Assembly: GCF_002155145.1 (NCBI RefSeq)
Contig: NZ_CP021323.1
Location: 3,410,001-3,474,000, forward strand
Reading direction: 5' to 3'
Length of the DNA stretch: 64,000 nt
Origin: Kushneria konosiri
Lineage (GTDB): Bacteria > Pseudomonadota > Gammaproteobacteria > Pseudomonadales > Halomonadaceae
Position 1 is the first letter of the stretch. Every line of letters starts with the position of its first letter. Under the pieces are notes generated by a model, which was not told the DNA's origin, ran no database searches, and saw only the letters and a program-made list of their open reading frames with translations. Position numbers and translations under genes: made by a program. This document shows, in pieces, positions 1 to 64,000 of this stretch.

Positions 1-45
1 TATGAGCTGCTGATGCTCTACATTTGCTGCGCTCTCGACCTTCAT
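1..45 (-). CDS. 5' end of an unidentified gene (cut by window edge)
   Basis: Fifteen codons run off the left edge, starting at an ATG (plus-strand CAT at 43-45). A good ribosome binding site (GCAGGAGAG) lies just upstream, and the start is 17 bases past the integrase stop. The 15 residues do not allow identification. Position and strand suggest a gene of the integrated element, co-transcribed with the integrase. Confidence 0.4.
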   Translation of the reverse strand, partial: MKVESAANVEHQQLI

Positions 46-61
46 CAATCGCTCTCCTGCT

Positions 62-1267
62 TCACCCGATTTTTCGAATCACAAAGCTTTCGAGCCTGTC
101 TGCCCAAGCTTGCATCATGGCCGGCCTTTGCTCCGGTGCCATATGCTCGGCATGGGTATAAACGCCCTGAATGCCCGGCAGCTTGTGCGAGAGCTGCATC
201 TCGATCCACTCCCCCGGATATCCCATTTCCTTAAGGCCGGTAGCGATGGTGTGGCGTGTGCCATGGGGAACGTGAACACCTTCAAATCCCATGCGCTTCA
301 ATGCCATCCCAAAAGCCATATTGGACATGGGCCGGGTAATGTCGTTGCGACCGGGAAACAGCAGCGTATGGTGCCCAGTGATGCGGTGCAGGTCGTTAAG
401 CACTTCCAGCGCCTGTGTGGGCAAAGGCACGTTGTGATCCTTGCCCATCTTCATGCGCTCGCCCGGTACGCGCCATATGGCCTTCTCAAGATCGAACTCT
501 CGCCAACAGGCCTGCCTCAACTCACCGGGCCTGACAGCGGTCAGTAGAAGCAGTTTCAGACCATATTTCACCAGCACGTTGCCCTGGTATCGCTCGATGG
601 CTTCTACCAGTTCGGGCAGCTCCTGCTGTGATACGTGGGTCATGTTGCGCTTTTTACCGCGCTGGAGCGCCACGCCCAGATCATTGAGCGGATTATTTGC
701 CGCCCTGCCCGTCACGACAGCCAGCCGGTAAATATCCCGGCAGAAGAAATGCACGCGGCGTTTTTGTTCGTGCTTGCCCTGCCCTTCCAGCTTTCGAAGG
801 ATCTCCAACCACTCCATGGGGGTAATGTCGTTGATCGGACGATCTCCCACATACGGGAAAACGTGATTTTCCATTACCGACCAGCTCACCTTGGCCCGAT
901 TGGAGGATGCTTTCCACTGCTGCACCTTGCCGCTGTGCCACTCTCTGGCCAGCGTACGGAAGTGATCGGCATCCGGGTTTTCCCGCTCTTCTTTTTCGGT
1001 CTGACGCTGTTTGGCAGGGTCAATACCCTGGGCGATCAGTCGGCGGGCATCTATGGCTTTCTCACGGGCCTCTGCAAGCGTCACGGTGGGATAGTTGCCA
1101 AAGCTCATCATATTGCGCTTTTTGGTGTCGTCGGGCCGGGTATAGCGAAAACGCCAGGCCTTGCGACCATTGGGCTTTACGATGAGCTGCAAACCGTCGC
1201 CATCGGATAGCGTCACGGTTTTCTCGGATGGCTTGGAGGCCTCTATTTTCCTGATGGTAAGCGGCAC
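62..1267 (-). CDS. P4-type tyrosine integrase (site-specific recombinase)
   Basis: About 401 residues if translation begins at GTG 1267, where the usual N-terminal DUF4102 pattern begins (VPLTIRKIEASKPSEK, then LSDGDGLQLIVKPNG). The open frame continues upstream to 1387, but that extension lies outside the family's usual start. A central SAM-like core-binding region follows around residues 110-200. The C-terminal catalytic domain shows the conserved Arg (TAVRPGELR), HGTRH and a terminal Tyr (GVYTHAEH), so it looks intact. P4-type integrases insert elements into tRNA 3' ends. Here the gene lies directly downstream of tRNA-Arg in the same orientation, as expected for a tRNA-borne island whose body extends left of the window. 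Confidence 0.9.
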   Translation of the reverse strand: MPLTIRKIEASKPSEKTVTLSDGDGLQLIVKPNGRKAWRFRYTRPDDTKKRNMMSFGNYPTVTLAEAREKAIDARRLIAQGIDPAKQRQTEKEERENPDADHFRTLAREWHSGKVQQWKASSNRAKVSWSVMENHVFPYVGDRPINDITPMEWLEILRKLEGQGKHEQKRRVHFFCRDIYRLAVVTGRAANNPLNDLGVALQRGKKRNMTHVSQQELPELVEAIERYQGNVLVKYGLKLLLLTAVRPGELRQACWREFDLEKAIWRVPGERMKMGKDHNVPLPTQALEVLNDLHRITGHHTLLFPGRNDITRPMSNMAFGMALKRMGFEGVHVPHGTRHTIATGLKEMGYPGEWIEMQLSHKLPGIQGVYTHAEHMAPEQRPAMMQAWADRLESFVIRKIG

Positions 1268-1270
1268 AGT

Positions 1271-1318
1271 GGTATACCAAGAAGATTCTAACAAGGGGGT
1301 TATACCAAACAATATACC
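1271..1318. repeat. Repeated TATACC words upstream of the integrase
   Basis: GGTATACCAA (1271-1280), GTTATACCAA (1299-1308) and AATATACC (1311-1318) lie between the integrase start and the tRNA. The first two are direct copies 28 bases apart. Repeats in this position may be integrase arm-type sites or an autoregulatory operator. That role is inferred from position only. Confidence 0.4.
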
Positions 1319-1433
1319 TTTCGGGCGCTGGATTGGGTAGGAACAGACAGGAACGGGGAGGCCTTGAAAGCGCTGTTTTTGCAGCATTTTCAGGGGTTTA
1401 AAGGACTGGGGAGGAATGCTTGGGAAGGGTCAG

Positions 1434-1510
1434 TGGCGCCCGAGGCAGGACTCGAACCTGCAACCCACGGCTTCGAAGGCCGTTGCTCTATCCAATTGAG
1501 CCACTCGGGC
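1434..1510 (-). tRNA. tRNA-Arg (anticodon TCG)
   Basis: The minus strand folds as a complete 77-base tRNA. The acceptor stem is GCCCGAG/CTCGGGC, the T-arm contains GGTTCGAGTCC, the anticodon loop CTTCGAA gives anticodon TCG (reads CGA), and the 3' CCA is encoded. The 3' half faces the integrase, so it is the likely attachment site and the left boundary of the native chromosome. Confidence 0.95.
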
Positions 1511-1538
1511 AGTGATGCATTGCGCATCAACGGTGCCC

Positions 1539-1544
1539 ATTCTA
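1539..1544 (-). promoter_or_regulatory. Candidate -10 box of the tRNA-Arg gene
   Basis: TAGAAT on the minus strand is followed by a GC-rich discriminator (GGGCACCG), as is common for stable-RNA promoters. The -35 is weak (TTCAGG, about 16 bases upstream). Confidence 0.35.
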
Positions 1545-1588
1545 ACGGCACAGGGCCGGCCTGAACAGGGGGAATTTTCATTGTCTTT

Positions 1589-2296
1589 TCAAGGTGCTGG
1601 GTCACCCTCTACCATCAGGCGGTAGCCGATGCCTGCTTCGGTCTGAATCAGTGAGGGCGTGCGCGGGTCGTCGCCTAGCTTCTGACGCAGTCGGCTGACC
1701 AGAATGCGCAGGTAGTGGGTGTTGTGTTCAAACACCGGCCCCCACAGTTCGATCAGAAGCTGCCGGCCGGTGACAATCTGCCCCGGGCTCTGTGCCAGAC
1801 GCGCCAGAAAAGCGTACTCGCGTGGGGTCAGGTGTAGCACTTCACCACCCCGGCTGACCCGGCGTTGCACCAGATCGATCTCGATGTCTCCGGCCTGAAG
1901 CTGAGTCGGCAGCGGCTGCGCCCCGCCACGCGCACGCAGCGCGACCCGAATGCGCGCCAGCAGCTCACGAATGCCAAACGGCTTGGTGACGTAGTCGATG
2001 GCACCGGCATCGAGCGCGGCCACCTTCTCCTCCTCGCCTTCGCGGACCGACACCACGATGACCGGCGCCCGGCCCTGCCACTGCAGCGATTTGAGCACCT
2101 CCTGGCCGTCCATGTCGGGCAGCCCCAGATCCAGCAGAATCAGATCGAAAGCGGTCTCCCGCGCCTGCTCGACTCCTTCTCGCCCGCTGGCCGCTTCGAC
2201 GATGGCAAAGCCCTGGGAGCCCAGGCTGATGCGCAGAAACCGGCGAATCTCGCGCTCGTCATCAATGATCAGGATGCAGGGGGTATCAGTCGTCAT
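1589..2296 (-). CDS. kdpE: KdpE-type response regulator
   Basis: 235 residues of the OmpR/PhoB class. The receiver domain (about 1-120) has the acidic pair at D12/D13, phospho-acceptor D56 (LLDLGLPDMDG) and the conserved Lys in YVTKPF. The C-terminal winged helix (about 130-230) includes LTPREYAFLARL and the recognition region THYLRILVSRLRQKL, close to KdpE. It overlaps the kdpD end by 11 bases, so the two are translationally coupled. In enterobacteria KdpE activates kdpFABC at low K+ or osmotic stress. No kdpFABC lies here; the nearest K+ transport gene is the divergent kup. Confidence 0.9.
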   Translation of the reverse strand: MTTDTPCILIIDDEREIRRFLRISLGSQGFAIVEAASGREGVEQARETAFDLILLDLGLPDMDGQEVLKSLQWQGRAPVIVVSVREGEEEKVAALDAGAIDYVTKPFGIRELLARIRVALRARGGAQPLPTQLQAGDIEIDLVQRRVSRGGEVLHLTPREYAFLARLAQSPGQIVTGRQLLIELWGPVFEHNTHYLRILVSRLRQKLGDDPRTPSLIQTEAGIGYRLMVEGDPAP

Positions 2297-4220
2297 GCTC
2301 GAATGCCTCGGGCGCCTCGATCAGGGGCAGGCTGATGATAAAGGTGGCACCGCGCCCGTTGGGGCCGTCGGTCACTTCCACCTCCCCACCGTGAGCGCGC
2401 ACCATGCTGCGACAGATGGTCAGCCCCAGCCCGCTGCCGTGGGGGCCGGCGTCCGTTTTTTCACCGGTAAAGAAACGCTCGAAGATACTCTCGCGCAGCG
2501 CCTCGGGTACGCCCGGGCCTTCATCCTGAATGCACAGGCATATGCGCTCGCCATCGGTGTGGCCGGTCAGGATGATCTGCCCCTGCTCCGGTGAGAGTCG
2601 AATGGCGTTTTCAAGAATGTTGACCAGCGCCTGTTCGATCAAAGCGGCGTGCACCTGCAACAGCGGCAGGTCGTCTCCCCAGTCGCGCACGACATGCACC
2701 CGACCAAGCGCCCGGCCCAGTCGTGTCAGGGCCCCCTCGAACAGATCGCCGGCAGCCACCCAGTCGCGCTTGATCGACAGGCCATGCCCCAGCCGCGTCA
2801 TGTCGAGCAGGTTCTGAATGTAGCGATCCAGCCGCTCGCTCTCTCCCAGAACCGCCTCGAGCAGTTCCTTGCGGTCATCCAGGCTCAGACTGTCATCGAG
2901 ATCGCGCAGGGTACTGGCAGAGCCGATGATCGAGGCCAGTGGCGTGCGCAGATCGTGAGACACCGAAGAGAGCAGCGCCGCACGCAGGCGCTCGTTGCCC
3001 TCGGCCAGACGCGCATCACTGAGTGCCTCTACCAGCGCCACGCGGGTCAGCGCGGCGCCAAACAGGCGAAAGAGCGTATCCAGCAGCGCCGGCTCACGCC
3101 GTTCACGGCCAGGGCGGCGCTCATCAATGGCCATAGCCACCACGCCCAGCACGCCGGAGGCGTCCACCAGCGGCACCATCCGCCAGCGCTGCTCATTGAA
3201 CATGGCAGTCCCCGGCCCGCTGGGTTCGGCGTGGTGATAGCTCCAGGTTGCGGCTTCGATCGATGCGGCATCCAGTGCCGGATCACCGGGGTGCGCGGCA
3301 CTCACGGTCGGGATAACGGCCGGGCCCTCACACTCCAGAAAGGCACAGGGCAGTGACCAGTCGTGCGCCACGGTGGAAACGATGATCTCGCGGATTCGGG
3401 CGCGATCCGGTGCGGCCGACAGGGCCCTGGCGGTAGTGAGCAGTTGTCGAACCTGATGGCGACTCTCTCGCAGTGCGGTCATGCGGCGTCTGAGGGCGCC
3501 ACCGAGCTGGCCGCCGATCAGGGCCACCAGCAGAAAAAGCCCGACCGTTAAAAGCTCGCCCTGCTCGATGATCTCGAGGCTAAAGCGCGGGCTGGTAAAA
3601 AAGAAGTTGTAGGCCAGCGCCGAGAGCAAGGCAGCCAGCATGGCGGCCCGGGCACCGGCAGCAACGGCCGTGACCAGCACGGCGCCGAGAAAGATCATCG
3701 ACAGATTGGCCAGATCCATCTGCCGTGCCACCAGCCAGGCCATCATCAGCGCCAGCGCGACGCTGCCCAGCGGCCAGTACCATTCGCGCCGGGTGGGCCG
3801 CGACCAGCGCAGCCATGGCCGGCGGCGAGCGGCGGGCGTCCCGGCGACCACCACAATGTCCAGGGTCTCGACCGAGCTCAGCACATTGTCCCTGACGTTC
3901 ACGCGCGGCCAGTACCACGGGCGCCGGGCCGCGCGGCCGATAATCAGCGAGTCGGCGCGACTGCGTCGGGCGTAATCGGCCAGCTCGTCATTGACCCGCT
4001 CACCGGTCAACACGCACCACTTGCCGCCGAGCAGACCCACCTGATGCGACAGGGCTTCCAGCACGGCCGGCGGTGTCGGCCGGCGTGGGGTCTCGACATG
4101 CACGGCCTGCCAGCCTGCCCCGCGACGGCGGGCAATCTGCGCCGCCGTTCGAATCAGCGCCGCGGCGTCCATGCGCCCGGGCACGGCCACCAGTACCTGT
4201 ACATTTTCCGATCGATCCAT
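2286..4220 (-). CDS. kdpD: Short KdpD-type sensor histidine kinase lacking the N-terminal KdpD domain
   Basis: 644 residues against about 890 in E. coli KdpD. Order: a Usp-like domain (about 5-130), a DUF4118 membrane part with about four helices (about 150-245), a GAF-like region (about 265-390), HisKA with phospho-acceptor His422 (SSVSHDLRTPLAS), and a HATPase with N box (ILENAI) and G box (DEGPGVPE). The cytoplasmic N-terminal KdpD domain with its Walker-type nucleotide site is missing. No homologous coding sequence is seen upstream of 4220, so this looks like a natural short form, not a wrong start. It forms an operon with kdpE. The signal sensed and the target genes are unknown. Confidence 0.88.
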   Translation of the reverse strand: MDRSENVQVLVAVPGRMDAAALIRTAAQIARRRGAGWQAVHVETPRRPTPPAVLEALSHQVGLLGGKWCVLTGERVNDELADYARRSRADSLIIGRAARRPWYWPRVNVRDNVLSSVETLDIVVVAGTPAARRRPWLRWSRPTRREWYWPLGSVALALMMAWLVARQMDLANLSMIFLGAVLVTAVAAGARAAMLAALLSALAYNFFFTSPRFSLEIIEQGELLTVGLFLLVALIGGQLGGALRRRMTALRESRHQVRQLLTTARALSAAPDRARIREIIVSTVAHDWSLPCAFLECEGPAVIPTVSAAHPGDPALDAASIEAATWSYHHAEPSGPGTAMFNEQRWRMVPLVDASGVLGVVAMAIDERRPGRERREPALLDTLFRLFGAALTRVALVEALSDARLAEGNERLRAALLSSVSHDLRTPLASIIGSASTLRDLDDSLSLDDRKELLEAVLGESERLDRYIQNLLDMTRLGHGLSIKRDWVAAGDLFEGALTRLGRALGRVHVVRDWGDDLPLLQVHAALIEQALVNILENAIRLSPEQGQIILTGHTDGERICLCIQDEGPGVPEALRESIFERFFTGEKTDAGPHGSGLGLTICRSMVRAHGGEVEVTDGPNGRGATFIISLPLIEAPEAFEHDD

Positions 4221-4364
4221 GACGCCAGTCCCTGTATCACCCTACCCCTTGAGTGTGCACCCATGCCCGCACGCACCCAATGTGGCCGACGTAAAAGTTT
4301 CGTAAAAACCGCGCCAATGGCGTTGTGGCCAATAGCGCGCAATTTCAATATGACGTTGGTCGTG

Positions 4365-4420
4365 CCGAACATCCTGTTCGGTACGTGCTTTTTTCTGCAA
4401 TCACGCGCTATGGCGCCATA
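4365..4420. promoter_or_regulatory. Two palindromes in the kdpDE-kup divergent region
   Basis: CCGAACA-TCC-TGTTCGG (4365-4381) is a perfect 7-bp inverted repeat. TATGGCGCCATA (4409-4420) is a perfect 12-bp palindrome ending 12 bases before the kup start. Both sit in the intergenic region shared by kdpDE and kup, so they are candidate operators or, for the first, a leader hairpin. No regulator is proven. Confidence 0.4.
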
Positions 4421-4432
4421 CGGGCACTCTCC

Positions 4433-6346
4433 ATGACTTCTGCCATCTCCGGTCACACGGCAACCTCTCCCCACAAGGCGTCCATGACGACGCTGACCAT
4501 TGCCGCCGTTGGCGTGGTGTATGGGGACATCGGCACGAGTCCGTTGTATACCCTCAAGGAGATCTTTACCGGCGGCTATGGCCTGAAGGCCGACGACAGC
4601 GGCGTGCTGGGCATTCTGTCGCTGATTTTCTGGTCGCTGATCTGGGTGGTCACGCTCAAGTACGTGCTGGTGGTACTGCGCGCCGATAACCAGGGGGAAG
4701 GCGGGGTGATGGCCCTAACGGCACTGGCCCGGCGCGGGGTGACACATCGACATCTGCAACTGGCGCTGGTGATGCTCGGGCTGGCAGGCGCCGCGCTTCT
4801 CTACGGCGACAGCATGATTACACCGGCCATTTCGGTGCTCTCGGCCGTCGAGGGGATCGAAGTGGCCTATCCACCCATCGCCCACTGGGTGGTGCCGGTG
4901 GCGCTGGGCATTCTGATCGCGCTGTTCGTGATTCAACAACGCGGCACCGCCACGGTCGGCAAGCTGTTCGGCCCGCTGACGCTTTTATGGTTCGCCTCGC
5001 TGGCCGCCCTTGGCCTTTATGGCATTGCTCAGGCGCCGCAGGTGCTGGCCGCAGTCAATCCCATGCATGCCATCGATGTCTTTCGCAGCAACCCGGGCAT
5101 CGGCATCATCATTTTCTCCTCGGTGGTGCTGGCAATTACCGGGGCAGAGGCGCTCTACGCCGATCTTGGCCACTTTGGCCGAAAGCCCATCGCCCGCGCC
5201 TGGGTCTGGATTGTCCTGCCGGCACTGGTGCTGAACTACTTTGGCCAGGGGGCGCTGCTACTGATCCGCCCCGAGGCGATCAACAACCCGTTTTATCTGC
5301 TGGCGCCGGACTGGGCGCTCTGGCCGATGGTGATTCTGGCGACCATCGCCACCATCATCGCGTCTCAGGCGGTGATTACCGGGGCCTACTCGATGACCTA
5401 TCAGGCCATCCAGTTCGGCTTCATTCCGCGCATGCGCGTGTTTCATACCTCAAGCGCCGAGCGCGGTCAGATCTATATTCCAACGGTGAACTGGCTGCTG
5501 ATGGCTGGCGTGGTGGCGCTGGTGCTGGGCTTTAAAAGCTCGACCCATCTGGCAGCCGCCTACGGCATTGCCGTGACTGGTACCATGCTGATCACCTCGC
5601 TGTTGCTCTCGGTGGTGATCATTCGGGTATGGCGCTGGCCGCTGTGGGCCGCCCTGCCCCTGCTGGCCGGGTTTGTGCTGGTCGATACGCTCTATTTCAG
5701 CGCCAACCTGGCCAAGCTCTTTCACGGCGGCGCCTTCCCGGTGCTGGCCGGCATCGTGCTCTTTACCCTGATGAGCACCTGGTGGCGCGGGCGCGCGCTG
5801 CTTGAAAAACGCGTCGGCACGGACCTGCCACTGGAGGCGCTGATTCACAGTCTGCGCCGTCAGCCGCCCCACCGGGTCAGCGGGACGGCCGTGTTTCTTT
5901 CCGGACGTCGTGAGGTGCTGCCCAGGGCGCTGTTGCACAACCTGATGCACAACCAGGTGCTGCATGAGCGCGTGATTGTCGTCACGGTCGAAAGCAGTGA
6001 TCGCCCCTGGCTTGAAGCCTCCGAGCGAGTCCATATGGAAGCGTTCGAGGATGGTTTCCACCGCGCCGTGATCCACTTTGGCTATATGGAAACCAATGAC
6101 GTCCCTGCCGCCCTGCAGGCCTTCAGCCAGCTACAGGCCACAGGCGATGCGCCCTTCCCGTTCGAGCCGATGAAGACCACCTGGTTTCTGACCCGGGAAA
6201 CCCTGGTCAGCTCGCCGCATGTGGGCATGGCGCGCTGGCGCGAACGGCTCTTCTCCTTCATGCTGAAAAGCGCGCACAGCAACATGCAGTTTTTCCACCT
6301 GCCGTCCAATCGTGTGGTAGAGCTGGGCAGCCAGGTGGAGGTATAG
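4433..6346 (+). CDS. kup: Kup-family low-affinity K+:H+ symporter
   Basis: 637 residues from ATG 4433 (E. coli Kup has 622). The start was chosen because the upstream in-frame stretch from 4325 is not Kup-like. Family signatures are [18 protein letters not shown] near residue 25, [28 protein letters not shown] and [13 protein letters not shown]. About twelve hydrophobic segments cover the first 440 residues, followed by a hydrophilic cytoplasmic C-terminal domain of about 190 residues. It imports K+ at the inner membrane, an osmoadaptation need in halophiles. It is divergent from kdpDE across a 212-base region with palindromes, so control by that pair is plausible but inferred. Confidence 0.95.
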
Positions 6347-6422
6347 GACAATAGCGTCATCGGCCGGAAGACCAACCCGGCCGATGCCATTTCTGACTGG
6401 AAGGAACCGCACGCCCCATCCC

Positions 6423-7334
6423 ATGCCGATTCCCGATTTTCACGCCCTGATGTATCCGCTTTTACAGCTTGCCGATCACGGCGAGCCGCTGCGTCTGCGC
6501 GACAGCTACGCGCCACTGGCCGATGCCTTTGCATTGAGTCCGCAGGAGCGCCACCAGCTCAGCCCCAGCGGCCAGCAGTATCTGTTCAATAATCGCGTGA
6601 CCTGGGCGGCCAGCTATCTGCGCAAGGCGGGACTGCTGGAATCGTGCGGACGCGGGCTGGTGGCCATTACGCCACAGGGCTATATCACCCTGCGCGAAGT
6701 GCGCCATATCGACATGGCCTATCTGATGGGCTTTGAGTCGTTTCGCGAGTTTCGCCGGCGCACCGGCAGCAGCGCGCCCCGCCCTCGCAGTCTGGAAATG
6801 TCGGAGAGTTTCGAGGAGGTTCCGGACTGTCTGACCCCGCTGGAAAGCATGGAAGTCTCGTGGCGCGCCATTCGCGCCGATCTCGAATTCGACCTGATCG
6901 AGCGGATGCAGCAGATTCACCCGGCGCGCTTTGAACAGCTGGTCATCGATGTGCTGATGACCATGGGCTATGGCTGCGGGGAATCGGCCGGGCAAAGCGG
7001 CGATGGCGGCATTGATGGCATTATCAACGAGGATCCGCTGGGCCTTGAGACCATCTATCTGCAGGCCAAGCGCTGGGTCAATCCGGTGGGCCGGCCGGAC
7101 ATTCAGAAGTTTTCCGGGGCGCTTTCCGGCAAGCGGGCCCGCAAGGGCGTGTTCATCACGACCTCGCAGTTTACCCGCGAGGCACAGGAATACGTGACCG
7201 CTCTCGAAACCCGTATCATCCTGATCGACGGCCCGCAGCTGGCGCGGCTGATGATCGACCACAACGTCGGTGTCTCCACCGTGGACCGTTTTGAAATCAA
7301 GCGACTGGACAGCGACTATTTTCTCGAGGAATGA
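6423..7334 (+). CDS. mrr: Mrr-type restriction endonuclease (type IV, methyl-directed)
   Basis: 303 residues from ATG 6423, nearly the same length as E. coli Mrr (304). The first 100 residues match the Mrr N-terminal winged-helix domain (PSGQQYLFNNRVTWAASYL). The C-terminal PD-(D/E)XK domain shows ARFEQLVIDVLMTMGYG, then SGDGGIDGII and the catalytic YLQAKRW. It is expected to cut foreign or modified DNA. No methyltransferase or HsdR/S gene is adjacent, which fits a stand-alone type IV enzyme. An AAGGA at 6401-6405 lies 17 bases from the start, so the exact start is not certain. It follows kup by 76 bases on the same strand. Confidence 0.9.
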   Translation: MPIPDFHALMYPLLQLADHGEPLRLRDSYAPLADAFALSPQERHQLSPSGQQYLFNNRVTWAASYLRKAGLLESCGRGLVAITPQGYITLREVRHIDMAYLMGFESFREFRRRTGSSAPRPRSLEMSESFEEVPDCLTPLESMEVSWRAIRADLEFDLIERMQQIHPARFEQLVIDVLMTMGYGCGESAGQSGDGGIDGIINEDPLGLETIYLQAKRWVNPVGRPDIQKFSGALSGKRARKGVFITTSQFTREAQEYVTALETRIILIDGPQLARLMIDHNVGVSTVDRFEIKRLDSDYFLEE

Positions 7335-7389
7335 CGTGTTCGCTTGAAGCGTGACGCACTTTCTTGAAGAACGACGTGTTTGAAGCACC

Positions 7390-7420
7390 ATCGCCGCTGC
7401 CCTCTCGGGTCAGCGGCGAT
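7390..7420. terminator. Hairpin between convergent mrr and madM
   Basis: ATCGCCGCTG (7390-7399) pairs with CAGCGGCGAT (7411-7420). No clear T-run follows on either strand. It sits exactly where two convergent genes end, so a bidirectional terminator is likely but not certain. Confidence 0.4.
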
Positions 7421-7441
7421 AATGTCTCAAGCACACGTTGT

Positions 7442-8203
7442 CTAGAAAAACAGCCGCACGCCCAGAAACAGCACCGTCGGCGCCAGCAGAATGCCCAGAC
7501 CGGTATAGAAGGTGGCCGTCATCGCCCCGTAGGGCACCAGCCGTGCATCGGTGGCGGCAAGCCCTGCTGCCACGCCGCTGGTGGTACCGATCAGCCCGCC
7601 AAAGATCATCGCCGAGCGCGGGTTATCCAGCCCGATCATGCGCGCCACCATGGGCGTGGCAATCATGGTCAGAATCGACTTCACAAGCCCTGCAGCAATC
7701 GAGAGCGCCACGACCTCGGAGCTGGCGCCCAGCGTTGCCCCGGTGACCGGCCCGACGATATAGGTGACCGCGCCGGCAGCAATGGTGGTGATGTCCACCG
7801 CGCTGGTGTAGCCAAAGCCCACGGCCACCACGGCGCCAGCCAGAAAGGACACCAGCACCCCGGCAAAGAGCGCAATCAGCCCGCGCACGCCGGCCTTTTT
7901 GATTTCACTAAAGCGTACCCCATAGGCGGTGGCGATGATCGCGAGATCACGCAGCATCCCACCGCCCATCAGGCCCAGCCCGGTAAACATCGACACATCC
8001 GCCAGCCCGTGGCTGCCGCCGGTGTAGACCCCGCCAAAATAGGCCAGCGCCAGCCCGATCAAAATGGCAATCGCCGAGCCGTGCAGCCGATTAGCGGTGA
8101 GACGTCGGCTCATCCAGTGCGAGACGAACATGGTCAGGCCGATCACGGCAAAGGCCGCGATCAGGTGGTACTTGTCCAGCAGTGACATGATGGAATCGTT
8201 CAT
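7442..8203 (-). CDS. madM: Malonate transporter subunit MadM
   Basis: 253 residues from ATG 8203, chosen because GGAGAG lies 5-10 bases upstream; an upstream in-frame ATG at 8239 lacks this. It is a very hydrophobic protein with about eight to nine membrane segments and glycine-rich stretches (YFGGVYTGGSHG, GLGLMGGGMLRD, GGLIGTTSGVAAGLAA) typical of MadM. With MadL it forms a two-component malonate carrier in the inner membrane. It is the last gene of the malonate operon, 67 bases after madL, so imported malonate would feed the MatB/decarboxylase pair upstream. Confidence 0.92.
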   Translation of the reverse strand: MNDSIMSLLDKYHLIAAFAVIGLTMFVSHWMSRRLTANRLHGSAIAILIGLALAYFGGVYTGGSHGLADVSMFTGLGLMGGGMLRDLAIIATAYGVRFSEIKKAGVRGLIALFAGVLVSFLAGAVVAVGFGYTSAVDITTIAAGAVTYIVGPVTGATLGASSEVVALSIAAGLVKSILTMIATPMVARMIGLDNPRSAMIFGGLIGTTSGVAAGLAATDARLVPYGAMTATFYTGLGILLAPTVLFLGVRLFF

Positions 8204-8270
8204 GAAGCTCTCCGAAAGCCACAGCGCGACGCCGTACAACGGCCATCAGCGGTGCGGTGACAAGACATGA

Positions 8271-8681
8271 TCAGTGCGTGCGTCCCTGTGCCGGAGCAAC
8301 CGGTCGGGCATCCAGAGGGGTGGCGTCTTCAACGCGCTTGCCGGTCAAAAGCGGCACCATCGCAAGCCCCAGCACCACCGCCAGGGTCCCGGCCAGAATC
8401 GCCACCATGCCGCCACTGAAGGCAGCCGCCACGTTCTGACTGGCCGCCATGGCCACCACGATCGGGATATACATCGCGTTCCAGAAGTTGATGCCACTTT
8501 CGGTGCTTTCCGGCAGATGATCGTGCGACTTCAGATAACCGGTCACGAAAATCAGCAGCAGCATGGCGATCCCCACGCCGCCCAGGTTGGCATTAATACC
8601 CAGCAGCTGCCCCAGCACATCTCCAATGATCAGACCGACCAGCATGCAGCCGGCCAGCAGTGCCACGCCATAAATCACCAT
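8271..8681 (-). CDS. madL: Malonate transporter subunit MadL
   Basis: 136 residues from ATG 8681, with an excellent ribosome binding site (AAGGAG) upstream; the longer frame to 8753 has no such site. Four hydrophobic segments, with YGVALLAGCMLVGLIIGDVLG at the N-terminus and NFWNAMYIPIVVAMAASQNV in the middle, match MadL. It works with MadM in malonate import. A 156-base gap separates it from the synthetase gene upstream, longer than the other gaps in the operon, and a tiny open frame lies there. Confidence 0.9.
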   Translation of the reverse strand: MVIYGVALLAGCMLVGLIIGDVLGQLLGINANLGGVGIAMLLLIFVTGYLKSHDHLPESTESGINFWNAMYIPIVVAMAASQNVAAAFSGGMVAILAGTLAVVLGLAMVPLLTGKRVEDATPLDARPVAPAQGRTH

Positions 8682-8724
8682 GATCCATCTCCTTGTACTT
8701 GTGCTTTTGTCTGTGTTCGCTGAA

Positions 8725-8796
8725 TCAGGCCGCGCCTCGCCCAGAGGAGGCAATAAACGCGGCCGAAAACGACATCATGGATATTGTTGTTGTCAT
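8725..8796 (-). CDS. Possible 23-residue small protein between matB and madL
   Basis: ATG at 8796 preceded by GGCAGGAGAA, an ideal ribosome binding site, opens 23 codons ending at TGA 8725-8727. The peptide begins MTTTISMMSFSAAF and has a short hydrophobic middle. The 3' end runs into an inverted repeat (GGCCGCG 8728-8734 with CGCGGCC 8758-8764). It could be a small membrane peptide, a coupling leader for madL, or chance. I recognise no homologue. Confidence 0.35.
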   Translation of the reverse strand: MTTTISMMSFSAAFIASSGRGAA

Positions 8797-8837
8797 TTCT
8801 CCTGCCTTGATCCTTTCTGCCTTGATGATCCGCAGGG

Positions 8838-10376
8838 CTAGTGCTGAGCGCTCACCAAAGCCTGATAGGTATCGGCATAGCGCTCGCGCAGCACGTTCTT
8901 TTGCACCTTGCCCATCACGTTGCGCGGCAGCGCATCGATGAAGAACACCCGACCGGGCTGCTTGTAGCGGGCCAGCTTGTCCTTGAGGGCCGCCAGTACC
9001 TGATCCTCATCAAGCTGAGCCCCTTCCCGCAGGACTACCGCAGCCGTGACGCCTTCCCCCAGATCCGGATGCGTCACGCCAATGACGGCGGACTCGGAGA
9101 CCTCGGGCAGCTCGTCGATCCACTGCTCGATCTCTTTGGGGTAGACGTTGTAGCCGCCGGAGATCACCAGATCCTTGTCGCGCCCGACGATATTGAGATA
9201 GCCCTTGTCATCGATCAGCCCCAGATCACCGGTGATGAAAAAACCGTCATCACGAAACTCTTCGCGGGTCTTTTCCGGCATGCGCCAGTAGCCCTTGAAC
9301 ACGTTCGGACCGCGCACCTCGACCAGCCCGGTTTCCCCATCGGGCAGCGGCTTGCCGGTATCACGGTCGGTGATGCGCACCTCACTGCCGGGCAGCGCCA
9401 TGCCGACCGTTCCGGGCCGGCGCTCGCCGTCATAGGGGTTGGAGGTGTTCATGTTGGTTTCGGTCATGCCGTAGCGTTCTAAAATGGCGTGACCGGTACG
9501 CTCATGAAACTCGCGATGCGTGTCGGCCAGCAGTGGCGCCGAGCCCGAAATGAAAAGCCGCATGTTGGCGGTACGTTCACGGTCCAGCCGAGGGCTTGCC
9601 AACAGTCGCGTATAGAAGGTGGGCACGCCCATCAGTACCGTCGCACGCGGCATCAGATCCAGCAGTTGCTCGATGTCCAGTTTCGGCAACAGCGTCATCG
9701 ACGCCCCTACGGTCAGCGTGACGTTGCAGGCCACAAACAGGCCGTGGGTATGAAAGATCGGCAGTGCATGGAGCAGGTGATCGGCATCAGAGAACTGCCA
9801 GGTCTCGACCAGCGCCTGACTGTTGGCCGCCAGATTGCCGTGGGTCAGCATGGCGCCCTTGGAGCGGCCGGTGGTCCCGGAGGTATACAGAATCGAGGCC
9901 AGATCATCCCGGCCCACCTCAGCAATCTGCGTGTCTTCAAGGGCTGCATCGGCCCTCTCCATCAGGCTGCCCTCGCTTTCAACGCCCAGACTCTCGACGT
10001 GGGCCACACCGCAGCGGCCGGCAAGCTGTTGTGCCTGAGCCAGATCATTCGGTCGACAGATATAGACCCGCGGCTCGGCATCGGTCAGGAAATATTCGAT
10101 CTCGGCCTCGGTGTAGGCCGTATTGAGCGGCAGCCACGCCGCGCCGACCTGCAGTGCCGCCAGATACAGCATCAACGCCTGCGGGCTCTTGTCGACCTGA
10201 ACCACCACACGATCGCCCGGCGTCACACCCAGCGAGCGCAGGACGCTCGCCAGTCGACGCGAACAGGCCAGTACATCGGCGTAGCGGTATTGACCTCCCT
10301 GTGGGGTATCAATCAGCACCTTGTCGGGCTGGCGCTCGAAATGGGGGTAAAACTGCAGATAAAGGTTATGGTTCAT
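8838..10376 (-). CDS. matB: Malonyl-CoA synthetase (malonate-CoA ligase)
   Basis: 512 residues of the acyl-CoA synthetase (ANL) superfamily. The P-loop motif SILYTSGTTGRSKGAMLTHG lies near residue 165. The adenylate-binding ERYGMTETNM and the hinge GDLGLIDDKGYLNIVGRDKD follow. The catalytic Lys is in PRNVMGKVQK near the C-terminus. The malonyl-specific type is supported by overall similarity to MatB and by the neighbours. It converts malonate, ATP and CoA to malonyl-CoA in the cytoplasm. The start ATG has AGGAG 5-10 bases upstream. It lies 95 bases after the decarboxylase gene in the same operon. Confidence 0.93.
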   Translation of the reverse strand: MNHNLYLQFYPHFERQPDKVLIDTPQGGQYRYADVLACSRRLASVLRSLGVTPGDRVVVQVDKSPQALMLYLAALQVGAAWLPLNTAYTEAEIEYFLTDAEPRVYICRPNDLAQAQQLAGRCGVAHVESLGVESEGSLMERADAALEDTQIAEVGRDDLASILYTSGTTGRSKGAMLTHGNLAANSQALVETWQFSDADHLLHALPIFHTHGLFVACNVTLTVGASMTLLPKLDIEQLLDLMPRATVLMGVPTFYTRLLASPRLDRERTANMRLFISGSAPLLADTHREFHERTGHAILERYGMTETNMNTSNPYDGERRPGTVGMALPGSEVRITDRDTGKPLPDGETGLVEVRGPNVFKGYWRMPEKTREEFRDDGFFITGDLGLIDDKGYLNIVGRDKDLVISGGYNVYPKEIEQWIDELPEVSESAVIGVTHPDLGEGVTAAVVLREGAQLDEDQVLAALKDKLARYKQPGRVFFIDALPRNVMGKVQKNVLRERYADTYQALVSAQH

Positions 10377-10471
10377 GACAACTCCTGCCTGTAGATCCCT
10401 TGCCCCTGCCCTGCAGGGGCCAACTGTTATGGTCGTCTTGTCGTGGTCGTCGTATCGGTACGGGCTCGGAC

Positions 10472-11833
10472 TCAGGCGTTATCGCGTGAGACGAGCCGCT
10501 TGCGCCCGATCCTGGCCTGACGACGAATATCGCTGGCGCAGACCACGGTGCCCTCTCGGCTGAAGGCCTCATGGTTCTGTTCGATGCGATCCAGCTCGTA
10601 GAGATAATTGACCATCAGACCGTGCGCCTGCTGGCACCCTTTCTCGGATGTGTCGCCCGGCCAGTTGATGCGATGCAGGCTGGCGCCGTTGCCCAGATGA
10701 AAGCGCGCGACCGGGTCCAGCGGCTGCCCTCGTGCGTTGCGTGCTTCCAGCAGATAATGCGCGGCCAGCCCCCGCAGCTCCGGCGCCAGACGCTGACGCT
10801 CGGCCTTGTCGTTGAGCCAGCTGCCGCGATCAAGTGCCGTGCAGACCTCATCATCTTCAGGAAGCTCGCCCTCCTTGCGCTGGCGGTCCACCCAGCCGGC
10901 AAAGCCTGGCACCGGCGAAAGGGTGACAAAGTTGACCAGCCCCGGCAGATCACGCTTGAGCTCCTGCACCACCTGCTTGATCAGGAAGTTGCCAAACGAG
11001 ATGCCCTTGAGACCGCTCTGGCAGTTACTGATGCTGTAAAACGCGGCCGTATCGGCCTCGCCCGGGGCCACTTCCTCACCGCCGCTCAAAATGGTCTGAA
11101 TGTTGTCGGGAATCCCCTTGCAAAGGGCCACCTCAACGAAGATCAGCGGCTCATCGCCGGTGGCCGGGTGGAAGAAGGCATAGCAGCGACGATCGCCCGG
11201 ATCGAGCCGTCGACGCAGGTCCGACCAGTCCTGAATGGCGTGTACGGCTTCATAGCGAATGATCTTTTCAAGCACCGCTGCCGGTGTATTCCAGCCGATG
11301 CTTTCCAGCATCAAAAAGCCGCGGTTGAACCAGGACGCAAACAGATGGGCAAAGTCATCATCGAGCGGGGCGAGTTCGGGGTTGGTTTTCATGTAACGCA
11401 GCAGATCGGCGCGCATCGACACCAGCTCATAGGTGCCCCCCGGGCAGAGATTGAGCCGGCGCAGCAGGTGCTGGCGACGCGGCTCGCACGCGGCAAAAAG
11501 CTTTTGAAGATTGGCGTTGTCCTCGCGCTCGCTCCAGTCCTGGTATGCCTTGTGAATATCGTTGCTGTCAGCGGCGTAGTGCTCGGCGAGCATTTCAAAA
11601 AAGGCCAGACGGTCGGCATCCTCCAGGCTGCGATAGCGCGTCAACGCCTGCTGGGCAATCAGGATCTGAGAGGCTTCGCCACCACGCTGCATAAGCGTTT
11701 CGCAGCTTGAGGCCAGCTGCGACAGACTCGCCCTTTTGTCATTATCGTCACCGCCAGTGCTACGAAACCGCTCCCGGGTGCGGCGCTCGATGTTCGATAG
11801 CAGCTCCTGGAGAAAATTCATGTTGACGTTCAT
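10472..11833 (-). CDS. matA: Malonyl-CoA decarboxylase
   Basis: About 453 residues from ATG 11833, which has GAGGG upstream; ATG 11845 in the same frame is possible. The N-terminal half is helical. The C-terminal half carries the acetyltransferase-like fold of the MCD family: LVNFVTLSPVPGFAGW, the catalytic-His region AAHYLLEARN, DPVARFHLGNGASLHRINW, and a final short motif. It decarboxylates malonyl-CoA to acetyl-CoA. It is the first gene of the malonate operon; with matB and madLM it gives uptake, activation and decarboxylation of malonate. The operon promoter must lie in the short region shared with the divergent regulator. Confidence 0.93.
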   Translation of the reverse strand: MNVNMNFLQELLSNIERRTRERFRSTGGDDNDKRASLSQLASSCETLMQRGGEASQILIAQQALTRYRSLEDADRLAFFEMLAEHYAADSNDIHKAYQDWSEREDNANLQKLFAACEPRRQHLLRRLNLCPGGTYELVSMRADLLRYMKTNPELAPLDDDFAHLFASWFNRGFLMLESIGWNTPAAVLEKIIRYEAVHAIQDWSDLRRRLDPGDRRCYAFFHPATGDEPLIFVEVALCKGIPDNIQTILSGGEEVAPGEADTAAFYSISNCQSGLKGISFGNFLIKQVVQELKRDLPGLVNFVTLSPVPGFAGWVDRQRKEGELPEDDEVCTALDRGSWLNDKAERQRLAPELRGLAAHYLLEARNARGQPLDPVARFHLGNGASLHRINWPGDTSEKGCQQAHGLMVNYLYELDRIEQNHEAFSREGTVVCASDIRRQARIGRKRLVSRDNA

Positions 11834-11936
11834 GGCAGCCCTCATCGGTCACTTGAACGGGCATCCCGACACCCGAAGATGAATATTGCTTGTCATCAAC
11901 AGGAAAGTTACTTTTCATATACATGTCACCGCCCTG

Positions 11937-11960
11937 TTGTATACAACAATCTGTATACCA
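11937..11960. promoter_or_regulatory. Candidate operator of the malonate regulator
   Basis: TTGTATACAA (11937-11946, perfect palindrome) and TGTATACCA (11952-11960) repeat GTATAC with centres 14 bases apart, between the divergent decarboxylase and regulator genes. MatR of Rhizobium is known to bind a related TTGTA/TAC inverted repeat. Binding here is inferred. Confidence 0.6.
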
Positions 11961-11989
11961 CCATCCGCGCCGCGACCGAGGGTGTCAAT

Positions 11990-12688
11990 ATGGGAGAAAG
12001 TCTATTGAATGAAAGTCCAGGAAGGCGTGTTCCTCAGGCGCAGCGACTTCGTGATCTGCTCGAGGACGCCATTGTGGAAGGCCACTATGCGCCGGGAGAT
12101 CGCCTCGACCCTGAAGCGCTGGCGCGTCAGTATGAGTGCTCGCGCACGCCTATCCGCGAGGCACTGACCCAGCTGGCCGCCTCCGGCATGGTGAAGGTGG
12201 CCCCCAAGCGTGGCACCTTCGTGGCGCGGCTGAGTGTGACCGAACTGGTAGAACGCTTTGAAGTGATGGCAGAACTTGAAGGCATGTGCGGGCGACTGGC
12301 CGCGCGGCGCATGAACGCCGCGATGCTCTCGGCGCTGCAGGCAGCACAGGCGGCGTGTCGCCAGTGCATGCTGGAGGGCGACGTCAACGGTTACTACTAC
12401 GAAAACGGCGAGTTTCACCGTCTGATTTATGAGGGCAGCCGCAACGCCTTTCTGGCCCAGGAAGCCAGACGTCTGCATGCCATGCTCAAACCCTATCGAC
12501 GCCTGCAGCTGCATGCCAGACAACGACTGGAAAGTTCATGGTGCGAACATGAACGCATTGTGGCAGCCCTGATGGCCGGCGACGCCGACACCGCTCAGCA
12601 CGAGCTGAGAGCGCACGTGCTTTTGCAGGGCGAGCGCTTCAACGATCTGGTCGCCTCGATGCAGCATCTGGGAGAACCACAGACCTGA
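11990..12688 (+). CDS. GntR-family (FCD) regulator of malonate genes
   Basis: 232 residues from ATG 11990, which has GAGGGTGTCA upstream; the longer frame would pull the operator into coding sequence. An N-terminal winged helix (QRLRDLLEDAIVEGHYAPGDR, then SRTPIREALTQLAASGMV) is followed by an all-helical FCD domain. The FCD metal/ligand residues include ENGEFHRLIY and a later CEHERIV histidine. It resembles MatR/MdcY regulators that respond to malonate or malonyl-CoA. Divergence from the malonate operon and the palindrome between them suggest that it represses that operon and itself. The ligand is inferred, not shown. Confidence 0.85.
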   Translation: MGESLLNESPGRRVPQAQRLRDLLEDAIVEGHYAPGDRLDPEALARQYECSRTPIREALTQLAASGMVKVAPKRGTFVARLSVTELVERFEVMAELEGMCGRLAARRMNAAMLSALQAAQAACRQCMLEGDVNGYYYENGEFHRLIYEGSRNAFLAQEARRLHAMLKPYRRLQLHARQRLESSWCEHERIVAALMAGDADTAQHELRAHVLLQGERFNDLVASMQHLGEPQT

Positions 12689-12704
12689 CGGCCGGTCAGG
12701 TCCT

Positions 12705-13433
12705 TTATCGGTAGTCGCTGTAGGTCTGTCTGGCGCGCGAGAAGTGCTGTCTGACCGCCTGCTCGGCTCGTTCGGGATCGCGTGACAAGACGGCGTCCAG
12801 AATCGCCTGATGCTCTCCTGCGACCATTTCAAGATAGCGTCGCGCCGCCTCAACGTTCAGTTCGTGGTCCACCAGGCGTGCGCGTGGAATCGCCTCCTGA
12901 CTCAGCGGTTCGTAAAAGGCCATGAAGAAGGGATTGTGGGTGGCCTCGATCAGGGCATGATGAAACTGATAATCCTCGTGGCGCGCCTGCCTGCCCTGCT
13001 TTACCGCCTCCATGAACGCGGCGTGGGCGCTTTCAAGACGCTGAACATCGTCATCATCATGGCGCTCGGCCGCCAGTGCCGCCGCCCGGGGCTCAAGCGT
13101 CAGACGAAGCTCCAGCACATGCAGGATATCTTCAACCGTGTGCGCACTGATGCGTCGGGCCGGCGACGGGGCCGCCTGAGACGTCTGGATCACACGCGTG
13201 CCGATCCCTCGTCTCGTTTCAATCAGCCCCAGAGAGCGCAGATGAGCGATCGCCTCACGCACAGCGGTGCGACTGACGCCGAACATGTCGCACAGCGCGC
13301 TCTCCGTGGGCAGCTTGTCACCCACCGCGATCTGTCCGTTGGCGATCGAGGCTTCCAGCTGCCTGGCAATCTGTGCCGATAGACTGCCCTGCTGGGTAAT
13401 GCGTTCAAGTTTAAGCGTCTTCATATTGACCAT
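12705..13433 (-). CDS. GntR-family FCD regulator, likely controller of the uronate/aldarate regulon
   Basis: 242 residues. The N-terminal wHTH includes LSAQIARQLEASIANGQI, GDKLPTESALCDMFGVSRTA and VREAIAHLRSLGLIETRRG. The C-terminal FCD domain has ILHVLELRLTLEPRAAALAA and ligand histidines in YQFHHALIEATHN and GEHQAILDAV. It is the FadR-type class that includes UxuR/ExuR and the GguR hexuronate regulators. It sits at the end of the kdgD operon on the same strand but behind a terminator and its own 316-base upstream region. A copy of the 14-bp operator found before three catabolic operons is in that region, so it is the best candidate for the shared repressor. Identity as GguR is inference. 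Confidence 0.82.
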   Translation of the reverse strand: MVNMKTLKLERITQQGSLSAQIARQLEASIANGQIAVGDKLPTESALCDMFGVSRTAVREAIAHLRSLGLIETRRGIGTRVIQTSQAAPSPARRISAHTVEDILHVLELRLTLEPRAAALAAERHDDDDVQRLESAHAAFMEAVKQGRQARHEDYQFHHALIEATHNPFFMAFYEPLSQEAIPRARLVDHELNVEAARRYLEMVAGEHQAILDAVLSRDPERAEQAVRQHFSRARQTYSDYR

Positions 13434-13456
13434 TCATTACCCTGTCGTGGCGCGTA

Positions 13457-13493
13457 TTGATTATTTCGGCATGACGTCTGACGAAATAATCAA
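13457..13493. promoter_or_regulatory. Perfect 12-bp inverted repeat in the regulator leader
   Basis: TTGATTATTTCG (13457-13468) and CGAAATAATCAA (13482-13493) are exact inverted copies with a 13-base centre that itself holds GACGTC. The repeat lies 24 bases upstream of the FCD regulator start. No T-run follows, so it is more like a protein-binding site or mRNA leader hairpin than a terminator. Confidence 0.6.
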
Positions 13494-13614
13494 GCGAGAT
13501 GCGTTTGGACATGTGCCGATGCCCCGGCCCGGTGCATGCCCCATGATAATGGATTGCTTCAACTTACAATATCCTGCAGCCGATGGAGGGACTCGCGTAA
13601 GCGACATCTCCAAG

Positions 13615-13628
13615 GTCATACATCGTAC
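13615..13628 (-). promoter_or_regulatory. Shared operator, copy 1 (FCD regulator gene)
   Basis: GTCATACATCGTAC on the plus strand, 13 of 14 bases equal to the copies at 20714 and 30043. A TATAGT hexamer lies 4 bases upstream of it in the direction of transcription. Confidence 0.6.
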
Positions 13629-13691
13629 AATGACTATAAGCCCTTTTACCGGGCCCTGCCTTTTGCCTTTGGCCTATTGAGAACATGTAAA

Positions 13692-13715
13692 GGGGCCTGT
13701 CTTTCGACAGGCCCC
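13692..13715 (-). terminator. Hairpin after the kdgD operon
   Basis: GGGGCCTGT (13692-13700) pairs with ACAGGCCCC (13707-13715), 35 bases after the dehydrogenase stop. The tail on the minus strand is only TTTA, so termination may be partial. Confidence 0.55.
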
Positions 13716-13749
13716 ATGGTTTACCCCGAACGTTTGACCGCCGAAATGA

Positions 13750-15327
13750 TCAGCCTTCGCGCCTGCCATCCACCAGTCGATCAAGGCCCAGGGGATTGGC
13801 CTCACGCAGCGCTTCCGGCAGCAGGGCATCCGGCAGGCTCTGATAGCAGACCGGGCGCAAAAAGCGCTTGATCGCCGCCGTGCCGACCGAGGTGGTACGA
13901 CCATCGGAAGTGGCCGGGAACGGGCCGCCATGCACCATGGCGTCACAGACCTCGACACCGGTCGGCCAGCCGTTGACCAGAATACGACCGGCCTTGCGCT
14001 CAAGAATGGGCACCAGTGCACGAGCGCTTTCAAGGTCGGCGTCATCCATCTGCAGGGTCGCGGTCAATTGCCCTTCCAGATGCTCGGCGACGGCTTTCAA
14101 CTCATCGCTGTCCACGCATTCAACGATCAGTGACGTGGCCCCGAAGACTTCATCCTGAAGCTCGGTGTCGGCCAGAAACGTCTGCGCCGAGGTGGCGTAC
14201 AGCCCGGCCTGACACGCATTCATGCCTTCGCCGACCGGACCGCGGCCCAGCTCTGTAATTCCATTATGGCCGGACAGACGCTCAACGCCTTCCTGATAGG
14301 CCTCGCTGATACCGGGGGTGAGCATGGTCTGGGCGTTGGCATCGGCCAGTGCTTCGGTCGCGGCCTGCTTGAAGGTCTCAAGCGCCTCGCCCTTGATGGC
14401 GATGACCAGCCCCGGGTTGGTGCAGAACTGACCCGCGCCCATGTTCAGCGACCCCACAAACGCCTTGCCCATGTCGCGACCGCGCGCCTTGAGCGCCTCC
14501 GGCAGCGGGAACACCGGGTTGATGCTGCTCATCTCGGCGTAGAAGGGAATGGGCTCGTCCCGTGACTGGGCCACCTTCCAGAGCGCCATGCCGCCATTGC
14601 GCGAACCGGTGAAACCAGCCGCCTTGATACGCTTGTCGGCGACCAGGGCTGTTCCCACGTCACGCCCGGAGCCGTACAGCAGGGAGAAAACGCCTTCCGG
14701 CAGCCCACAGCGCGAGACCGCCTTTTGAATGGCGCGTCCGACCAGCTCGGACGTGCCCGGATGGGCACCGTGGGCCTTGACGATGACCGGGCAGCCGGCG
14801 GCCAGTGCAGAGGCCGTGTCGCCACCGGCGACCGAGAAGGCCAGCGGGAAGTTGCTGGCGCCGAAGACCACGACCGGGCCCAGCCCGATGTGACGCTGGC
14901 GCAGATCGGCACGCGGCATCGGCTGACGATCCGGCATGGCCGGGTCAACGCGCACGTCCAGCCACTCCCCGTCACGTACAACGCGAGCAAAGAGTCTCAG
15001 CTGACCACAGGTACGCCCGCGCTCGCCCTGAATACGTGCCTGCGGCAGGCCGGTTTCGGCCACCGCACGCTCGATGAGCGCATCACCGATGGATTCGATC
15101 TCCTCGGCTATGGTCTCCAGAAACACGGCGCGGTCTTCAAGCGAGGTCTCGCGGTATGGATCAAAGGCCTGCCAGGCCAGCGCACAGGCCTGTTCGACTT
15201 CATTGCTGCTACCACCGCTGTACGCCGGTTCCAGCGTTTCACCGGTTGCCGGGTTGATGGCCTGAACCGGTTCGCGTGTGCCCTTGATGGCGTGCTGTCC
15301 GATAAGAAGTTCGCCTGTCAGTTGCAT
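13750..15327 (-). CDS. 2-Ketoglutarate semialdehyde dehydrogenase (NADP-type, aldarate pathway)
   Basis: 525 residues of the aldehyde dehydrogenase superfamily, subclass for alpha-ketoglutaric semialdehyde. The NAD(P)-binding region contains [19 protein letters not shown] (about 152-170). The glutamate is E265 ([13 protein letters not shown]) and the nucleophile is C302 ([12 protein letters not shown]). It oxidises the KdgD product to 2-ketoglutarate, which enters the TCA cycle. AGGAGA precedes the ATG. It is the last gene of the run kdgD-tctC-tctB-tctA-gudD-dehydrogenase, so the final pathway step is co-transcribed with uptake and dehydration. Confidence 0.92.
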
Positions 15328-15364
15328 CTTTGTCTCCTGAGGATTGCGTTGCGTATTGCCGGGT

Positions 15365-16693
15365 TCAGCGCACCAGCGCGGGGCGCTTGGGATCGAAGCT
15401 CCAGCCGTCGATCAGATACTGCATGGCGGTGGCATCGTTGCGCGCCCGAACATCGAGCGAGCGATAAAGTGCGTGCGCCTCATCCAGCTTGCCCTGGTCC
15501 AGCGTCACACCGAGTCCGGGGGTTTTCGGCACGGCAAGCTTGCCGTCGCGAATCTCGAACGGCGCCTCGGTCAGACGCTGGCCGTCCTGCCAGATCCAGT
15601 GGGTATCGATGGCCGTGATTTCCCCCGGGCAGGCCGCGGCCACGTGCGTCATCATGGCCAGCGAAATATCAAAGTGATTGTTGGAGTGTGAGCCCCATGT
15701 CATGCCCCACTCGTCACAGAGCTCGCCAACCATGACCGCGCCCTGCATGGTCCAGAAATGACAGTCCGCCAGCGGGATGTCGACCGAGTTCATTTGCGCG
15801 GCGTACTGCAGCTGCTTGAAATCGGTGGCAATCATGTTGGTGGCCGTGCGAAGACCGGTACGGCGCTTGAACTCCGCCATGGTTTCGCGGCCTGACCAGC
15901 TGCCCTCCTGACCACAGGGGTCCTCGGCGTAGCTCAGAATGTCGCGGATCGGCTCCAGCACCCGAACGGCCTCGTCAAGCGACCAGGCCCCGTTGGGGTC
16001 CAGCGTCAGCCGCGCCTCGGGGAAAATTTCGTGCATGGCGCGAATGCAATCGGCTTCCTGCTCACCGGGGAGCACACCGCCCTTGAGCTTGAAGTCGCGG
16101 AAACCGTAGCGCTCGTGCGCGGCACGGGCCAGTTCTGCCACGGCATCCGGCGTCAGCGCCTCCTGACAGCGTAGCCGCTCCCAGTCATCACGCGGATTCT
16201 CCGCCTTCGGATAGGGAAGATCGGTCTTTTGGGGATCGCCCAGCAAAAACAGATAGCCCAGTGCTTCAACCTCATCGCGCTGGCGCCCCATGCGGCCCAG
16301 CAGATCAGCGACCGGCATCTCGACGGCCTGACCGTAAAGATCCAGCAGTGCCGATTCGATGGCGGTCAGCACATGCACCGCCACGCGCAGATCAAAGGTC
16401 TGGCGGCCGCGTTCTTCGGGTCCCCCCTGTGCCAACAGCTTTCTGGCATTGTTGAGCGTACCCTTCCAGGCATTGAGCCGGGTGCCTTCCACCAGCGAAC
16501 GGCATTTCTCGAGCCCCTTGAGAATGCCTTCGCTGGAGGGAATTTCGCCGACGCCCCTGTTGCCGTCACTGTCTTCAAGTATCAGGACACAGCGTACGAA
16601 CCAGGGCGCGTGACCGCCGCTTAGATTGAGCAGGAAGCTGTCATGACCGGCGACCGGCACAATGGTCATGCGTGTAATGGTGGGCAGTGACAT
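15365..16693 (-). CDS. gudD: D-Glucarate dehydratase (copy 1)
   Basis: 442 residues of the enolase superfamily, same length class as E. coli GudD. Visible active-site residues are K202 and K204 (FKLKGG), D232 (DPNGAW), E257 (YAEDPCG), N in [10 protein letters not shown]310 (VDIPLAD) and the His-containing [10 protein letters not shown] (H336), all as in active GudD. It dehydrates D-glucarate (and L-idarate) to 5-keto-4-deoxyglucarate. AGGAGA lies upstream of ATG 16693. It sits 12 bases after tctA. A paralogue sits at 28550-29893; both share the C-terminal motif DPKRPALVR. Confidence 0.93.
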
Positions 16694-16705
16694 ACCAGAG
16701 GTCTC

Positions 16706-18196
16706 CTATGAATGGGCCGCCGTCTGGCGACGGTTCTGCCACAGGGTGAAGAACAAAAAGGCCGCCGAGACCAGCAGAAACACCAGGCTGATCGGACGCG
16801 TGACCAGCACACTCCAGTCGCCACTGGACAGCAGCAGTGCCCGGCGAATATTGGACTCGGCGATCGGCCCCAGAATCAGCCCCAGAATTACCGGCGCCGT
16901 CCCGAAGTCATAACGGTTGAGGAAATAGCCCAGCACCCCGAAGCCCAGCATCAGATAGACATTGAAGATGTCGGCATCGACGGCATACACCCCGATCACG
17001 CAGAACATCAAAATCAATGCCATCAAGAGCTTGCGTGGCACCTGCAGTACCTTGACGAATATCTGAATGCCGAACCACTGGATCAGCAGCATGAAGATGT
17101 TGGCGACAAAAAAGGCAATGAAGATGCCGTAGATGATCGAGCCGTTATCGGTAAACAGGGTCGGCCCCGGGCTGATGCCCTGGATCATCAGACCGCCCAT
17201 CAGCACCGCGGTCGCAGCCTCGCCCGGAATGCCCAGCGTCAGCATCGGGATCAGCGCCCCACCGACCAGTGCATTGTTGGAAGATTCAGAAGCAATGATC
17301 CCTTCAGGATGGCCGGTGCCGAACTTTTCCGGCGTTTTGGACATCTTCTTGGCCTGATCGTAGGACAGAAACGAGCCGATACTGCCACCAGCACCTGGAA
17401 TGGCGCCCACGATCGTGCCAATCACCGAGCTTGAGGCCAGCACCTTCCAGTAGCGCAGGGTTTCCAGCCAGCGCGGGGAAGCATGATCCATCTCGTTTTT
17501 GCTGTGCTCGGTGCGTTCAGGACCGAAATAATCGACCACATCCTTGAGTACCTGAGAGACGGCAAACAGCCCGATCAGCGCCGGCAGCAGGTTAACGCCG
17601 GTCAAAAGCGACAGATTGTTGAAGGTATAGCGCTGAACACCGGCCACCGGATCCGTTCCGATTGTGGCAATCAGCAACCCGATCAAACCGGCCACCAGCC
17701 CCTTGATCAGCGACTTGCTGGAAACAGAGGCGATGATCACCAGGCCAAAGACGCTCAACGCAAAGTATTCGGCAGGCCCAAAGCGCAGTGCAAAGTCGGC
17801 AATGGGCGGTGCCAGCAGGCTCAGTACCACGGCGCTGAAAATACCGCCGATGAACGAGGACACGATACAGATGCCCAGCGCTCGACCCGCCTCGCCACGG
17901 CGTGCCATGGGAAAGGCATCCAGCGTCGTGGCCACCGAGGATGGCGTACCGGGAATGTTCAAAAGCGTGGCCGAGACCGAGCCACCGGCAATGGCCCCGC
18001 ACAGGGTGCCCAGCAGCATGCCCATGCCCATGACCGGCGGCATGCCGAATGTCAGCGGCAGCAGCAGCGCAATGGCCATCGCCGCCGTCAGCCCGGGCAG
18101 CGCGCCCATGATCAGACCCAGCAGCGTCCCGCCGCCGATGACCAGCAGCACGTGCCATTGAAAGACCAGTCCGAGTGCCTCCAGATAATCTCCCAT
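16706..18196 (-). CDS. tctA: TctA-family permease of a tripartite tricarboxylate-type transporter (system 1)
   Basis: 496 residues and about 12 membrane segments. Family signatures are the N-terminal GALPGLTAAMAIALLLPLTF and, further on, TLLNIPGTPSSVATTLDAFP; the second half repeats the pattern (GAIPGAGGSIGSF and LGIPGEAATAVLMGGLMIQG). It is the large membrane subunit of a periplasmic-binding-protein-dependent secondary carrier. The stop of tctB is one base before its start, so the two are coupled. With tctB, tctC, gudD and kdgD in one operon, the substrate is probably glucarate or galactarate; this is inferred from context. Confidence 0.92.
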   Translation of the reverse strand: MGDYLEALGLVFQWHVLLVIGGGTLLGLIMGALPGLTAAMAIALLLPLTFGMPPVMGMGMLLGTLCGAIAGGSVSATLLNIPGTPSSVATTLDAFPMARRGEAGRALGICIVSSFIGGIFSAVVLSLLAPPIADFALRFGPAEYFALSVFGLVIIASVSSKSLIKGLVAGLIGLLIATIGTDPVAGVQRYTFNNLSLLTGVNLLPALIGLFAVSQVLKDVVDYFGPERTEHSKNEMDHASPRWLETLRYWKVLASSSVIGTIVGAIPGAGGSIGSFLSYDQAKKMSKTPEKFGTGHPEGIIASESSNNALVGGALIPMLTLGIPGEAATAVLMGGLMIQGISPGPTLFTDNGSIIYGIFIAFFVANIFMLLIQWFGIQIFVKVLQVPRKLLMALILMFCVIGVYAVDADIFNVYLMLGFGVLGYFLNRYDFGTAPVILGLILGPIAESNIRRALLLSSGDWSVLVTRPISLVFLLVSAAFLFFTLWQNRRQTAAHS

Positions 18197-18197
18197 G

Positions 18198-18722
18198 TCA
18201 TACCCCCATCATGCCGATGGTGGGCAGCACGATTTCAAACCCCACCGAGAAGATCAAAAAGATGGCGACCGAAACCACCGCCGAGAACAGGGCCAGCATC
18301 AGCACGCGGCCTGCGGCGATACTGTCGCCGGGCTGACGGGACAGCACGCTGACCATCGCCACACACAAAAAGAGAAACAGTGCCGTGGAAATGACATATC
18401 CCAGCGGCTCGAGCAGCAGTGCGTAGAGCACCAGTAACAGCGCCACGCCCCCCCAGGCCACCACGGGGACCCAGGCAGAGACCCTGGCCGCGTCATCACG
18501 TGTCTCGCGGGCCAGCAGCGTGCCGGCAATCAGACCGCGAATCAGCGAAATCAAAAGCAGAATCGCAATGGCGGACGAGATGGCCCGAGGGAAAAATGCG
18601 GGGGAGAGACTCCCCCCCGCAGCATTGGCCGGCAGGTGCCAGGCCTGCTGAAGAAACCAGCCCGCCAGCGCCAGCAGCACCAGATGAAACAGTGCATCAC
18701 TGCGTGTTTTGACCATCTTCAA
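18198..18722 (-). CDS. tctB: TctB-family small membrane subunit (system 1)
   Basis: 174 residues with four hydrophobic segments, the usual TctB plan (SDALFHLVLLALAGWFLQQAW, then SPAFFPRAISSAIAILLLIS). The start ATG has GGCAGGAGG upstream. TctB subunits are poorly conserved; the assignment rests on size, topology and the position between tctC and tctA. Confidence 0.85.
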   Translation of the reverse strand: MKMVKTRSDALFHLVLLALAGWFLQQAWHLPANAAGGSLSPAFFPRAISSAIAILLLISLIRGLIAGTLLARETRDDAARVSAWVPVVAWGGVALLLVLYALLLEPLGYVISTALFLFLCVAMVSVLSRQPGDSIAAGRVLMLALFSAVVSVAIFLIFSVGFEIVLPTIGMMGV

Positions 18723-18736
18723 TGCCTCCTGCCGCT

Positions 18737-19681
18737 TTACTGGCGGATCGCTTTGGCTTCTTCGATCAGGGGTTTGGAGGTTTTTTCAACGAACTGATCC
18801 AGCTCCTCGCCATACAGCGGGCTGATGTCCGAGCCCATGCTGCGGGCGGCCTTCTGGAACTGCGGATCCTCAACGGCCTGCTTGACGGCCTCGACCCACT
18901 TCGCTTCGATGGCCGGATCAAGCCCTTTCGGAGCGGCAATGCCACGCCACTGGGAAAGCTCAAAGTCGTACCCGGACTCTTCCATGGTGGGCGTGTCCGG
19001 CAGTGCGCCGCTGCGCTCTTCGCCGGTGGTCACGATCGCGGTCAGGCGATCGCCATTGACGGCCGAGATGACTTCCGAAGGATTGAGTACCACGCCATCG
19101 ATATGGCCACCCATTGCGGCGGACACGGCGGCAGAACCGCTGTCAAACGGAATGACCTCGATATTGAGCCCCAGCGCCTCACCCAGCATCAGCGAGACGA
19201 TATGCGTGGAGGAGCCCACACCGGAGGCACCGATGCGCAGCGGCTTGCCGCTGGCCTTGAGGTCACTGCTCAGACTGTCCAGATCCTGCCAGGCATCGTT
19301 TTTGCGCACGGCCATCACATAGGGCTCGACCAGCACGCGTGCGATGTAATCAAAATCGTCTTTCGTAAAGGCCACATTGCCCAGACCTTCCAGTGTGAAG
19401 GTCGCATTGGTCGGAATGGTCACGGTGTAACCATCGGGTTTGGAGGCCACCGCTCTTGAGAAGCCGACCGCCCCGCCGCCACCTGACAGGTTGCGCACCA
19501 CGATGGTCGCGCCGAGGGCCTTCTCGAGAGAGGGCTGAAGCGCACGCACCACGTTATCGGCACCGCCACCGGCCGACCACGGCACGATGAACTCGATGTT
19601 TTTGGAAGGGTAATCGGCGGCCATGGCCATGCTGCTGGCCAGTATCGTGGCGGCCCCGAATGCACTCAGTAAGATTTTCAT
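18737..19681 (-). CDS. tctC: TctC-family periplasmic solute-binding protein (system 1)
   Basis: 314 residues from ATG 19681, where GGGGAGA is upstream; the longer frame to 19708 lacks one. The signal peptide ends at SSMAMAADYPSK. Family signatures follow: IEFIVPWSAGGGADNVVRAL, NLSGGGGAVGFSRAVASKPD, KPLRIGASGVGSSTH, and QWRGIAAPKGLDP near the C-terminus. It captures the substrate in the periplasm for TctAB. It lies between kdgD and tctB. Two paralogues occur at 23413 and 27573. Confidence 0.92.
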   Translation of the reverse strand: MKILLSAFGAATILASSMAMAADYPSKNIEFIVPWSAGGGADNVVRALQPSLEKALGATIVVRNLSGGGGAVGFSRAVASKPDGYTVTIPTNATFTLEGLGNVAFTKDDFDYIARVLVEPYVMAVRKNDAWQDLDSLSSDLKASGKPLRIGASGVGSSTHIVSLMLGEALGLNIEVIPFDSGSAAVSAAMGGHIDGVVLNPSEVISAVNGDRLTAIVTTGEERSGALPDTPTMEESGYDFELSQWRGIAAPKGLDPAIEAKWVEAVKQAVEDPQFQKAARSMGSDISPLYGEELDQFVEKTSKPLIEEAKAIRQ

Positions 19682-19744
19682 GTTGTCGATCTCCCCGTCC
19701 GTCGACACAGGCGCTGACCTGCGCGCAAGGACATTCCTGAATGG

Positions 19745-20656
19745 TTAACGTACACGCTCGATCAGCATCTTGAGCTGTTCGACTTCCTCGGCACTGGGCA
19801 TGGTCAGCGGAGCACGCACGTTGCCCGCCGGATAGCCCACCTGAGCAGCCCCGGCCTTCACCAGACTGACCGCATAACCACGACACTTGTCGCGCATGGC
19901 AATGAAGGGAATGAAAAAGTCATTCGTCAGACGCGCCACGGTCTCGTGGTCACCGGCACGCAGCGACTTGTAGAAATGCACCGCCATCTCGGGCACAAAA
20001 TTGAACACCGCCGAGGAGTAGGTATTCACGCCGATGGAGAGATAGGCCTCGGCAAAGATCTCGGCGGTCGGTACCCCACCGATGTAGATCAGGCGATCAC
20101 CGACCGTCTTGATGATGGTGTTGAGCGACTGGATATCGCCGCGCCCATCCTTGAGACCGATCAGGTTGGGGCAGCGATCGGCCAGTGCCTTCACGGCCGG
20201 CGCTTCCAGCGCACCGTTGGCCCGGTTGTAATAGATGACGTTGATGCTGGTGGATTCACAGATTTCGGCGGCGTACTCGACGATACCTTCCTGGGAGCAC
20301 TCGGTCAGATAGGGCGGCATCAGAAGGATGCCATCGGCACCGGCGGCTTCAGCAGCGGCGGCGTGAGCCTTGGCCATGGTGATGCTCTGGCCGGCACTGG
20401 CGATGACGGGCACACGACCCGCGGTCTCTTCCACGGCGACCTTCACGACTTTTGCGAACTCCTCAAGGCCCAGATTGAAGAATTCGCCCGTACCGCCGGC
20501 CACAAACAGCGTGGAGATTTCATACTCGAGCAACCAGGCAATCCGCTTGCGATAGCTCTCGGCATCGAATTGACCGGCGCTGTCAAAGTCCGTCACCGGG
20601 AAGGAAAGCAGGCCATCGCCTGCAGCACGTGCAACGTCAGCTCGTGAAAACGTCAT
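19745..20656 (-). CDS. kdgD: 5-Dehydro-4-deoxyglucarate dehydratase
   Basis: 303 residues from ATG 20656 (AGAGGA upstream), the standard KdgD length. It belongs to the class I aldolase / DHDPS superfamily: substrate loop VAGGTGEFFNL, Tyr in INVIYYNRANG and Schiff-base Lys169 (LIGLKDGRGD). It decarboxylates and dehydrates 5-keto-4-deoxyglucarate to 2-ketoglutarate semialdehyde, the substrate of the dehydrogenase at 13750. It is the first gene of a six-gene operon. The shared operator sits 57 bases upstream of the ATG. Confidence 0.95.
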   Translation of the reverse strand: MTFSRADVARAAGDGLLSFPVTDFDSAGQFDAESYRKRIAWLLEYEISTLFVAGGTGEFFNLGLEEFAKVVKVAVEETAGRVPVIASAGQSITMAKAHAAAAEAAGADGILLMPPYLTECSQEGIVEYAAEICESTSINVIYYNRANGALEAPAVKALADRCPNLIGLKDGRGDIQSLNTIIKTVGDRLIYIGGVPTAEIFAEAYLSIGVNTYSSAVFNFVPEMAVHFYKSLRAGDHETVARLTNDFFIPFIAMRDKCRGYAVSLVKAGAAQVGYPAGNVRAPLTMPSAEEVEQLKMLIERVR

Positions 20657-20713
20657 GATGGGTCCTCTGGATTGGCCTGCCCCGCCGCGGGGTGGAGCGT
20701 TGGCAGTCACTTT

Positions 20714-20743
20714 GTCATACATCATACTTTTAAAGCCATTATA
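20714..20743 (-). promoter_or_regulatory. kdgD operon promoter with shared operator, copy 2
   Basis: GTCATACATCATAC (20714-20727 on the plus strand). On the minus strand a TATAAT hexamer (20743-20738) lies 10 bases upstream of it, so the operator would cover the transcription start, as expected for repression. The TRAP operon shows the same hexamer-to-operator spacing. Confidence 0.65.
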
Positions 20744-20775
20744 CGAAGGGCATAGACAGCCCTTCGATCAACTTG

Positions 20776-21900
20776 TCAGGCGCTAAAGGTCTGATGATTG
20801 ACCGTCCACTGTCGCGCCTGCTCGGTCAGGGTGATACCCAGCCCCGGGCGGTCCGGTACGATCATGCGGCCATCGCGGGTTTCAAGCGTCTCGTTGAATA
20901 GCGGTGCCAGCCAGTCGAAATGCTCGACCCACGGCTCGGTAGGATAGGCCGCGGCCAGATGCAGATGAATTTCCATGGCAAAGTGCGGCGCCAGCTGCAG
21001 GCCGGCCCGAGACGCCATCGTGGCCAGCTTCAGAAACTGGGTAATCCCGCCAATGCGCGGCGCATCGGGCTGAATGATATCGGCACTGCTGTGCTCGATG
21101 AGTGTCATGTGCTCGGCGACGCTTGAGAGCATTTCACCGGTCGCGATCGGTGTATCAAGCGCGGCGGCAAGCGCGGCGTGACCTTCGGCGTCGTGGGCAT
21201 CCAGGGGCTCCTCGATCCAGACCAGTTCGTATTTTTCCATCGCACGGCCAAAGCGCAGGGCGCTGGCGCGGTCCCACTGCTGGTTGGCGTCCACCATGAG
21301 CGGCACATTGTCACCGATATGGGCACGGACGGCGGCTACGCGCTCAAGATCGATACGCATGTCGGGCTGACCGACCTTGATCTTGATACCGGCGATCCCG
21401 CTTTCCAGCGAGTGCGTGGCGTTTTTGAGCACCTCCTCGATCGGCGTATGCAAAAAGCCGCCGGAGGTGTTGTAGCACTGCACCGAATCACGATGGGCCC
21501 CGATCAGCTTGGCCAGCGGCAGACCGGCACGTTTGGCCTTGAGATCCCACAGGCCGATATCGACGGCTGCTATCGCCTGGGTCGACACCCCGCCCCGCCC
21601 GACCGATGCGCCGGCCCAGACCAGCTTTTGCCACAGCCTGTCAATGTCGTTGGGGTCTTCACCGATGATGGCCGGTGCAATTTCGCAGGCGTGGGCATAC
21701 TGGGCATACCCCCCGGCGCGCTTGGAGTAGCTGAAACCGATGCCGGTGTGTCCATCGCGTGTGGTGATCTCGGCAAACAAAAAAGAGACTTCGGTCATCG
21801 GCTTTTGCCGACCGGTCAGCACCTTGGCATCACTGATGGGCGTGGCCAGCGGCAGCAGAACATGGGAGAAGGTAATCGAGGAGATGGCATCAAAGGGCAT
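20776..21900 (-). CDS. Mandelate racemase-family acid sugar dehydratase, galactarate/L-talarate type
   Basis: 374 residues of the enolase superfamily. K173 and K175 (KIKVG), metal ligands D204 (MVDANQQW), E230 (WIEEPLDAHD) and E256 (ATGEMLSS), D279 (QPDAPRIGG) and catalytic H306 (LAPHFAMEIHLHL) are all present. The loop NTSGGFLHTP is typical of L-talarate/galactarate dehydratases. The product would be 5-keto-4-deoxyglucarate, feeding KdgD. It does not carry the shared 14-bp operator but has the LacI-type operator 47 bases upstream, so it appears to be under a different regulator. Exact substrate is not proven; other acid sugars are possible. Confidence 0.85.
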   Translation of the reverse strand: MPFDAISSITFSHVLLPLATPISDAKVLTGRQKPMTEVSFLFAEITTRDGHTGIGFSYSKRAGGYAQYAHACEIAPAIIGEDPNDIDRLWQKLVWAGASVGRGGVSTQAIAAVDIGLWDLKAKRAGLPLAKLIGAHRDSVQCYNTSGGFLHTPIEEVLKNATHSLESGIAGIKIKVGQPDMRIDLERVAAVRAHIGDNVPLMVDANQQWDRASALRFGRAMEKYELVWIEEPLDAHDAEGHAALAAALDTPIATGEMLSSVAEHMTLIEHSSADIIQPDAPRIGGITQFLKLATMASRAGLQLAPHFAMEIHLHLAAAYPTEPWVEHFDWLAPLFNETLETRDGRMIVPDRPGLGITLTEQARQWTVNHQTFSA

Positions 21901-21946
21901 GGGGACTCCGAAGGCACGTGGACCAGTCCAGAACGATGGTCCATCG

Positions 21947-21963
21947 ATGTTAGCGCTATCATT
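21947..21963. promoter_or_regulatory. LacI-type operator, copy 1
   Basis: ATGTTAGCGCTATCATT, with perfect core TAGCGCTA, in front of the dehydratase gene at 20776-21900. Its reverse complement shares 16 identical bases (AATGATAGCGCTAACA) with the site at 23297. Confidence 0.75.
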
Positions 21964-22049
21964 GCGCGTTATATCAGGTCACGTGTCAACCAGCACCAAA
22001 GTCCAGGGTCGAAAGGTGCCGTTACGGCAAAAGACACCCTTGGGTTATC

Positions 22050-23153
22050 TCAATTTGTCTGGCGTCCTGTGGCGAGCGTGGTCTGGCGCGCCATGATTTC
22101 AAAGCCCACATCAAGCACGTCGCGCACCGGCGCAGGGCTGGGAGCGTTGAAACGCCCGAGCAGATGCTCGGCGGTCAGTCGCCCGATTTCGGCCCCGTCA
22201 ATTCGTACCGTGCTCAGTGCCGGCCAGGTGGCGGCGGCAAAGCTCATGTCGCCAAAGCCCATCACGGCCAGGGTTTCCGGGATGGCCATGCCACGGCTTT
22301 GTGCCTCGGCCATGACCCCCATGGCCAGGGTGTCCGAACCGCAGACAATCGCTTCGCAATCGGGCATCTCTTCAAGCAGTGACGCTGCTGCGGCGCGGCC
22401 GCCTGCAAGGCTTGCCGGGAGGTCTGCCCAGCAGGTCGTGACCTGTATCCCGGCATCAGGACGCCCCTCCTGCGCTTTTTGAATGCGCTCGTTGAAGCCA
22501 TCGGCACGCTGATGAGAGCGTGGATCATCGGCCATGGCCTGCCCGAAGCGTCGATAGCCGCAGCCCAGCAGATAGTCGGCCACTGCCGCCCCGACCGCGT
22601 GATGGGAAAAGCCGATCAGCATATCGAGCGGGTCATCACTCATGTCCCAGATTTCGACCACCGGAATGCGCGCCGCATTGAGGCGGGCTCGCGTTGTCTC
22701 CGAGTGACGGGTACCGGCCACGACCACCGCATCCGGCCGTCGACTCAGTACGGTGTCGACCACTGCAGCCTCCTCCTGCATCTGATAGCCGGTCAGTCCC
22801 AGCAGGACCTGATAGCCCTCAAGCGCCAGCGTGTCGGTAATTGACTGCACCACATCGGCAAACAGCGAATGCGCCACGGTTGGCACCAGTACCGCTACCA
22901 TTTTGCTGCGACTCGAAGCCAGCGCCCCGGCCACACGATTGGGCACATAGCCGGTCTCGATCACGGCGCGCTGGACCCGCTCTCGGGTGCGCTCGCTGAC
23001 CAGCTCCGGCTGATTGAGCGCACGCGAAACGGTCATGGCCGCCACGCCGGCTGCCGCCGCGACATCGCTCAAACGCACGGCCCCGGTCGCCCGTGGATTG
23101 TCCCGTCCGTGATGACCGGGCCGTTCAGAGCGGGAATCAGAGGAACGTCCCAT
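22050..23153 (-). CDS. LacI-family transcriptional repressor
   Basis: 367 residues from ATG 23153 with GGAG upstream. The N-terminal helix-turn-helix (VRLSDVAAAAGVAAMTVSRA) and hinge helix (RVAGALASSRS) are clear. The sugar-binding domain runs from MVAVLVPTVAHSLFADVV to about residue 350. The DNA-binding half resembles GntR/IdnR-type gluconate repressors. It is divergent from the orphan tctC at 23413 and faces away from it; two matched operators flank the locus. It therefore probably controls the tctC gene and the acid-sugar dehydratase. The effector is unknown, likely an acid sugar or its breakdown product. Confidence 0.9.
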   Translation of the reverse strand: MGRSSDSRSERPGHHGRDNPRATGAVRLSDVAAAAGVAAMTVSRALNQPELVSERTRERVQRAVIETGYVPNRVAGALASSRSKMVAVLVPTVAHSLFADVVQSITDTLALEGYQVLLGLTGYQMQEEAAVVDTVLSRRPDAVVVAGTRHSETTRARLNAARIPVVEIWDMSDDPLDMLIGFSHHAVGAAVADYLLGCGYRRFGQAMADDPRSHQRADGFNERIQKAQEGRPDAGIQVTTCWADLPASLAGGRAAAASLLEEMPDCEAIVCGSDTLAMGVMAEAQSRGMAIPETLAVMGFGDMSFAAATWPALSTVRIDGAEIGRLTAEHLLGRFNAPSPAPVRDVLDVGFEIMARQTTLATGRQTN

Positions 23154-23296
23154 GCAGTTCTCCAGCAAAACCTCAAAATGACAGCGAAGGCCATGGTACA
23201 GGCAAGCCCCTGATCCCGATAATAACGCCTCTTCTGCAATGACGTGGCCTGTATCGCGCTTTTCTATCGCGAAGCTTTTTGTGCAACGATGGTCGC

Positions 23297-23312
23297 AATG
23301 ATAGCGCTAACA
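23297..23312. promoter_or_regulatory. LacI-type operator, copy 2
   Basis: AATGATAGCGCTAACA between the divergent lacI-type gene and tctC (23413). It is identical over 16 bases to the inverted copy at 21947-21963. Confidence 0.75.
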
Positions 23313-23412
23313 AAATCTGCGTAAGATGGTTCGAGCTGTTTCACGACCACCGCGGACAAGGATGACACCGTCCTGCGGTCGTCATGTCTTTACCCAAGGG
23401 GAACTGTCGCAC

Positions 23413-24366
23413 ATGAAAAAGGCACTATCCGTACTGGTCATGACCACTGCCCTGCCGGCAGCAGTGCTTGCAGCCGACTACCCGACCAAAAACATGGACA
23501 TGATCATACCGGCCTCCCCCGGCGGCGCGGCGGATACCCTGATGCGAGCGCTTCAGCCCGGCCTCGAATCCGCCCTCGATCGCACCATCGTCGTGCGTAA
23601 CATGGGCGCCGGTGGCGGCGCACTGGCACTGACCCGTACAGTCACCGCCAAACCCGACGGCTATACCCTGACACTGGCCAACAATCAGAACTTTACGCTG
23701 GAAGGTCTCGGCAATGTCGGTTTCAAGTATCAGGATTTTGACTATCTGGCCCGCATTACCGAAGAGCCCTATCTGCTGGTCAGCAATAAAAACGATCGGT
23801 GGCAGGATGCCGACACGCTGGTGGCTGATCTGAAAAAAAGCGGCAAACCGCTGCAGGTCGGCACATCAGGCGTCGGGTCTTCCACCTACGTGGTCGCCTC
23901 GACACTGGGCAGTCAGCTTGGCATTCCGGTTCAGGTCATCCCCTTTGATGGCGGTTCACCGGCCATCTCGGCACTGATGGGCAGCCATGTCGATGCGGTG
24001 GTGGTGAACCCCTCGGAGGTGCTCTCCCAGATTCGTGGCGACCGCCTGCAGGCCGTGCTTTCCACCGGCAGCGAGCGCAGTGACCTGCTGCCGGAGGTCA
24101 AGACCATGAAAGAGCAGGGTTATGATCTGGCCGTTAGCCAGTGGCGCGGGATCGCAACGCCTGCCGGCGTCAGTGATGAGGTGGAAAAGGCGTGGGTCGA
24201 GGCGGTCAAAAAGGCCATCGAGGCACCGGAGTTCAAACGCTTTGCCGAGAGCACCGGGGTTGAGGTCAAACCGCTGTTTGGCGATGAGCTTGATAGCTAC
24301 GTCAATGACATGGCCGACGTCATGATCCCCGCGTCACGTGAAGTGGCCAAAAACAACCGTCAATAA
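23413..24366 (+). CDS. tctC: Orphan TctC-family periplasmic solute-binding protein
   Basis: 317 residues from ATG 23413, preceded by AAGGGG; the longer upstream frame is not signal-like. The signal peptide ends TALPAAVLAADYPTK. It shows the family motifs MIIPASPGGAADTLMRAL, NMGAGGGALALTRTVTAKPD, QVGTSGVGSSTY and QWRGIATPAGVSD. No tctA or tctB lies on this strand, so it must use one of the two TctAB pairs nearby, or act as a sensor-type binding protein. The LacI-type operator lies about 100 bases upstream. It converges on the YiaK-like gene. Confidence 0.9.
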   Translation: MKKALSVLVMTTALPAAVLAADYPTKNMDMIIPASPGGAADTLMRALQPGLESALDRTIVVRNMGAGGGALALTRTVTAKPDGYTLTLANNQNFTLEGLGNVGFKYQDFDYLARITEEPYLLVSNKNDRWQDADTLVADLKKSGKPLQVGTSGVGSSTYVVASTLGSQLGIPVQVIPFDGGSPAISALMGSHVDAVVVNPSEVLSQIRGDRLQAVLSTGSERSDLLPEVKTMKEQGYDLAVSQWRGIATPAGVSDEVEKAWVEAVKKAIEAPEFKRFAESTGVEVKPLFGDELDSYVNDMADVMIPASREVAKNNRQ

Positions 24367-24409
24367 CCCGGGACAAATCGCCGTCCTGCCGGGCGGCGCT
24401 GATACGTTG

Positions 24410-25432
24410 CTAGCGTAGCGACACCCGGCCGGCCAGACGCTGCACCTCCTGCCAGATGTCCGGGTTGACCTCGATCTCGGTGACATAGTGACGACGATGA
24501 AACGTCGAAGCGCCGGGCCAGCGCACTGCCCTGCCGGACTCATCCGGCGTGGCCTGCGATAGATGGGTTGTCATGTCATCGACCATCCTTCGACAGGCGT
24601 CAATGCCACCAAGCTGCTCGGGATCAAACACCATGAATATCTGTGAACTGCCGGTGCCGCTACCGCGCTCGACCCTGTCGATCTCGTGAGTCGATCGCCC
24701 CTGAGACAACAGCGCTGCCATGGCATCGAGCAGGATGGCCAGTCCCGAGCCCTTCCAGTAACCGGTCGGCAGAATACGGCGAGTGGCCTGAATGACACCG
24801 GGATCGCACGTCAGCGCCCCCTGCTCGTCGAATCCGCCTGCCACCGGCAATGAAGCGCCCTGCGCCTTCAAGACACCCAGACGGCCGTAGGAGAACTGTG
24901 ACATGGCCATATCCAGCACCAGCGGTGATGTCTCTCCTGGAACGGCCATGACCAGCGGATTGTTGCCGATGCTTTCGCTGCTGGCGCCCCAGGCCGGCAT
25001 GCAGGATTCCGTATTGGTCCACATGATGGCCGCCATGCCCTGCTCCACGGCATGCCAGCCATAGGTGCCGCCGCGCATCCAGTGGGTGGTATTGCGCACG
25101 GCCACCAGCCCCATGCCATGTTCTCGCGCCAGGGCAATGGCCCGCTCGGTGGCCCGCATGGCATGACGCACGCCCAGCCCCTGATGGCCGTCATACACTT
25201 CCAGCGCTCCCAGCTTTTGTACCTGCTCAAACGCCCCGTTCGGGTCGACCCAGCCGCGCGCGAGATAATCCACCAACCGCGGAATGCGATCCAGGCCGTG
25301 GGAATTCACCCCGTCACGGGTGCTCTCGGCGTGGATACGCGCACACGCCAGGGCGTCTTCCGGGGCAAGGCCGGCGCCAAGTAGCGCCTGCTCGATCACG
25401 TCCTGCAAAAGCTCAATGGTGACGCTGGTCAT
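24410..25432 (-). CDS. YiaK-type 2,3-diketo-L-gulonate reductase (Ldh/MDH-like family)
   Basis: 340 residues from ATG 25432 (GAGGGA upstream). It belongs to the LDH2/MDH2 NAD(P)-dependent oxidoreductase family. Strong YiaK-like segments are SHGLDRIPR, VAVRNTTHWMRGGTYGWHA, LPVAGGFDEQGALT and ILPTGYWKGSGLAILLDAM. In E. coli YiaK reduces 2,3-diketo-L-gulonate. Here it is the last gene of the gudD2-tctC-tctB-tctA operon and overlaps tctA by 20 bases, so it may act on a keto acid sugar linked to aldarate use. The exact substrate is uncertain. Confidence 0.82.
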   Translation of the reverse strand: MTSVTIELLQDVIEQALLGAGLAPEDALACARIHAESTRDGVNSHGLDRIPRLVDYLARGWVDPNGAFEQVQKLGALEVYDGHQGLGVRHAMRATERAIALAREHGMGLVAVRNTTHWMRGGTYGWHAVEQGMAAIMWTNTESCMPAWGASSESIGNNPLVMAVPGETSPLVLDMAMSQFSYGRLGVLKAQGASLPVAGGFDEQGALTCDPGVIQATRRILPTGYWKGSGLAILLDAMAALLSQGRSTHEIDRVERGSGTGSSQIFMVFDPEQLGGIDACRRMVDDMTTHLSQATPDESGRAVRWPGASTFHRRHYVTEIEVNPDIWQEVQRLAGRVSLR

Positions 25433-26945
25433 CCTGTCCCTCTTTTGATGATGTCGCCGTAGCATGGCTGGCGCGGTAGTTTTGCCACAGCGTCAGCGCC
25501 AGTAGCCCTGTTGCGATAATCAAAAAGGTCAGACTGATGGGCCGGGTGAAAAACGGCGTCCAGTCGCCCTCGAAGGCCTGTAGCCCGCGACGCAGATTGG
25601 ACTCCGCGATCGGCCCCAGAATCAGCCCCAGAATGACCGGTGCTGTGCCAAATCCATAACGGTTGAGGAAATAGCCGAAGATGCCGAACCCGAGCATCAG
25701 ATAGAGGTTGAACACATCGCCATCGACGCCGTAAACCCCGATAAAGCAGAGCACCAGAATGGAGGCCAGCAGCTGTTTGCGCGGCACCATCAGCACGCGA
25801 ATGAACATCCTGATGCCCAGACACATGATCAGCAGCATGAAGATATTGGCGACGAGATAGGCCAGAAAGATGCCATAAACGATGCCGCTCTGGTCATCGA
25901 AAAGCATCGGGCCGGGGGTCACGCCCTGAATCATCAGCCCTCCGAGCAGCACGGCCGTGGCAGCCTCACCCGGAATGCCCAGCGCCAGCGTTGGAATCAG
26001 GGCGCCGCCCAGCAGGGCATTGTTGGCGCTTTCCACCGAGACGATGCCCGGCGCATGACCGGTGCCGAATTTCTCGGGGTGTTTTGAAAAGCGGCGCGTC
26101 TGATCGTAGGCCACCAGTGACGCGATGCTGCCGCCGGCACCGGGCACGGGACCAACGACCGAGCCCGAGAGAATACCGGCCAGCAGCGCCCGCCAGTGAC
26201 GCAGGGTTTCCACAAATCGCGGCCGCGCGACATCGATGCGATGGGTGCTCTCCTTCAAACGCTGATGCGGGTCATATTCAAAGGCATCCTTGAGCACCTG
26301 GGAGACGGCAAACAGCCCGATCAGGGCGGGCAGCAGGTTGACGCCGGTCAGAAGCGACAACTCACCGAAGGTAAAACGATCCACTCCGGTAATGGGATCA
26401 GTGCCGATGATCGAGACGAAAAATCCGAGCAGCCCGGCGATCAATCCCTTGAGCAGCGACTTTCCGGCGACCGAGGCAATGATGACCAGACCGAACACGC
26501 TCAAAGAGAAGTATTCGGCGGCGCCAAAGCGCAACGCAAAATCGGCAATGGGCGGTGCCAGCAGGCTCAGGATCACCATGCTGGCGATGCCGCCCAGAAA
26601 GGAAGCCACGATGGCAAGCCCGAGTGCGCGCCCGGCCTCGCCCTTCTGCGCCATGGGAAAGCCATCAAAGGTGGTCGCCACCGAGGAAGGTGTGCCCGGG
26701 ATATTGAGCAAAATGGCCGGAATCGAACCACTGGCACCGGCACCGCATAGTGCCCCCAGCATCATGCCGATGCCCATGACCGGTGGCATGCCAAAGGTCA
26801 CCGGCAGCAGCAGCGCCACCGCCATGGCCGAGGTGAGTCCGGGCAGTGCGCCCATGATGATGCCCAGAAGCGTCCCGCCGGCAATCGCCAGCAGCGTGCC
26901 AAACTGCAGCACCATGCCCAGTCCATCGAGATAGCCGGAAATCAT
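25413..26945 (-). CDS. tctA: TctA-family permease (system 2)
   Basis: 510 residues from ATG 26945 with AGGAGA upstream; the longer frame to 27050 is not membrane-like. About 12 membrane segments with the repeats GALPGLTSAMAVALLLPVTF and AILLNIPGTPSSVATTFDGF in the first half, GPVPGAGGSIASL and LGIPGEAATAVLLGGLMIQG in the second. It is closely similar to the system 1 permease along its length. It follows tctB in the operon led by gudD copy 2. Confidence 0.92.
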   Translation of the reverse strand: MISGYLDGLGMVLQFGTLLAIAGGTLLGIIMGALPGLTSAMAVALLLPVTFGMPPVMGIGMMLGALCGAGASGSIPAILLNIPGTPSSVATTFDGFPMAQKGEAGRALGLAIVASFLGGIASMVILSLLAPPIADFALRFGAAEYFSLSVFGLVIIASVAGKSLLKGLIAGLLGFFVSIIGTDPITGVDRFTFGELSLLTGVNLLPALIGLFAVSQVLKDAFEYDPHQRLKESTHRIDVARPRFVETLRHWRALLAGILSGSVVGPVPGAGGSIASLVAYDQTRRFSKHPEKFGTGHAPGIVSVESANNALLGGALIPTLALGIPGEAATAVLLGGLMIQGVTPGPMLFDDQSGIVYGIFLAYLVANIFMLLIMCLGIRMFIRVLMVPRKQLLASILVLCFIGVYGVDGDVFNLYLMLGFGIFGYFLNRYGFGTAPVILGLILGPIAESNLRRGLQAFEGDWTPFFTRPISLTFLIIATGLLALTLWQNYRASHATATSSKEGQDDQRHH

Positions 26946-26979
26946 GAAACTCTCCTGAATGGCGTGTCGAGTGATCGCC

Positions 26980-27477
26980 TCAAGACGGCAGCGGAATCTC
27001 GAACAATTCGGTAAACACGTAAAAGATGACCACGGCCAGAACAACGGCAAAAACGCCGGCCCCGGCCAGACCCTTCGCTCGGCGAGCCGCTGTCAGCTCA
27101 CGCCATGTGCCGCCGGCCAGCAGCAGCCCGACCACACAGCAGAAGGTAAAAATGGCCGTACTGACGATGTAGCCCAGCCGCTCAAACATGAGGATATAGA
27201 TCAGCGAGAGCGCCACGATCAAAAACCACTGCACGATGCCGCGGGATGATCTCGCCGATTCGATGCCTGCGCCGGCGGCCTGCCATTCGCGAAAATCCTT
27301 GATCAGACACGGCACGGCAAATACAAACACCAGTACCGAAATCAGCTTTGGGAAAAACGCAGGCGACAGGTCACCGACGATCTCGATGTTGGGCAGCGTC
27401 GTGGAGACGGCAAACGCCGCCACCGAGGCGATGACCAGCAACAGATCGAACAGCGGCTTGCCAATGTCACGTTGCAT
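26980..27477 (-). CDS. tctB: TctB-family small membrane subunit (system 2)
   Basis: About 165 residues; start placed at ATG 27477, with GAGG 11 bases upstream, though ATG 27489 is possible. Four hydrophobic segments: DLLLVIASVAAFAVST, FPKLISVLVFVFAVPCLI, WFLIVALSLIYILMF and GAGVFAVVLAVVIFYVF. Position between tctC and tctA supports the assignment, since sequence conservation in this subunit is low. Confidence 0.82.
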   Translation of the reverse strand: MQRDIGKPLFDLLLVIASVAAFAVSTTLPNIEIVGDLSPAFFPKLISVLVFVFAVPCLIKDFREWQAAGAGIESARSSRGIVQWFLIVALSLIYILMFERLGYIVSTAIFTFCCVVGLLLAGGTWRELTAARRAKGLAGAGVFAVVLAVVIFYVFTELFEIPLPS

Positions 27478-27572
27478 GATTGAAAACATCCTCGCTGAAG
27501 ACCCGGCCATCCATCCATGGCCGGATCAGGATGGCACGTCGCCGCCGTGCGGCGACGTGAACAGCCCGGGCG

Positions 27573-28520
27573 TCACTTTTTCGCCAGGTCGCCGGCTGCT
27601 TCACGCATGACCTCTGCCGAACGGTCGATGAAACTGTCGAGTTCATCACCATAAAGCGGCGCCAGCTGCGTGCCGAGGTTTTCAGCCGTTTGCTCATAGG
27701 AGCCATCGGCCACGATCTGCTTGATGGCCTCGACCCAGCGCTGCTCTGCCTCTTGCGGAATGCCCTTCGGGGCTGCAATGCCCCGCCAGACCGTCAGGGT
27801 CAGGTCATACCCCTCTTCCTGAAAGGTCGGGACATCAGGCAGTGCGTCACTACGTTCGGCATAGCTCATGGCCAGTGCTGTCAGACGCCCGGACTCCAGC
27901 GCCGAGCGCAGCTCGGCCCCGCCGAGCACCACGGCATCCACGTGATTGCCCATCGCAGCAGAGATGGTCTCCGAGCCGCCGGGATAGGGAATGATGTTGA
28001 AGTCTGCCCCGGTAATATTTTGCATCGCCACCGCCGCGATATGCGCCGAGGAACCGACGCCCGAGACACCGACCTTGAGCCGTTTGCCCTGCTTTGAGGC
28101 TTCGATGAGACTTTTGAGGTCCTTGTACTTGTCGTTATCGCCGACCGCGATCACATAAGGCTCTTCGATCACCTTGGCAATGAAGTCGAAGTCGTTATGG
28201 GTAAACGCCACATTCCCCATGGCCTCAAGCGTCAGCATGGCATTGCTCGCGGCCAGCAGGGTGTAGCCATCGGGTTTTGAAGCCGCCACCCGGGAGGTAC
28301 CGACCGCCCCGCCACCGCCGGCAATATTGCGAATGACCAGATCCTGACCAAGCTGCTTTTCCAGCAGCGGCTGCAGGGCGCGCACGAAAGTATCGTTACC
28401 GCCCCCGGCAGAAAACGGCACCACCATATCAATGCTTTTGGTGGGGTAGTCTGCGGCCAGCACCGGAGCACCCATCGCCATCGCTGCGGTCATCGCAAAA
28501 GTACTCAGTAACCTTTTCAT
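27573..28520 (-). CDS. tctC: TctC-family periplasmic solute-binding protein (system 2)
   Basis: 315 residues from ATG 28520, preceded by AAGGGAG. The signal peptide ends MGAPVLAADYPTK. Family motifs: IDMVVPFSAGGGNDTFVRAL, NIAGGGGAVGTSRVAASKPD, LKVGVSGVGSSAH and VWRGIAAPKGIPQEA. It starts 30 bases after the upstream gudD stop, and has a 95-base gap to tctB. It is the third TctC in 10 kb. Confidence 0.92.
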   Translation of the reverse strand: MKRLLSTFAMTAAMAMGAPVLAADYPTKSIDMVVPFSAGGGNDTFVRALQPLLEKQLGQDLVIRNIAGGGGAVGTSRVAASKPDGYTLLAASNAMLTLEAMGNVAFTHNDFDFIAKVIEEPYVIAVGDNDKYKDLKSLIEASKQGKRLKVGVSGVGSSAHIAAVAMQNITGADFNIIPYPGGSETISAAMGNHVDAVVLGGAELRSALESGRLTALAMSYAERSDALPDVPTFQEEGYDLTLTVWRGIAAPKGIPQEAEQRWVEAIKQIVADGSYEQTAENLGTQLAPLYGDELDSFIDRSAEVMREAAGDLAKK

Positions 28521-28549
28521 GATCCTGCTCCCTTTTTTCCAAACCGTTA

Positions 28550-29893
28550 TCAACGCACCAGAGCTGGACGTTTCGGATCAAACGTCCAGCCATTGATCAG
28601 ATACTGCATCGCCATGGCATCGTTACGCGCCCCGGCCGGCAGGGACTTGTAAAGCGCATTCGCCTTGTCGATGGCCTCCATGTCGAGCTCGATACCCAGG
28701 CCCGGCGCATCGGTCACCGCGACATGACCATCAATGATCTCGGGAGGCTCACGGGTCAGGCGGGCATCGCCTTCCTGCCAGATCCAGTGCGTGTCCAGCG
28801 CAGTCATCGACCCCACGGCAGCAGCCCCCACCTGAGCGAACATGGCCAGCGAAATATCGAAGTGATTATTGGAATGCGATCCCCAGGTCATGCCGTGGTC
28901 GGCACACAGCCGGGATACACGTACGGCGCCGGAGAGCGTCCAGAAATGCGGGTCGGCGAGCGGAATGTCCACGCTGCGAAGCATCAGGGCATGGGCCATT
29001 TCACGCCAGTTGGTCGCGACCATGTTGGTCGCCACCGGCAGTCCGGTGGCGTGACGGAATTCAGCGAGAATCTCGCGACCGGAGAAGCCCTCTTCGGCAC
29101 CGCAGGGGTCCTCGGCATAGGCGAGCACGCCCCGCAGATCCTTGCACAGGCTGATCGCTTCCTGCAGGGACCAGGCACCGTTGGGATCGATGGTCGTACG
29201 CGCTTCGGGAAAGGCCTTCGACAGCGCCGTGACGGCCTCGATTTCCTGCTCCCCGGGCAATACGCCGCCCTTGAGCTTGAAATCGCGAAAGCCATAGCGG
29301 TCCTGTGCGGCCTGAGCCATTTCAACAATGCGCGCAGGCGTCATGGCGGCCCTGTCACGCTGTCGATACCACTCATGCGACTGGTCCGGTGTGGACTGTC
29401 GATAATCCAACGGTGTCTGCTCACCGTCGCCGACAAAAAAGAGATAGCCCAGCACTTCAACGCTATCGCGACGCTTGCCATCCCCCAGCAGCTCGGCCAC
29501 CGGCACGCCCAGATGCTGGCCCATCAGATCCAGCAGCGCCGCTTCAAGGGCAGCGACTGCATTGACGCGCAGCTCGAAGGTCCAGGCCCCCCGGCCAAAG
29601 TCGCTGAAATCGGCGCGCTGACCGCTGGCCGAAAGCGTTGACACCATCGAGCGCAGCCGGCCCAGCGACTGGCCTTCCACCACCTGTCGGGCCTGCTCAA
29701 GCGAGCGCTGAATCGTCTCACCGCCGGGGGCTTCTCCGACGCCAACCCGGCCGGCGCTGTCTTCAAGAATCAAAATATTGCGCGTAAAAAACGCAGAGTG
29801 CGCGCCGCCCACATTGAGCAGCATGCTGTCACGTCCGGCCACGGGGATGACCCGCATGGACACAATGGTGGGTGTTTCGCTACGAGCTGCCAT
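28550..29893 (-). CDS. gudD: D-Glucarate dehydratase (copy 2)
   Basis: 447 residues, with AAGGGA before ATG 29893. The active-site set is again complete: K206 and K208 (FKLKGG), D236 (DPNGAW), E261 (YAEDPCG), N in [10 protein letters not shown] in [10 protein letters not shown], and [10 protein letters not shown]. It differs from copy 1 throughout but has the same order of motifs and the same last residues. Possible roles are a second aldarate isomer (idarate or glucarate) or a dose increase. It leads the gudD-tctC-tctB-tctA-yiaK-like operon, with the shared operator about 150 bases upstream. Confidence 0.92.
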
Positions 29894-30042
29894 GACAATC
29901 CCTTGATGTATGAAGATCTCGCCGCATGTCAGCCCGTATCGCCAGGAGTCCTTCGTGACATCGTGGGCGCGTATACGGTCTGGACACCTGAGAGCAGCGT
30001 CACTTTCAAAAAGGCTGAATCAGTGGAGGTGGCAGTTAAAAT

Positions 30043-30056
30043 GTCATACATCATAC
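30043..30056 (-). promoter_or_regulatory. Shared operator, copy 3 (gudD copy 2 operon)
   Basis: GTCATACATCATAC, identical to the kdgD copy, with matching flanks (ATACTTTT after it). No TATAAT lies at the kdgD-type spacing; the reverse strand of the operator itself reads TATGAT, which may serve as the -10. Confidence 0.65.
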
Positions 30057-30163
30057 TTTTGATGCCACACGACCTTGGTTCATTGAACTTTGGCCAAACG
30101 GGGGGGGGTTATGACCCCATGCCAATATCGTCGACACCCTGACAGCCCGCCCAGGGCCCAATG

Positions 30164-30189
30164 AAAAAGCCTGCTCTTGCGAGCAGGCT
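30164..30189 (-). terminator. Terminator of the TRAP-udh operon
   Basis: AGCCTGCTC (30168-30176) and GAGCAGGCT (30181-30189) form a 9-bp stem with loop TTGC, followed on the minus strand by five T. It lies 45 bases after the udh stop. Confidence 0.75.
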
Positions 30190-30233
30190 GATCAGGGTAA
30201 AGAGCGGAGTTATGCTTTCAGACGGGGGCTGTC

Positions 30234-31031
30234 TCAGTCATCGGGATGACCAATACTGGCAAACTTGCCCCCCTGGTAGATGACTGCCGGGTCATCAGGG
30301 TCAGGATTCCCGGCTGCCGCTTCGGTTTCCGCCCGCCAGGGTTCGGAGCTGTCCTTCGGCACCCAGCCGAGAAATGAAGCATTGCGGTTGTCCCACCAGC
30401 GCTCGCTGTTGTTGGAAACGCCATAGATCACGGTACAGCCCAGCTTCGGTGCCACAAACGCTCGCTCCAACAGTGCCACGAAATCCTCCACACTCATCCA
30501 GGTGGCCATCATTCGGGTATCGGCCGGCTTTGGAAAGCAGGAGCCGATCCGTACATTCAACGTTTCAACGTTGAACTTGTGGTAGTAAAGGCTTGCAAGG
30601 TCTTCGCCAAAACACTTGGAGACCCCGTAAAGCGAGTCGGGGCGGTGTGGCGATTCGGTATCGAGATGTGTTGTACGTGGATAGTAGCCAATGGTGTGGT
30701 TGGAGCTGGCAAAGACGACCCGCGGGCACCCGTGATGTCTGGCGGCCTCATACAGATTGTAGGTCCCAATGATGTTGGCCTGCAGGATGCTCTGCCAGGG
30801 ACTTTCCACCGAAATGCCCCCCAGATGAATGATGCCATCACAATCGCGCACCAGCTCGCTGACGGCCTCGCCATCAGACAGTTCGCAGCGCACGAGCTCT
30901 TCGTGATCGCCCTGCTGTTCCATCTCGACGATATCAGACAGACGTACCTGGCGCGCCAGGCGTGAAAGATATGGCCGCAGGGCCTGTCCTAGCCCGCCTG
31001 CAGCCCCGGTCACCAGAAGACGATTCAGCAC
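30234..31031 (-). CDS. udh: Uronate dehydrogenase
   Basis: 265 residues from GTG 31031. This start is chosen because AAGGAG sits 6 bases upstream; an ATG at 31052 would place that site inside the gene. It is an extended-type SDR with nucleotide motif LLVTGAAGGLGQALRP, the central segment FASSNHTIGYYP and catalytic Y135/K139 (SLYGVSK), as in known Udh enzymes. It oxidises D-galacturonate or D-glucuronate with NAD+ to the aldarolactone. It is the last gene of a TRAP transporter operon, so the TRAP system likely imports uronates. The lactone must then open, spontaneously or by a lactonase not present here. Confidence 0.92.
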   Translation of the reverse strand: MLNRLLVTGAAGGLGQALRPYLSRLARQVRLSDIVEMEQQGDHEELVRCELSDGEAVSELVRDCDGIIHLGGISVESPWQSILQANIIGTYNLYEAARHHGCPRVVFASSNHTIGYYPRTTHLDTESPHRPDSLYGVSKCFGEDLASLYYHKFNVETLNVRIGSCFPKPADTRMMATWMSVEDFVALLERAFVAPKLGCTVIYGVSNNSERWWDNRNASFLGWVPKDSSEPWRAETEAAAGNPDPDDPAVIYQGGKFASIGHPDD

Positions 31032-31067
31032 GGTATTCTCCTTTGAACGCATTAGTACAAGGCAGGG

Positions 31068-32348
31068 CTATTCGATGACACCCGGCAGCCACATGGAGAT
31101 GACAGGAATGTAGGTCACCAGCATCAGTACAACAAAAAGCGCCAGATAAAACGGCCAGATGGTTCGAACGGCCTGTTCCATCTTGATCTTGCCAATCACG
31201 CTGCCGACGAACAGACATCCTCCGACCGGTGGTGTGCAAAGGCCGATGCCCAGGTTGATCATCATGACCACGCCAAACTGGATGGGGTCCATGCCGAACT
31301 GGGTCGCAATCGGCAAAAAGATCGGCGTACAGATCAGAATCAGCGCCGCCATGTCCATGATCATGCCCAGTGCCAGCAGCAGCACGTTGAGCATCAAAAG
31401 GATGACAATGGGGTTATCCGAGATATCCAGCAGCATGTCGGTCAGAAGCTCCGGCACGCTGTAAAGCGCCAGCAGATAGGAAAACGCCGAGGCACAGCCC
31501 ACCAGGATCATGACCAGCGAAGTCGTCCGTACCGACTGATAGACCGCCTTTTTGAAGTTTCCCCACCTCAATTCACGATAGACCAGTCCCGTAATCACGA
31601 TGGCGTAGATGGCCCCGAAAGCACCTGACTCTGTCACGGTCAGAATACCTGACAGCACGCCGCCAACGATGATGATGGCGGTCATAAGCCCCGGAATTGC
31701 GGCCACCAGACTGATGAACAGCGCGCGCCAGCCCGGAAAGGACTCGGCCGGATAGCCTCTTCTGACCGCAACCACATAGGCCGCCACCGCCAGGGCCACA
31801 CACATCAGAACGCCCGGTACGACACCCGCCATGAACAGCTGCGTCACCGAAATACCGCCACCGGCCGCCACGGCGTAAAGAATCATGTTATGGCTGGGAG
31901 GGATGACTACCCCGGCAATCGAGGAGGTCACCGTCACGTTGACGGCGTAGTCGGCATCGTAGCCCTTCTCCTTCATCACCGGGATCAGGATCGAACCCAG
32001 TGCCGAAGTGTCGGCCACCGCAGAGCCTGAAATACCGCCAAAGAGCATCGAAGAGCTGACGTTGACCAGCCCCAGGCCCCCGCGCACGCGCCCCACGGCC
32101 GCCGAGGCCAGCCTTACCAGACGGTCGGAAATGCCCCCATGCAGCATCAGCTCGCCGGCAAAGATAAAAAACGGAATGGCCAGCAGTGAGAACACCGAAA
32201 TACCCGACAGAATGCGCTGAAAGCCGACAAACAGTGGCAGCCCTTCATATAGAAAGGTCACGACGGCTGCCAGGCCAACAGCGAAGGCGACCGGCGCCCC
32301 AATCACCAGGCCGATAAAAAACACGCCAAACAGAATCATCAGGCCCAT
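31068..32348 (-). CDS. dctM: TRAP transporter large membrane subunit
   Basis: 426 residues and about 12 membrane segments of the DctM family: AIPFFIFAGELMLHGGISDRL, SSMLFGGISGSAVADTSALG, VIPPSHNMILYAVAAGGGIS and GIGLCTPPVGGCLFVGSVIG. A GGGGGT site precedes ATG 32348. It is the sodium-driven transport channel of a binding-protein-dependent carrier. The gene lies 5 bases after dctQ and 36 bases before udh, so uptake and the first oxidation step are in one operon. Sodium coupling suits a halophile. Confidence 0.93.
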   Translation of the reverse strand: MGLMILFGVFFIGLVIGAPVAFAVGLAAVVTFLYEGLPLFVGFQRILSGISVFSLLAIPFFIFAGELMLHGGISDRLVRLASAAVGRVRGGLGLVNVSSSMLFGGISGSAVADTSALGSILIPVMKEKGYDADYAVNVTVTSSIAGVVIPPSHNMILYAVAAGGGISVTQLFMAGVVPGVLMCVALAVAAYVVAVRRGYPAESFPGWRALFISLVAAIPGLMTAIIIVGGVLSGILTVTESGAFGAIYAIVITGLVYRELRWGNFKKAVYQSVRTTSLVMILVGCASAFSYLLALYSVPELLTDMLLDISDNPIVILLMLNVLLLALGMIMDMAALILICTPIFLPIATQFGMDPIQFGVVMMINLGIGLCTPPVGGCLFVGSVIGKIKMEQAVRTIWPFYLALFVVLMLVTYIPVISMWLPGVIE

Positions 32349-32353
32349 GCGGT

Positions 32354-32887
32354 TTACCCCCTGGTGGTATGGGTAAGACGTTCAAGAATGTTGGCGCCGG
32401 CAAACAGCACCATCAGCACGCCGCAGATCGCCAGAGGCGCCGCCCGCCAGCTCTCCGTCAGCCCGATCATGGGGATCGCCCGACTGGTGTTATCAAGCAC
32501 CAGAATGCTTCCCTGCCAGGCCATGAAGGCACCAAAAATGAGCACAAAAAGATCGGCAATATGGCACATGATCACTCTTGGAACGGCCGGCATGGCCTCA
32601 CGTACCATGTCGATACTCAAGTGCGTGTTCTGGCGCACGCCGGCGGCCGCCCCCAGACAGGTGATATAGACCACGATCAGCAGCGAGGACTGCTCAACCC
32701 AGGTGGGCGTGTCGTTAAGCACGTAACGGCCAAAGACCAGCCAGCCGAACGAGGCAATCAGAAAGACCAGCAGCGCTCCGGAGACCACGATGCACAGATG
32801 GGCCAGGCCATCGAGCATGCGCCCTGCCATGCCTGCTTGAGCATGCTCCTCGGGAATGTCCCGAATCTGATCGGTAGAGCTATCCAT
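32354..32887 (-). CDS. dctQ: TRAP transporter small membrane subunit
   Basis: 177 residues with four membrane segments and the DctQ-type motifs FGWLVFGRYVLNDTPTWVEQ and a following YITCLGAAAGVRQNTHLSID. It joins the DctM subunit to the binding protein. It lies between dctP and dctM. Confidence 0.9.
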   Translation of the reverse strand: MDSSTDQIRDIPEEHAQAGMAGRMLDGLAHLCIVVSGALLVFLIASFGWLVFGRYVLNDTPTWVEQSSLLIVVYITCLGAAAGVRQNTHLSIDMVREAMPAVPRVIMCHIADLFVLIFGAFMAWQGSILVLDNTSRAIPMIGLTESWRAAPLAICGVLMVLFAGANILERLTHTTRG

Positions 32888-32951
32888 GAGACCTGTACTC
32901 CCGGGCAGGCTCCACCATCAGCAGCGGAGCGCGCCCTTCGCGGTAGTGGCG

Positions 32952-33950
32952 TTATTGTGCGTTGCGAATATCGTTGAGCAGCGGCTCAAGATCGGGATGT
33001 TCCTTGATGAAGGCGGCGTAGATCGGCTCCATTTTTGCCTGAAAGGCCGGCTTGTCTACCTCGTTGATTTTGGCACCGGCTGCGATGACGTCCTCGCGAC
33101 TCTTTTTGGAACCTTCTGCCCAGAGCTTGCGCTGAAGCGTTGCGGCATCAAGTGCGGCCTTGCGCACAATCTCCTGATCCTGCTCGGACAGCTTGTCCCA
33201 GCTTCTTTTGGCAATACACAGGCACTCGGGCAGGATCAGGTGCTGGGTTTCGGAGTAGTACTTCGCGATTTCATCGTGCCCGCTGGATTCGTAGGAAGGA
33301 AAATTGTTTTCCGCCCCGTCAATGACGCCGGTCTTGAGCGACTGATATACCTCGCCATAGGACATGGGTGTGGCGTTTCCGCCCAGCGCATTGATCATGT
33401 CCACATAGAGGTCATTGTTCATGACGCGAACCTTGAGCCCCTGCATGTCTTCGGGCTCATTGATGGGACGTTTGGTGTTGTAGACGCTGCGCGCCCCGGA
33501 ATCGAACCAGGACAGGGCCACCAGCCCCTTCTGTTCCAGTGCGTCGGCAAACCGCTTGCCGATCTCGCCATCCATGACCTTGTGCATGGCATCGACATCC
33601 TTGAACAGAAACGGCAGCGACAGCACATCGGTTGCCGGCACGATCGGACCCATCGGCCCCATATTGAAGTTGGCAAAGTTCAGCGCCCCACTACGGGTCT
33701 GCTCAATGGCATCGGGTTGATCACCCAGTACCCCATTGTGATAGACCTTTGCCTTGACGCGTCCCTCCGTATTCTCGGTGACTTCCTTGACGAAGCTGTC
33801 GAGCGCCTCACTGTTGGGGTAACCCGGCGGATGAGCGTTCCAGCCACGCCAGTTATCGGCCTGCGCGGGCAGCGTCGTGATGGCCATGACGCCAGCCACG
33901 GCCGCGGCCTGAAGATAACGAACAGGGGTGGAGGATAATCTGATCGACAT
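32952..33950 (-). CDS. dctP: TRAP transporter periplasmic solute-binding protein
   Basis: 332 residues from ATG 33950, with CAGGAGAG 8 bases upstream; the frame to 34127 would run through the promoter. The signal peptide ends at TTLPAQADNW. DctP features follow: the conserved VRVMNNDLYVDMINALGGNA with its carboxylate-binding Arg, and TPMSYGEVYQSLKTGVIDGA. It is the first gene of dctP-dctQ-dctM-udh. The neighbour udh and the shared operator 170 bases upstream suggest D-glucuronate or D-galacturonate as ligand; this is inferred. Confidence 0.92.
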   Translation of the reverse strand: MSIRLSSTPVRYLQAAAVAGVMAITTLPAQADNWRGWNAHPPGYPNSEALDSFVKEVTENTEGRVKAKVYHNGVLGDQPDAIEQTRSGALNFANFNMGPMGPIVPATDVLSLPFLFKDVDAMHKVMDGEIGKRFADALEQKGLVALSWFDSGARSVYNTKRPINEPEDMQGLKVRVMNNDLYVDMINALGGNATPMSYGEVYQSLKTGVIDGAENNFPSYESSGHDEIAKYYSETQHLILPECLCIAKRSWDKLSEQDQEIVRKAALDAATLQRKLWAEGSKKSREDVIAAGAKINEVDKPAFQAKMEPIYAAFIKEHPDLEPLLNDIRNAQ

Positions 33951-34122
33951 GGCATGCTCTCCTGGCGGTGAGTAAAGGGGTTTTCGCCAATCAACGTGTT
34001 CCCCGTACGCTGGGCGGAAGGTAGCCATGTCCAGTGAGCATTGAGCGACCCGATTCGGGCGGGTCACCTGCTGACTATAAGAGGCCTGTTCGGATGGGAA
34101 TGGCATGGCTGGCATGCAATTT

Positions 34123-34152
34123 GTCATACATCATATCAATGACACCACTATA
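34123..34152 (-). promoter_or_regulatory. TRAP-udh promoter with shared operator, copy 4
   Basis: GTCATACATCATAT (34123-34136 on the plus strand). On the minus strand TATAGT (34152-34147) lies exactly 10 bases upstream, the same spacing as at the kdgD promoter. This is the best evidence that the hexamer is a true -10. Confidence 0.65.
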
Positions 34153-34170
34153 CGATGTGTCATTGGACCT

Positions 34171-34187
34171 TGTATGTAGAACATACA
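34171..34187. promoter_or_regulatory. Palindrome upstream of the TRAP-udh promoter
   Basis: TGTATGT-AGA-ACATACA is a perfect 7-bp inverted repeat about 20 bases upstream of the proposed -10. It could bind an activator or a second repressor. Nothing links it to a known protein. Confidence 0.4.
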
Positions 34188-34235
34188 CCTTGACTTTATC
34201 CTGCCCGTTTCCACCGTCCACGCAGCCCTTTTATG

Positions 34236-34269
34236 AAAAAAGGGAGCGCCCTGCTGGGCGCTCCCTTTT
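34236..34269 (-). terminator. Strong terminator after the Pmp3-family gene
   Basis: GGGAGCGCCC (34242-34251) and GGGCGCTCCC (34256-34265) form a perfect 10-bp stem with loop TGCT, with six T after it on the minus strand and four on the plus strand. It insulates the TRAP promoter from the gene at 34304. Confidence 0.85.
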
Positions 34270-34303
34270 GATCATCAGGATCTCATCGACAGGTGATGGG
34301 ATC

Positions 34304-34462
34304 CTAGCGGCGTGCAATGATCCAGATGGCATGAATGATGCCGGGAATGTAGCCCAGCAGAGTCAACAGGATGTTGACCCAGAACTGCAGCCCGAGACCT
34401 ACCTGAAGGAAAACGCCAACCGGGGGCAGCAAAATGGCAAAAATGATTCTGATGATGTCCAT
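34304..34462 (-). CDS. yqaE: Pmp3/YqaE-family small membrane protein
   Basis: 52 residues in two hydrophobic helices: MDIIRIIFAILLPPVGVFLQ, then a Gly-rich turn, NILLTLLGYIPGIIHAIWI and a positive RR end. This is the standard layout and length of the UPF0057/Pmp3 family, linked in many organisms to salt and cation stress and membrane potential. GAGG lies 8 bases upstream of the ATG. A strong terminator follows at once, so it is a single-gene unit. Confidence 0.92.
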   Translation of the reverse strand: MDIIRIIFAILLPPVGVFLQVGLGLQFWVNILLTLLGYIPGIIHAIWIIARR

Positions 34463-34645
34463 ATCTTGGCCTCACTTCATTAATGAAGGTGTTTTAACGA
34501 CGCCAGTCCTGCCGCCGTGTGGATACGGATATGAGGGTCGTCAGTACCAAAGGCAAGGCCATGCCCCAAAGCGCCTTGCCACAAGCCTGTTCTCATATCC
34601 GCGTGCAAGGAGCGCAAGTGTAGACGCTCACGAATGATCACGCGA

Positions 34646-35407
34646 TCAGCCAAGGCGTGGCTGACCATTGGAAGCCATCAGGCCGCCATCAACCGGCAGG
34701 TTGACACCGTTGACAAAGCGCGCGTCGTGACTGGCCAGAAACACGATGACATCGCCGACTTCTTCAGCCTCGGCCGCGCGTCCGAGCGGCAGGCGATCGG
34801 CAAAGGCCTTCATGATGTCCTCATTACCGGTAATCCCGCTGGTCAAATCGCTTCGTGTGATGCTGGGACAGACCGCATTGATGCGCACGCCCTCATGACC
34901 ATAATCCAGCGCCATGGCACGCGTCAGATTGCTCACCGCCCCCTTGGAAGCGTTGTACATGCTCATGTTCCAGTCACCGCCCAGCCCTGACACGGAGGAG
35001 ACGTTCACGATCGCTCCCTTCGTTTTTAAAAGCTCGGGGAGTGCGGCGCGGCTGGCATAAAACACGCCATCGACATTGATGCTCATCACCTGCTTCCAGT
35101 CATCAATGCTGGCCTCGTGCACCTTCCCTCCCGGCGCCACACCCGCGTTGTTGACCAGAACATCGATCTGCCCGAACCGACTGACCACGTCGGTCACCAG
35201 CTGATTCATCGCCTCGTCATTGGCAACGTCTGCCACGTAAACCAGTGTCTCACCGTCGATGCTGTCGGCCACCCGATCCAGCTTCTCTTTCGTGCGACCA
35301 ATCAGGACCACTGTGGCGCCTTCGCTGGCAAAACGCCGGGCTGCCGCTTCACCGATGCCTGAACCCGCGCCGGTGACCATGACTACCTTGTCGTCAAAGC
35401 GTTTCAT
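34646..35407 (-). CDS. Short-chain dehydrogenase/reductase
   Basis: 253 residues, classical SDR. The cofactor motif is VTGAGSGIGEAAARRFASEG, the structural motif NNAGVAPGG, and the catalytic Ser in NVSSVSG with Y151 and K155 (YNASKGAVSNLTRA). The acidic cofactor residue typical of NAD preference is not obvious, and GRTKEK after the second strand suggests NADP. AGGAG precedes the ATG. It lies beyond the uronate genes and lacks the shared operator, so its part in that pathway is not established. Substrate unknown. Confidence 0.88.
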   Translation of the reverse strand: MKRFDDKVVMVTGAGSGIGEAAARRFASEGATVVLIGRTKEKLDRVADSIDGETLVYVADVANDEAMNQLVTDVVSRFGQIDVLVNNAGVAPGGKVHEASIDDWKQVMSINVDGVFYASRAALPELLKTKGAIVNVSSVSGLGGDWNMSMYNASKGAVSNLTRAMALDYGHEGVRINAVCPSITRSDLTSGITGNEDIMKAFADRLPLGRAAEAEEVGDVIVFLASHDARFVNGVNLPVDGGLMASNGQPRLG

Positions 35408-35434
35408 CGTAACTCCTGTTTGCGATGCGTGTTG

Positions 35435-35458
35435 CCGTTAAATTACTCAATATAACGG
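35435..35458. promoter_or_regulatory. Inverted repeat upstream of the SDR gene
   Basis: CCGTTA (35435-35440) and TAACGG (35453-35458) flank a 12-base AT-rich centre, about 30 bases before the SDR start. Layout fits a dimeric regulator site. No regulator gene is adjacent. Confidence 0.35.
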
Positions 35459-35467
35459 TATAAAAAT

Positions 35468-36406
35468 TTAGCAGGGGGACTTCTGCAAACTGGCCTGAGA
35501 GACGTTGCTGTGGGGTTCGACGCTTCGCGTCAGCCACACGTTACCGCCAATGATCGAGTCGTGCCCGATCGTGACGCGGCCCAGAATGGTGGCCCCGGCA
35601 TAGATGACCACATCGTTTTCCACGATCGGATGGCGCGCATGCCCCTTCTCCAGCTGACCGCTTTCATCGGCCGGAAAGCGTTTGGCCCCCAGCGTGACGG
35701 CCTGATAGATCCGGACGCGATCGCCGATAATGGCAGTTTCACCGATGACCACACCGGTCCCGTGATCGATGAAAAAGCCCGAACCGATACTGGCGCCGGG
35801 ATGAATGTCGATCCCCGTGGCCGAGTGGGCGGCTTCAGACACCATCCGGGCCAGAAGCGGCGCGCCGGTCGAATAGAGCTGATGTGCCAGGCGGTGATAG
35901 ATGATGGCGGTGATGCCCGGATAGCACAAAAGCACCTCATCCACGCTGCGTGCGGCCGGGTCACCGCGATAGGCCGCCATGATGTCGATGTCCAGCCAGT
36001 GACGAATGGTCGGCAGTTTGGCGCCGAAATCACGCACGATGCTGATGGCCTGCTCGGAATGGTCCTGCGGCGCTTCACCACGACGCATGGCGGTATGATC
36101 AAGCTCCAGCAGGACCTGATCGAGCAGCGCATTGAGGGCGGCATCCAGCGTGTAGCCGACAAAATAGTCTTCGCTGTGATGGCGCAGATTGGAGGGGCCC
36201 AGCCGCATGGGGAACACGGCACCAATAACTTCCTCAACCACCTCATTGATGATCTCGCGCGAGGGCAGACTGCGCCCGCCGGACTCGTTGGTGCGCCCGT
36301 GATCGGCACGCCACTGCTCGCGAGCGTTTCTAAGATCGTGCACTACATTATCGAGCTGCCAGTCGATGGCGTGATCCGCCTTGCTGTAATGATTTAACCG
36401 TGCCAT
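35468..36406 (-). CDS. epsC: Serine O-acetyltransferase, EpsC type
   Basis: 312 residues from ATG 36406 (CCAGGA upstream). The N-terminal half is helical, as in SAT domains. The C-terminal half is a left-handed beta-helix of hexapeptide repeats: IDIHPGASIGSGFFIDHGTG, VVIGETAIIGDRVRIYQAVT, then VIYAGATILGRVTIG. This makes O-acetylserine for cysteine synthesis. EpsC-type enzymes have a longer N-terminus than E. coli CysE, as here. The end QASLQKSPC carries a Cys-terminated tail. It stands alone; no cysK is next to it. Confidence 0.9.
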   Translation of the reverse strand: MARLNHYSKADHAIDWQLDNVVHDLRNAREQWRADHGRTNESGGRSLPSREIINEVVEEVIGAVFPMRLGPSNLRHHSEDYFVGYTLDAALNALLDQVLLELDHTAMRRGEAPQDHSEQAISIVRDFGAKLPTIRHWLDIDIMAAYRGDPAARSVDEVLLCYPGITAIIYHRLAHQLYSTGAPLLARMVSEAAHSATGIDIHPGASIGSGFFIDHGTGVVIGETAIIGDRVRIYQAVTLGAKRFPADESGQLEKGHARHPIVENDVVIYAGATILGRVTIGHDSIIGGNVWLTRSVEPHSNVSQASLQKSPC

Positions 36407-36635
36407 GTGATTGTCCTGGAGTGCCGGACGCACCGCCGGCCAGAGCCCTGCGATGTGTCATGTCATGAATCGATATGCTGTTGAGCGTAGCGCAGTCGGC
36501 CTGATACGGCCCGTTAACCCGCCCTGCGCCTCTGGTGTCAGAGCCGCGTGTCAGTACGATGGAAAGCCTGTGCCCTGTAAGTGGGCGCCGAAGCACCACT
36601 TTTCAATGAAGCCCAATGGGCAACATGTCGACGAC

Positions 36636-38957
36636 TCAACCGCCCCGTGGAAGCGTCCACCAGCCGGGCAGCAGGGTTTGAATCTCGTGATGTCTGAAGC
36701 GATCATCGATGAGATGGATGACGCCGCGATCCTCGGGGGAGCGAATCACACGGCCGGCAGCCTGCACGACTCGAGTGATGCCCGGATAGAGATAAGCGTA
36801 GCGATAGCCATCGCCAAACAGCGCCTCCATGCGTGCCTTCATCTGCTCGTTGACAGGGTTGAACTGCGAAAGCCCAAGCGTTGCGATAAAGGCTCCGATC
36901 AAGCGCTCGCCGGGCAGATCGATCCCTTCACCGAAAATCCCTCCCAGCACGGCAAAGCCGATGCCCTGCCCCTCTGACGTGAAGCGCGCCAGAAAGGCAT
37001 CTCGCTCGGGTTCTGACATGCGCCGAGACTGTGACCACTGCGCCACATCAGGCGCATGGTCCGCCAGCGCACGGCTGACCTGCTCGAGATAGTCAAAGCT
37101 GCTGAAAAAGGCCAGATAGTTGCCGGGACGCCGGCGAAACTGATGCGCCATCAGTTCGGCAATGGGGGCGAGCGAGGCGCGTCGGTCGCGATAGCGCGTT
37201 GAAATATGATCGGCCAGGTGGACCTCGAGCTGGCAGGCCGTAAAGGGAGATGCCATTTCAAGCCAGGGCGTGGCGATATCAAGCCCGAGCTGATCACGAT
37301 AGTAATGGCTCGGCGAAAGCGTTGCAGAAAACAGGACAGTCGCGTGCGCTGCCTCAAACCGTGGTGCCAGCAGCGGGGCCGGCACCACATTGCGCAGGGA
37401 CAGCGTCGCCTGGCGCCCGCGTCGTTCGATGTCCAGCAGATAATGTTCGGCATCCACCTCGCTGGCAATGTCGGCAATCCGTGTGATCTGCATGGCGTCA
37501 AACCAGGCTTCCAGCAGCACGCTGTCCAGAGCGACAGGCGTATCGACCATGAAGTCTCCAACGGCCGTGACGAACTGCGACAGCGCATTGAACAGCTTGC
37601 GCGGCGGCGACTCGAGACACACGTAGTCGCCCTCATGCGCTCGCAGCAAGGCCTTCCACTGTCGCCAGAGCCTGTCCAGCGGTCGCCTGAGTGCGGTCGG
37701 TGCATCACGTCGAGCCGCTGCAAAGCGGCCCTGATCAAATTCGGCGCCGTACATGGCCCGCCCGCGCTCAACGAGATTGTGCGCCTCATCGATCAGAAGA
37801 CTGACCCGCCACTGATGCTGTCGCGTCAGGGCATACAGCATTGCGCTGGTATCAAACCAGTAATTGACATCCCCGATCACGACATCGCACCAGTGCGCCA
37901 TCTCCTGACTCAAATAGTAGGGACAGACGCTGTGATCCAGTGCGACGCGGCGCAGGCCCTGCTGATCCAGCCATCCCGCTCGCACGGCGGCCTGGCGCGC
38001 CCGGGGCAGCCGATCATAAAAGCCGCTGGCCAATGGGCAGCTCTCGCCATGGCAGGCAAGCTCCGGATGCTCGCAGGCCCTGTCACGAGCGATCAGCTCC
38101 AGCGTTCGAATGCCGGGATCGCCCTCATCTACAGGAGGATGCGCCATGCCTAGCGTGGTCAACGCCTCGAGCGCCAGCCGACGCCCGGTGGTACGCGCGG
38201 TGAGAAAGAACAGACGATCAACACGCTGGCCCGGCATGGCCTTGAGGGCGGGAAACAGCGTCCCCAGCGTCTTGCCGATACCGGTTGGCGCCTGCAGCAT
38301 CAGATCACGCCGGGTGCTGATCGCCTTGAAAACACTTTCCGCCAGCGCCCGCTGACCGGGTCGAAAATCGGGGTGAGGAAACGAAAGCTGCGTTAACCGC
38401 TGCGTACGGGCAGCCTCATGTGCAAGCTCCTGCTCGGCCCAGTGGATGAAGCGCTCGCACTGCTCGATAAAAAAGGCTTCCAGCACATTGCGCGTCATCG
38501 TCTCTACCAGCACGCTTTCCCGCTGCTGCTCGATGTCGAAATAGACCAGTGCGATCTCGATCGAATCGAGTGAACGCTCGCGGCACAACAGCGCGCCGTA
38601 GACCTTCGCCTGCGCCCAGTGCAGGGCGCGCTGATTGGCCGGCATGGCGTCAATATCACCGCGATGGGTCTTGACCTCTTCCAGTCTTTTAAGCGTCGGA
38701 TCAAACCCATCGGCCCGGCCACGAACGATCAGTGCGCCATATCGGCCTTCAAGGGCGACCTCGTGCTCGTAGTGCTCGCCTCGACGTGAAGCCACCACCT
38801 GATGGCCGGCAATGCCCTGCTGCGCGGTGGGCGCAGGCGTAAATCGCAGATCAAGGTCACCCGCGCGCGCGGTAAATTCACACAGCGCGCGCACTGCCAC
38901 GCGATAGCGCGGCGTGTCGTCGCCATTCAATGCTGCGATGGCCCCCTCTGCGCTCAA
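36636..38957 (-). CDS. XPD/DinG-type DNA helicase with fused RecB-like nuclease domain
   Basis: 773 residues. The first 180 residues carry a PD-(D/E)XK region (GRADGFDPTLKRLEEVKTH; D83, E94, K96, and later Gln in HWAQAKVYG). A superfamily 2 helicase follows: Walker A LQAPTGIGKT (222-230), a four-Cys iron-sulfur set (C295, C302, C307, C345), and DEAH box (LIDEAHNL near 390), ending with SPEDRGVIHLIDDRF motif VI. The start is TTG 38957, with GAGGG before it, and the TTGA overlaps the FAN1 stop by 4 bases. The pair is therefore coupled, probably in DNA repair of crosslinks or flaps. Confidence 0.88.
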   Translation of the reverse strand: MSAEGAIAALNGDDTPRYRVAVRALCEFTARAGDLDLRFTPAPTAQQGIAGHQVVASRRGEHYEHEVALEGRYGALIVRGRADGFDPTLKRLEEVKTHRGDIDAMPANQRALHWAQAKVYGALLCRERSLDSIEIALVYFDIEQQRESVLVETMTRNVLEAFFIEQCERFIHWAEQELAHEAARTQRLTQLSFPHPDFRPGQRALAESVFKAISTRRDLMLQAPTGIGKTLGTLFPALKAMPGQRVDRLFFLTARTTGRRLALEALTTLGMAHPPVDEGDPGIRTLELIARDRACEHPELACHGESCPLASGFYDRLPRARQAAVRAGWLDQQGLRRVALDHSVCPYYLSQEMAHWCDVVIGDVNYWFDTSAMLYALTRQHQWRVSLLIDEAHNLVERGRAMYGAEFDQGRFAAARRDAPTALRRPLDRLWRQWKALLRAHEGDYVCLESPPRKLFNALSQFVTAVGDFMVDTPVALDSVLLEAWFDAMQITRIADIASEVDAEHYLLDIERRGRQATLSLRNVVPAPLLAPRFEAAHATVLFSATLSPSHYYRDQLGLDIATPWLEMASPFTACQLEVHLADHISTRYRDRRASLAPIAELMAHQFRRRPGNYLAFFSSFDYLEQVSRALADHAPDVAQWSQSRRMSEPERDAFLARFTSEGQGIGFAVLGGIFGEGIDLPGERLIGAFIATLGLSQFNPVNEQMKARMEALFGDGYRYAYLYPGITRVVQAAGRVIRSPEDRGVIHLIDDRFRHHEIQTLLPGWWTLPRGG

Positions 38958-40675
38958 GTCGTGCCCTCGTCATCGCTCCAGCGCACATGACACACCGTGA
39001 CCGGCATATCGTGCTGCGCACAAAAGGCAATCCAGCGCTTCTGGTTGTCCTGTAGCCGATCGCCGGGTCCCTTGACCTCGATCATCTCATAGCGCGGTGA
39101 GCCTTCCGGGGCGTTCGGATAGAAGCGGATGAGGTCCGGCATGCCGGACCGATTGGCCCGAATATCGGTTAAAAGCCGCTCGAACCAGTAACGCAGATGC
39201 GCCGGCGGCAGGCATTCCAGTGCCAGCGTCAAAAGTTCTTCATTCAGGGCGCCCCAGTGCACGAAGGGAGACTGTATCCCCTGCTTTTCCCGGTAGCGCT
39301 GTCGGATAGCCTGCTGCCATGTCCCCGCCTCGAGTCGCGCCAGACAGTGCGTAAAATACGACTCACGCTGCGGATAAAATTCAGGGCGCATCAGATCGGC
39401 GGGACCGCTTTGAAACGGGTGAAAGAAGGCCCCGGGCAGCGGTGCAAAGATGGCCTCCCAGCACAGCAGGCCAAAGAGTGCGTTGATCAGCGTGTTTTCG
39501 ACATAAAACACCGGCGCCTCAGAGGTCTCCAGATGCTCACGCACGGCGCGCTCGACCGAGGGACTGCGCGGCAGGATCACATCGCACCGCCGAGCAGCCG
39601 TCTGGGCTTCGAGTAACGGTTTTTCCATGTCGAGCGCACGATGCAGCCTCGGCTGAATACGCGCGGCCTGCTGACGCTCGGCTTCACTGGTGGGCACCTG
39701 CTGAGCATCACGGCACAGAGTCAGTGCCTGCTCGAACTCATCCAGCCGCTCCAGCACTCGTATGCGACGAATGCGCGCCTCACCATGGCGGCTTTGAGCG
39801 TAAAGCTCGCTGGCACGTGCCAATTCGCCCTGACGCTCGCAGTAACGGGCGATGGCGTAGAGTACCCGACCCCGTCGCGCCTCCAGCCAGAGGCTGCCCT
39901 CCAGACATGAAGGCAGTGCCGCCAGTACCTCGTCGATATCATGACCGGCTTCAAAGCGCGCCCGGCAGTCGTGAATCTGCCAGTAGCGTTCGATATCCGC
40001 GCGGGACTGAAAGGGTCGCGAGTCTCGAGTGAAGGGCACCACTTCAAAGCGGTAAATGCCCTGATCCGCCAGCACGAACTCGGAAAACTGCTGGCGCAGG
40101 TTGCCAAAGAACATCAGACGAAGCCGCTCACACACCGTCATGGTGGTCAGCCGAACGACCCGGGAGGTCATGGGCTGTCCCGTGACCGAGCACCACGCAT
40201 CAAGCGTCAGCGCCTGATCAAATATCGGTATCAGGGTTTCTTTCAGCAGTGCCTTGCGATCACGAGGTCGACTCAGGTGATCACTGAACATGCCGACCAG
40301 TTCATCTCGCGTGAAAAGGTCGAACAGCTGCTCCAGCGTCAGGCAGGGACGCGCATCCACAAGCCCCTGCTCGATCAGTGGCGTAAGTGCCGTTGAGGTC
40401 TTCCCGATCTCCTCGTAGGCAAGACGATCGAGACGAAAATGCTCGCCCTTGCGCATGATCATGCGCACCAAAAGCGCTTTGGAAGATACGGGCAGGCGTT
40501 TGAAGCACGTGATGAAATCACGCTCGGCGTCGTCCAGCAGATCGTCGTAACGCTCGCTGACCCAGGTCACGACGTTGTCAAAATTGACCAGGTAATAAAG
40601 CGGGTCGTTCAGCGAATCCGCAACGCTTAAAAGGGGAACGTCAGTAGACGCGACACAGGCAGGTGTACTGTTCAT
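38954..40675 (-). CDS. FAN1-type VRR-NUC structure-specific nuclease
   Basis: 573 residues with the plan of bacterial FAN1: an N-terminal SAP-like region (about 60-130, including TPLIEQGLVDARPCLTLEQL), a helical TPR-like middle, and a C-terminal VRR-NUC domain. The nuclease motif is RSGMPDLIRFYP followed by YEMIEVKGPGD and QNQKRW-like tail (DNQKRWI), giving the PD...EXK set. FAN1 proteins cut 5' flaps and unhook interstrand crosslinks. The downstream helicase overlaps it by 4 bases. The start at ATG 40675 has only a weak site. Confidence 0.9.
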   Translation of the reverse strand: MNSTPACVASTDVPLLSVADSLNDPLYYLVNFDNVVTWVSERYDDLLDDAERDFITCFKRLPVSSKALLVRMIMRKGEHFRLDRLAYEEIGKTSTALTPLIEQGLVDARPCLTLEQLFDLFTRDELVGMFSDHLSRPRDRKALLKETLIPIFDQALTLDAWCSVTGQPMTSRVVRLTTMTVCERLRLMFFGNLRQQFSEFVLADQGIYRFEVVPFTRDSRPFQSRADIERYWQIHDCRARFEAGHDIDEVLAALPSCLEGSLWLEARRGRVLYAIARYCERQGELARASELYAQSRHGEARIRRIRVLERLDEFEQALTLCRDAQQVPTSEAERQQAARIQPRLHRALDMEKPLLEAQTAARRCDVILPRSPSVERAVREHLETSEAPVFYVENTLINALFGLLCWEAIFAPLPGAFFHPFQSGPADLMRPEFYPQRESYFTHCLARLEAGTWQQAIRQRYREKQGIQSPFVHWGALNEELLTLALECLPPAHLRYWFERLLTDIRANRSGMPDLIRFYPNAPEGSPRYEMIEVKGPGDRLQDNQKRWIAFCAQHDMPVTVCHVRWSDDEGTT

Positions 40676-40806
40676 GCATCCATGGTATCAGCGCCGTCGG
40701 GCCGGTGGCGAGAGCATCGCCAAACACTATTGCATGGCGTTGTAGCAGGTATACACTCGCTCATCGTGTCGACAATCGTATCGGCTTGAAAACAAGGACA
40801 ACGACA

Positions 40807-41604
40807 ATGAAAGCACTGTTAAGCGCCACCTGTATGGCGACCCTTTTGATCTCTGGCGGTGTGATGGCCAAAACCCCGGACAACGTCAAGCTGGCCATCG
40901 ACGTGCCCTATGAGCCCTTCGTCTATCGCGCCCCGGGGGGAGAGCTTGAAGGCTTCGAGATCGATCTGGGCAACGAACTCTGCAAGCGCGCTCAGCTTGA
41001 GTGCAGCTGGGTCGAACAGCCATGGGACGGCATCATCCCGGGACTTCTGGCGCGCAAGTACGACGCCATTCTGTCCTCCATGGCGATTACACCGGAGCGC
41101 GAGCGACAGGTGCTCTTTTCGATTCCCTACTACAACACGCCCAGCATCTGGATTACCGCCCGTGATCGCGATATCGACATTGATGATCGTGACAGTCTCA
41201 AGGGACTGAGCGTTGGCGTTCAGCGCGGCTCCATTCGCGATGTCTACGTCACCGAAATGTACGGTGATGTGCTCGATGTTCGCCGCTATGGGTCTTCCCA
41301 GGACGTTGAAAACGACCTTGAATCCGGCCGACTGGACCTGGCCTTTGAAGATTATCCGCTGGCCATCGAGAGCATCGATTTTCGCAATGATGACAGCCCC
41401 TTCAAGCAGATCGGGACCGAGATCAGCACGCCCAAACGCATTTTTGGCAGCGGCGCCGCCATGGCATTTCGCACGCGCGACAAGGCGCTGGCCGAGAAAT
41501 TCAATCAGGCCATTCGCGATGTCTACAGTGATGGCACCTTCGACACCCTGATGAACAAGTATTTCGACTATGACCTGTCCATCCATTCCGAGCTTGCAAA
41601 GTAG
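40807..41604 (+). CDS. Periplasmic amino-acid-binding protein (HisJ/ArgT-like)
   Basis: 265 residues from ATG 40807, preceded by AAGGA. The signal peptide ends ISGGVMAKTPDN. The mature part has the SBP_bac_3 pattern VKLAIDVPYEPFVYRAPGGE, LEGFEIDLGNELCKRAQ, DAILSSMAITPERERQVLF and a later LSVGVQRGSIRD. These fit a basic amino-acid binder (Lys/Arg/Orn/His). No ABC permease or ATPase gene lies in the window, so it must use a distant transporter. A terminator follows at 41634. Confidence 0.88.
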   Translation: MKALLSATCMATLLISGGVMAKTPDNVKLAIDVPYEPFVYRAPGGELEGFEIDLGNELCKRAQLECSWVEQPWDGIIPGLLARKYDAILSSMAITPERERQVLFSIPYYNTPSIWITARDRDIDIDDRDSLKGLSVGVQRGSIRDVYVTEMYGDVLDVRRYGSSQDVENDLESGRLDLAFEDYPLAIESIDFRNDDSPFKQIGTEISTPKRIFGSGAAMAFRTRDKALAEKFNQAIRDVYSDGTFDTLMNKYFDYDLSIHSELAK

Positions 41605-41633
41605 AAGCTGCGAAACAACAGGTCAGGTAGTAC

Positions 41634-41657
41634 AGGCAGGCACCGGCCTGCCTTTTT
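41634..41657 (+). terminator. Terminator after the binding-protein gene
   Basis: AGGCAGGC (41634-41641) and GCCTGCCT (41646-41653) form an 8-bp stem with loop ACCG, followed by T. Confidence 0.75.
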
Positions 41658-41702
41658 CAAGCGGCCCCGGCGCCGCTTCTCGAACCGATTCAGGACGATT
41701 TT

Positions 41703-42821
41703 GTGGAACATCGTACTCATGAACTGCTGGGCGCCGTCCCGGGCCATATCAGCCAGCTACACAGTTTTCATTACGGCCCACAGGACAGTGAGCACAGCAT
41801 CTATATCCAGGCCTCACTTCATGCCGATGAGCTGCCGGGCATGCTGGTAGCCTTCAAGCTCAAGCAGCACATGGCCGAGCTTGAAGCCGCCGGTCTTTTG
41901 CACGCACGCGTGTGTATCGTGCCGGTCGCCAACCCGATCGGGCTGACCCAGCAACTGATGGATGTTCCGCTGGGACGCTATGAGCTGGAAACCCTGAAAA
42001 ACTTCAACCGCCACTATGCGGACATGACCGATGCCATTGCCGACGATCTGACGAGTGAGCTGGGCAGCGATGACGTCAATAACATACGCATTATCAGGCA
42101 TCGTTTTCTCACCGCGCTGAACAACAAATCACCTGCCAACGCTCTTGAGTCACTGCAACTCACCCTGCAGCGCCTCGCCTGTCAGGCCGATTACGTACTG
42201 GACCTGCATTGTGATTTCAACGCCGTGGCGCATCTCTACACCACACCGGCTGCCTGGCCGACATTCGAGCCGCTGGCACGCTATTTCGGCGCCCGTGCCA
42301 GCATGCTGGCAACCGACTCGGGCGGTCAGTCGTTTGATGAGTGCTTCACGCTGGTCTGGGAGCAGCTACGCGAGCGTTTTGGCGAGCACTTCCCGATTGG
42401 CTACGGTACGCAGTCCATCACCCTGGAGCTTCGCGGGCAGAATGATGTCGATCACGAACTGGCCGATCACGACAGTCGCGCCATTGTTGACTGGATGATC
42501 CATCTCGGACTGATTCATGGCGAAGCACCGCCACTGCCGGTACTGGAATTTCCGGCCACGCCGCTGTCGGCGATGGAATTTCTGGTGGCCCCTGAAGGCG
42601 GTCTGCTGGTCTTTCATGCCCACCCGGGCGACCAGGTGGTCTGCGGTCAGCTCGTGGCCGAAATCATTGATCCGATCAAGGATAGCGTCCATGAGGTACG
42701 CGCAACACAGGACGGCATGATCTATGCCAGAAGCCAGCGACGCATGGCGACCGCCGGCATGATCGTGGCAGACCTGGCCGGTCACGAGAGCCGTCGCAGC
42801 GGCTATCTGCTGGCCCCCTGA
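41703..42821 (+). CDS. Succinylglutamate desuccinylase/aspartoacylase-family zinc hydrolase
   Basis: 372 residues, GTG start with AGGA 8 bases upstream. M14/AstE-like: zinc ligands in LHADELPG (near 40-43) and YVLDLHCDF (near 165), and the catalytic Glu region ITLELRGQNDVD. The C-terminal 85 residues form an AstE-type beta domain (LVAPEGGLLVFHAHPGDQV). Members remove acyl groups from amino acids; here the substrate is unknown. It follows a binding protein for basic amino acids but is separated by a terminator, so linkage is weak. It could also be an ectoine-pathway-like deacetylase; no ectoine genes are nearby. Confidence 0.8.
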   Translation: MEHRTHELLGAVPGHISQLHSFHYGPQDSEHSIYIQASLHADELPGMLVAFKLKQHMAELEAAGLLHARVCIVPVANPIGLTQQLMDVPLGRYELETLKNFNRHYADMTDAIADDLTSELGSDDVNNIRIIRHRFLTALNNKSPANALESLQLTLQRLACQADYVLDLHCDFNAVAHLYTTPAAWPTFEPLARYFGARASMLATDSGGQSFDECFTLVWEQLRERFGEHFPIGYGTQSITLELRGQNDVDHELADHDSRAIVDWMIHLGLIHGEAPPLPVLEFPATPLSAMEFLVAPEGGLLVFHAHPGDQVVCGQLVAEIIDPIKDSVHEVRATQDGMIYARSQRRMATAGMIVADLAGHESRRSGYLLAP

Positions 42822-42985
42822 GCATCGATTCCTTTCGTAAAAGACTTCTTTACCGATGGCTGGTACCTGCTTTCGACATGTGACAATTTTGTTGTGCCGA
42901 ATTGCAGATAATCCTGGCGTAACCGCCAACATGAGATAGATTTAGGACAGTACAAGGTTTATCCATCCAGCGGAGTCAGGACACC

Positions 42986-43237
42986 ATGCTCAAGAATCAG
43001 ATCGAAGGCGAAACCAAGACTGCAGTAGGCAAGGCGCAGGAAGCCTATGGTGACTTTGCCGATGATAACGAGATGCGTACCGAAGGTCGTCTGCGCAGCG
43101 CAGCGGGCCAGGTACAGTCCCAGTATGGTGAAGTCGTTGACAATGCCCGCGAGTTTACGGTCAAGCAGCCGGTCGGCGCGCTGGCCATTGCAGCAACCGT
43201 CGGCTTTGTACTGGGTGCGCTGATCACACGTCGCTGA
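42986..43237 (+). CDS. CsbD-like / glycine-zipper small protein
   Basis: 83 residues. The first 40 resemble CsbD-type sequence (MLKNQIEGETKTAVGKAQEA, then RTEGRLRSAAGQVQSQYGEV). The C-terminus is a short membrane segment (GALAIAATVGFVLGALITRR) like YqjD/ElaB proteins. Such small proteins are often stress-induced and membrane- or ribosome-associated; role here is inferred. A strong terminator follows. Confidence 0.8.
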   Translation: MLKNQIEGETKTAVGKAQEAYGDFADDNEMRTEGRLRSAAGQVQSQYGEVVDNAREFTVKQPVGALAIAATVGFVLGALITRR

Positions 43238-43266
43238 TCACCTCTCAGACATGACCGCCTGCAAAA

Positions 43267-43294
43267 AACCGGCCCCATGAGGGCCGGTTTTTTT
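43267..43294 (+). terminator. Terminator after the CsbD-like gene
   Basis: AACCGGCCC (43267-43275) and GGGCCGGTT (43281-43289), then seven T. A textbook intrinsic terminator. Confidence 0.88.
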
Positions 43295-43366
43295 GTGTGA
43301 TAAGCCTTCGCGCTTTTCTGGGAAAAGGGGTGGCAACCAGACAGGTTCTGACAGAACTGGAGGCAA

Positions 43367-43394
43367 TAAAAAACCGCCCGGGGAAGTGGGCGGT
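43367..43394 (-). terminator. Terminator after hda
   Basis: ACCGCCC (43373-43379) and GGGCGGT (43388-43394) form a 7-bp stem, followed on the minus strand by a T-run from the A-run at 43367-43373. It is 87 bases after the hda stop. Confidence 0.7.
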
Positions 43395-43480
43395 GAACAG
43401 GAAACCAGAAGTGATGATCCCTAGTATAGGTGGTCCTGATAGAACTGCCAGGAACAGCCATCATTTCATGCTTCGATGGC

Positions 43481-44182
43481 TTACCAGTCGAGCGCGCGTT
43501 TAACAAAAGGAATGGTCAATCGACGCTGCGCCGAGAGCGAAGCACTATCGAGACGGGTCAAAAGCGCCAGCATGTCGCCCAGTTTTCTTGGCCCACGATG
43601 CAGCAGATAACGCGCGACTTCATCGGGCAGTTGCATGCCACGCTGATGCGCCCGAAGCCGCAGTACTTCAAGACGGTCCTGATCGCTGAGCGGCTGCAGA
43701 TGAAAGGTCATGCCCCACCCCAGACGCGATGCCAGATCCGGAAGTACCACCGGCAGCACACGAGGCGAGGCCTGGGCTGCAATGATCAGCCGACAGTTGG
43801 CATCCCTCAGGCGATTGAAGCAGTGAAACAGGGCTTCTTCCCAGCGCTTGCGACCGATCACACGCTCAAGATCATCAATGGCAATCAGGTCCAGCGCCTC
43901 GAGATCCTCAAGCATATGCGGTGGAAAATGCCCCAGATCGTCGAGCGGCAGATACAACGCCCTGGCCCCGCGATTGCTGGCTTCCAGGCAGGCCGCCTGA
44001 AGCAGATGGGTTCGTCCGCTGCCGGAAGCTCCCCATAGGTAGATAAACTGCTCGCCGCCGTCATCAAGCTGATGGCGCAGATGGGTGACAAGACCTGCAT
44101 TGGCACCGGGCCAGAAGCTGGCAAACGTGACATCGTCACGCGCACCAACACCTAGCGGAAGCTGTAGGGTATCCGGACTCAT
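43481..44182 (-). CDS. hda: DnaA regulatory inactivator Hda
   Basis: 233 residues from ATG 44182, exactly the E. coli Hda length; the frame extends to 44467 but the extra part is not conserved. The N-terminus keeps the clamp-binding motif QLPLGV, followed by TFASFWPGAN. The AAA+ core has Walker A LWGASGSGRTHLL, Walker B LDLIAIDDLE and the terminal RRLTIPFVKRAL. With the sliding clamp it promotes DnaA-ATP hydrolysis and limits initiation. It is divergent from purM, an order common in gammaproteobacteria. Confidence 0.93.
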   Translation of the reverse strand: MSPDTLQLPLGVGARDDVTFASFWPGANAGLVTHLRHQLDDGGEQFIYLWGASGSGRTHLLQAACLEASNRGARALYLPLDDLGHFPPHMLEDLEALDLIAIDDLERVIGRKRWEEALFHCFNRLRDANCRLIIAAQASPRVLPVVLPDLASRLGWGMTFHLQPLSDQDRLEVLRLRAHQRGMQLPDEVARYLLHRGPRKLGDMLALLTRLDSASLSAQRRLTIPFVKRALDW

Positions 44183-44295
44183 TACGGCGTCCATGCTCAA
44201 AACAAGGGGAACAGTGATCACATTATCATGAACCCGATCACTTCGGGCAGCCTGTCGATCGTCAAGCATGCCGCGATGCGATTGGCCATGGCCGG

Positions 44296-44304
44296 TGATA
44301 CAAT
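44296..44304 (+). promoter_or_regulatory. Candidate purM promoter (extended -10)
   Basis: TGATACAAT gives an extended -10 about 70 bases before the purM ATG, with no good -35 at 17 bases. Confidence 0.4.
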
Positions 44305-44374
44305 GCCGTCCTTCTTGATTATCGCTCTGGCCCCGGCCGGAACCCCGTCTCATTTTCAGTGACAGGACCCCAAC

Positions 44375-45442
44375 ATGACCGAGCCTTCGTCTCGTGACTC
44401 CCTCTCCTACAAGGATGCCGGTGTTGATATCGACGCCGGTAATGCGCTGGTCGAGCGCATCAAGCATGTCGCCAAGAGTACAACACGGCCGGAAGTAATG
44501 GGTGGGCTTGGCGGTTTTGGTGCCCTGTGCCAGCTTCCCAGCGGCTACCGCGAACCGGTACTGGTGTCAGGCACCGATGGCGTTGGCACCAAGCTCAGGC
44601 TGGCCATGGATCTGGGACGTCATGACACCATCGGTATCGATCTGGTGGCCATGTGTGTCAACGATCTGGTGGTCGCCGGCGCCGAGCCGCTGTTCTTCCT
44701 TGACTATTACGCCACCGGCAAGCTGGATGTCGAGATGGCCGCCGATGTGGTGACAGGCATCGGCGAAGGCTGTCGTCAGGCCGGCTGTGCGCTCGTCGGC
44801 GGCGAAACCGCCGAGATGCCGGGCATGTACGAAGGCTCCGATTACGACCTGGCCGGCTTTTGTGTCGGGATCGTTGAAAAGTCGGAAATTCTGGATGGCT
44901 CGAAGGTCGGCGAAGGCGACGTGGTGCTGGGTCTGGCCTCAAGCGGCCCTCATTCCAACGGTTACTCCCTGATTCGACGCGTGCTCGAACGCAGCGGTGC
45001 GGCGCCCGATACGCGTCTGGACGATGGCCAGGCCCTGCGCGATGCGCTGATGGCGCCTACACGAATCTACGTCAAGTCGCTGCTGGCCATGCTTCATGAC
45101 AGCGATGTCAACGTGCACGCGCTCTCCCATATTACCGGTGGCGGCCTGCTCGAAAACATTCCTCGCGTATTGCCGGACAATACCAGCGTTCATATCGATG
45201 CACAGTCCTGGCCACGCCCCGCTGTCTTTGACTGGCTGCAGCGCGAAGGCAACATCGATGAAACCGAGATGCATCGCGTACTCAACTGTGGCATCGGCAT
45301 GGTGGTCGTAGTACCGGCCAACCAGGCCGAACAGGCCGAGACCTTTCTGGAAAGCACGGGCGAAACCGTGTATCGGCTGGGTCACGTCAGCCGCTCGGAT
45401 GATGCAAAGCCCAGCGTTGTACTTGAAAACGCACGTTCGTAA
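44375..45442 (+). CDS. purM: Phosphoribosylformylglycinamidine cyclo-ligase (AIR synthetase)
   Basis: 355 residues, typical PurM length. It has [20 protein letters not shown] at the N-terminus, the substrate loop [52 protein letters not shown] and [14 protein letters not shown]. Catalyses step 5 of purine synthesis. It lies 16 bases before purN in a two-gene operon. Confidence 0.96.
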
Positions 45443-45458
45443 CCGAGCAGGAAACGTC

Positions 45459-46175
45459 ATGTCCGACAGCGAAACCTCCGAGCAGAACAGTCAGTTCGAA
45501 CAGCCCGACCGTCAGCGACTGGTCGTGCTGATCTCGGGAAGCGGCAGCAATCTGCAGGCGTTGATCGACGCTGAAGCCCATGATGAGCTGGGCGGTGAAA
45601 TTGCCGCTGTCATCTCCAATCGCGGAGATGCCTATGGTCTGGTACGCGCCCGCGAAGCCGGGATTCCGGCCGTGGTACTGCCTCATCATGAGTATGACTC
45701 GCGCGATGCCTTCGATGCGGCGCTTGTAAAGGTCATCGATCGTCATGCTCCGGATCTGATCGTTCTGGCCGGCTTCATGCGCATTCTGACGCCGGCTTTT
45801 GTACGTCGCTATCACGGGCGCATGCTCAACATCCACCCTTCCCTGCTACCGCAATATCGTGGATTGAACACTCACGCCCGCGCATTGGCCGATGGGGTAT
45901 CGGAACATGGCGCCAGCGTGCACTTCGTCAGCGATGAGCTCGATGGCGGCCCTGTCGTGGTTCAGGCCGCCGTCAGCGTGACACCGGATGACGATGAAGA
46001 CGCCCTGGCAGAACGGGTGCTCACTCGCGAACACGTGATCTATCCGATGACGGTGCGATGGTTCATGCAGGGGCGTCTCAAGCTTACGCCCGAAGGCCCG
46101 CGTCTGGACAATCACCCGCTGCCCGCAGGCGGACTTCGACTATCTCCCGATGATGTGACCGAAGAAGATCTCTGA
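45459..46175 (+). CDS. purN: Phosphoribosylglycinamide formyltransferase
   Basis: 238 residues from ATG 45459 (AGGAAA upstream). E. coli PurN has 212; the extra length is an acidic, Gln-rich N-terminal extension (about 25 residues, SDSETSEQNSQFEQPDRQ). Core motifs: VLISGSGSNLQALID, VLAGFMRILTPAFV, NIHPSLLPQYRGLNTH (catalytic Asn and His) and DELDGGPVVVQ (catalytic Asp). Adds formyl to GAR. A 13-bp hairpin terminator follows. Confidence 0.95.
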   Translation: MSDSETSEQNSQFEQPDRQRLVVLISGSGSNLQALIDAEAHDELGGEIAAVISNRGDAYGLVRAREAGIPAVVLPHHEYDSRDAFDAALVKVIDRHAPDLIVLAGFMRILTPAFVRRYHGRMLNIHPSLLPQYRGLNTHARALADGVSEHGASVHFVSDELDGGPVVVQAAVSVTPDDDEDALAERVLTREHVIYPMTVRWFMQGRLKLTPEGPRLDNHPLPAGGLRLSPDDVTEEDL

Positions 46176-46212
46176 AGCCTCGCGCCTTGCCTTTAATGCC
46201 CTTGTTCTGATG

Positions 46213-46246
46213 ATCGCCATCACCGTCTCACGGTGATGGCGATTTT
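46213..46246 (+). terminator. Terminator of the purMN operon
   Basis: ATCGCCATCACCG (46213-46225) and CGGTGATGGCGAT (46231-46243), perfect 13-bp stem, loop TCTCA, then TTTT. Confidence 0.8.
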
Positions 46247-46422
46247 CTGTGACACGTCTGACTCGCCCTCTCCGACACAAGCATTGTGTGTCCCCTGCCG
46301 ATTTTCAGACGGTCCTTTTCCTGTGTTAACCCTTCCGGCTTGCCGCACTGACCGGTTATGCCAGGCTTATGACCTGATCAATCACTTGATTGAGTCTGCC
46401 AGGAAAACAGGGAAGCTTTCAC

Positions 46423-47502
46423 ATGAAATATCGTCCGCTCGGCAACTCCGGTCTGCTGGTTTCTGAAATGGCGCTTGGGACCGTTCCTTTTGGAGGCAGC
46501 GGCGGCTTTGAAAAAGCGGCCAGTGTTGATGTTGATGGCGCACGACGCCAGTTTGATCTGGCACTGGAAGCCGGCGTCAATTTGATCGACACAGCCGACC
46601 TCTACTCCATGGGCGAAGCCGAAGAGCTGGTCGGTCGCGCCCTTGGTGACAAGCGACACGACATCATTCTGGCATCCAAGGCCAGAAGCCCCATGGGCGA
46701 CAACCCCAACCACAGTGGCTTTTCGCGCTACCACCTGATCAATGCCTGCGAGGCGAGTCTCAAGCGTCTTGGCACCGATCATATTGATCTTTACCAGATA
46801 CATAACTGGGACGGCGTCACACCGGTCGAGGAGATGCTTCATGCCCTCGACCATCTCATCAAGAGCGGCAAGATCCGCTACTACGGCACCTCCAATTTCA
46901 CCGGCTGGCAGATGATGAAAACCATCGGCAAGGCGGAACTGCATAATGTGACATTACCAATCAGCCAGCAGATCTATTACACGCCGGAGTCTCGTGAGGC
47001 CGAATACGAGCTGATGCCGCTGGCGATCGATCAGAATATCGGCACGCTGATCTGGGGGCCATTGGGAGAAGGCGTTTTCAATGGCAAGCTGCGTCGTGGC
47101 CAGAAGGCGCCGGAGGGCACACGTCAGGGCAATGGCTGGCCGGAGCCCTATATTCATGATATGGCACGTGCCTATGACATCATCGAACTGCTGGCCGAGA
47201 TCGGTGAAAAGCACAATGCCTCGATCCCGCGCACCTGCCTTGCATGGCTCAAGGATCGCCCCGGTGTGACCTCACTGATCATCGGCGCTCGCAATGAAGA
47301 GCATCTACGGGATGATCTGGCCGCCGCCGAGATGACGCTCGACCAGGACGATATTGACCGTATTGAGACGGCCACACGTCCGGCACCACAGTATCCGTAC
47401 TGGCACCGAGTGGTCTCCGGCATGGATCGGATCGACAGGGCGGAAAAACCCTTTATCGATAATTACCGCAAGACCATCGAGAACCGCAGCGACCAACGCT
47501 GA
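46423..47502 (+). CDS. Aldo/keto reductase
   Basis: 359 residues from ATG 46423. The AKR fold shows MKYRPLGNSGLLVSEMALGT, the catalytic Asp/Tyr segment NLIDTADLYSMGEAEELVG, Lys in IILASKARSPMGD, His in LYQIHNWDG, and the NADPH site TSLIIGARNEEHLRDDLAAA. It is near the YajO/Tas-type subfamily. Physiological substrate unknown. It is a single-gene unit between terminators. Confidence 0.88.
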   Translation: MKYRPLGNSGLLVSEMALGTVPFGGSGGFEKAASVDVDGARRQFDLALEAGVNLIDTADLYSMGEAEELVGRALGDKRHDIILASKARSPMGDNPNHSGFSRYHLINACEASLKRLGTDHIDLYQIHNWDGVTPVEEMLHALDHLIKSGKIRYYGTSNFTGWQMMKTIGKAELHNVTLPISQQIYYTPESREAEYELMPLAIDQNIGTLIWGPLGEGVFNGKLRRGQKAPEGTRQGNGWPEPYIHDMARAYDIIELLAEIGEKHNASIPRTCLAWLKDRPGVTSLIIGARNEEHLRDDLAAAEMTLDQDDIDRIETATRPAPQYPYWHRVVSGMDRIDRAEKPFIDNYRKTIENRSDQR

Positions 47503-47530
47503 CGATAGACAGCGTTCATTGGCCCATGAC

Positions 47531-47560
47531 ACAGGGCCCTACCCATTGGGTAGGCCCTGT
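47531..47560 (+). terminator. Hairpin after the aldo/keto reductase
   Basis: ACAGGGCC-C-TACCC pairs with GGGTAGGCCCTGT with one bulge. Only two T follow, so it is a weaker candidate. Confidence 0.5.
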
Positions 47561-47598
47561 TAATCACACACTGTACTGAACACCAAAACATGACCCAT

Positions 47599-47633
47599 AA
47601 AAAAGGCCCCCAATGAAGCATTGGGGGCCTTTT
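47599..47633 (-). terminator. Terminator after rpmJ
   Basis: A stem of AAGGCCCCCAATG and CATTGGGGGCCTT with a 3-base loop, and T-runs on both sides; on the minus strand it lies about 40 bases after the rpmJ stop. Confidence 0.8.
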
Positions 47634-47672
47634 CGCGTGGAGTCCCGAAGGTCTCCAATCATGCCAGAGGCA

Positions 47673-47816
47673 TTAACGCTTGGGCTTCGGACGGCCCTGA
47701 ACGGCCTTGAAGCGCGGGTTGGTCTTGCAGATAACGTAAACGCGACCACGGCGCTTGACGACCTGACAATCCTTGTGGCGAGTCTTGGCTGACTTGAGTG
47801 AGCTGACGACCTGCAT
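47673..47816 (-). CDS. rpmJ: Ribosomal protein L36, C-minus type
   Basis: 47 residues beginning [20 protein letters not shown] and continuing with [20 protein letters not shown]. It matches the alternative L36 (YkgO-like). It has only two Cys (17 and 30), so the four-ligand zinc ribbon of standard L36 is absent. A GGAGGT site lies upstream. Such zinc-free copies are induced under zinc shortage in some bacteria; here no Zur box was recognised, and it may be the only or the second copy. Confidence 0.93.
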
Positions 47817-47964
47817 GCTACCTCCGTCTCCCTGAGTAATCAGGGGCGATTAAATCCGTGATTTCAACATTGTCGCCAGCAGGATGGATCCTGCTGACGA
47901 CAGTGTCATTGATATGTCTGAACAGACCTATACAGCCATCCAGCGGATGACCGCAAGCGTGCTA

Positions 47965-49641
47965 TCAGTCCTGATTCATCTGCTGCTTGATCAGGTCACC
48001 GATAGTGGTCGGACCGGAAGTTTCGGTCTCCTGCTCACGCATGTTGCGCATGTTCTGACGAGTCTCGTCCTGATCCTTGGCGCGGATGGACAGGTTGATG
48101 ACGCGGTTTTTGCGATCAACACCAACGATGCGCGCTTCGACGCTGTCGCCTTCGTTGATCACGGTACGGGCGTCTTCAACACGGTCACTGCTGATCTCGG
48201 AAGCCTTGAGTACGGCGATGACGTCGGTTGCCAGCTCAACGTAGGCTTCACGGGCATCCACTTCGGTCACGCGACCGGACACAAGCGCGCCCTTGTCGTT
48301 AACGGCCAGGTACTCGGACATCGGATCGCTTTCCAGCTGCTTGATGCCCAGCGAGATGCGCTCACGCTCCGGATCGATCGACAGGATGACAGCCTCGGCT
48401 TCTTCACCCTTGCGATAGCGACGAACGGCTTCTTCACCGGTTTCGTTCCAGGAGATGTCGGAGAGGTGCACCAGACCATCAATGCTGCCGTCCAGACCGA
48501 TGAAGATACCGAAGTCGGTGATCGACTTGATGGTACCGGAGACACGATCGCCCTTGGCAAAGCGCGAGCTGAAGTCTTCCCATGGATTGGAGGTGCACTG
48601 CTTGATGCCCAGCGAGATACGACGACGTTCTTCGTCGATATCCAGCACCATGACTTCAACGTCGTCACCGACCTGAACCACCTTGGACGGATGGATGTTC
48701 TTGTTGGTCCAGTCCATTTCGGAAACGTGAACCAGACCTTCAACACCCTCTTCCAGCTCGGCAAAGCAGCCGTAGTCGGTCAGATTGGTCACGCGAGCGT
48801 TGACCTTGGTGCCTTCCGGGTAACGATTCTTGATGTTGACCCACGGATCTTCGCCCAGCTGCTTCAGACCCAGTGATACGCGGTTGCGCTCACGGTCAAA
48901 CTTCAGCACCTTGACATTGATCTCGTCGCCAACCGCCACGATTTCGCTCGGATGCTTGATGCGCTTCCAGGCCATATCGGTGATGTGCAACAGGCCGTCA
49001 ACACCACCGAGATCGACGAAGGCGCCGTAATCGGTCAGGTTCTTGACGATACCATTGATCTGCTGGCCTTCCTGCAGTGTCGCGAGCAGCGCTTCACGCT
49101 CGGCACTGTTTTCGGCTTCAAGCACGGCGCGGCGAGAAACAACAACGTTGTTACGCTTGGCATCGAGCTTGATGACCTTGAAGTCGAGTTCCTTGTTTTC
49201 CAGGTGCGCGGTATCACGAACCGGACGGACATCGACGAGCGAGCCCGGGAGGAAGGCACGGATGGAATTGACATCGACGGTGAAACCGCCCTTGACCTTT
49301 CCGTTGATCACGCCCTTGACGACTTCGTTTTCCTCGAAGGCTGCTTCCAGTTCCTTCCAGGCTTCGGCACGCTTGGCCTTTTCGCGAGACAGGCGCGTCT
49401 CACCGAAACCGTCTTCCACGGCTTCCAGCGCAACCTTGACTTCATCGCCGACACTGATGGTCAGTTCACCATTGTCGCTACGAAACTGTGCCGCAGGGAT
49501 CTGCCCTTCGGATTTCAGCCCGGCGTTGACAGTGATCCAGTCACCTTCGATGTCTACCACGGTCGCCATGACAATGGCACCGGGTTCCATGTTGATGTCC
49601 TGAAGAGACTGTTCAAACAGTTCTGCAAAGCTTTCGCTCAT
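47965..49641 (-). CDS. rpsA: 30S ribosomal protein S1
   Basis: 558 residues from ATG 49641 (AGGAA upstream), against 557 in E. coli. It has six S1 domains, e.g. [20 protein letters not shown] and [20 protein letters not shown], then [20 protein letters not shown]. It begins [18 protein letters not shown] as in other gammaproteobacteria. It binds mRNA at initiation. It lies downstream of cmk in the same direction with a 182-base leader; S1 is known in E. coli to repress its own translation. Confidence 0.97.
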
Positions 49642-49747
49642 GGTATTCCTATAGTGATCAACAAAAAGCAACCAGGACGGCTGCATTCTCCACGCCACCA
49701 GCAAGCGCGGGCCAATGACAAACTCCCCGGGGACGTTAACGCTGGTT

Positions 49748-49796
49748 AGACGTGGCAGGGTTTACAGATGTTGACCGCTGCCACCCCATGACGTCT
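49748..49796. promoter_or_regulatory. Nested inverted repeat in the rpsA leader region
   Basis: AGACGT (49748-49753) and GTGGCAG (49752-49758) pair with CTGCCAC (49778-49784) and ACGTCT (49791-49796). This gives a two-part hairpin 107-155 bases before the rpsA start and just after cmk. It may be a leader structure or part of the cmk terminator. Confidence 0.4.
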
Positions 49797-49823
49797 TGCC
49801 GGGGCCTCCGGAAATTCAGGCGC

Positions 49824-50519
49824 TTATTGGGAGCTTTTCAAACCACGCAGGGAGAGAAGTGCTTCAATGCGTGCCACGACATCCGGGATCGAAAGCTCGG
49901 TCGTATCGATCGTGACGGCATCCTCGGCAGGCCTTAATGGCGCCACCGTTCGCTGCATGTCACGCGCGTCCCGAGCCTCTATCTCCTTTAAAAGGCTCGA
50001 AAGGCTAGCATGTTGTCCGGCCTGTCGCAACTGATCATGCCGTCTTCGAGCCCGCTCCTCGGCACTGGCCGTCAAAAATATCTTGAGCGGTGCCTCGGGA
50101 AAGACCACGGTACCCATGTCACGACCATCGGCCACCAGACCCGGTGTTTTGGCGAATTCACGCTGGCGTGCCAACAGGGCATCACGCACGCCGGTGATCG
50201 CGGCAACCTGCGAGGCGCATCCACCAACATGCTCGTTGCGAATGTCGGCGCTGACATCCTCACCTTCCAGCATGATCCGAGTGTGTCCATCTTCGCTGAC
50301 AAAGGTCACATCCAGCTCACGCGCCACCGACTCAAGGGCAACATCGTCAGTCATCTCGATATCACGACGCAGGGCAGCCAGCGCTGTCAGACGATAAAGC
50401 GCGCCCGAGTCCAGCAGATGCCAGCCCAGATCCTGGGCGACCAGTCGACTGATGGTGCCCTTGCCCGCCCCACCGGGGCCATCAATGGCGATGACCGCTG
50501 CATTGATCTGCTGGCTCAT
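49824..50519 (-). CDS. cmk: Cytidylate kinase
   Basis: 231 residues. P-loop [18 protein letters not shown] at the N-terminus, then [32 protein letters not shown] (substrate Asp/Arg) and [13 protein letters not shown] lid. Phosphorylates CMP and dCMP. The ATG overlaps the stop of the tyrA-aroA gene by 4 bases, so coupled. Confidence 0.96.
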
Positions 50520-52765
50520 GCGTCCTCCGAAACAACCTCAAGTTGCATGCCGACCTCTCGGGCCAATGCAGGAAAATTGGGAAAGGACGTCGCCACGTTG
50601 GCACAGTCACGGATGGTGATATCTCCTTCGGCGCGCAGGGCAGCCACGGTAAAGGCCATGGCAATGCGATGATCGCCAAGACTTTCGACTTCGCCCCCGT
50701 GGTAGCGACCACCCACGATGTCGATACCATCTTCGACCACCGTGTTGACCACGCCCAGAATGTCCAGACCGTCAGCCATGGCCTTGATACGATCGGACTC
50801 CTTGACGCGCAGTTCAAGCGCATCGCGAAGCCGGGTGGTGCCACTGGCGTTGGCGGCCGCGATAAAGAGCACCGGGAACTCATCGATGGCAAGCGGCACC
50901 TGATCCACCGGGATATCAATCCCGTGCAGCTCGGCGTAACGCACCCGTACATCGGCAACCGGCTCACCGCTGACCTTGCGCTCGTTGAGCAGCTCAATAT
51001 CGGCGCCCATTTCGCGCAGGATGTTGATGACACCAACACGGGTCGGATTGATCCCCACGTGTTGCAGGGTCAGATCCGCGCCGGGCGTAATGGAGGCAGC
51101 CACCAGGAAAAACGCTGCTGAAGAAATATCTGCCGGAACATCAATGAAGCCGCCGGTGAGTCGACCACCACCTGCAATGTGGGCCACATCCTCATGACGG
51201 GCGACCGGGTAGCCAAAGGCAGTCAGCATGCGTTCAGTATGGTCCCGCGTCGGGGCCGGCTCGCGCACCCGGGTATCGCCGGTGGCATACATGCCGGCCA
51301 GCAACAGGCACGACTTGACCTGAGCACTGGCCATGGGCAGGTCGTAATCGATACCAGCCAGGCGCTGTCCTCCGCGAACGGTCAGCGGTGGGCGCCCCCC
51401 CTCACCGGTATCAATGACGGCGCCCATCAGTCGGAGCGGATCAGCGACGCGCCCCATCGGGCGGCGATTGAGAGACTCATCACCTGTCAGTGTCACATCA
51501 AACGTCTGTCCGGCCATGAGTCCTGCAAACAGGCGCATGCTGGTACCGGAGTTGCCCAGATAAAGCGCCCCACCCGGCTGTTTCAGCCCGTGAAGGCCTA
51601 CTCCGTGGATGACCACACGGCCGGCCTGAGGGCCCTCAATCGCCACGCCCATTTCACGAAAGGCCTGAAGCGTGGCAAGACTGTCCTCGCCTTCAAGAAA
51701 GCCTTCCACGGTGGTGACGCCCTCGGCCAGCGCGCCAAGCATGATGGAGCGATGTGACATCGACTTGTCGCCGGGCACGCGAATATTACCCCGGACCTGT
51801 CCGCCGGCGCCCGCACGGTACACAACGTTTCTGGTTTCCATGACCTGATAGCTCTTCTGGCTGAGTAGTCTGTCGAAATAATGTCGCGCGTGACTGGCGC
51901 GGGAGAAGATGCCCAGCATGGCATCGCCATCGCCGCCTGCCACGGCGGTACGAAGTTCGCTGACACCGGCCTCGAATTCAGAAAGCGCTTCAAGCACCGC
52001 TTCCCGATTGGCCAGATAAATGTCGCGCCACATCACCGGGTCACTGCCGGCAATACGGGTGAAATCACGAAAGCCACCGGCCGCGTAGCGAAAGATATCG
52101 AGTCGATCATCCTGACGCGCCAGCGTATCGACCAGCGAAAACGCCAGCAGATGAGGCAAATGACTGGTCCGTGCCAGCACCTCATCGTGACGCTCGACCG
52201 TCAATTGCTCGATATGGGCGCCACAAACGCGCCATAGACGCTCAACGCGCTTCAGCGCCTGTACATCGGTATCGGCTTCAGGGGTCAGAATCACGCGATG
52301 ACGCTGATATAGCGCTGGATTGGCAGCCTCGACACCACTTTTTTCCGCACCGGCAATGGGATGCCCCAGCACCAGCCAGCTCGGTACTCGCCCAAGCGCC
52401 GCCCGGATCTGATCACGAATGGCCGACTTGGTGCTGCCCACATCGGTCACCACCTGACCGTGACGGCGACGCTGGCTCAGCTGCGCCATGACCGGTGCTA
52501 TCGCCATGACCGGTACGGCCAGCACAATCAGCGAGACGTGAGGCAAAAAGGCGGCCGGGTCGGCGCCACCATCATCGATCAACCCCATGCGTCGCCCAAG
52601 GGCAACTTCTTTGGGATTGAGGTCAACACCGAAGCAGCGTCCTGCGTAACCGGCGTCACGAAGCGCTGCCAACAGCGATCCACCAATCAGCCCCAGACCG
52701 ATCACCAGAATGCCGGTCTCTTCTGATAATACGGTCGGCGTCTTCGAAATGTCCTGCTCGCTCAA
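50516..52765 (-). CDS. tyrA-aroA: Fused prephenate dehydrogenase / EPSP synthase
   Basis: 749 residues, two enzymes in one chain. Residues 1-300 are TyrA-type: NAD motif [44 protein letters not shown] and [12 protein letters not shown]. Residues about 315-749 are Aro[54 protein letters not shown], and [12 protein letters not shown]. The fusion is known from Pseudomonas-type gammaproteobacteria. It starts inside the pheA stop and ends inside the cmk start. Both are steps of aromatic amino-acid synthesis. Confidence 0.96.
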
Positions 52766-53880
52766 AGCACACCCACCGGATAGGAGCCCAGCACCCGCAC
52801 ATCGGCGGCCCGCAGCCGCACTTCTTCCAGCGCAGCCTGCACGCGCGGCTCTTCCTGATGTCCCTTGAAATCGATGAAGAAAACGTAGTTCCAGAGCCCG
52901 TGCCGGGAAGGCCGGCTCTCCAGGCGCGTCATGTCGACCTTGTGACGATGGAAGGGCTCAAGCAGGTCATGCAGGGCGCCGGGCTGGTTGCGCATGGAGG
53001 CCACCAGCGACGTCTTGTCTTCGCCACTGGGCGGCACATCGTGATTACCGATGATCAGAAAGCGCGTCGAGTTGTCCGGCATGTCCTCGATCTTCTCTTC
53101 GAGGCGCTCAAGGCCATAAAGCCGCGCGGCCATGTCCCCGGCAATGGCCGCGGTGTGCCATTCACTCTTGACCCGGCGAGCCGCTTCGGCATTGGAAGAC
53201 ACGGCCACACGTTCGGCGTGCGGGTAATGAGCATCCAGCCATTTGCGACACTGTGCCAGTGACTGCGAGTGGGAATAGATGCGCGACACCTTGTCCCGGC
53301 GGGTGTTACTGCCCACCAGTAGGTGGTGGTGAATACGCAGCACTACCTCACCGCAGATTCGCAGGGAAGTGTCCATGAAGGAGTCCAGCGTGTGGTTGAC
53401 CACGCCTTCGGTCGAATTCTCGACCGGCACCACCCCATAGTTGGCCGCCCCCGCCTCGACTTCACGAAAGACTTCATCAATGGCGGGCAGCGGCTTGCAC
53501 ACGGCACTGTCACCAAAATGCTTGAGCGCCGCCTGCTGGGTGAAGGTGCCTTCCGGACCGAGATAGGCCGCCCGCACCGGCTTTTCCAGCGCCAGGCAGG
53601 CCGACATGATTTCCCGGAACAGGCGCGCCATCTCCTCGCCCGCCAGCGGTCCCTTGTTGAGGGCCATGATGCGCTTGAGGACCTGAGCTTCACGCTCGGG
53701 GCGATAGAATACCGCCTCCGGGTCCTCGGCCAGCTTGACGTGAGCTACCTGCTGGGCGCAGGCGGCACGCTCACTGATCAGATCAAGAATTCGCTGATCC
53801 AGCGTATCAATACGGTCGCGCAAGGCGCCAAGATCCACGCCCTGATCGTTGTTGTCGAAAGAGGAAGGCTGATCGGTCAT
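52762..53880 (-). CDS. pheA: Bifunctional chorismate mutase / prephenate dehydratase
   Basis: 372 residues from ATG 53880, four bases after the serC stop. The N-terminal AroQ mutase (about 15-100) has LGALRDRIDTLDQRILDLIS and FYRPEREAQVLKRI. The dehydratase follows with AYLGPEGTFTQQAALKHFG and VVPVENSTEGVVNHTLD. The C-terminal ACT domain includes the Phe-binding GALHDLLEPF and ESRPSR. Makes phenylpyruvate. A Pseudomonas-type hisC is not found between pheA and tyrA-aroA. Confidence 0.96.
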   Translation of the reverse strand: MTDQPSSFDNNDQGVDLGALRDRIDTLDQRILDLISERAACAQQVAHVKLAEDPEAVFYRPEREAQVLKRIMALNKGPLAGEEMARLFREIMSACLALEKPVRAAYLGPEGTFTQQAALKHFGDSAVCKPLPAIDEVFREVEAGAANYGVVPVENSTEGVVNHTLDSFMDTSLRICGEVVLRIHHHLLVGSNTRRDKVSRIYSHSQSLAQCRKWLDAHYPHAERVAVSSNAEAARRVKSEWHTAAIAGDMAARLYGLERLEEKIEDMPDNSTRFLIIGNHDVPPSGEDKTSLVASMRNQPGALHDLLEPFHRHKVDMTRLESRPSRHGLWNYVFFIDFKGHQEEPRVQAALEEVRLRAADVRVLGSYPVGVL

Positions 53881-53884
53881 GTCA

Positions 53885-54964
53885 TTACCCGTAGCGACGC
53901 TCGAAATCCTGCATGAAGGCCACCAGCCGATCAACACCCTCTTCCGGCATGGCGTTGTAAAGGCTGGCCCGCATACCACCCACGCTGCGATGTCCCTTGA
54001 GTGTCAAAAGACCTGCCGCCTCGGACTCGGCCAGAAACGCCTTGTTGAGCGTTTCGTCACCGAGGACAAACGGGATATTGGTCAAGGAGCGGTTGGCTGC
54101 AGCAATCGGGTTGGAATAGAAGCCGCTAGCGTCGATGGCCTCATAAAGCTTTTGCGCCTTGCGACGATTGACCTTCTCGATCGCCTCGACACCGCCCTTT
54201 TCCTTGAGCCATTCAAACACCAGCCCCGATAGATACCAGGCATAGGTCGCCGGCGTGTTGAGCATCGAGCCGTTGTCGGCAAAGGCCTTCCAGTTCAGCA
54301 TGGAAGGCGTTTCACGACGCGCGCGATCCAGCAGATCGTTGCGAACAATGACGATAACGATCCCGGCCGGACCGATGTTTTTCTGCGCACCGGCGTAGAT
54401 CACACCGAACTTGGAGACATCCACTCTGCGTGACAGGATCGAGGAGGACATGTCACAGACCAGCGGCGCCGCCACCTGAGGTACGTAATCCATCTGCAGG
54501 CCGCCGATGGTTTCGTTATCGCAGTAGTGCAGGTAAGCCGCATCTTCTGACAGCGAGAGCATTTCCTGACCGGGCGCGGCGGTATAGCCGTTATCCTCGG
54601 CTGAGGCCACCAGATGTGCCTCGCCCAGATGCCGGCCTTCCTTCAGAGCCTTCTGAGACCAGATACCGGTATCCAGATAGTTGCCACATCCGCCCTGCCC
54701 CAGCAGATTGAATGGCACACACCCAAACTGCTGGGTAGCGCCGCCCTGCATGAACAGCACACTGTAGTTGTCCGGCACCTGCATCAGCTCGCGCAGATTG
54801 GCCTCGGCGCGCTCTGCAACAGCAATGAAGGCCTCACTGCGATGACTCATCTCCATGACGGAAAGGCCACGCCCCTCAAAATCAAGCATCTCATCGCGCG
54901 CGCGCTCAAGCACGGCGGTGGGCAGCGTGGCGGGGCCGGAACAGAAATTGAAATGTCGGGTCAT
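53885..54964 (-). CDS. serC: Phosphoserine aminotransferase
   Basis: 359 residues, begins MTRHFNFCSGPATLPTAVLE. Substrate loop FMQGGATQQFG; the PLP-Lys is in IYAGAQKNIGPAGI. GMRASLYNAMPEEGVDRL closes the chain. Acts in serine and pyridoxine synthesis. It is the first gene after gyrA, behind the gyrA terminator. Confidence 0.96.
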   Translation of the reverse strand: MTRHFNFCSGPATLPTAVLERARDEMLDFEGRGLSVMEMSHRSEAFIAVAERAEANLRELMQVPDNYSVLFMQGGATQQFGCVPFNLLGQGGCGNYLDTGIWSQKALKEGRHLGEAHLVASAEDNGYTAAPGQEMLSLSEDAAYLHYCDNETIGGLQMDYVPQVAAPLVCDMSSSILSRRVDVSKFGVIYAGAQKNIGPAGIVIVIVRNDLLDRARRETPSMLNWKAFADNGSMLNTPATYAWYLSGLVFEWLKEKGGVEAIEKVNRRKAQKLYEAIDASGFYSNPIAAANRSLTNIPFVLGDETLNKAFLAESEAAGLLTLKGHRSVGGMRASLYNAMPEEGVDRLVAFMQDFERRYG

Positions 54965-54983
54965 GTCAGGTCTCGACGGGCTT

Positions 54984-55018
54984 GAAAAAATAACGGCGCC
55001 CTTCCCTGAAAGGCGCCG
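54984..55018 (-). terminator. Terminator after gyrA
   Basis: CGGCGCC (54994-55000) and GGCGCCG (55012-55018), followed on the minus strand by a T-rich run (54985-54990 A-run). It separates gyrA from serC transcription, at least partly. Confidence 0.7.
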
Positions 55019-55024
55019 ATGGTT

Positions 55025-57730
55025 CTAGTCTTCGCGGGCCGAATCGGCGTTACCGTCATCGGGGTCTGCAGACGCTTGATCAACCTCATCCATCAATGCC
55101 TCCTCATCCTCGGCAAGCGCCTCGTCGTCCTTTTCCAACTCATCAAGACGAACGGTAGACACCAGGCTTTCACCCTTGCCGGTTCGAATAAGGGTCACGC
55201 CCTGCGTGTTACGAGAGCTGATGGACACCTCGCCGACCCGGGTACGCACCAGCGTGCCGCGATCGGAAATCATCATCATCTCATCATTTTCACCGACCTG
55301 AATGGCGGCCACCAGCGGCCCGTTACGTGCCGTGGTCTGCATGGCGATCACGCCCTGGCCGCCACGACCACGCAGCGGGAACTCCTCGAGCCGGGTGCGC
55401 TTGCCGTAACCGTTGCTGGACGCCGTCAGGATGTAGCACTGGCCTTCACTGACCTGCGTGCCTTCCACCTCGGTCTCATCATCGGCGCTTTCATCGATGG
55501 TGGTCGTACTGGGGATGATCAGGCTGATCACCCGGGCATCGTCCAGCAGGCGCATGCCTCTGACGCCACGCGCCGTACGACCCATGGCGCGCACATCGTT
55601 TTCGTCAAAGCGGATGGCCTTGCCGTTGGAAGACAGCAAAATGGCGTGATCACTGCCGGAGGTGATGGCAGCGCCTACCAGACGATCGCCTTCATCAAGA
55701 TCGAGTGCGATCAGACCCGCACTGCGCGGACGCGAGAACTGATCCAGCGTGGTCCGCTTGACCGTGCCGTTGGCCGTGGCGAAGAAGATATAGCTGTCAT
55801 CGCGATACTCCTTGACCGGCAGGATCGCCGTAATCCATTCGCCTTCATCCAGCGACAGCAGATTGACCAGCGGCCGACCGCGCGAACCACGCGAGGCCTG
55901 CGGCATTTCATAGACCTTGAGCCAGTAGACCTTGCCGCGATCGGAGAAAAGCAGCACGGTGTCATGGGTCGAGGCCACCAGCAGATGTTCGATGACGTCC
56001 TCATCCTTCATGCTGGTCGCCGACTTGCCGCGGCCGCCGCGCTTCTGGGCCTGATAGTCGGACAGCGGCTGGGTCTTGGCATACCCGCTTCTGGAGATGG
56101 TGACTACCATGTCTTCGGCGGCGATCAGATCTTCCATCGTGAGGTCACGACGGCTGTTCTGGATTTCAGTACGACGCTCGTCACGGTACTGATCGCGCAC
56201 CGCTTCCAGCTCTTCGCGAATCACTTCCATCAGGCGATCGGCCGACGAGAGAATGCGGGTCAGCTCGGCGATGGTATCGAGGATGCCCTTGTACTCATCG
56301 AGCAGCTTCTCGGTCTCAAGACCGGTCAGACGATGCAGACGCAGCTCCAGAATCGCCTGAGCCTGTGCCGCCGACAGCTGATAGCGCCCACGATCGTCCG
56401 ACAACCCGCAGCTCTCCTCGAGATTGTCAGGCTTGCAGGAGGTCGCACCGGCGCGGTCCAGCATGTCGATGACTTGGCCCGGCGCCCAGTCACGCGCGAT
56501 CAGCTTTTCCTTCGCCTCGGCCGCGTTGGGCGAGGCCTTGATGAGCTCGATCACCTCATCGATGTTGGAGATGGCGACCGTCAGGCCTTCAAGAATATGG
56601 CCGCGTTCCTTTGCCTTTTTCAGCTCATAAAGCGTTCGGCGGGTCACCACCTCGCGGCGATGGCGAATGAAGGCTTCCAGCAGCTGCTTGAGGTTGAGCG
56701 TTTTGGGCTGACCGCTTTCAAGCGCGACCACGTTGATACCGAACACGGTTTCAAGCTGGGTCTGGGAGAAGAGATTGTTGACGACCACATCGCCGGACTC
56801 GCCGCGACGCGTTTCGATCACCACACGCAGACCGTCCTTGTCAGACTCGTCACGCAGCTCGGCAATGCCTTCGATGCGCTTGTCCTTGACCAGCTCGGCA
56901 ATCTTTTCGATCAGACGAGCCTTGTTGACCTGATAAGGCAACTCGGTCACGACAATGTGATCGCGGCCGGTGCGCTCGTCATGCTCGACGGTGTGGCGGG
57001 CGCGCACATGGATACGTCCGCGCCCGGTGCGATAGGCATCCAGAATGCCGGCACGGCCATTGATGATGCCGGCGGTCGGAAAGTCCGGACCCGGGATATA
57101 TTCCATCAGCTCGTCGATACTGAGCGTATGGTCCTCGATCAGCGCCAGACAGCCATCAATGACCTCGCCCATATTATGGGGCGGCACGTTGGTGGCCATG
57201 CCCACGGCAATACCGGAGGCACCGTTGACCAGCAGATTGGGCACCCGCGTTGGCAGCACCTCGGGGATACGCTCGGTGCCGTCGTAGTTATCGACCCAGT
57301 CAACGGTATCCTTTTCCAGATCCGAGAGCAGCTCATGCGACAGGCGCGCCATGCGCACTTCGGTGTAACGCATGGCCGCGGCGCTGTCACCATCGATCGA
57401 ACCGAAGTTGCCCTGCCCATCCACCAGCATGTAGCGCATGGAGAAGTCCTGGGCCATACGCACGATGGTGTCATACACCGCGCTGTCACCATGCGGGTGA
57501 TATTTACCGATGACATCACCCACGACACGCGCCGATTTCAGATAGGACTTGTTCCAGTCGTTGCGCAGTTCATGCATGGCATACAGCACGCGACGGTGCA
57601 CCGGCTTGAGTCCATCCCTGACATCGGGAAGCGCTCGACCGATGATGACGCTCATCGCGTAATCAAGGTACGACTGCTTCAGCTCGTCCTCGATATTGAC
57701 TGGCAGAATCTCTCTGGCGATCTCACCCAT
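55025..57730 (-). CDS. gyrA: DNA gyrase subunit A
   Basis: 901 residues. N-terminus [20 protein letters not shown]. Quinolone region [20 protein letters not shown] with S83 and D87, the susceptible type; catalytic Y122 in [10 protein letters not shown]. GyrA-box: [10 protein letters not shown]. The C-terminal beta-pinwheel repeats follow, then an acidic tail (about 40 residues, [20 protein letters not shown]). Introduces negative supercoils with GyrB. Confidence 0.98.
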
Positions 57731-58079
57731 GGGTCGTCAAATCCTGGTCCTGTTCAAGAAGTCCTGCAGCCTGAACGCCTCGTCCAGACAGGACGCGGGG
57801 CGTTCAGGCGCGAACACCCGTAATGCAATCACGACGCACACATGATCGCGCACGAATGATCCAATTGGTTGGCACCGATTGTACCACAGCCCAGGCGCGC
57901 TCCGGCAGACAGCGATGCAATCCGACAACGATTTGAGCACTCGCCCACGATGTCGCTGTCAGGCCCTGCATCGAGAGCTGTCATTACCGGTTAGTCCAGG
58001 AGTATGAGATCAGGACGTGCCAGCGCTGGCACCCGCGCCTGCCATTCGACATAATGTGCGCCTTCAAGGAAAGGACGCT
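57731..58079. other. 349-base divergent intergenic region between gyrA and rdgC
   Basis: No gene is seen. On the minus strand an extended -10 (TGGTACAAT, 57886-57878) is the best gyrA promoter candidate, about 150 bases before the gyrA ATG; the -35 is weak. The rdgC promoter is not clear. Confidence 0.5.
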
Positions 58080-59006
58080 ATGTGGTTCAAGCATTTACAA
58101 CTCTATCGCCTGCTCGATGAGCACGACTGGTCAATGGACCAGCTCACACAAGCCCTCGACACATACCGTTTTGCGCCGGTGACCGAGACTCAGGCCCGCC
58201 GTGTGGGCTGGGCAGCGCCAGCCGGGCGCCATGGTGATCAGCTGGTGCACGAGATTCAGGGGCATCGCCTGATGACACTACTGCGCCAGGAGCGCCTGCT
58301 GCCAAGCGCGGTCGTCAAGGAAACACTCGATGAGCGCGTCGAAACACTGACCGCACAGCAGGGCTATCCGCCCGGCCGACGTGACAAGCTGGCGCTCAAG
58401 GAGCGCATCGTCGAGGAGCTGCTGCCACGTGCCTTTACCCGCACCACGCGCACGGATCTCTGGTGGGACACGAAGCGCCGCCTGATCGGCATCAACGCCT
58501 CGAGTGCCAAACGCGCCGAGGAGATTCTTGATGTACTGCGCGAATCGCTCGGGTCGCTCAAGGTGATCCCACTGGCACCGCAGACGCCGGCCGGACGCAC
58601 CATGACCACCTGGCTGACCGACCCGACCACCCGCCCGGAAGGTGTGGTGCTGGGCGATCAGATCGAGCTTCGTGCCAAGGGCGATGATGGCATTCTTCGC
58701 GCCAGAAGCATCGACCCGGACGGTGAGGAAGTGCGCATGTCGCTGGACGTTGGGCGCCAGGCCAGCAAGCTGGCGCTGAACATTGAAGAACAGATGACCC
58801 TGGTGCTGCAGGAAGATATGTCGATAAAGTCGATCCGCTTCGCCGACGCCGTACTCAAGGAAATCGACGATACCGACAGCGACGACAATCCCGTCATGCA
58901 GATGGAGACGGAGTTTGCGCTCATGGCCCATGTACTGGGTGAGACTGCCGAGCGGCTGATGCAGTGGCTGGGCGGCGAAGCGACACCGGCACCTGCAGCC
59001 CCATGA
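58080..59006 (+). CDS. rdgC: Recombination-associated protein RdgC
   Basis: 308 residues from ATG 58080 (AAGGAAAGGA upstream), E. coli RdgC 303. Conserved start MWFKHLQLYRL, then GWAAPAGRHGD, LLRQERLLPSAVVKETLDER and DLWWDTKRRLIGINASSAKR. It forms a ring dimer on DNA and limits RecA filament use. Its stop overlaps the next ATG by 4 bases. Confidence 0.96.
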   Translation: MWFKHLQLYRLLDEHDWSMDQLTQALDTYRFAPVTETQARRVGWAAPAGRHGDQLVHEIQGHRLMTLLRQERLLPSAVVKETLDERVETLTAQQGYPPGRRDKLALKERIVEELLPRAFTRTTRTDLWWDTKRRLIGINASSAKRAEEILDVLRESLGSLKVIPLAPQTPAGRTMTTWLTDPTTRPEGVVLGDQIELRAKGDDGILRARSIDPDGEEVRMSLDVGRQASKLALNIEEQMTLVLQEDMSIKSIRFADAVLKEIDDTDSDDNPVMQMETEFALMAHVLGETAERLMQWLGGEATPAPAAP

Positions 59007-60208
59007 ATCAAACGTCTGACGACCCGGAACCCGAGATGACCTCCTCCCCGGATGCGCTACCGCCCGTAGACGACTTCGAGGCCATACGCCCCTACAACGA
59101 CGATGAAGTCGTTGATACGCTGGCTCGCCTGGTCCGAAACGATGAATTCATCGATACCATCACGCGCTATCGGCTGCCGAAACTGGCCCGCTTTGCCCCG
59201 CGCGTGGCGCGAGCCCTGGTGCGCCACGGGCTCAAGCGTGCAGTGCGCAACATTCATACGGTGGGAGATTTTCAGGATCACATCTCTCATTACATGGCGC
59301 GCATGATCCAGAACACGACCAACACCTTCAGCGTGGAAGGTCTTGAGAAGCTGGATCAGAAAAAGGCCTATCTCTTTATCGGCAACCATCGCGATATCGC
59401 GCTCGACCCGGCCTTTGTCAACTATGCGCTTTACCATAGCGGCCGCAGCACCGTGCGCATTGCGATCGGCGACAACCTGCTGCAAAAGCCCTATGTGACC
59501 GACCTCATGCGGCTTAACAAGAGCTTTATCGTGCCACGCTCGGCCCGTGGCAAGCGGGCGATGCTGGCCGCCTACCAGCAGCTGTCCAATTACATTCGCC
59601 ACTCGATTGTCGAAGACAACCATCCCATCTGGCTGGCACAGCGTGAGGGCCGCGCCAAGAACGGCGTGGACCGCACCGACAGCGCAATCATCAAGATGCT
59701 GGGAATGGCGCGGCGCATGAAGGACAAGGACGCCTCGGTCAACGAGACGATTGCCGAGCTGCGCATCGTACCGGTCTCCATCAGCTACGAATTTGATCCC
59801 TGCGACCAGCAAAAGGCACGCGAACTCAAGGCGCGTCATGAGGGTCTGGCCTACGAAAAGATCGCCTACGAAGACATCCTTTCCATTGCTGCCGGCATTA
59901 CCGGCAACAAGGGGCGTGTCAGACTGGTGTTCGGCACGCCGTTGACGGACGAGCACGACAGCTATGACAGTGCCGCCCATGAGATCGACCGTCAGGTGCT
60001 CAGCCACTACACCCTTTATCCCAGCCACTATCTGGCACTGGAAGCCACCGGCCATGCGCCGGAGCTTGTCGATTCAAGCGATATCACCCAGGCCGACCGC
60101 CAGGCCTTCAACAAGCGCCTTTCGCAGGTGCCGGAAGATCTGCGCCCCTGGTGGCTATGCCAATACGCCAACCCGGTACTCAATCGCGCCGGACGCGATC
60201 CTCTCTAG
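59003..60208 (+). CDS. 1-Acylglycerol-3-phosphate-type acyltransferase
   Basis: 401 residues from ATG 59003. PlsC-like motifs: FIGNHRDIALDPAF (H-x4-D), FIVPRSARGKRAM and WLAQREGRAKNGVD (block III). No transmembrane segment is evident, unlike many PlsC, and the protein is longer. The ATGA overlap with rdgC shows coupling. Likely phospholipid or lipid acylation; substrate not proven. Confidence 0.82.
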   Translation: MNQTSDDPEPEMTSSPDALPPVDDFEAIRPYNDDEVVDTLARLVRNDEFIDTITRYRLPKLARFAPRVARALVRHGLKRAVRNIHTVGDFQDHISHYMARMIQNTTNTFSVEGLEKLDQKKAYLFIGNHRDIALDPAFVNYALYHSGRSTVRIAIGDNLLQKPYVTDLMRLNKSFIVPRSARGKRAMLAAYQQLSNYIRHSIVEDNHPIWLAQREGRAKNGVDRTDSAIIKMLGMARRMKDKDASVNETIAELRIVPVSISYEFDPCDQQKARELKARHEGLAYEKIAYEDILSIAAGITGNKGRVRLVFGTPLTDEHDSYDSAAHEIDRQVLSHYTLYPSHYLALEATGHAPELVDSSDITQADRQAFNKRLSQVPEDLRPWWLCQYANPVLNRAGRDPL

Positions 60209-60280
60209 CGCCCTGCCATTTGCTGACCCTGCCCGGTTTCAAGCCTGCGCCCCACTATCAGGATGCAGGCCGGGTAGAGG

Positions 60281-61765
60281 CTATTTGCGCCAGAAGGTTG
60301 GGGTCAGCAGGACCAGCACGGTCAAAATTTCCAGACGCCCCATCAGCATGCCGATGCTCAGCATCCATTTGGCCGCATCCGGCAGCGGCGCAAAATTCCC
60401 TGCCGGACCGATGATCTCGCCAAGCCCCGGGCCCACGTTGGCGACGGCCGTGGCAGCGCCCGAAAGCGCCGTGACGAAATCCAGCCCCATCAGCGACAGC
60501 CCAAGCGCCAGCACCGCCACTGTAAAAAAGAAGAAAAAGGAGAAGGCAATAACGCCCCGAATCTGATCATCGGTCAGCACGCGTCCGTTATAGCGCTGCA
60601 CAAACACACCGTTGGCATGGACCAGGTAGCGCAGCTGATTGACCAGCATGATCAGGCCGACCTGGAATCGAAAGACCTTCATTCCTCCACTGGTGGAGCC
60701 GGAGCAGCCGCCGACAAAGGTCAGATAGAAAAAGGCCGCCGCCGACAGCGGGCCCCATGCCGTGTAGTCGTCAGTAGCATAGCCGGTGGTCGTCACCACC
60801 GATACCACGTTGAACGCGACCTGAGTCAGGGCATCAAAAAACTCCATGCCGCGAACGGCGCGATACAGGGTCAGCAGCGCAATGACCACCACCAGCAGCG
60901 CCAGAAGCCCCCTGACCTGCTGATCCTTCCAGAGTACCCCCGAGCGCTCGCGCGCCATGCGGATATACAGCACAAAGGGCAGCGCACCGGTCAGCATGGA
61001 CAACACACTGAGCCACAGGATGACCGGCTGATCGGCATATTGACCGAATGAGGCGTCGTAATTGGCAAAGCCACCGGTGGCCACCGACGTCATGCCATGG
61101 ACAAAGGCGTCCAGCGGCAGCATGCCTGCCAGCCAGTAACTGACAATCGAGACAATCGTAAAGCCGACATAGACCAGCCCGATGGCCTTGGCGACCGTAC
61201 CGGCTCGCGGCAGCACCTTGTCGGACCAGTCCGAAGATTCGGTCTGAAAAAGACGCATGCCGCCCACGCGCAGAAAGGGCAACACCGCAATCGCCATCAC
61301 GATGATCCCGACGCCGCCGACCCACTGCATCAGACCACGCCAGAGCTTGAGGCCGTCCGAGAGATGTTCGATACCCACCAGCACGGTCGCCCCGGTGGTG
61401 GTAATGGCCGAGACCGACTCAAACACCGCATCGGCCACCGACAGACGCGGCGCGCCGAACTGCATGGGCAGACTGGAAAAGGCCGACATGACGACCCAGC
61501 TGGAGGTGGTCAGGATAAACATCTGCCGGGGGCGCAGCTCGATGTGCACGCCCCAGGTCAGCAAAATGAACACGACACCCGTGCCGAAGGTGACCGCAAA
61601 GGCCCATAGAAAGGGCCACATCTGCCCATCGCCTTCCAGTGCCAGCAGGGCCAGCGGGATCAGCATGAACAGGGATAGCACCAGCAGCAGCATGGCCAGA
61701 ATGCGCAGGACAGGGCCCGCTCCGGCCGGATGACGGAAAAGCGGCAGACGCAGCATGCATCGCAT
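60281..61765 (-). CDS. trkH: TrkH-family K+ uptake membrane subunit
   Basis: 494 residues. About 10-12 membrane segments and four selectivity loops: SAITTTGATVL, TSVATGGFANYD, VSVVTTTGYATDD and TAVANVGPGLGE, plus GGCSGSTSGGMKV (the gating loop). It forms the pore with TrkA, not in the window. ATG 61756 is another possible start. Convergent with the acyltransferase gene. Confidence 0.94.
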   Translation of the reverse strand: MRCMLRLPLFRHPAGAGPVLRILAMLLLVLSLFMLIPLALLALEGDGQMWPFLWAFAVTFGTGVVFILLTWGVHIELRPRQMFILTTSSWVVMSAFSSLPMQFGAPRLSVADAVFESVSAITTTGATVLVGIEHLSDGLKLWRGLMQWVGGVGIIVMAIAVLPFLRVGGMRLFQTESSDWSDKVLPRAGTVAKAIGLVYVGFTIVSIVSYWLAGMLPLDAFVHGMTSVATGGFANYDASFGQYADQPVILWLSVLSMLTGALPFVLYIRMARERSGVLWKDQQVRGLLALLVVVIALLTLYRAVRGMEFFDALTQVAFNVVSVVTTTGYATDDYTAWGPLSAAAFFYLTFVGGCSGSTSGGMKVFRFQVGLIMLVNQLRYLVHANGVFVQRYNGRVLTDDQIRGVIAFSFFFFFTVAVLALGLSLMGLDFVTALSGAATAVANVGPGLGEIIGPAGNFAPLPDAAKWMLSIGMLMGRLEILTVLVLLTPTFWRK

Positions 61766-61832
61766 CCAGAATGATCAACAGGTGCGCGCTACTATAGCGG
61801 TTCGAGGAAAGAGACGCAGCCGCAAAGGCTTA

Positions 61833-61863
61833 TAAAAACAAAAGCCGGCCCGGGGCCGGCTTT
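61833..61863 (-). terminator. Terminator after pilA
   Basis: AAAGCCGGCC (61841-61850) and GGCCGGCTTT (61854-61863), perfect 10-bp stem, then a T-rich tail on the minus strand. Confidence 0.75.
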
Positions 61864-61879
61864 AAGAGTTACGTTATGA

Positions 61880-62353
<474 letters not shown>

Positions 62354-62539
62354 TGGTATGCCCTTCCCATTGATTGCATGTGTCCCTGTGACGATCCACA
62401 GGATAACGGTATATTTGGCGTCCTTTATCGCTGGACGCAGTTAACTTAACGACAACGCCTCTGGAAACTTTAGAGAAACGAACGCTCGCCGATAACATAA
62501 GGCAAGTATCACTTCCCGGGGCCTTATGGATCAGCGCGT

Positions 62540-64000
62540 ATGTCGGATGCTCTCAGCCAACTCTCAGCCAACCCTCTGCGAAGCCTCGCCCATCAGCTGG
62601 TCGAGGATGGATTGCTGGACGCCGACCATGCGCTGGCCCTGGAGCAACGGGCGCAGCAGGAAAAGCGCCCGCTGCTCAGGCTGATTACCGAAGAAACCGA
62701 CGTATCACCACGCGACGCGATTCAGAGTGCCGGCTGGGCCTTCGGACTCGGCTGTGTGGATCTGGATGCGATTCCGGTCGCGCGTCTGCCGCCGCTACAG
62801 GGTCTGCCGGAATCGATGATCCGCCGGCTGGGCGTGCTGCCTTTGATGCGTCAGGAGCGCTGTTTGATCGTGGCGGTGGATGACCCCTCTCGCCTGCCCG
62901 AACTCGATGAACTTCAGTTCGTGATTGGCATGAGCGTGGAAGGCATGCTGGCGCCGGCCAAACAGCTTGCCGCCAGACTCGAGCAGTATCTGGACATGCA
63001 CGGCGAAGGGGCGCTGGCGCTGCTGGAGGGTCACAACGCCATTGAGACACTGGCACAGGAAGAAAGCGATCTTGCGCTGGATCAAACAGAAGACGCTTCA
63101 TTTCAATCCAGCGACGACGCGCCGGTGGTGCGTTTCGTCAAGCAGATCCTGCTCGACGGTATTCGGCGCGGCGCCTCGGACATCCATTTCGAGCCGTTTG
63201 ACGAGAGCTTTCGAATCCGCTTTCGCGTCGATGGCATTCTCATGGAAGCTTCCCGACCGCCGGCACAGCTTCGCCAGCGTATTGCAGCCCGCATCAAGGT
63301 GATGGCCAAGCTGGACATCTCCGAGCGACGCCTGCCCCAGGATGGCAACCTGCGCCTGAAGCTGTCGAGCCGACGCCACGTTGAATTTCGTGTCAACACG
63401 CTACCCACCCTGTTTGGTGAAAAGATTGTCATGCGCCTGCTGGACCCGGACAGCGCCCGTATGGGCATCGATGCACTGGGCTTCACGGCCGAGCAGCGCG
63501 CCATCTTTGAACAGGCCATCGCCCGGCCCCAGGGCATGATTCTATCGACCGGCCCCACCGGCAGCGGCAAGACGGTGACGCTTTATACGGCTCTGAATCT
63601 GCTCAATACCGAGGCGCGCAATATCGCTACGGCCGAGGACCCGGTCGAAATCAAGCTGGAAGGCATCAACCAGGTCAACGTACGACCCAGTATCGGCTTT
63701 GATTTTGCCGCCGCCCTGCGCGCTTTTCTGCGTCAGGACCCGGATGTGGTGATGGTGGGGGAAATTCGTGACCTGGAAACCGCCGAAGTCGCCATCAAGG
63801 CGGCCCAGACCGGACATCTGGTGCTATCGACACTACACACCAACTCTGCCGCCGAAACCCTGACTCGTCTGGGCAACATGGGCGTGGCCGGCTTCAACAT
63901 TGCCACCTCCATCAGCCTGATCATCGCTCAGCGACTGGCACGCCGCCTGTGTGAACGCTGCCGACAGCCGGTCACCCTGCCCCGCGAAGTGCTCAGACAT
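62540..64000 (+). CDS. pilB: Type IV pilus assembly ATPase PilB (3' end outside window)
   Basis: 487 codons are present and the frame is open at the right edge. An N-terminal MshE-like domain (about 10-150) precedes the ATPase. SDIHFEPFDESFRIRFRVDG starts the core; Walker A is GPTGSGKT (338-345), the Asp box is near ATAEDPVEI, Walker B VVMVGEIRDLETAE and His box STLHTNSAAETL. CERC near the end is one half of the zinc tetracysteine. The start at ATG 62540 is assumed; no ideal site. It powers pilus extension. Full PilB is about 570 residues. Confidence 0.93.
   Translation, partial: MSDALSQLSANPLRSLAHQLVEDGLLDADHALALEQRAQQEKRPLLRLITEETDVSPRDAIQSAGWAFGLGCVDLDAIPVARLPPLQGLPESMIRRLGVLPLMRQERCLIVAVDDPSRLPELDELQFVIGMSVEGMLAPAKQLAARLEQYLDMHGEGALALLEGHNAIETLAQEESDLALDQTEDASFQSSDDAPVVRFVKQILLDGIRRGASDIHFEPFDESFRIRFRVDGILMEASRPPAQLRQRIAARIKVMAKLDISERRLPQDGNLRLKLSSRRHVEFRVNTLPTLFGEKIVMRLLDPDSARMGIDALGFTAEQRAIFEQAIARPQGMILSTGPTGSGKTVTLYTALNLLNTEARNIATAEDPVEIKLEGINQVNVRPSIGFDFAAALRAFLRQDPDVVMVGEIRDLETAEVAIKAAQTGHLVLSTLHTNSAAETLTRLGNMGVAGFNIATSISLIIAQRLARRLCERCRQPVTLPREVLRH

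Follow-up and report, generated by a model that had tools for sequence, protein, structure and literature searches.

Recurrence of a 14-bp word, the predicted operator of a GguR-like regulator, before uronate and aldarate genes in Kushneria konosiri

Genes and regulator of the locus

The window, i.e. the whole stretch of 64,000 nucleotides of the Kushneria konosiri genome that we analysed, carries on its minus strand genes for the transport and breakdown of uronic and aldaric acids, together with an FCD/GntR-family regulator (Table 1). Four copies of a 14-bp word stand before these genes. The copy at 20714 precedes a unit made of kdgD, a TTT transporter, gudD and an aldehyde dehydrogenase gene; the one at 30043 precedes a second gudD, followed by tctCBA and a dlgD-like gene; the one at 34123 precedes the TRAP genes dctPQM and udh; and the one at 13615 lies before the regulator gene. 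An earlier note on this DNA had claimed these positions and these units, and both are borne out, the former by an exact pattern scan and the latter by the ORF list and profile matches. All four copies read GTCATACATCRTAY on the plus strand; as the target genes lie on the minus strand, the gene-strand spelling of the word is RTAYGATGTATGAC. The aldehyde dehydrogenase scores under the cut-off of all 25 NCBIfam models among the matches listed, and the L-talarate/galactarate dehydratase gene has no site of its own within five mismatches in a scan of the window.

Table 1. Features of the sugar-acid locus (positions in the window).
Feature	Position	Strand	Basis
FCD/GntR-family regulator, best read as GguR	12705..13433	-	Pfam PF00392 GntR 72.1 bits, PF07729 FCD 93.7 bits
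Predicted 18-bp operator before regulator, TTGTACGATGTATGACCT, 3 mismatches to family consensus, weakest case	13613..13630	-	Pattern and window scan
Aldehyde dehydrogenase, presumed 2-oxoglutarate semialdehyde dehydrogenase, last of kdgD unit	13750..15327	-	Pfam Aldedh 147 bits
Glucarate dehydratase-like gudD, first copy	15365..16693	-	TIGR03247 682 bits, cut-off 828.7
TTT transporter (tctA 16706-18196, tctC 18737-19708)	16706..19708	-	Pfam TctA, TctC
Probable tctB of first TTT transporter	18198-18722	-	By place only, from ORF list
kdgD, 5-dehydro-4-deoxyglucarate dehydratase	19745..20656	-	TIGR03249 391.6 bits, above cut-off 373.95
Predicted 18-bp operator before kdgD, AAGTATGATGTATGACAA	20712..20729	-	TATAAT 10 bases before 14-bp word
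L-talarate/galactarate dehydratase	20776..21900	-	NF047820 689 bits, cut-off 500
3-dehydro-L-gulonate 2-dehydrogenase-like (dlgD-like), last of second gudD unit	24410..25465	-	NF009750 348 bits, cut-off 316
Second TTT transporter (tctA, tctB, tctC)	25413..28553	-	Pfam TctA, TctB, TctC
Glucarate dehydratase-like gudD, second copy	28550..29893	-	TIGR03247 708.6 bits, cut-off 828.7
Predicted 18-bp operator before second gudD unit, AAGTATGATGTATGACAT	30041..30058	-	Pattern and window scan
Uronate dehydrogenase udh	30234..31052	-	3rft uronate dehydrogenase E 2.8e-98; 3ay3 E 6.2e-140
TRAP transporter (dctM, dctQ, dctP), presumed uronate, UxuPQM-like	31068..34127	-	Pfam DctM, DctQ, DctP
Predicted 18-bp operator before TRAP-udh unit, TGATATGATGTATGACAA	34121..34138	-	TATAGT 10 bases before 14-bp word

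The earlier note had mentioned the UxuR, ExuR and GguR classes of FCD GntR regulators as repressors of hexuronate and aldarate genes. ExuR and UxuR of Escherichia coli are likewise GntR-family regulators, and control hexuronate genes (excerpt of PMC9369180), but the Kushneria protein widely misses both equivalog cut-offs (ExuR NF008571, 79.8 bits for a cut-off of 396; UxuR NF007588, 65.5 bits for a cut-off of 442), and we therefore rejected an ExuR or UxuR identity. Its best NCBIfam match is NanR (NF003011, 118.9 bits), again below the cut-off (260). The best reading is GguR, a GntR-family regulator predicted in Halomonas sp. HL-48 and HL-93. Its predicted regulon there comprises a galactarate/glucarate operon that includes TctABC, and HL-93 adds a further operon, coding for Udh and the UxuPQM TRAP transporter (excerpt of PMC5507952). 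The Kushneria locus shares the GntR-family regulator and both kinds of target, namely galactarate/glucarate genes accompanied by TctABC, and Udh together with a TRAP transporter, but differs in that the second gudD-tctCBA unit is also marked by the word. In terms of domains, we found a GntR winged helix-turn-helix and an FCD domain, while the excerpt of PMC5507952 speaks of the GntR family only. The 30 window proteins scanned included no recognisable Gli or Gci. The regulon type has already been predicted in related Halomonas and is not new in kind. A literature search for the GguR operator found no printed sequence in the excerpt of PMC5507952, which places the Halomonas sites in Supplementary Table S2. 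A search for the operator letters themselves gave a match only in a human circular RNA context. A 2019 study in J Bacteriol on hexuronate regulons of Proteobacteria reportedly covers UxuR and GguR regulons and the oxidative uronate route.

Rarity, conservation and promoter context of the word

Frequent occurrence elsewhere in the genome had been named in the earlier note as evidence against a local regulon. This is not what we found: the whole genome (one contig, 3,584,631 bases) contains the four exact matches and no others. Allowing up to two mismatches gives 34 matches, 30 of which are scattered outside the four sites, versus 16 for a reversed-pattern control. At three mismatches, the window holds no excess of words (13 matches versus 8.66 expected, a number reached by 11 of 100 shuffles), and the signal thus lies in the exact copies.

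The 14-bp word is the core of an 18-bp predicted operator, (t)TGTATGATGTAT(G/T)ACA(w), for which the family consensus is TTGTATGATGTAT(G/T)ACAA (consensus form TTGTATGATGTATKACAA). Our region sets comprise the stretches other than L236 (3.4 kb, from genome G091) and the 10-base L240. We found 83 sites with at most three mismatches in 44 stretches, versus 0-1 for each of 10 shuffled consensuses, all built from the G-form of the consensus. A single orientation relative to the gene is kept in 74 of the 76 assignable sites (i.e. excluding the seven of 83 without a recognised gene just downstream), which are not independent observations, as most of them (43) belong to kdgD. Of the 46 kdgD homologues, 43 in the fetched stretches have an upstream site with at most four mismatches. 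In de novo counts of 8-, 10-, 12- and 14-mers among 400 homologous upstreams, which are related and partly overlapping, a piece of the site ranks first each time.

A LacI-family regulator gene (22050-23168) lies within the cluster and could be considered as a reader of the word, but its homologues (E 1e-15) account for only 10 of the 400 upstreams taken from the 47 fetched stretches, versus 46 each for gguR and kdgD. We set this candidate aside on these counts and regard its chances as practically negligible.

The TATAAT and TATAGT hexamers that the earlier note had placed 10 bases upstream of the words at 20714 and 34123 were both found exactly there by script. On the gene strand at 13615, a TATAGT ends four bases before the word, and at 30043 the hexamer at the -10 place is TCGTGT, which is no -10 box. 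For a wider view, 74 upstreams having a site with at most four mismatches were reduced to 73 by requiring 45 bases before the site, and to 71 by removing duplicates. In 25 of these 71 upstreams, a TTG stands at -34 from the site (0-7 at the 23 other offsets), and in 30 of them TAnnnT stands at -11 to -6, the latter being an uncontrolled figure. Both agree with a promoter whose spacer is 17 bp long. When -35/-10 pairs were searched for freely in the same 71 upstreams, the result was no better than for shuffles (mean score 7.58 versus 7.56), partly because TATGAT occurs within the word; promoter support is that of the fixed-offset counts only.

The longest kdgD ORF (19745-20725) and the longest dctP ORF (from 34127) both begin within the word and probably extend too far at the 5' end. 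The true kdgD start is probably the ATG at 20656, which is preceded by AGAGGA; for dctP, whose true start probably lies downstream of 34127, other in-frame ATGs are found at 34115, 34106, 34028 and 33950. The ATG codons within the word, its fixed direction and the fact that the kdgD ORF is in frame with it would all suit a role in the transcript, as an mRNA 5' end or a short leader reading frame, instead of an operator. Such a role is very improbable, however, and we set it aside: among relatives, the spacing from the word to kdgD falls into each of the three frames, inverted-repeat forms of the site exist, and the word tracks a DNA-binding protein.

Co-occurrence of word and regulator

The link between the word and the regulator was earlier an inference from position. 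It is now supported by co-occurrence in 275 genomes of the family, a scan of relatives that the earlier note had proposed: the word or a one-base variant is found in 144 of the 147 genomes with a regulator orthologue (E <= 1e-60) and in eight of the 128 without (144 with both, 8 with the site only, 3 with the regulator only, 120 with neither). As the genomes are related, raw Fisher values overstate the association, which is retained after stratification by genus (140 observed versus 93.5 expected, chi-square 170). Among named genomes, a protein scan recovered the regulator in five Kushneria only. The co-occurrence of KdgD with the word is nearly as close as that of GguR (144 genomes with both, 8 with the site only, 6 with KdgD only). 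The site is present in two of the six genomes with KdgD but without GguR (G006 and G008), which hold a 39-40% identical regulator within a gudD-kdgD-regulator cluster. The other six of the eight site-only genomes are left without explanation (G115, G136, G161, G228, G229 and G274); inspection of the surroundings of the word in G115 and G161 gave no result. In the three genomes with the regulator and neither form of the word, near-variant sites precede kdgD in two (G050 and G091), while the third (G001) has neither site nor KdgD.

A second FCD regulator (FCD2, 11879-12688; orthologues at E <= 1e-50) is of the same family, adjoins the cluster and shows a weak co-occurrence with the word (126 genomes with both, 26 with the site only, 51 with FCD2 only, 72 with neither). 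Genomes holding one regulator only discriminate between the two: the word is found in none of the 49 with FCD2 but without GguR, versus 18 of the 19 with GguR but without FCD2, and the FCD2 gene adjoins a malonyl-CoA decarboxylase gene. We thus set FCD2 aside as a highly improbable reader of the word. Overall, we consider it very likely that GguR represses through the word.

Control of the regulator's own gene, which the earlier note had included, is weaker than written there. The site corresponding to 13615 carries 4-5 mismatches in three relatives, and in three others it precedes an extra TTT transporter operon. Autoregulation of GguR via 13615 is the weakest claim of the predicted regulon.

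Proposed operator geometry and mode of action

The outer bases of the site, TTGT...ACAA, are roughly symmetric, and a perfect inverted repeat, TGTATGATGTCATACA, occurs in five of the 275 genomes, always in a sugar-acid gene context (reversed control: 1). In G075 and G077 it is found about 50-60 bp upstream of gguR; in G006 and G008 it precedes gudD-kdgD-regulator, and in G197 its distance from a kdgD site is about 180 bp. Around eight regulator orthologues and 22 more distant homologues, 16- to 20-bp inverted repeats of TTGTATGA with fewer than three mismatches were not found; the symmetric form is therefore rare in Kushneria. We infer, with reasonable though limited confidence, that the site is an imperfect inverted repeat whose half-site is TGTATGA and which would be bound by a repressor dimer. 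One point against a symmetric reading is that a plain palindrome reader would not require the invariant asymmetry of the site.

A further possibility is that GguR reads a polar operator, in which a strong TGTATGA always faces the promoter and the second half is rewritten, with one direction kept over many genera, while a few clusters, two gguR promoters among them, carry the symmetric repeat. One regulator would then bind both directional and symmetric forms, and the direction would matter for repression at the transcription start. We regard this as possible but doubtful.

Alternatively, the word may be a directional tandem repeat, TGTATGA-TGTATKA, on which the same GguR, controlling the same regulon, would bind asymmetrically, one DNA-binding domain sitting on the consensus and several dimers being lined up next to each other. 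Such a geometry is reported for E. coli NanR, a GntR-family repressor that binds GGTATA repeats asymmetrically, and whose directional repeats lie downstream of the RNA polymerase site (excerpt of PMC8012715). The predicted Kushneria repressor resembles it in family and in its putative operator, which would be directional, repeated and downstream of the RNA polymerase site; moreover, NanR is its best NCBIfam match, and the word comes close to a perfect tandem repeat of 7 bp and keeps one direction almost throughout. However, the match is far under the NanR cut-off, the ligand of NanR is N-acetylneuraminate, and the Kushneria consensus does not contain the GGTATA repeats. In addition, the inverted-repeat forms have the same total length and gene context as the word, two of them just before gguR, the outer bases are roughly symmetric, and the T-variant, judged from its letters, leaves the tandem and approaches the inverted repeat. 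A tandem geometry is thus unlikely.

Under the imperfect inverted repeat that we favour, a GguR dimer would contact two half-sites separated by two spacer bases: a strong one, TGTATGA, towards the promoter, and a weaker one of different spelling towards the gene. The operator would lie just downstream of the -10 box and cover the presumed transcription start, so that bound GguR would block initiation. When uronates or aldarates arrive, an acid of the pathway would release GguR, leading to joint production of the TRAP and two TTT transporters, Udh, two GudD, KdgD and the aldehyde dehydrogenase, which together would take uronate to 2-oxoglutarate.

A reading by eye has thus become a testable regulon, with one regulator, one operator and four units leading from uronates to 2-oxoglutarate in Kushneria, in which a single switch would very probably let one repressor control the breakdown of both uronic and aldaric acids. 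Since directional and symmetric forms occur side by side, the geometry with which an FCD repressor binds can be tested directly, and the operator rule (half-site, direction and place near the start) offers a means of predicting targets in related bacteria.

Distribution of the 14-bp word and its operator

The 14-bp word that the earlier note described before four units was sought in the whole genome (one contig of 3,584,631 bases, of which the window is 3410001-3474000), where the exact pattern matches only at these four places. With up to two mismatches allowed, the genome holds 34 matches to the word pattern and 16 to its reversed control; the 30 beyond the exact four are dispersed.

Features of the window discussed in the text (word copies read on the gene strand)
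Feature	Position	Strand	Remark
Malonyl-CoA decarboxylase	10472-11845	-	divergent neighbour of FCD2
Second FCD/GntR regulator, FCD2	11879-12688	+	convergent with GguR; divergent from malonyl-CoA decarboxylase
FCD/GntR regulator GguR	12705-13433	-	proposed reader of the word
Word before gguR	13615	-	GTACGATGTATGAC
Word before kdgD unit	20714	-	GTATGATGTATGAC
Longest kdgD ORF, start	20725
TctC-type binding protein	23326-24366	+	adjoins LacI gene
3-dehydro-L-gulonate 2-dehydrogenase-like gene	24410-25465		closes second gudD unit
Word before second gudD unit (gudD2)	30043	-	GTATGATGTATGAC
Word before TRAP-udh unit	34123	-	ATATGATGTATGAC
Longest dctP ORF, start	34127
Inverted repeat	34137-34165		CAATGACAC, 11 bases, GTGTCATTG (gene strand)

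Stretches beside the regulator were fetched from relatives; 47 of these stretches supplied the upstreams of 400 homologues of window genes. The k-mers ranked first by unguided counting in these upstreams were TGATGTAT, TATGATGTAT, TGTATGATGTAT, and GTATGATGTATGAC at lengths 8, 10, 12, and 14, respectively. The consensus of 71 aligned sites is TTGTATGATGTAT(G/T)ACA(A/T), its core being partly by construction as the sites were chosen with a consensus; the outer TTGT and ACAA are conserved, and position 13 is G or T in a 56:44 ratio. Sites with at most three mismatches number 83 in 44 stretches (853,678 bases), versus 0 or 1 for each of ten shuffled consensuses, and site direction is that of the gene in 74 of the 76 cases with a recognised gene just downstream. 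At a threshold of four mismatches, homologues in the fetched stretches are preceded by a site in 43/46 cases for kdgD, 10/27 for dctP, 8/46 for gguR, 3/10 for gudD2, 4/19 and 4/14 for the two tctC types, 1/38 for gudD1, and 1/34 for talrD, while none was found upstream of aldh, tctA, dctM, udh, dlgD, or lacI homologues.

In three genomes (G003, G005, and G007; stretches L195, L197, and L198), gguR is separated from the aldehyde dehydrogenase gene by an additional operon that includes tctC and tctA homologues, and the equivalent of the 13615 site stands before this operon. No such operon was found in the window, G004, or G009, where the site precedes gguR instead (with four mismatches in G004 and G009); in G002, the equivalent is a mere five-mismatch trace. 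The arrangement in these relatives suggests that 13615 may derive from a transporter operon, lost or never gained, and may now drive gguR. GguR autoregulation via this site is plausible, and is the weakest of the four predicted targets.

Regulators as candidate readers of the word

All five named relatives returned for the regulator, at 88-93% identity, belong to Kushneria, a genus of Halomonadaceae, which places the source of the window in this genus or very close to it. Among 275 genomes at family level, 127 contain the word as given (2 for the reversed control) and 147 the regulator GguR (E <= 1e-60): the two coincide in 122 genomes and are both absent from 123, with the word alone in 5 and the regulator alone in 25. 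At least one one-mismatch site is present in 23 of the 25 regulator-only genomes, and in 22 of these 23 it is GTATGATGTATTAC, a variant found in 45 of the 275 genomes. With either word form counted, 144 genomes have both, 8 the site only, 3 the regulator only, and 120 neither; stratified by genus, co-occurrence is 140 observed versus 93.5 expected (chi-square 170). Two of the three regulator-only exceptions (G050 and G091) have near-variants upstream of kdgD; the third, G001, has a 69% identical regulator close to a contig end and no KdgD at E 1e-40. Within the site-only group of eight, G006 encodes a 40% and G008 a 39% identical regulator, in each case as part of a gudD-kdgD-regulator cluster. 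In stretches L141-L145 of these two genomes, which lack a GguR orthologue, more word copies lie upstream of tctA-containing and gudD units.

The neighbouring FCD2 (E <= 1e-50; 177 of 275 genomes) was rejected as reader as it shows no linkage to the word: the site occurs in 0/49 genomes with FCD2 but without GguR, versus 18/19 with GguR but without FCD2. KdgD (E <= 1e-90; 150 genomes) is about as good a predictor of the site as GguR is (both in 144 genomes, site alone in 8, KdgD alone in 6), which is what one would expect of a target and a regulator in one cluster; among the six genomes with KdgD but without GguR, the site is present only in the two holding the 39-40% identical regulator. It is highly improbable that the LacI-family regulator reads the word, since among the 400 upstreams taken from the fetched stretches 10 belong to its homologue versus 46 each to gguR and kdgD.

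Promoter position and symmetry of the site

The hexamers that the earlier note had placed before 20714 and 34123 are both present, exactly 10 bases from the word. At 13615 the gap is 4 bases, and no -10 box was found at the corresponding place before 30043. Of the 71 sites, 25 have TTG at -34 from the 18-bp site, versus 0-7 for each of the 23 other offsets, and 30 have TAnnnT spanning -11 to -6. These fixed-offset counts would correspond to promoter elements 17 bp apart and would put the start of transcription at the site edge; in the window, the -10 elements of kdgD and dctP lie three bases farther upstream, and a free promoter-pair search around the sites gave no excess over shuffles. A repressor on the site at such a promoter would block initiation. 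As the longest kdgD and dctP ORFs begin at ATGs within the operator word, automatic start calls may be wrong. The -10 of the TRAP-udh promoter is also spanned by a perfect 9-bp inverted repeat, of which the left arm is mostly conserved among relatives and the right arm is not.

By its letters, the word resembles a TGTATGA-TGTATGA tandem, an arrangement for which NanR is a precedent. An exact copy of the inverted repeat TGTATGANNTCATACA is present in 5 of the 275 genomes (reversed control: 1), always in a sugar-acid cluster setting: it lies about 50-60 bp upstream of gguR in G075 and G077, precedes gudD of the gudD-kdgD-regulator cluster in both G006 and G008, and in G197 is about 180 bp away from a kdgD site. 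All five copies read TGTATGATGTCATACA, so that TGTATGATGT is common to them and the word, and they differ only in the second half. Because these copies share its first half and the same setting, the word is probably an inverted repeat of TGTATGA, imperfect and with two bases between its halves, and we regard a true tandem as unlikely.

Pathway and relation to the predicted Halomonas regulon

Domain searches recognised the FCD regulator, an aldehyde dehydrogenase, GudD, TctA, TctC, and KdgD at 12.7-20.7 kb, and GudD, TctC, TctB, TctA, and a 3-dehydro-L-gulonate 2-dehydrogenase-like protein in the second unit; domain and homology searches assigned DctP, DctQ, DctM, and uronate dehydrogenase to the third. 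Jointly, the three units fit the established oxidative pathway from uronate via aldarate to 2-oxoglutarate. The 3-dehydro-L-gulonate 2-dehydrogenase-like gene, which scores above the NCBIfam cut-off, is an odd partner for this route. The TctC-type gene beside the LacI gene lies on the strand opposite to the units, with no tctAB recognised beside it on its strand; each of the six fetched stretches from the genus that extend to this point has a tctC homologue there as well.

A text search of published papers for the operator letters, with supplementary tables outside its reach, gave nothing relevant. A Halomonas study predicts for strains HL-48 and HL-93 a GntR-family GguR that controls the galactarate/glucarate operon, to which TctABC belongs; in HL-93, which grew on both uronates, a second predicted target operon comprises Udh, Gli, Gci, and UxuPQM (PMC5507952). 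In Kushneria, the window appears to carry the equivalent of the regulon predicted there.
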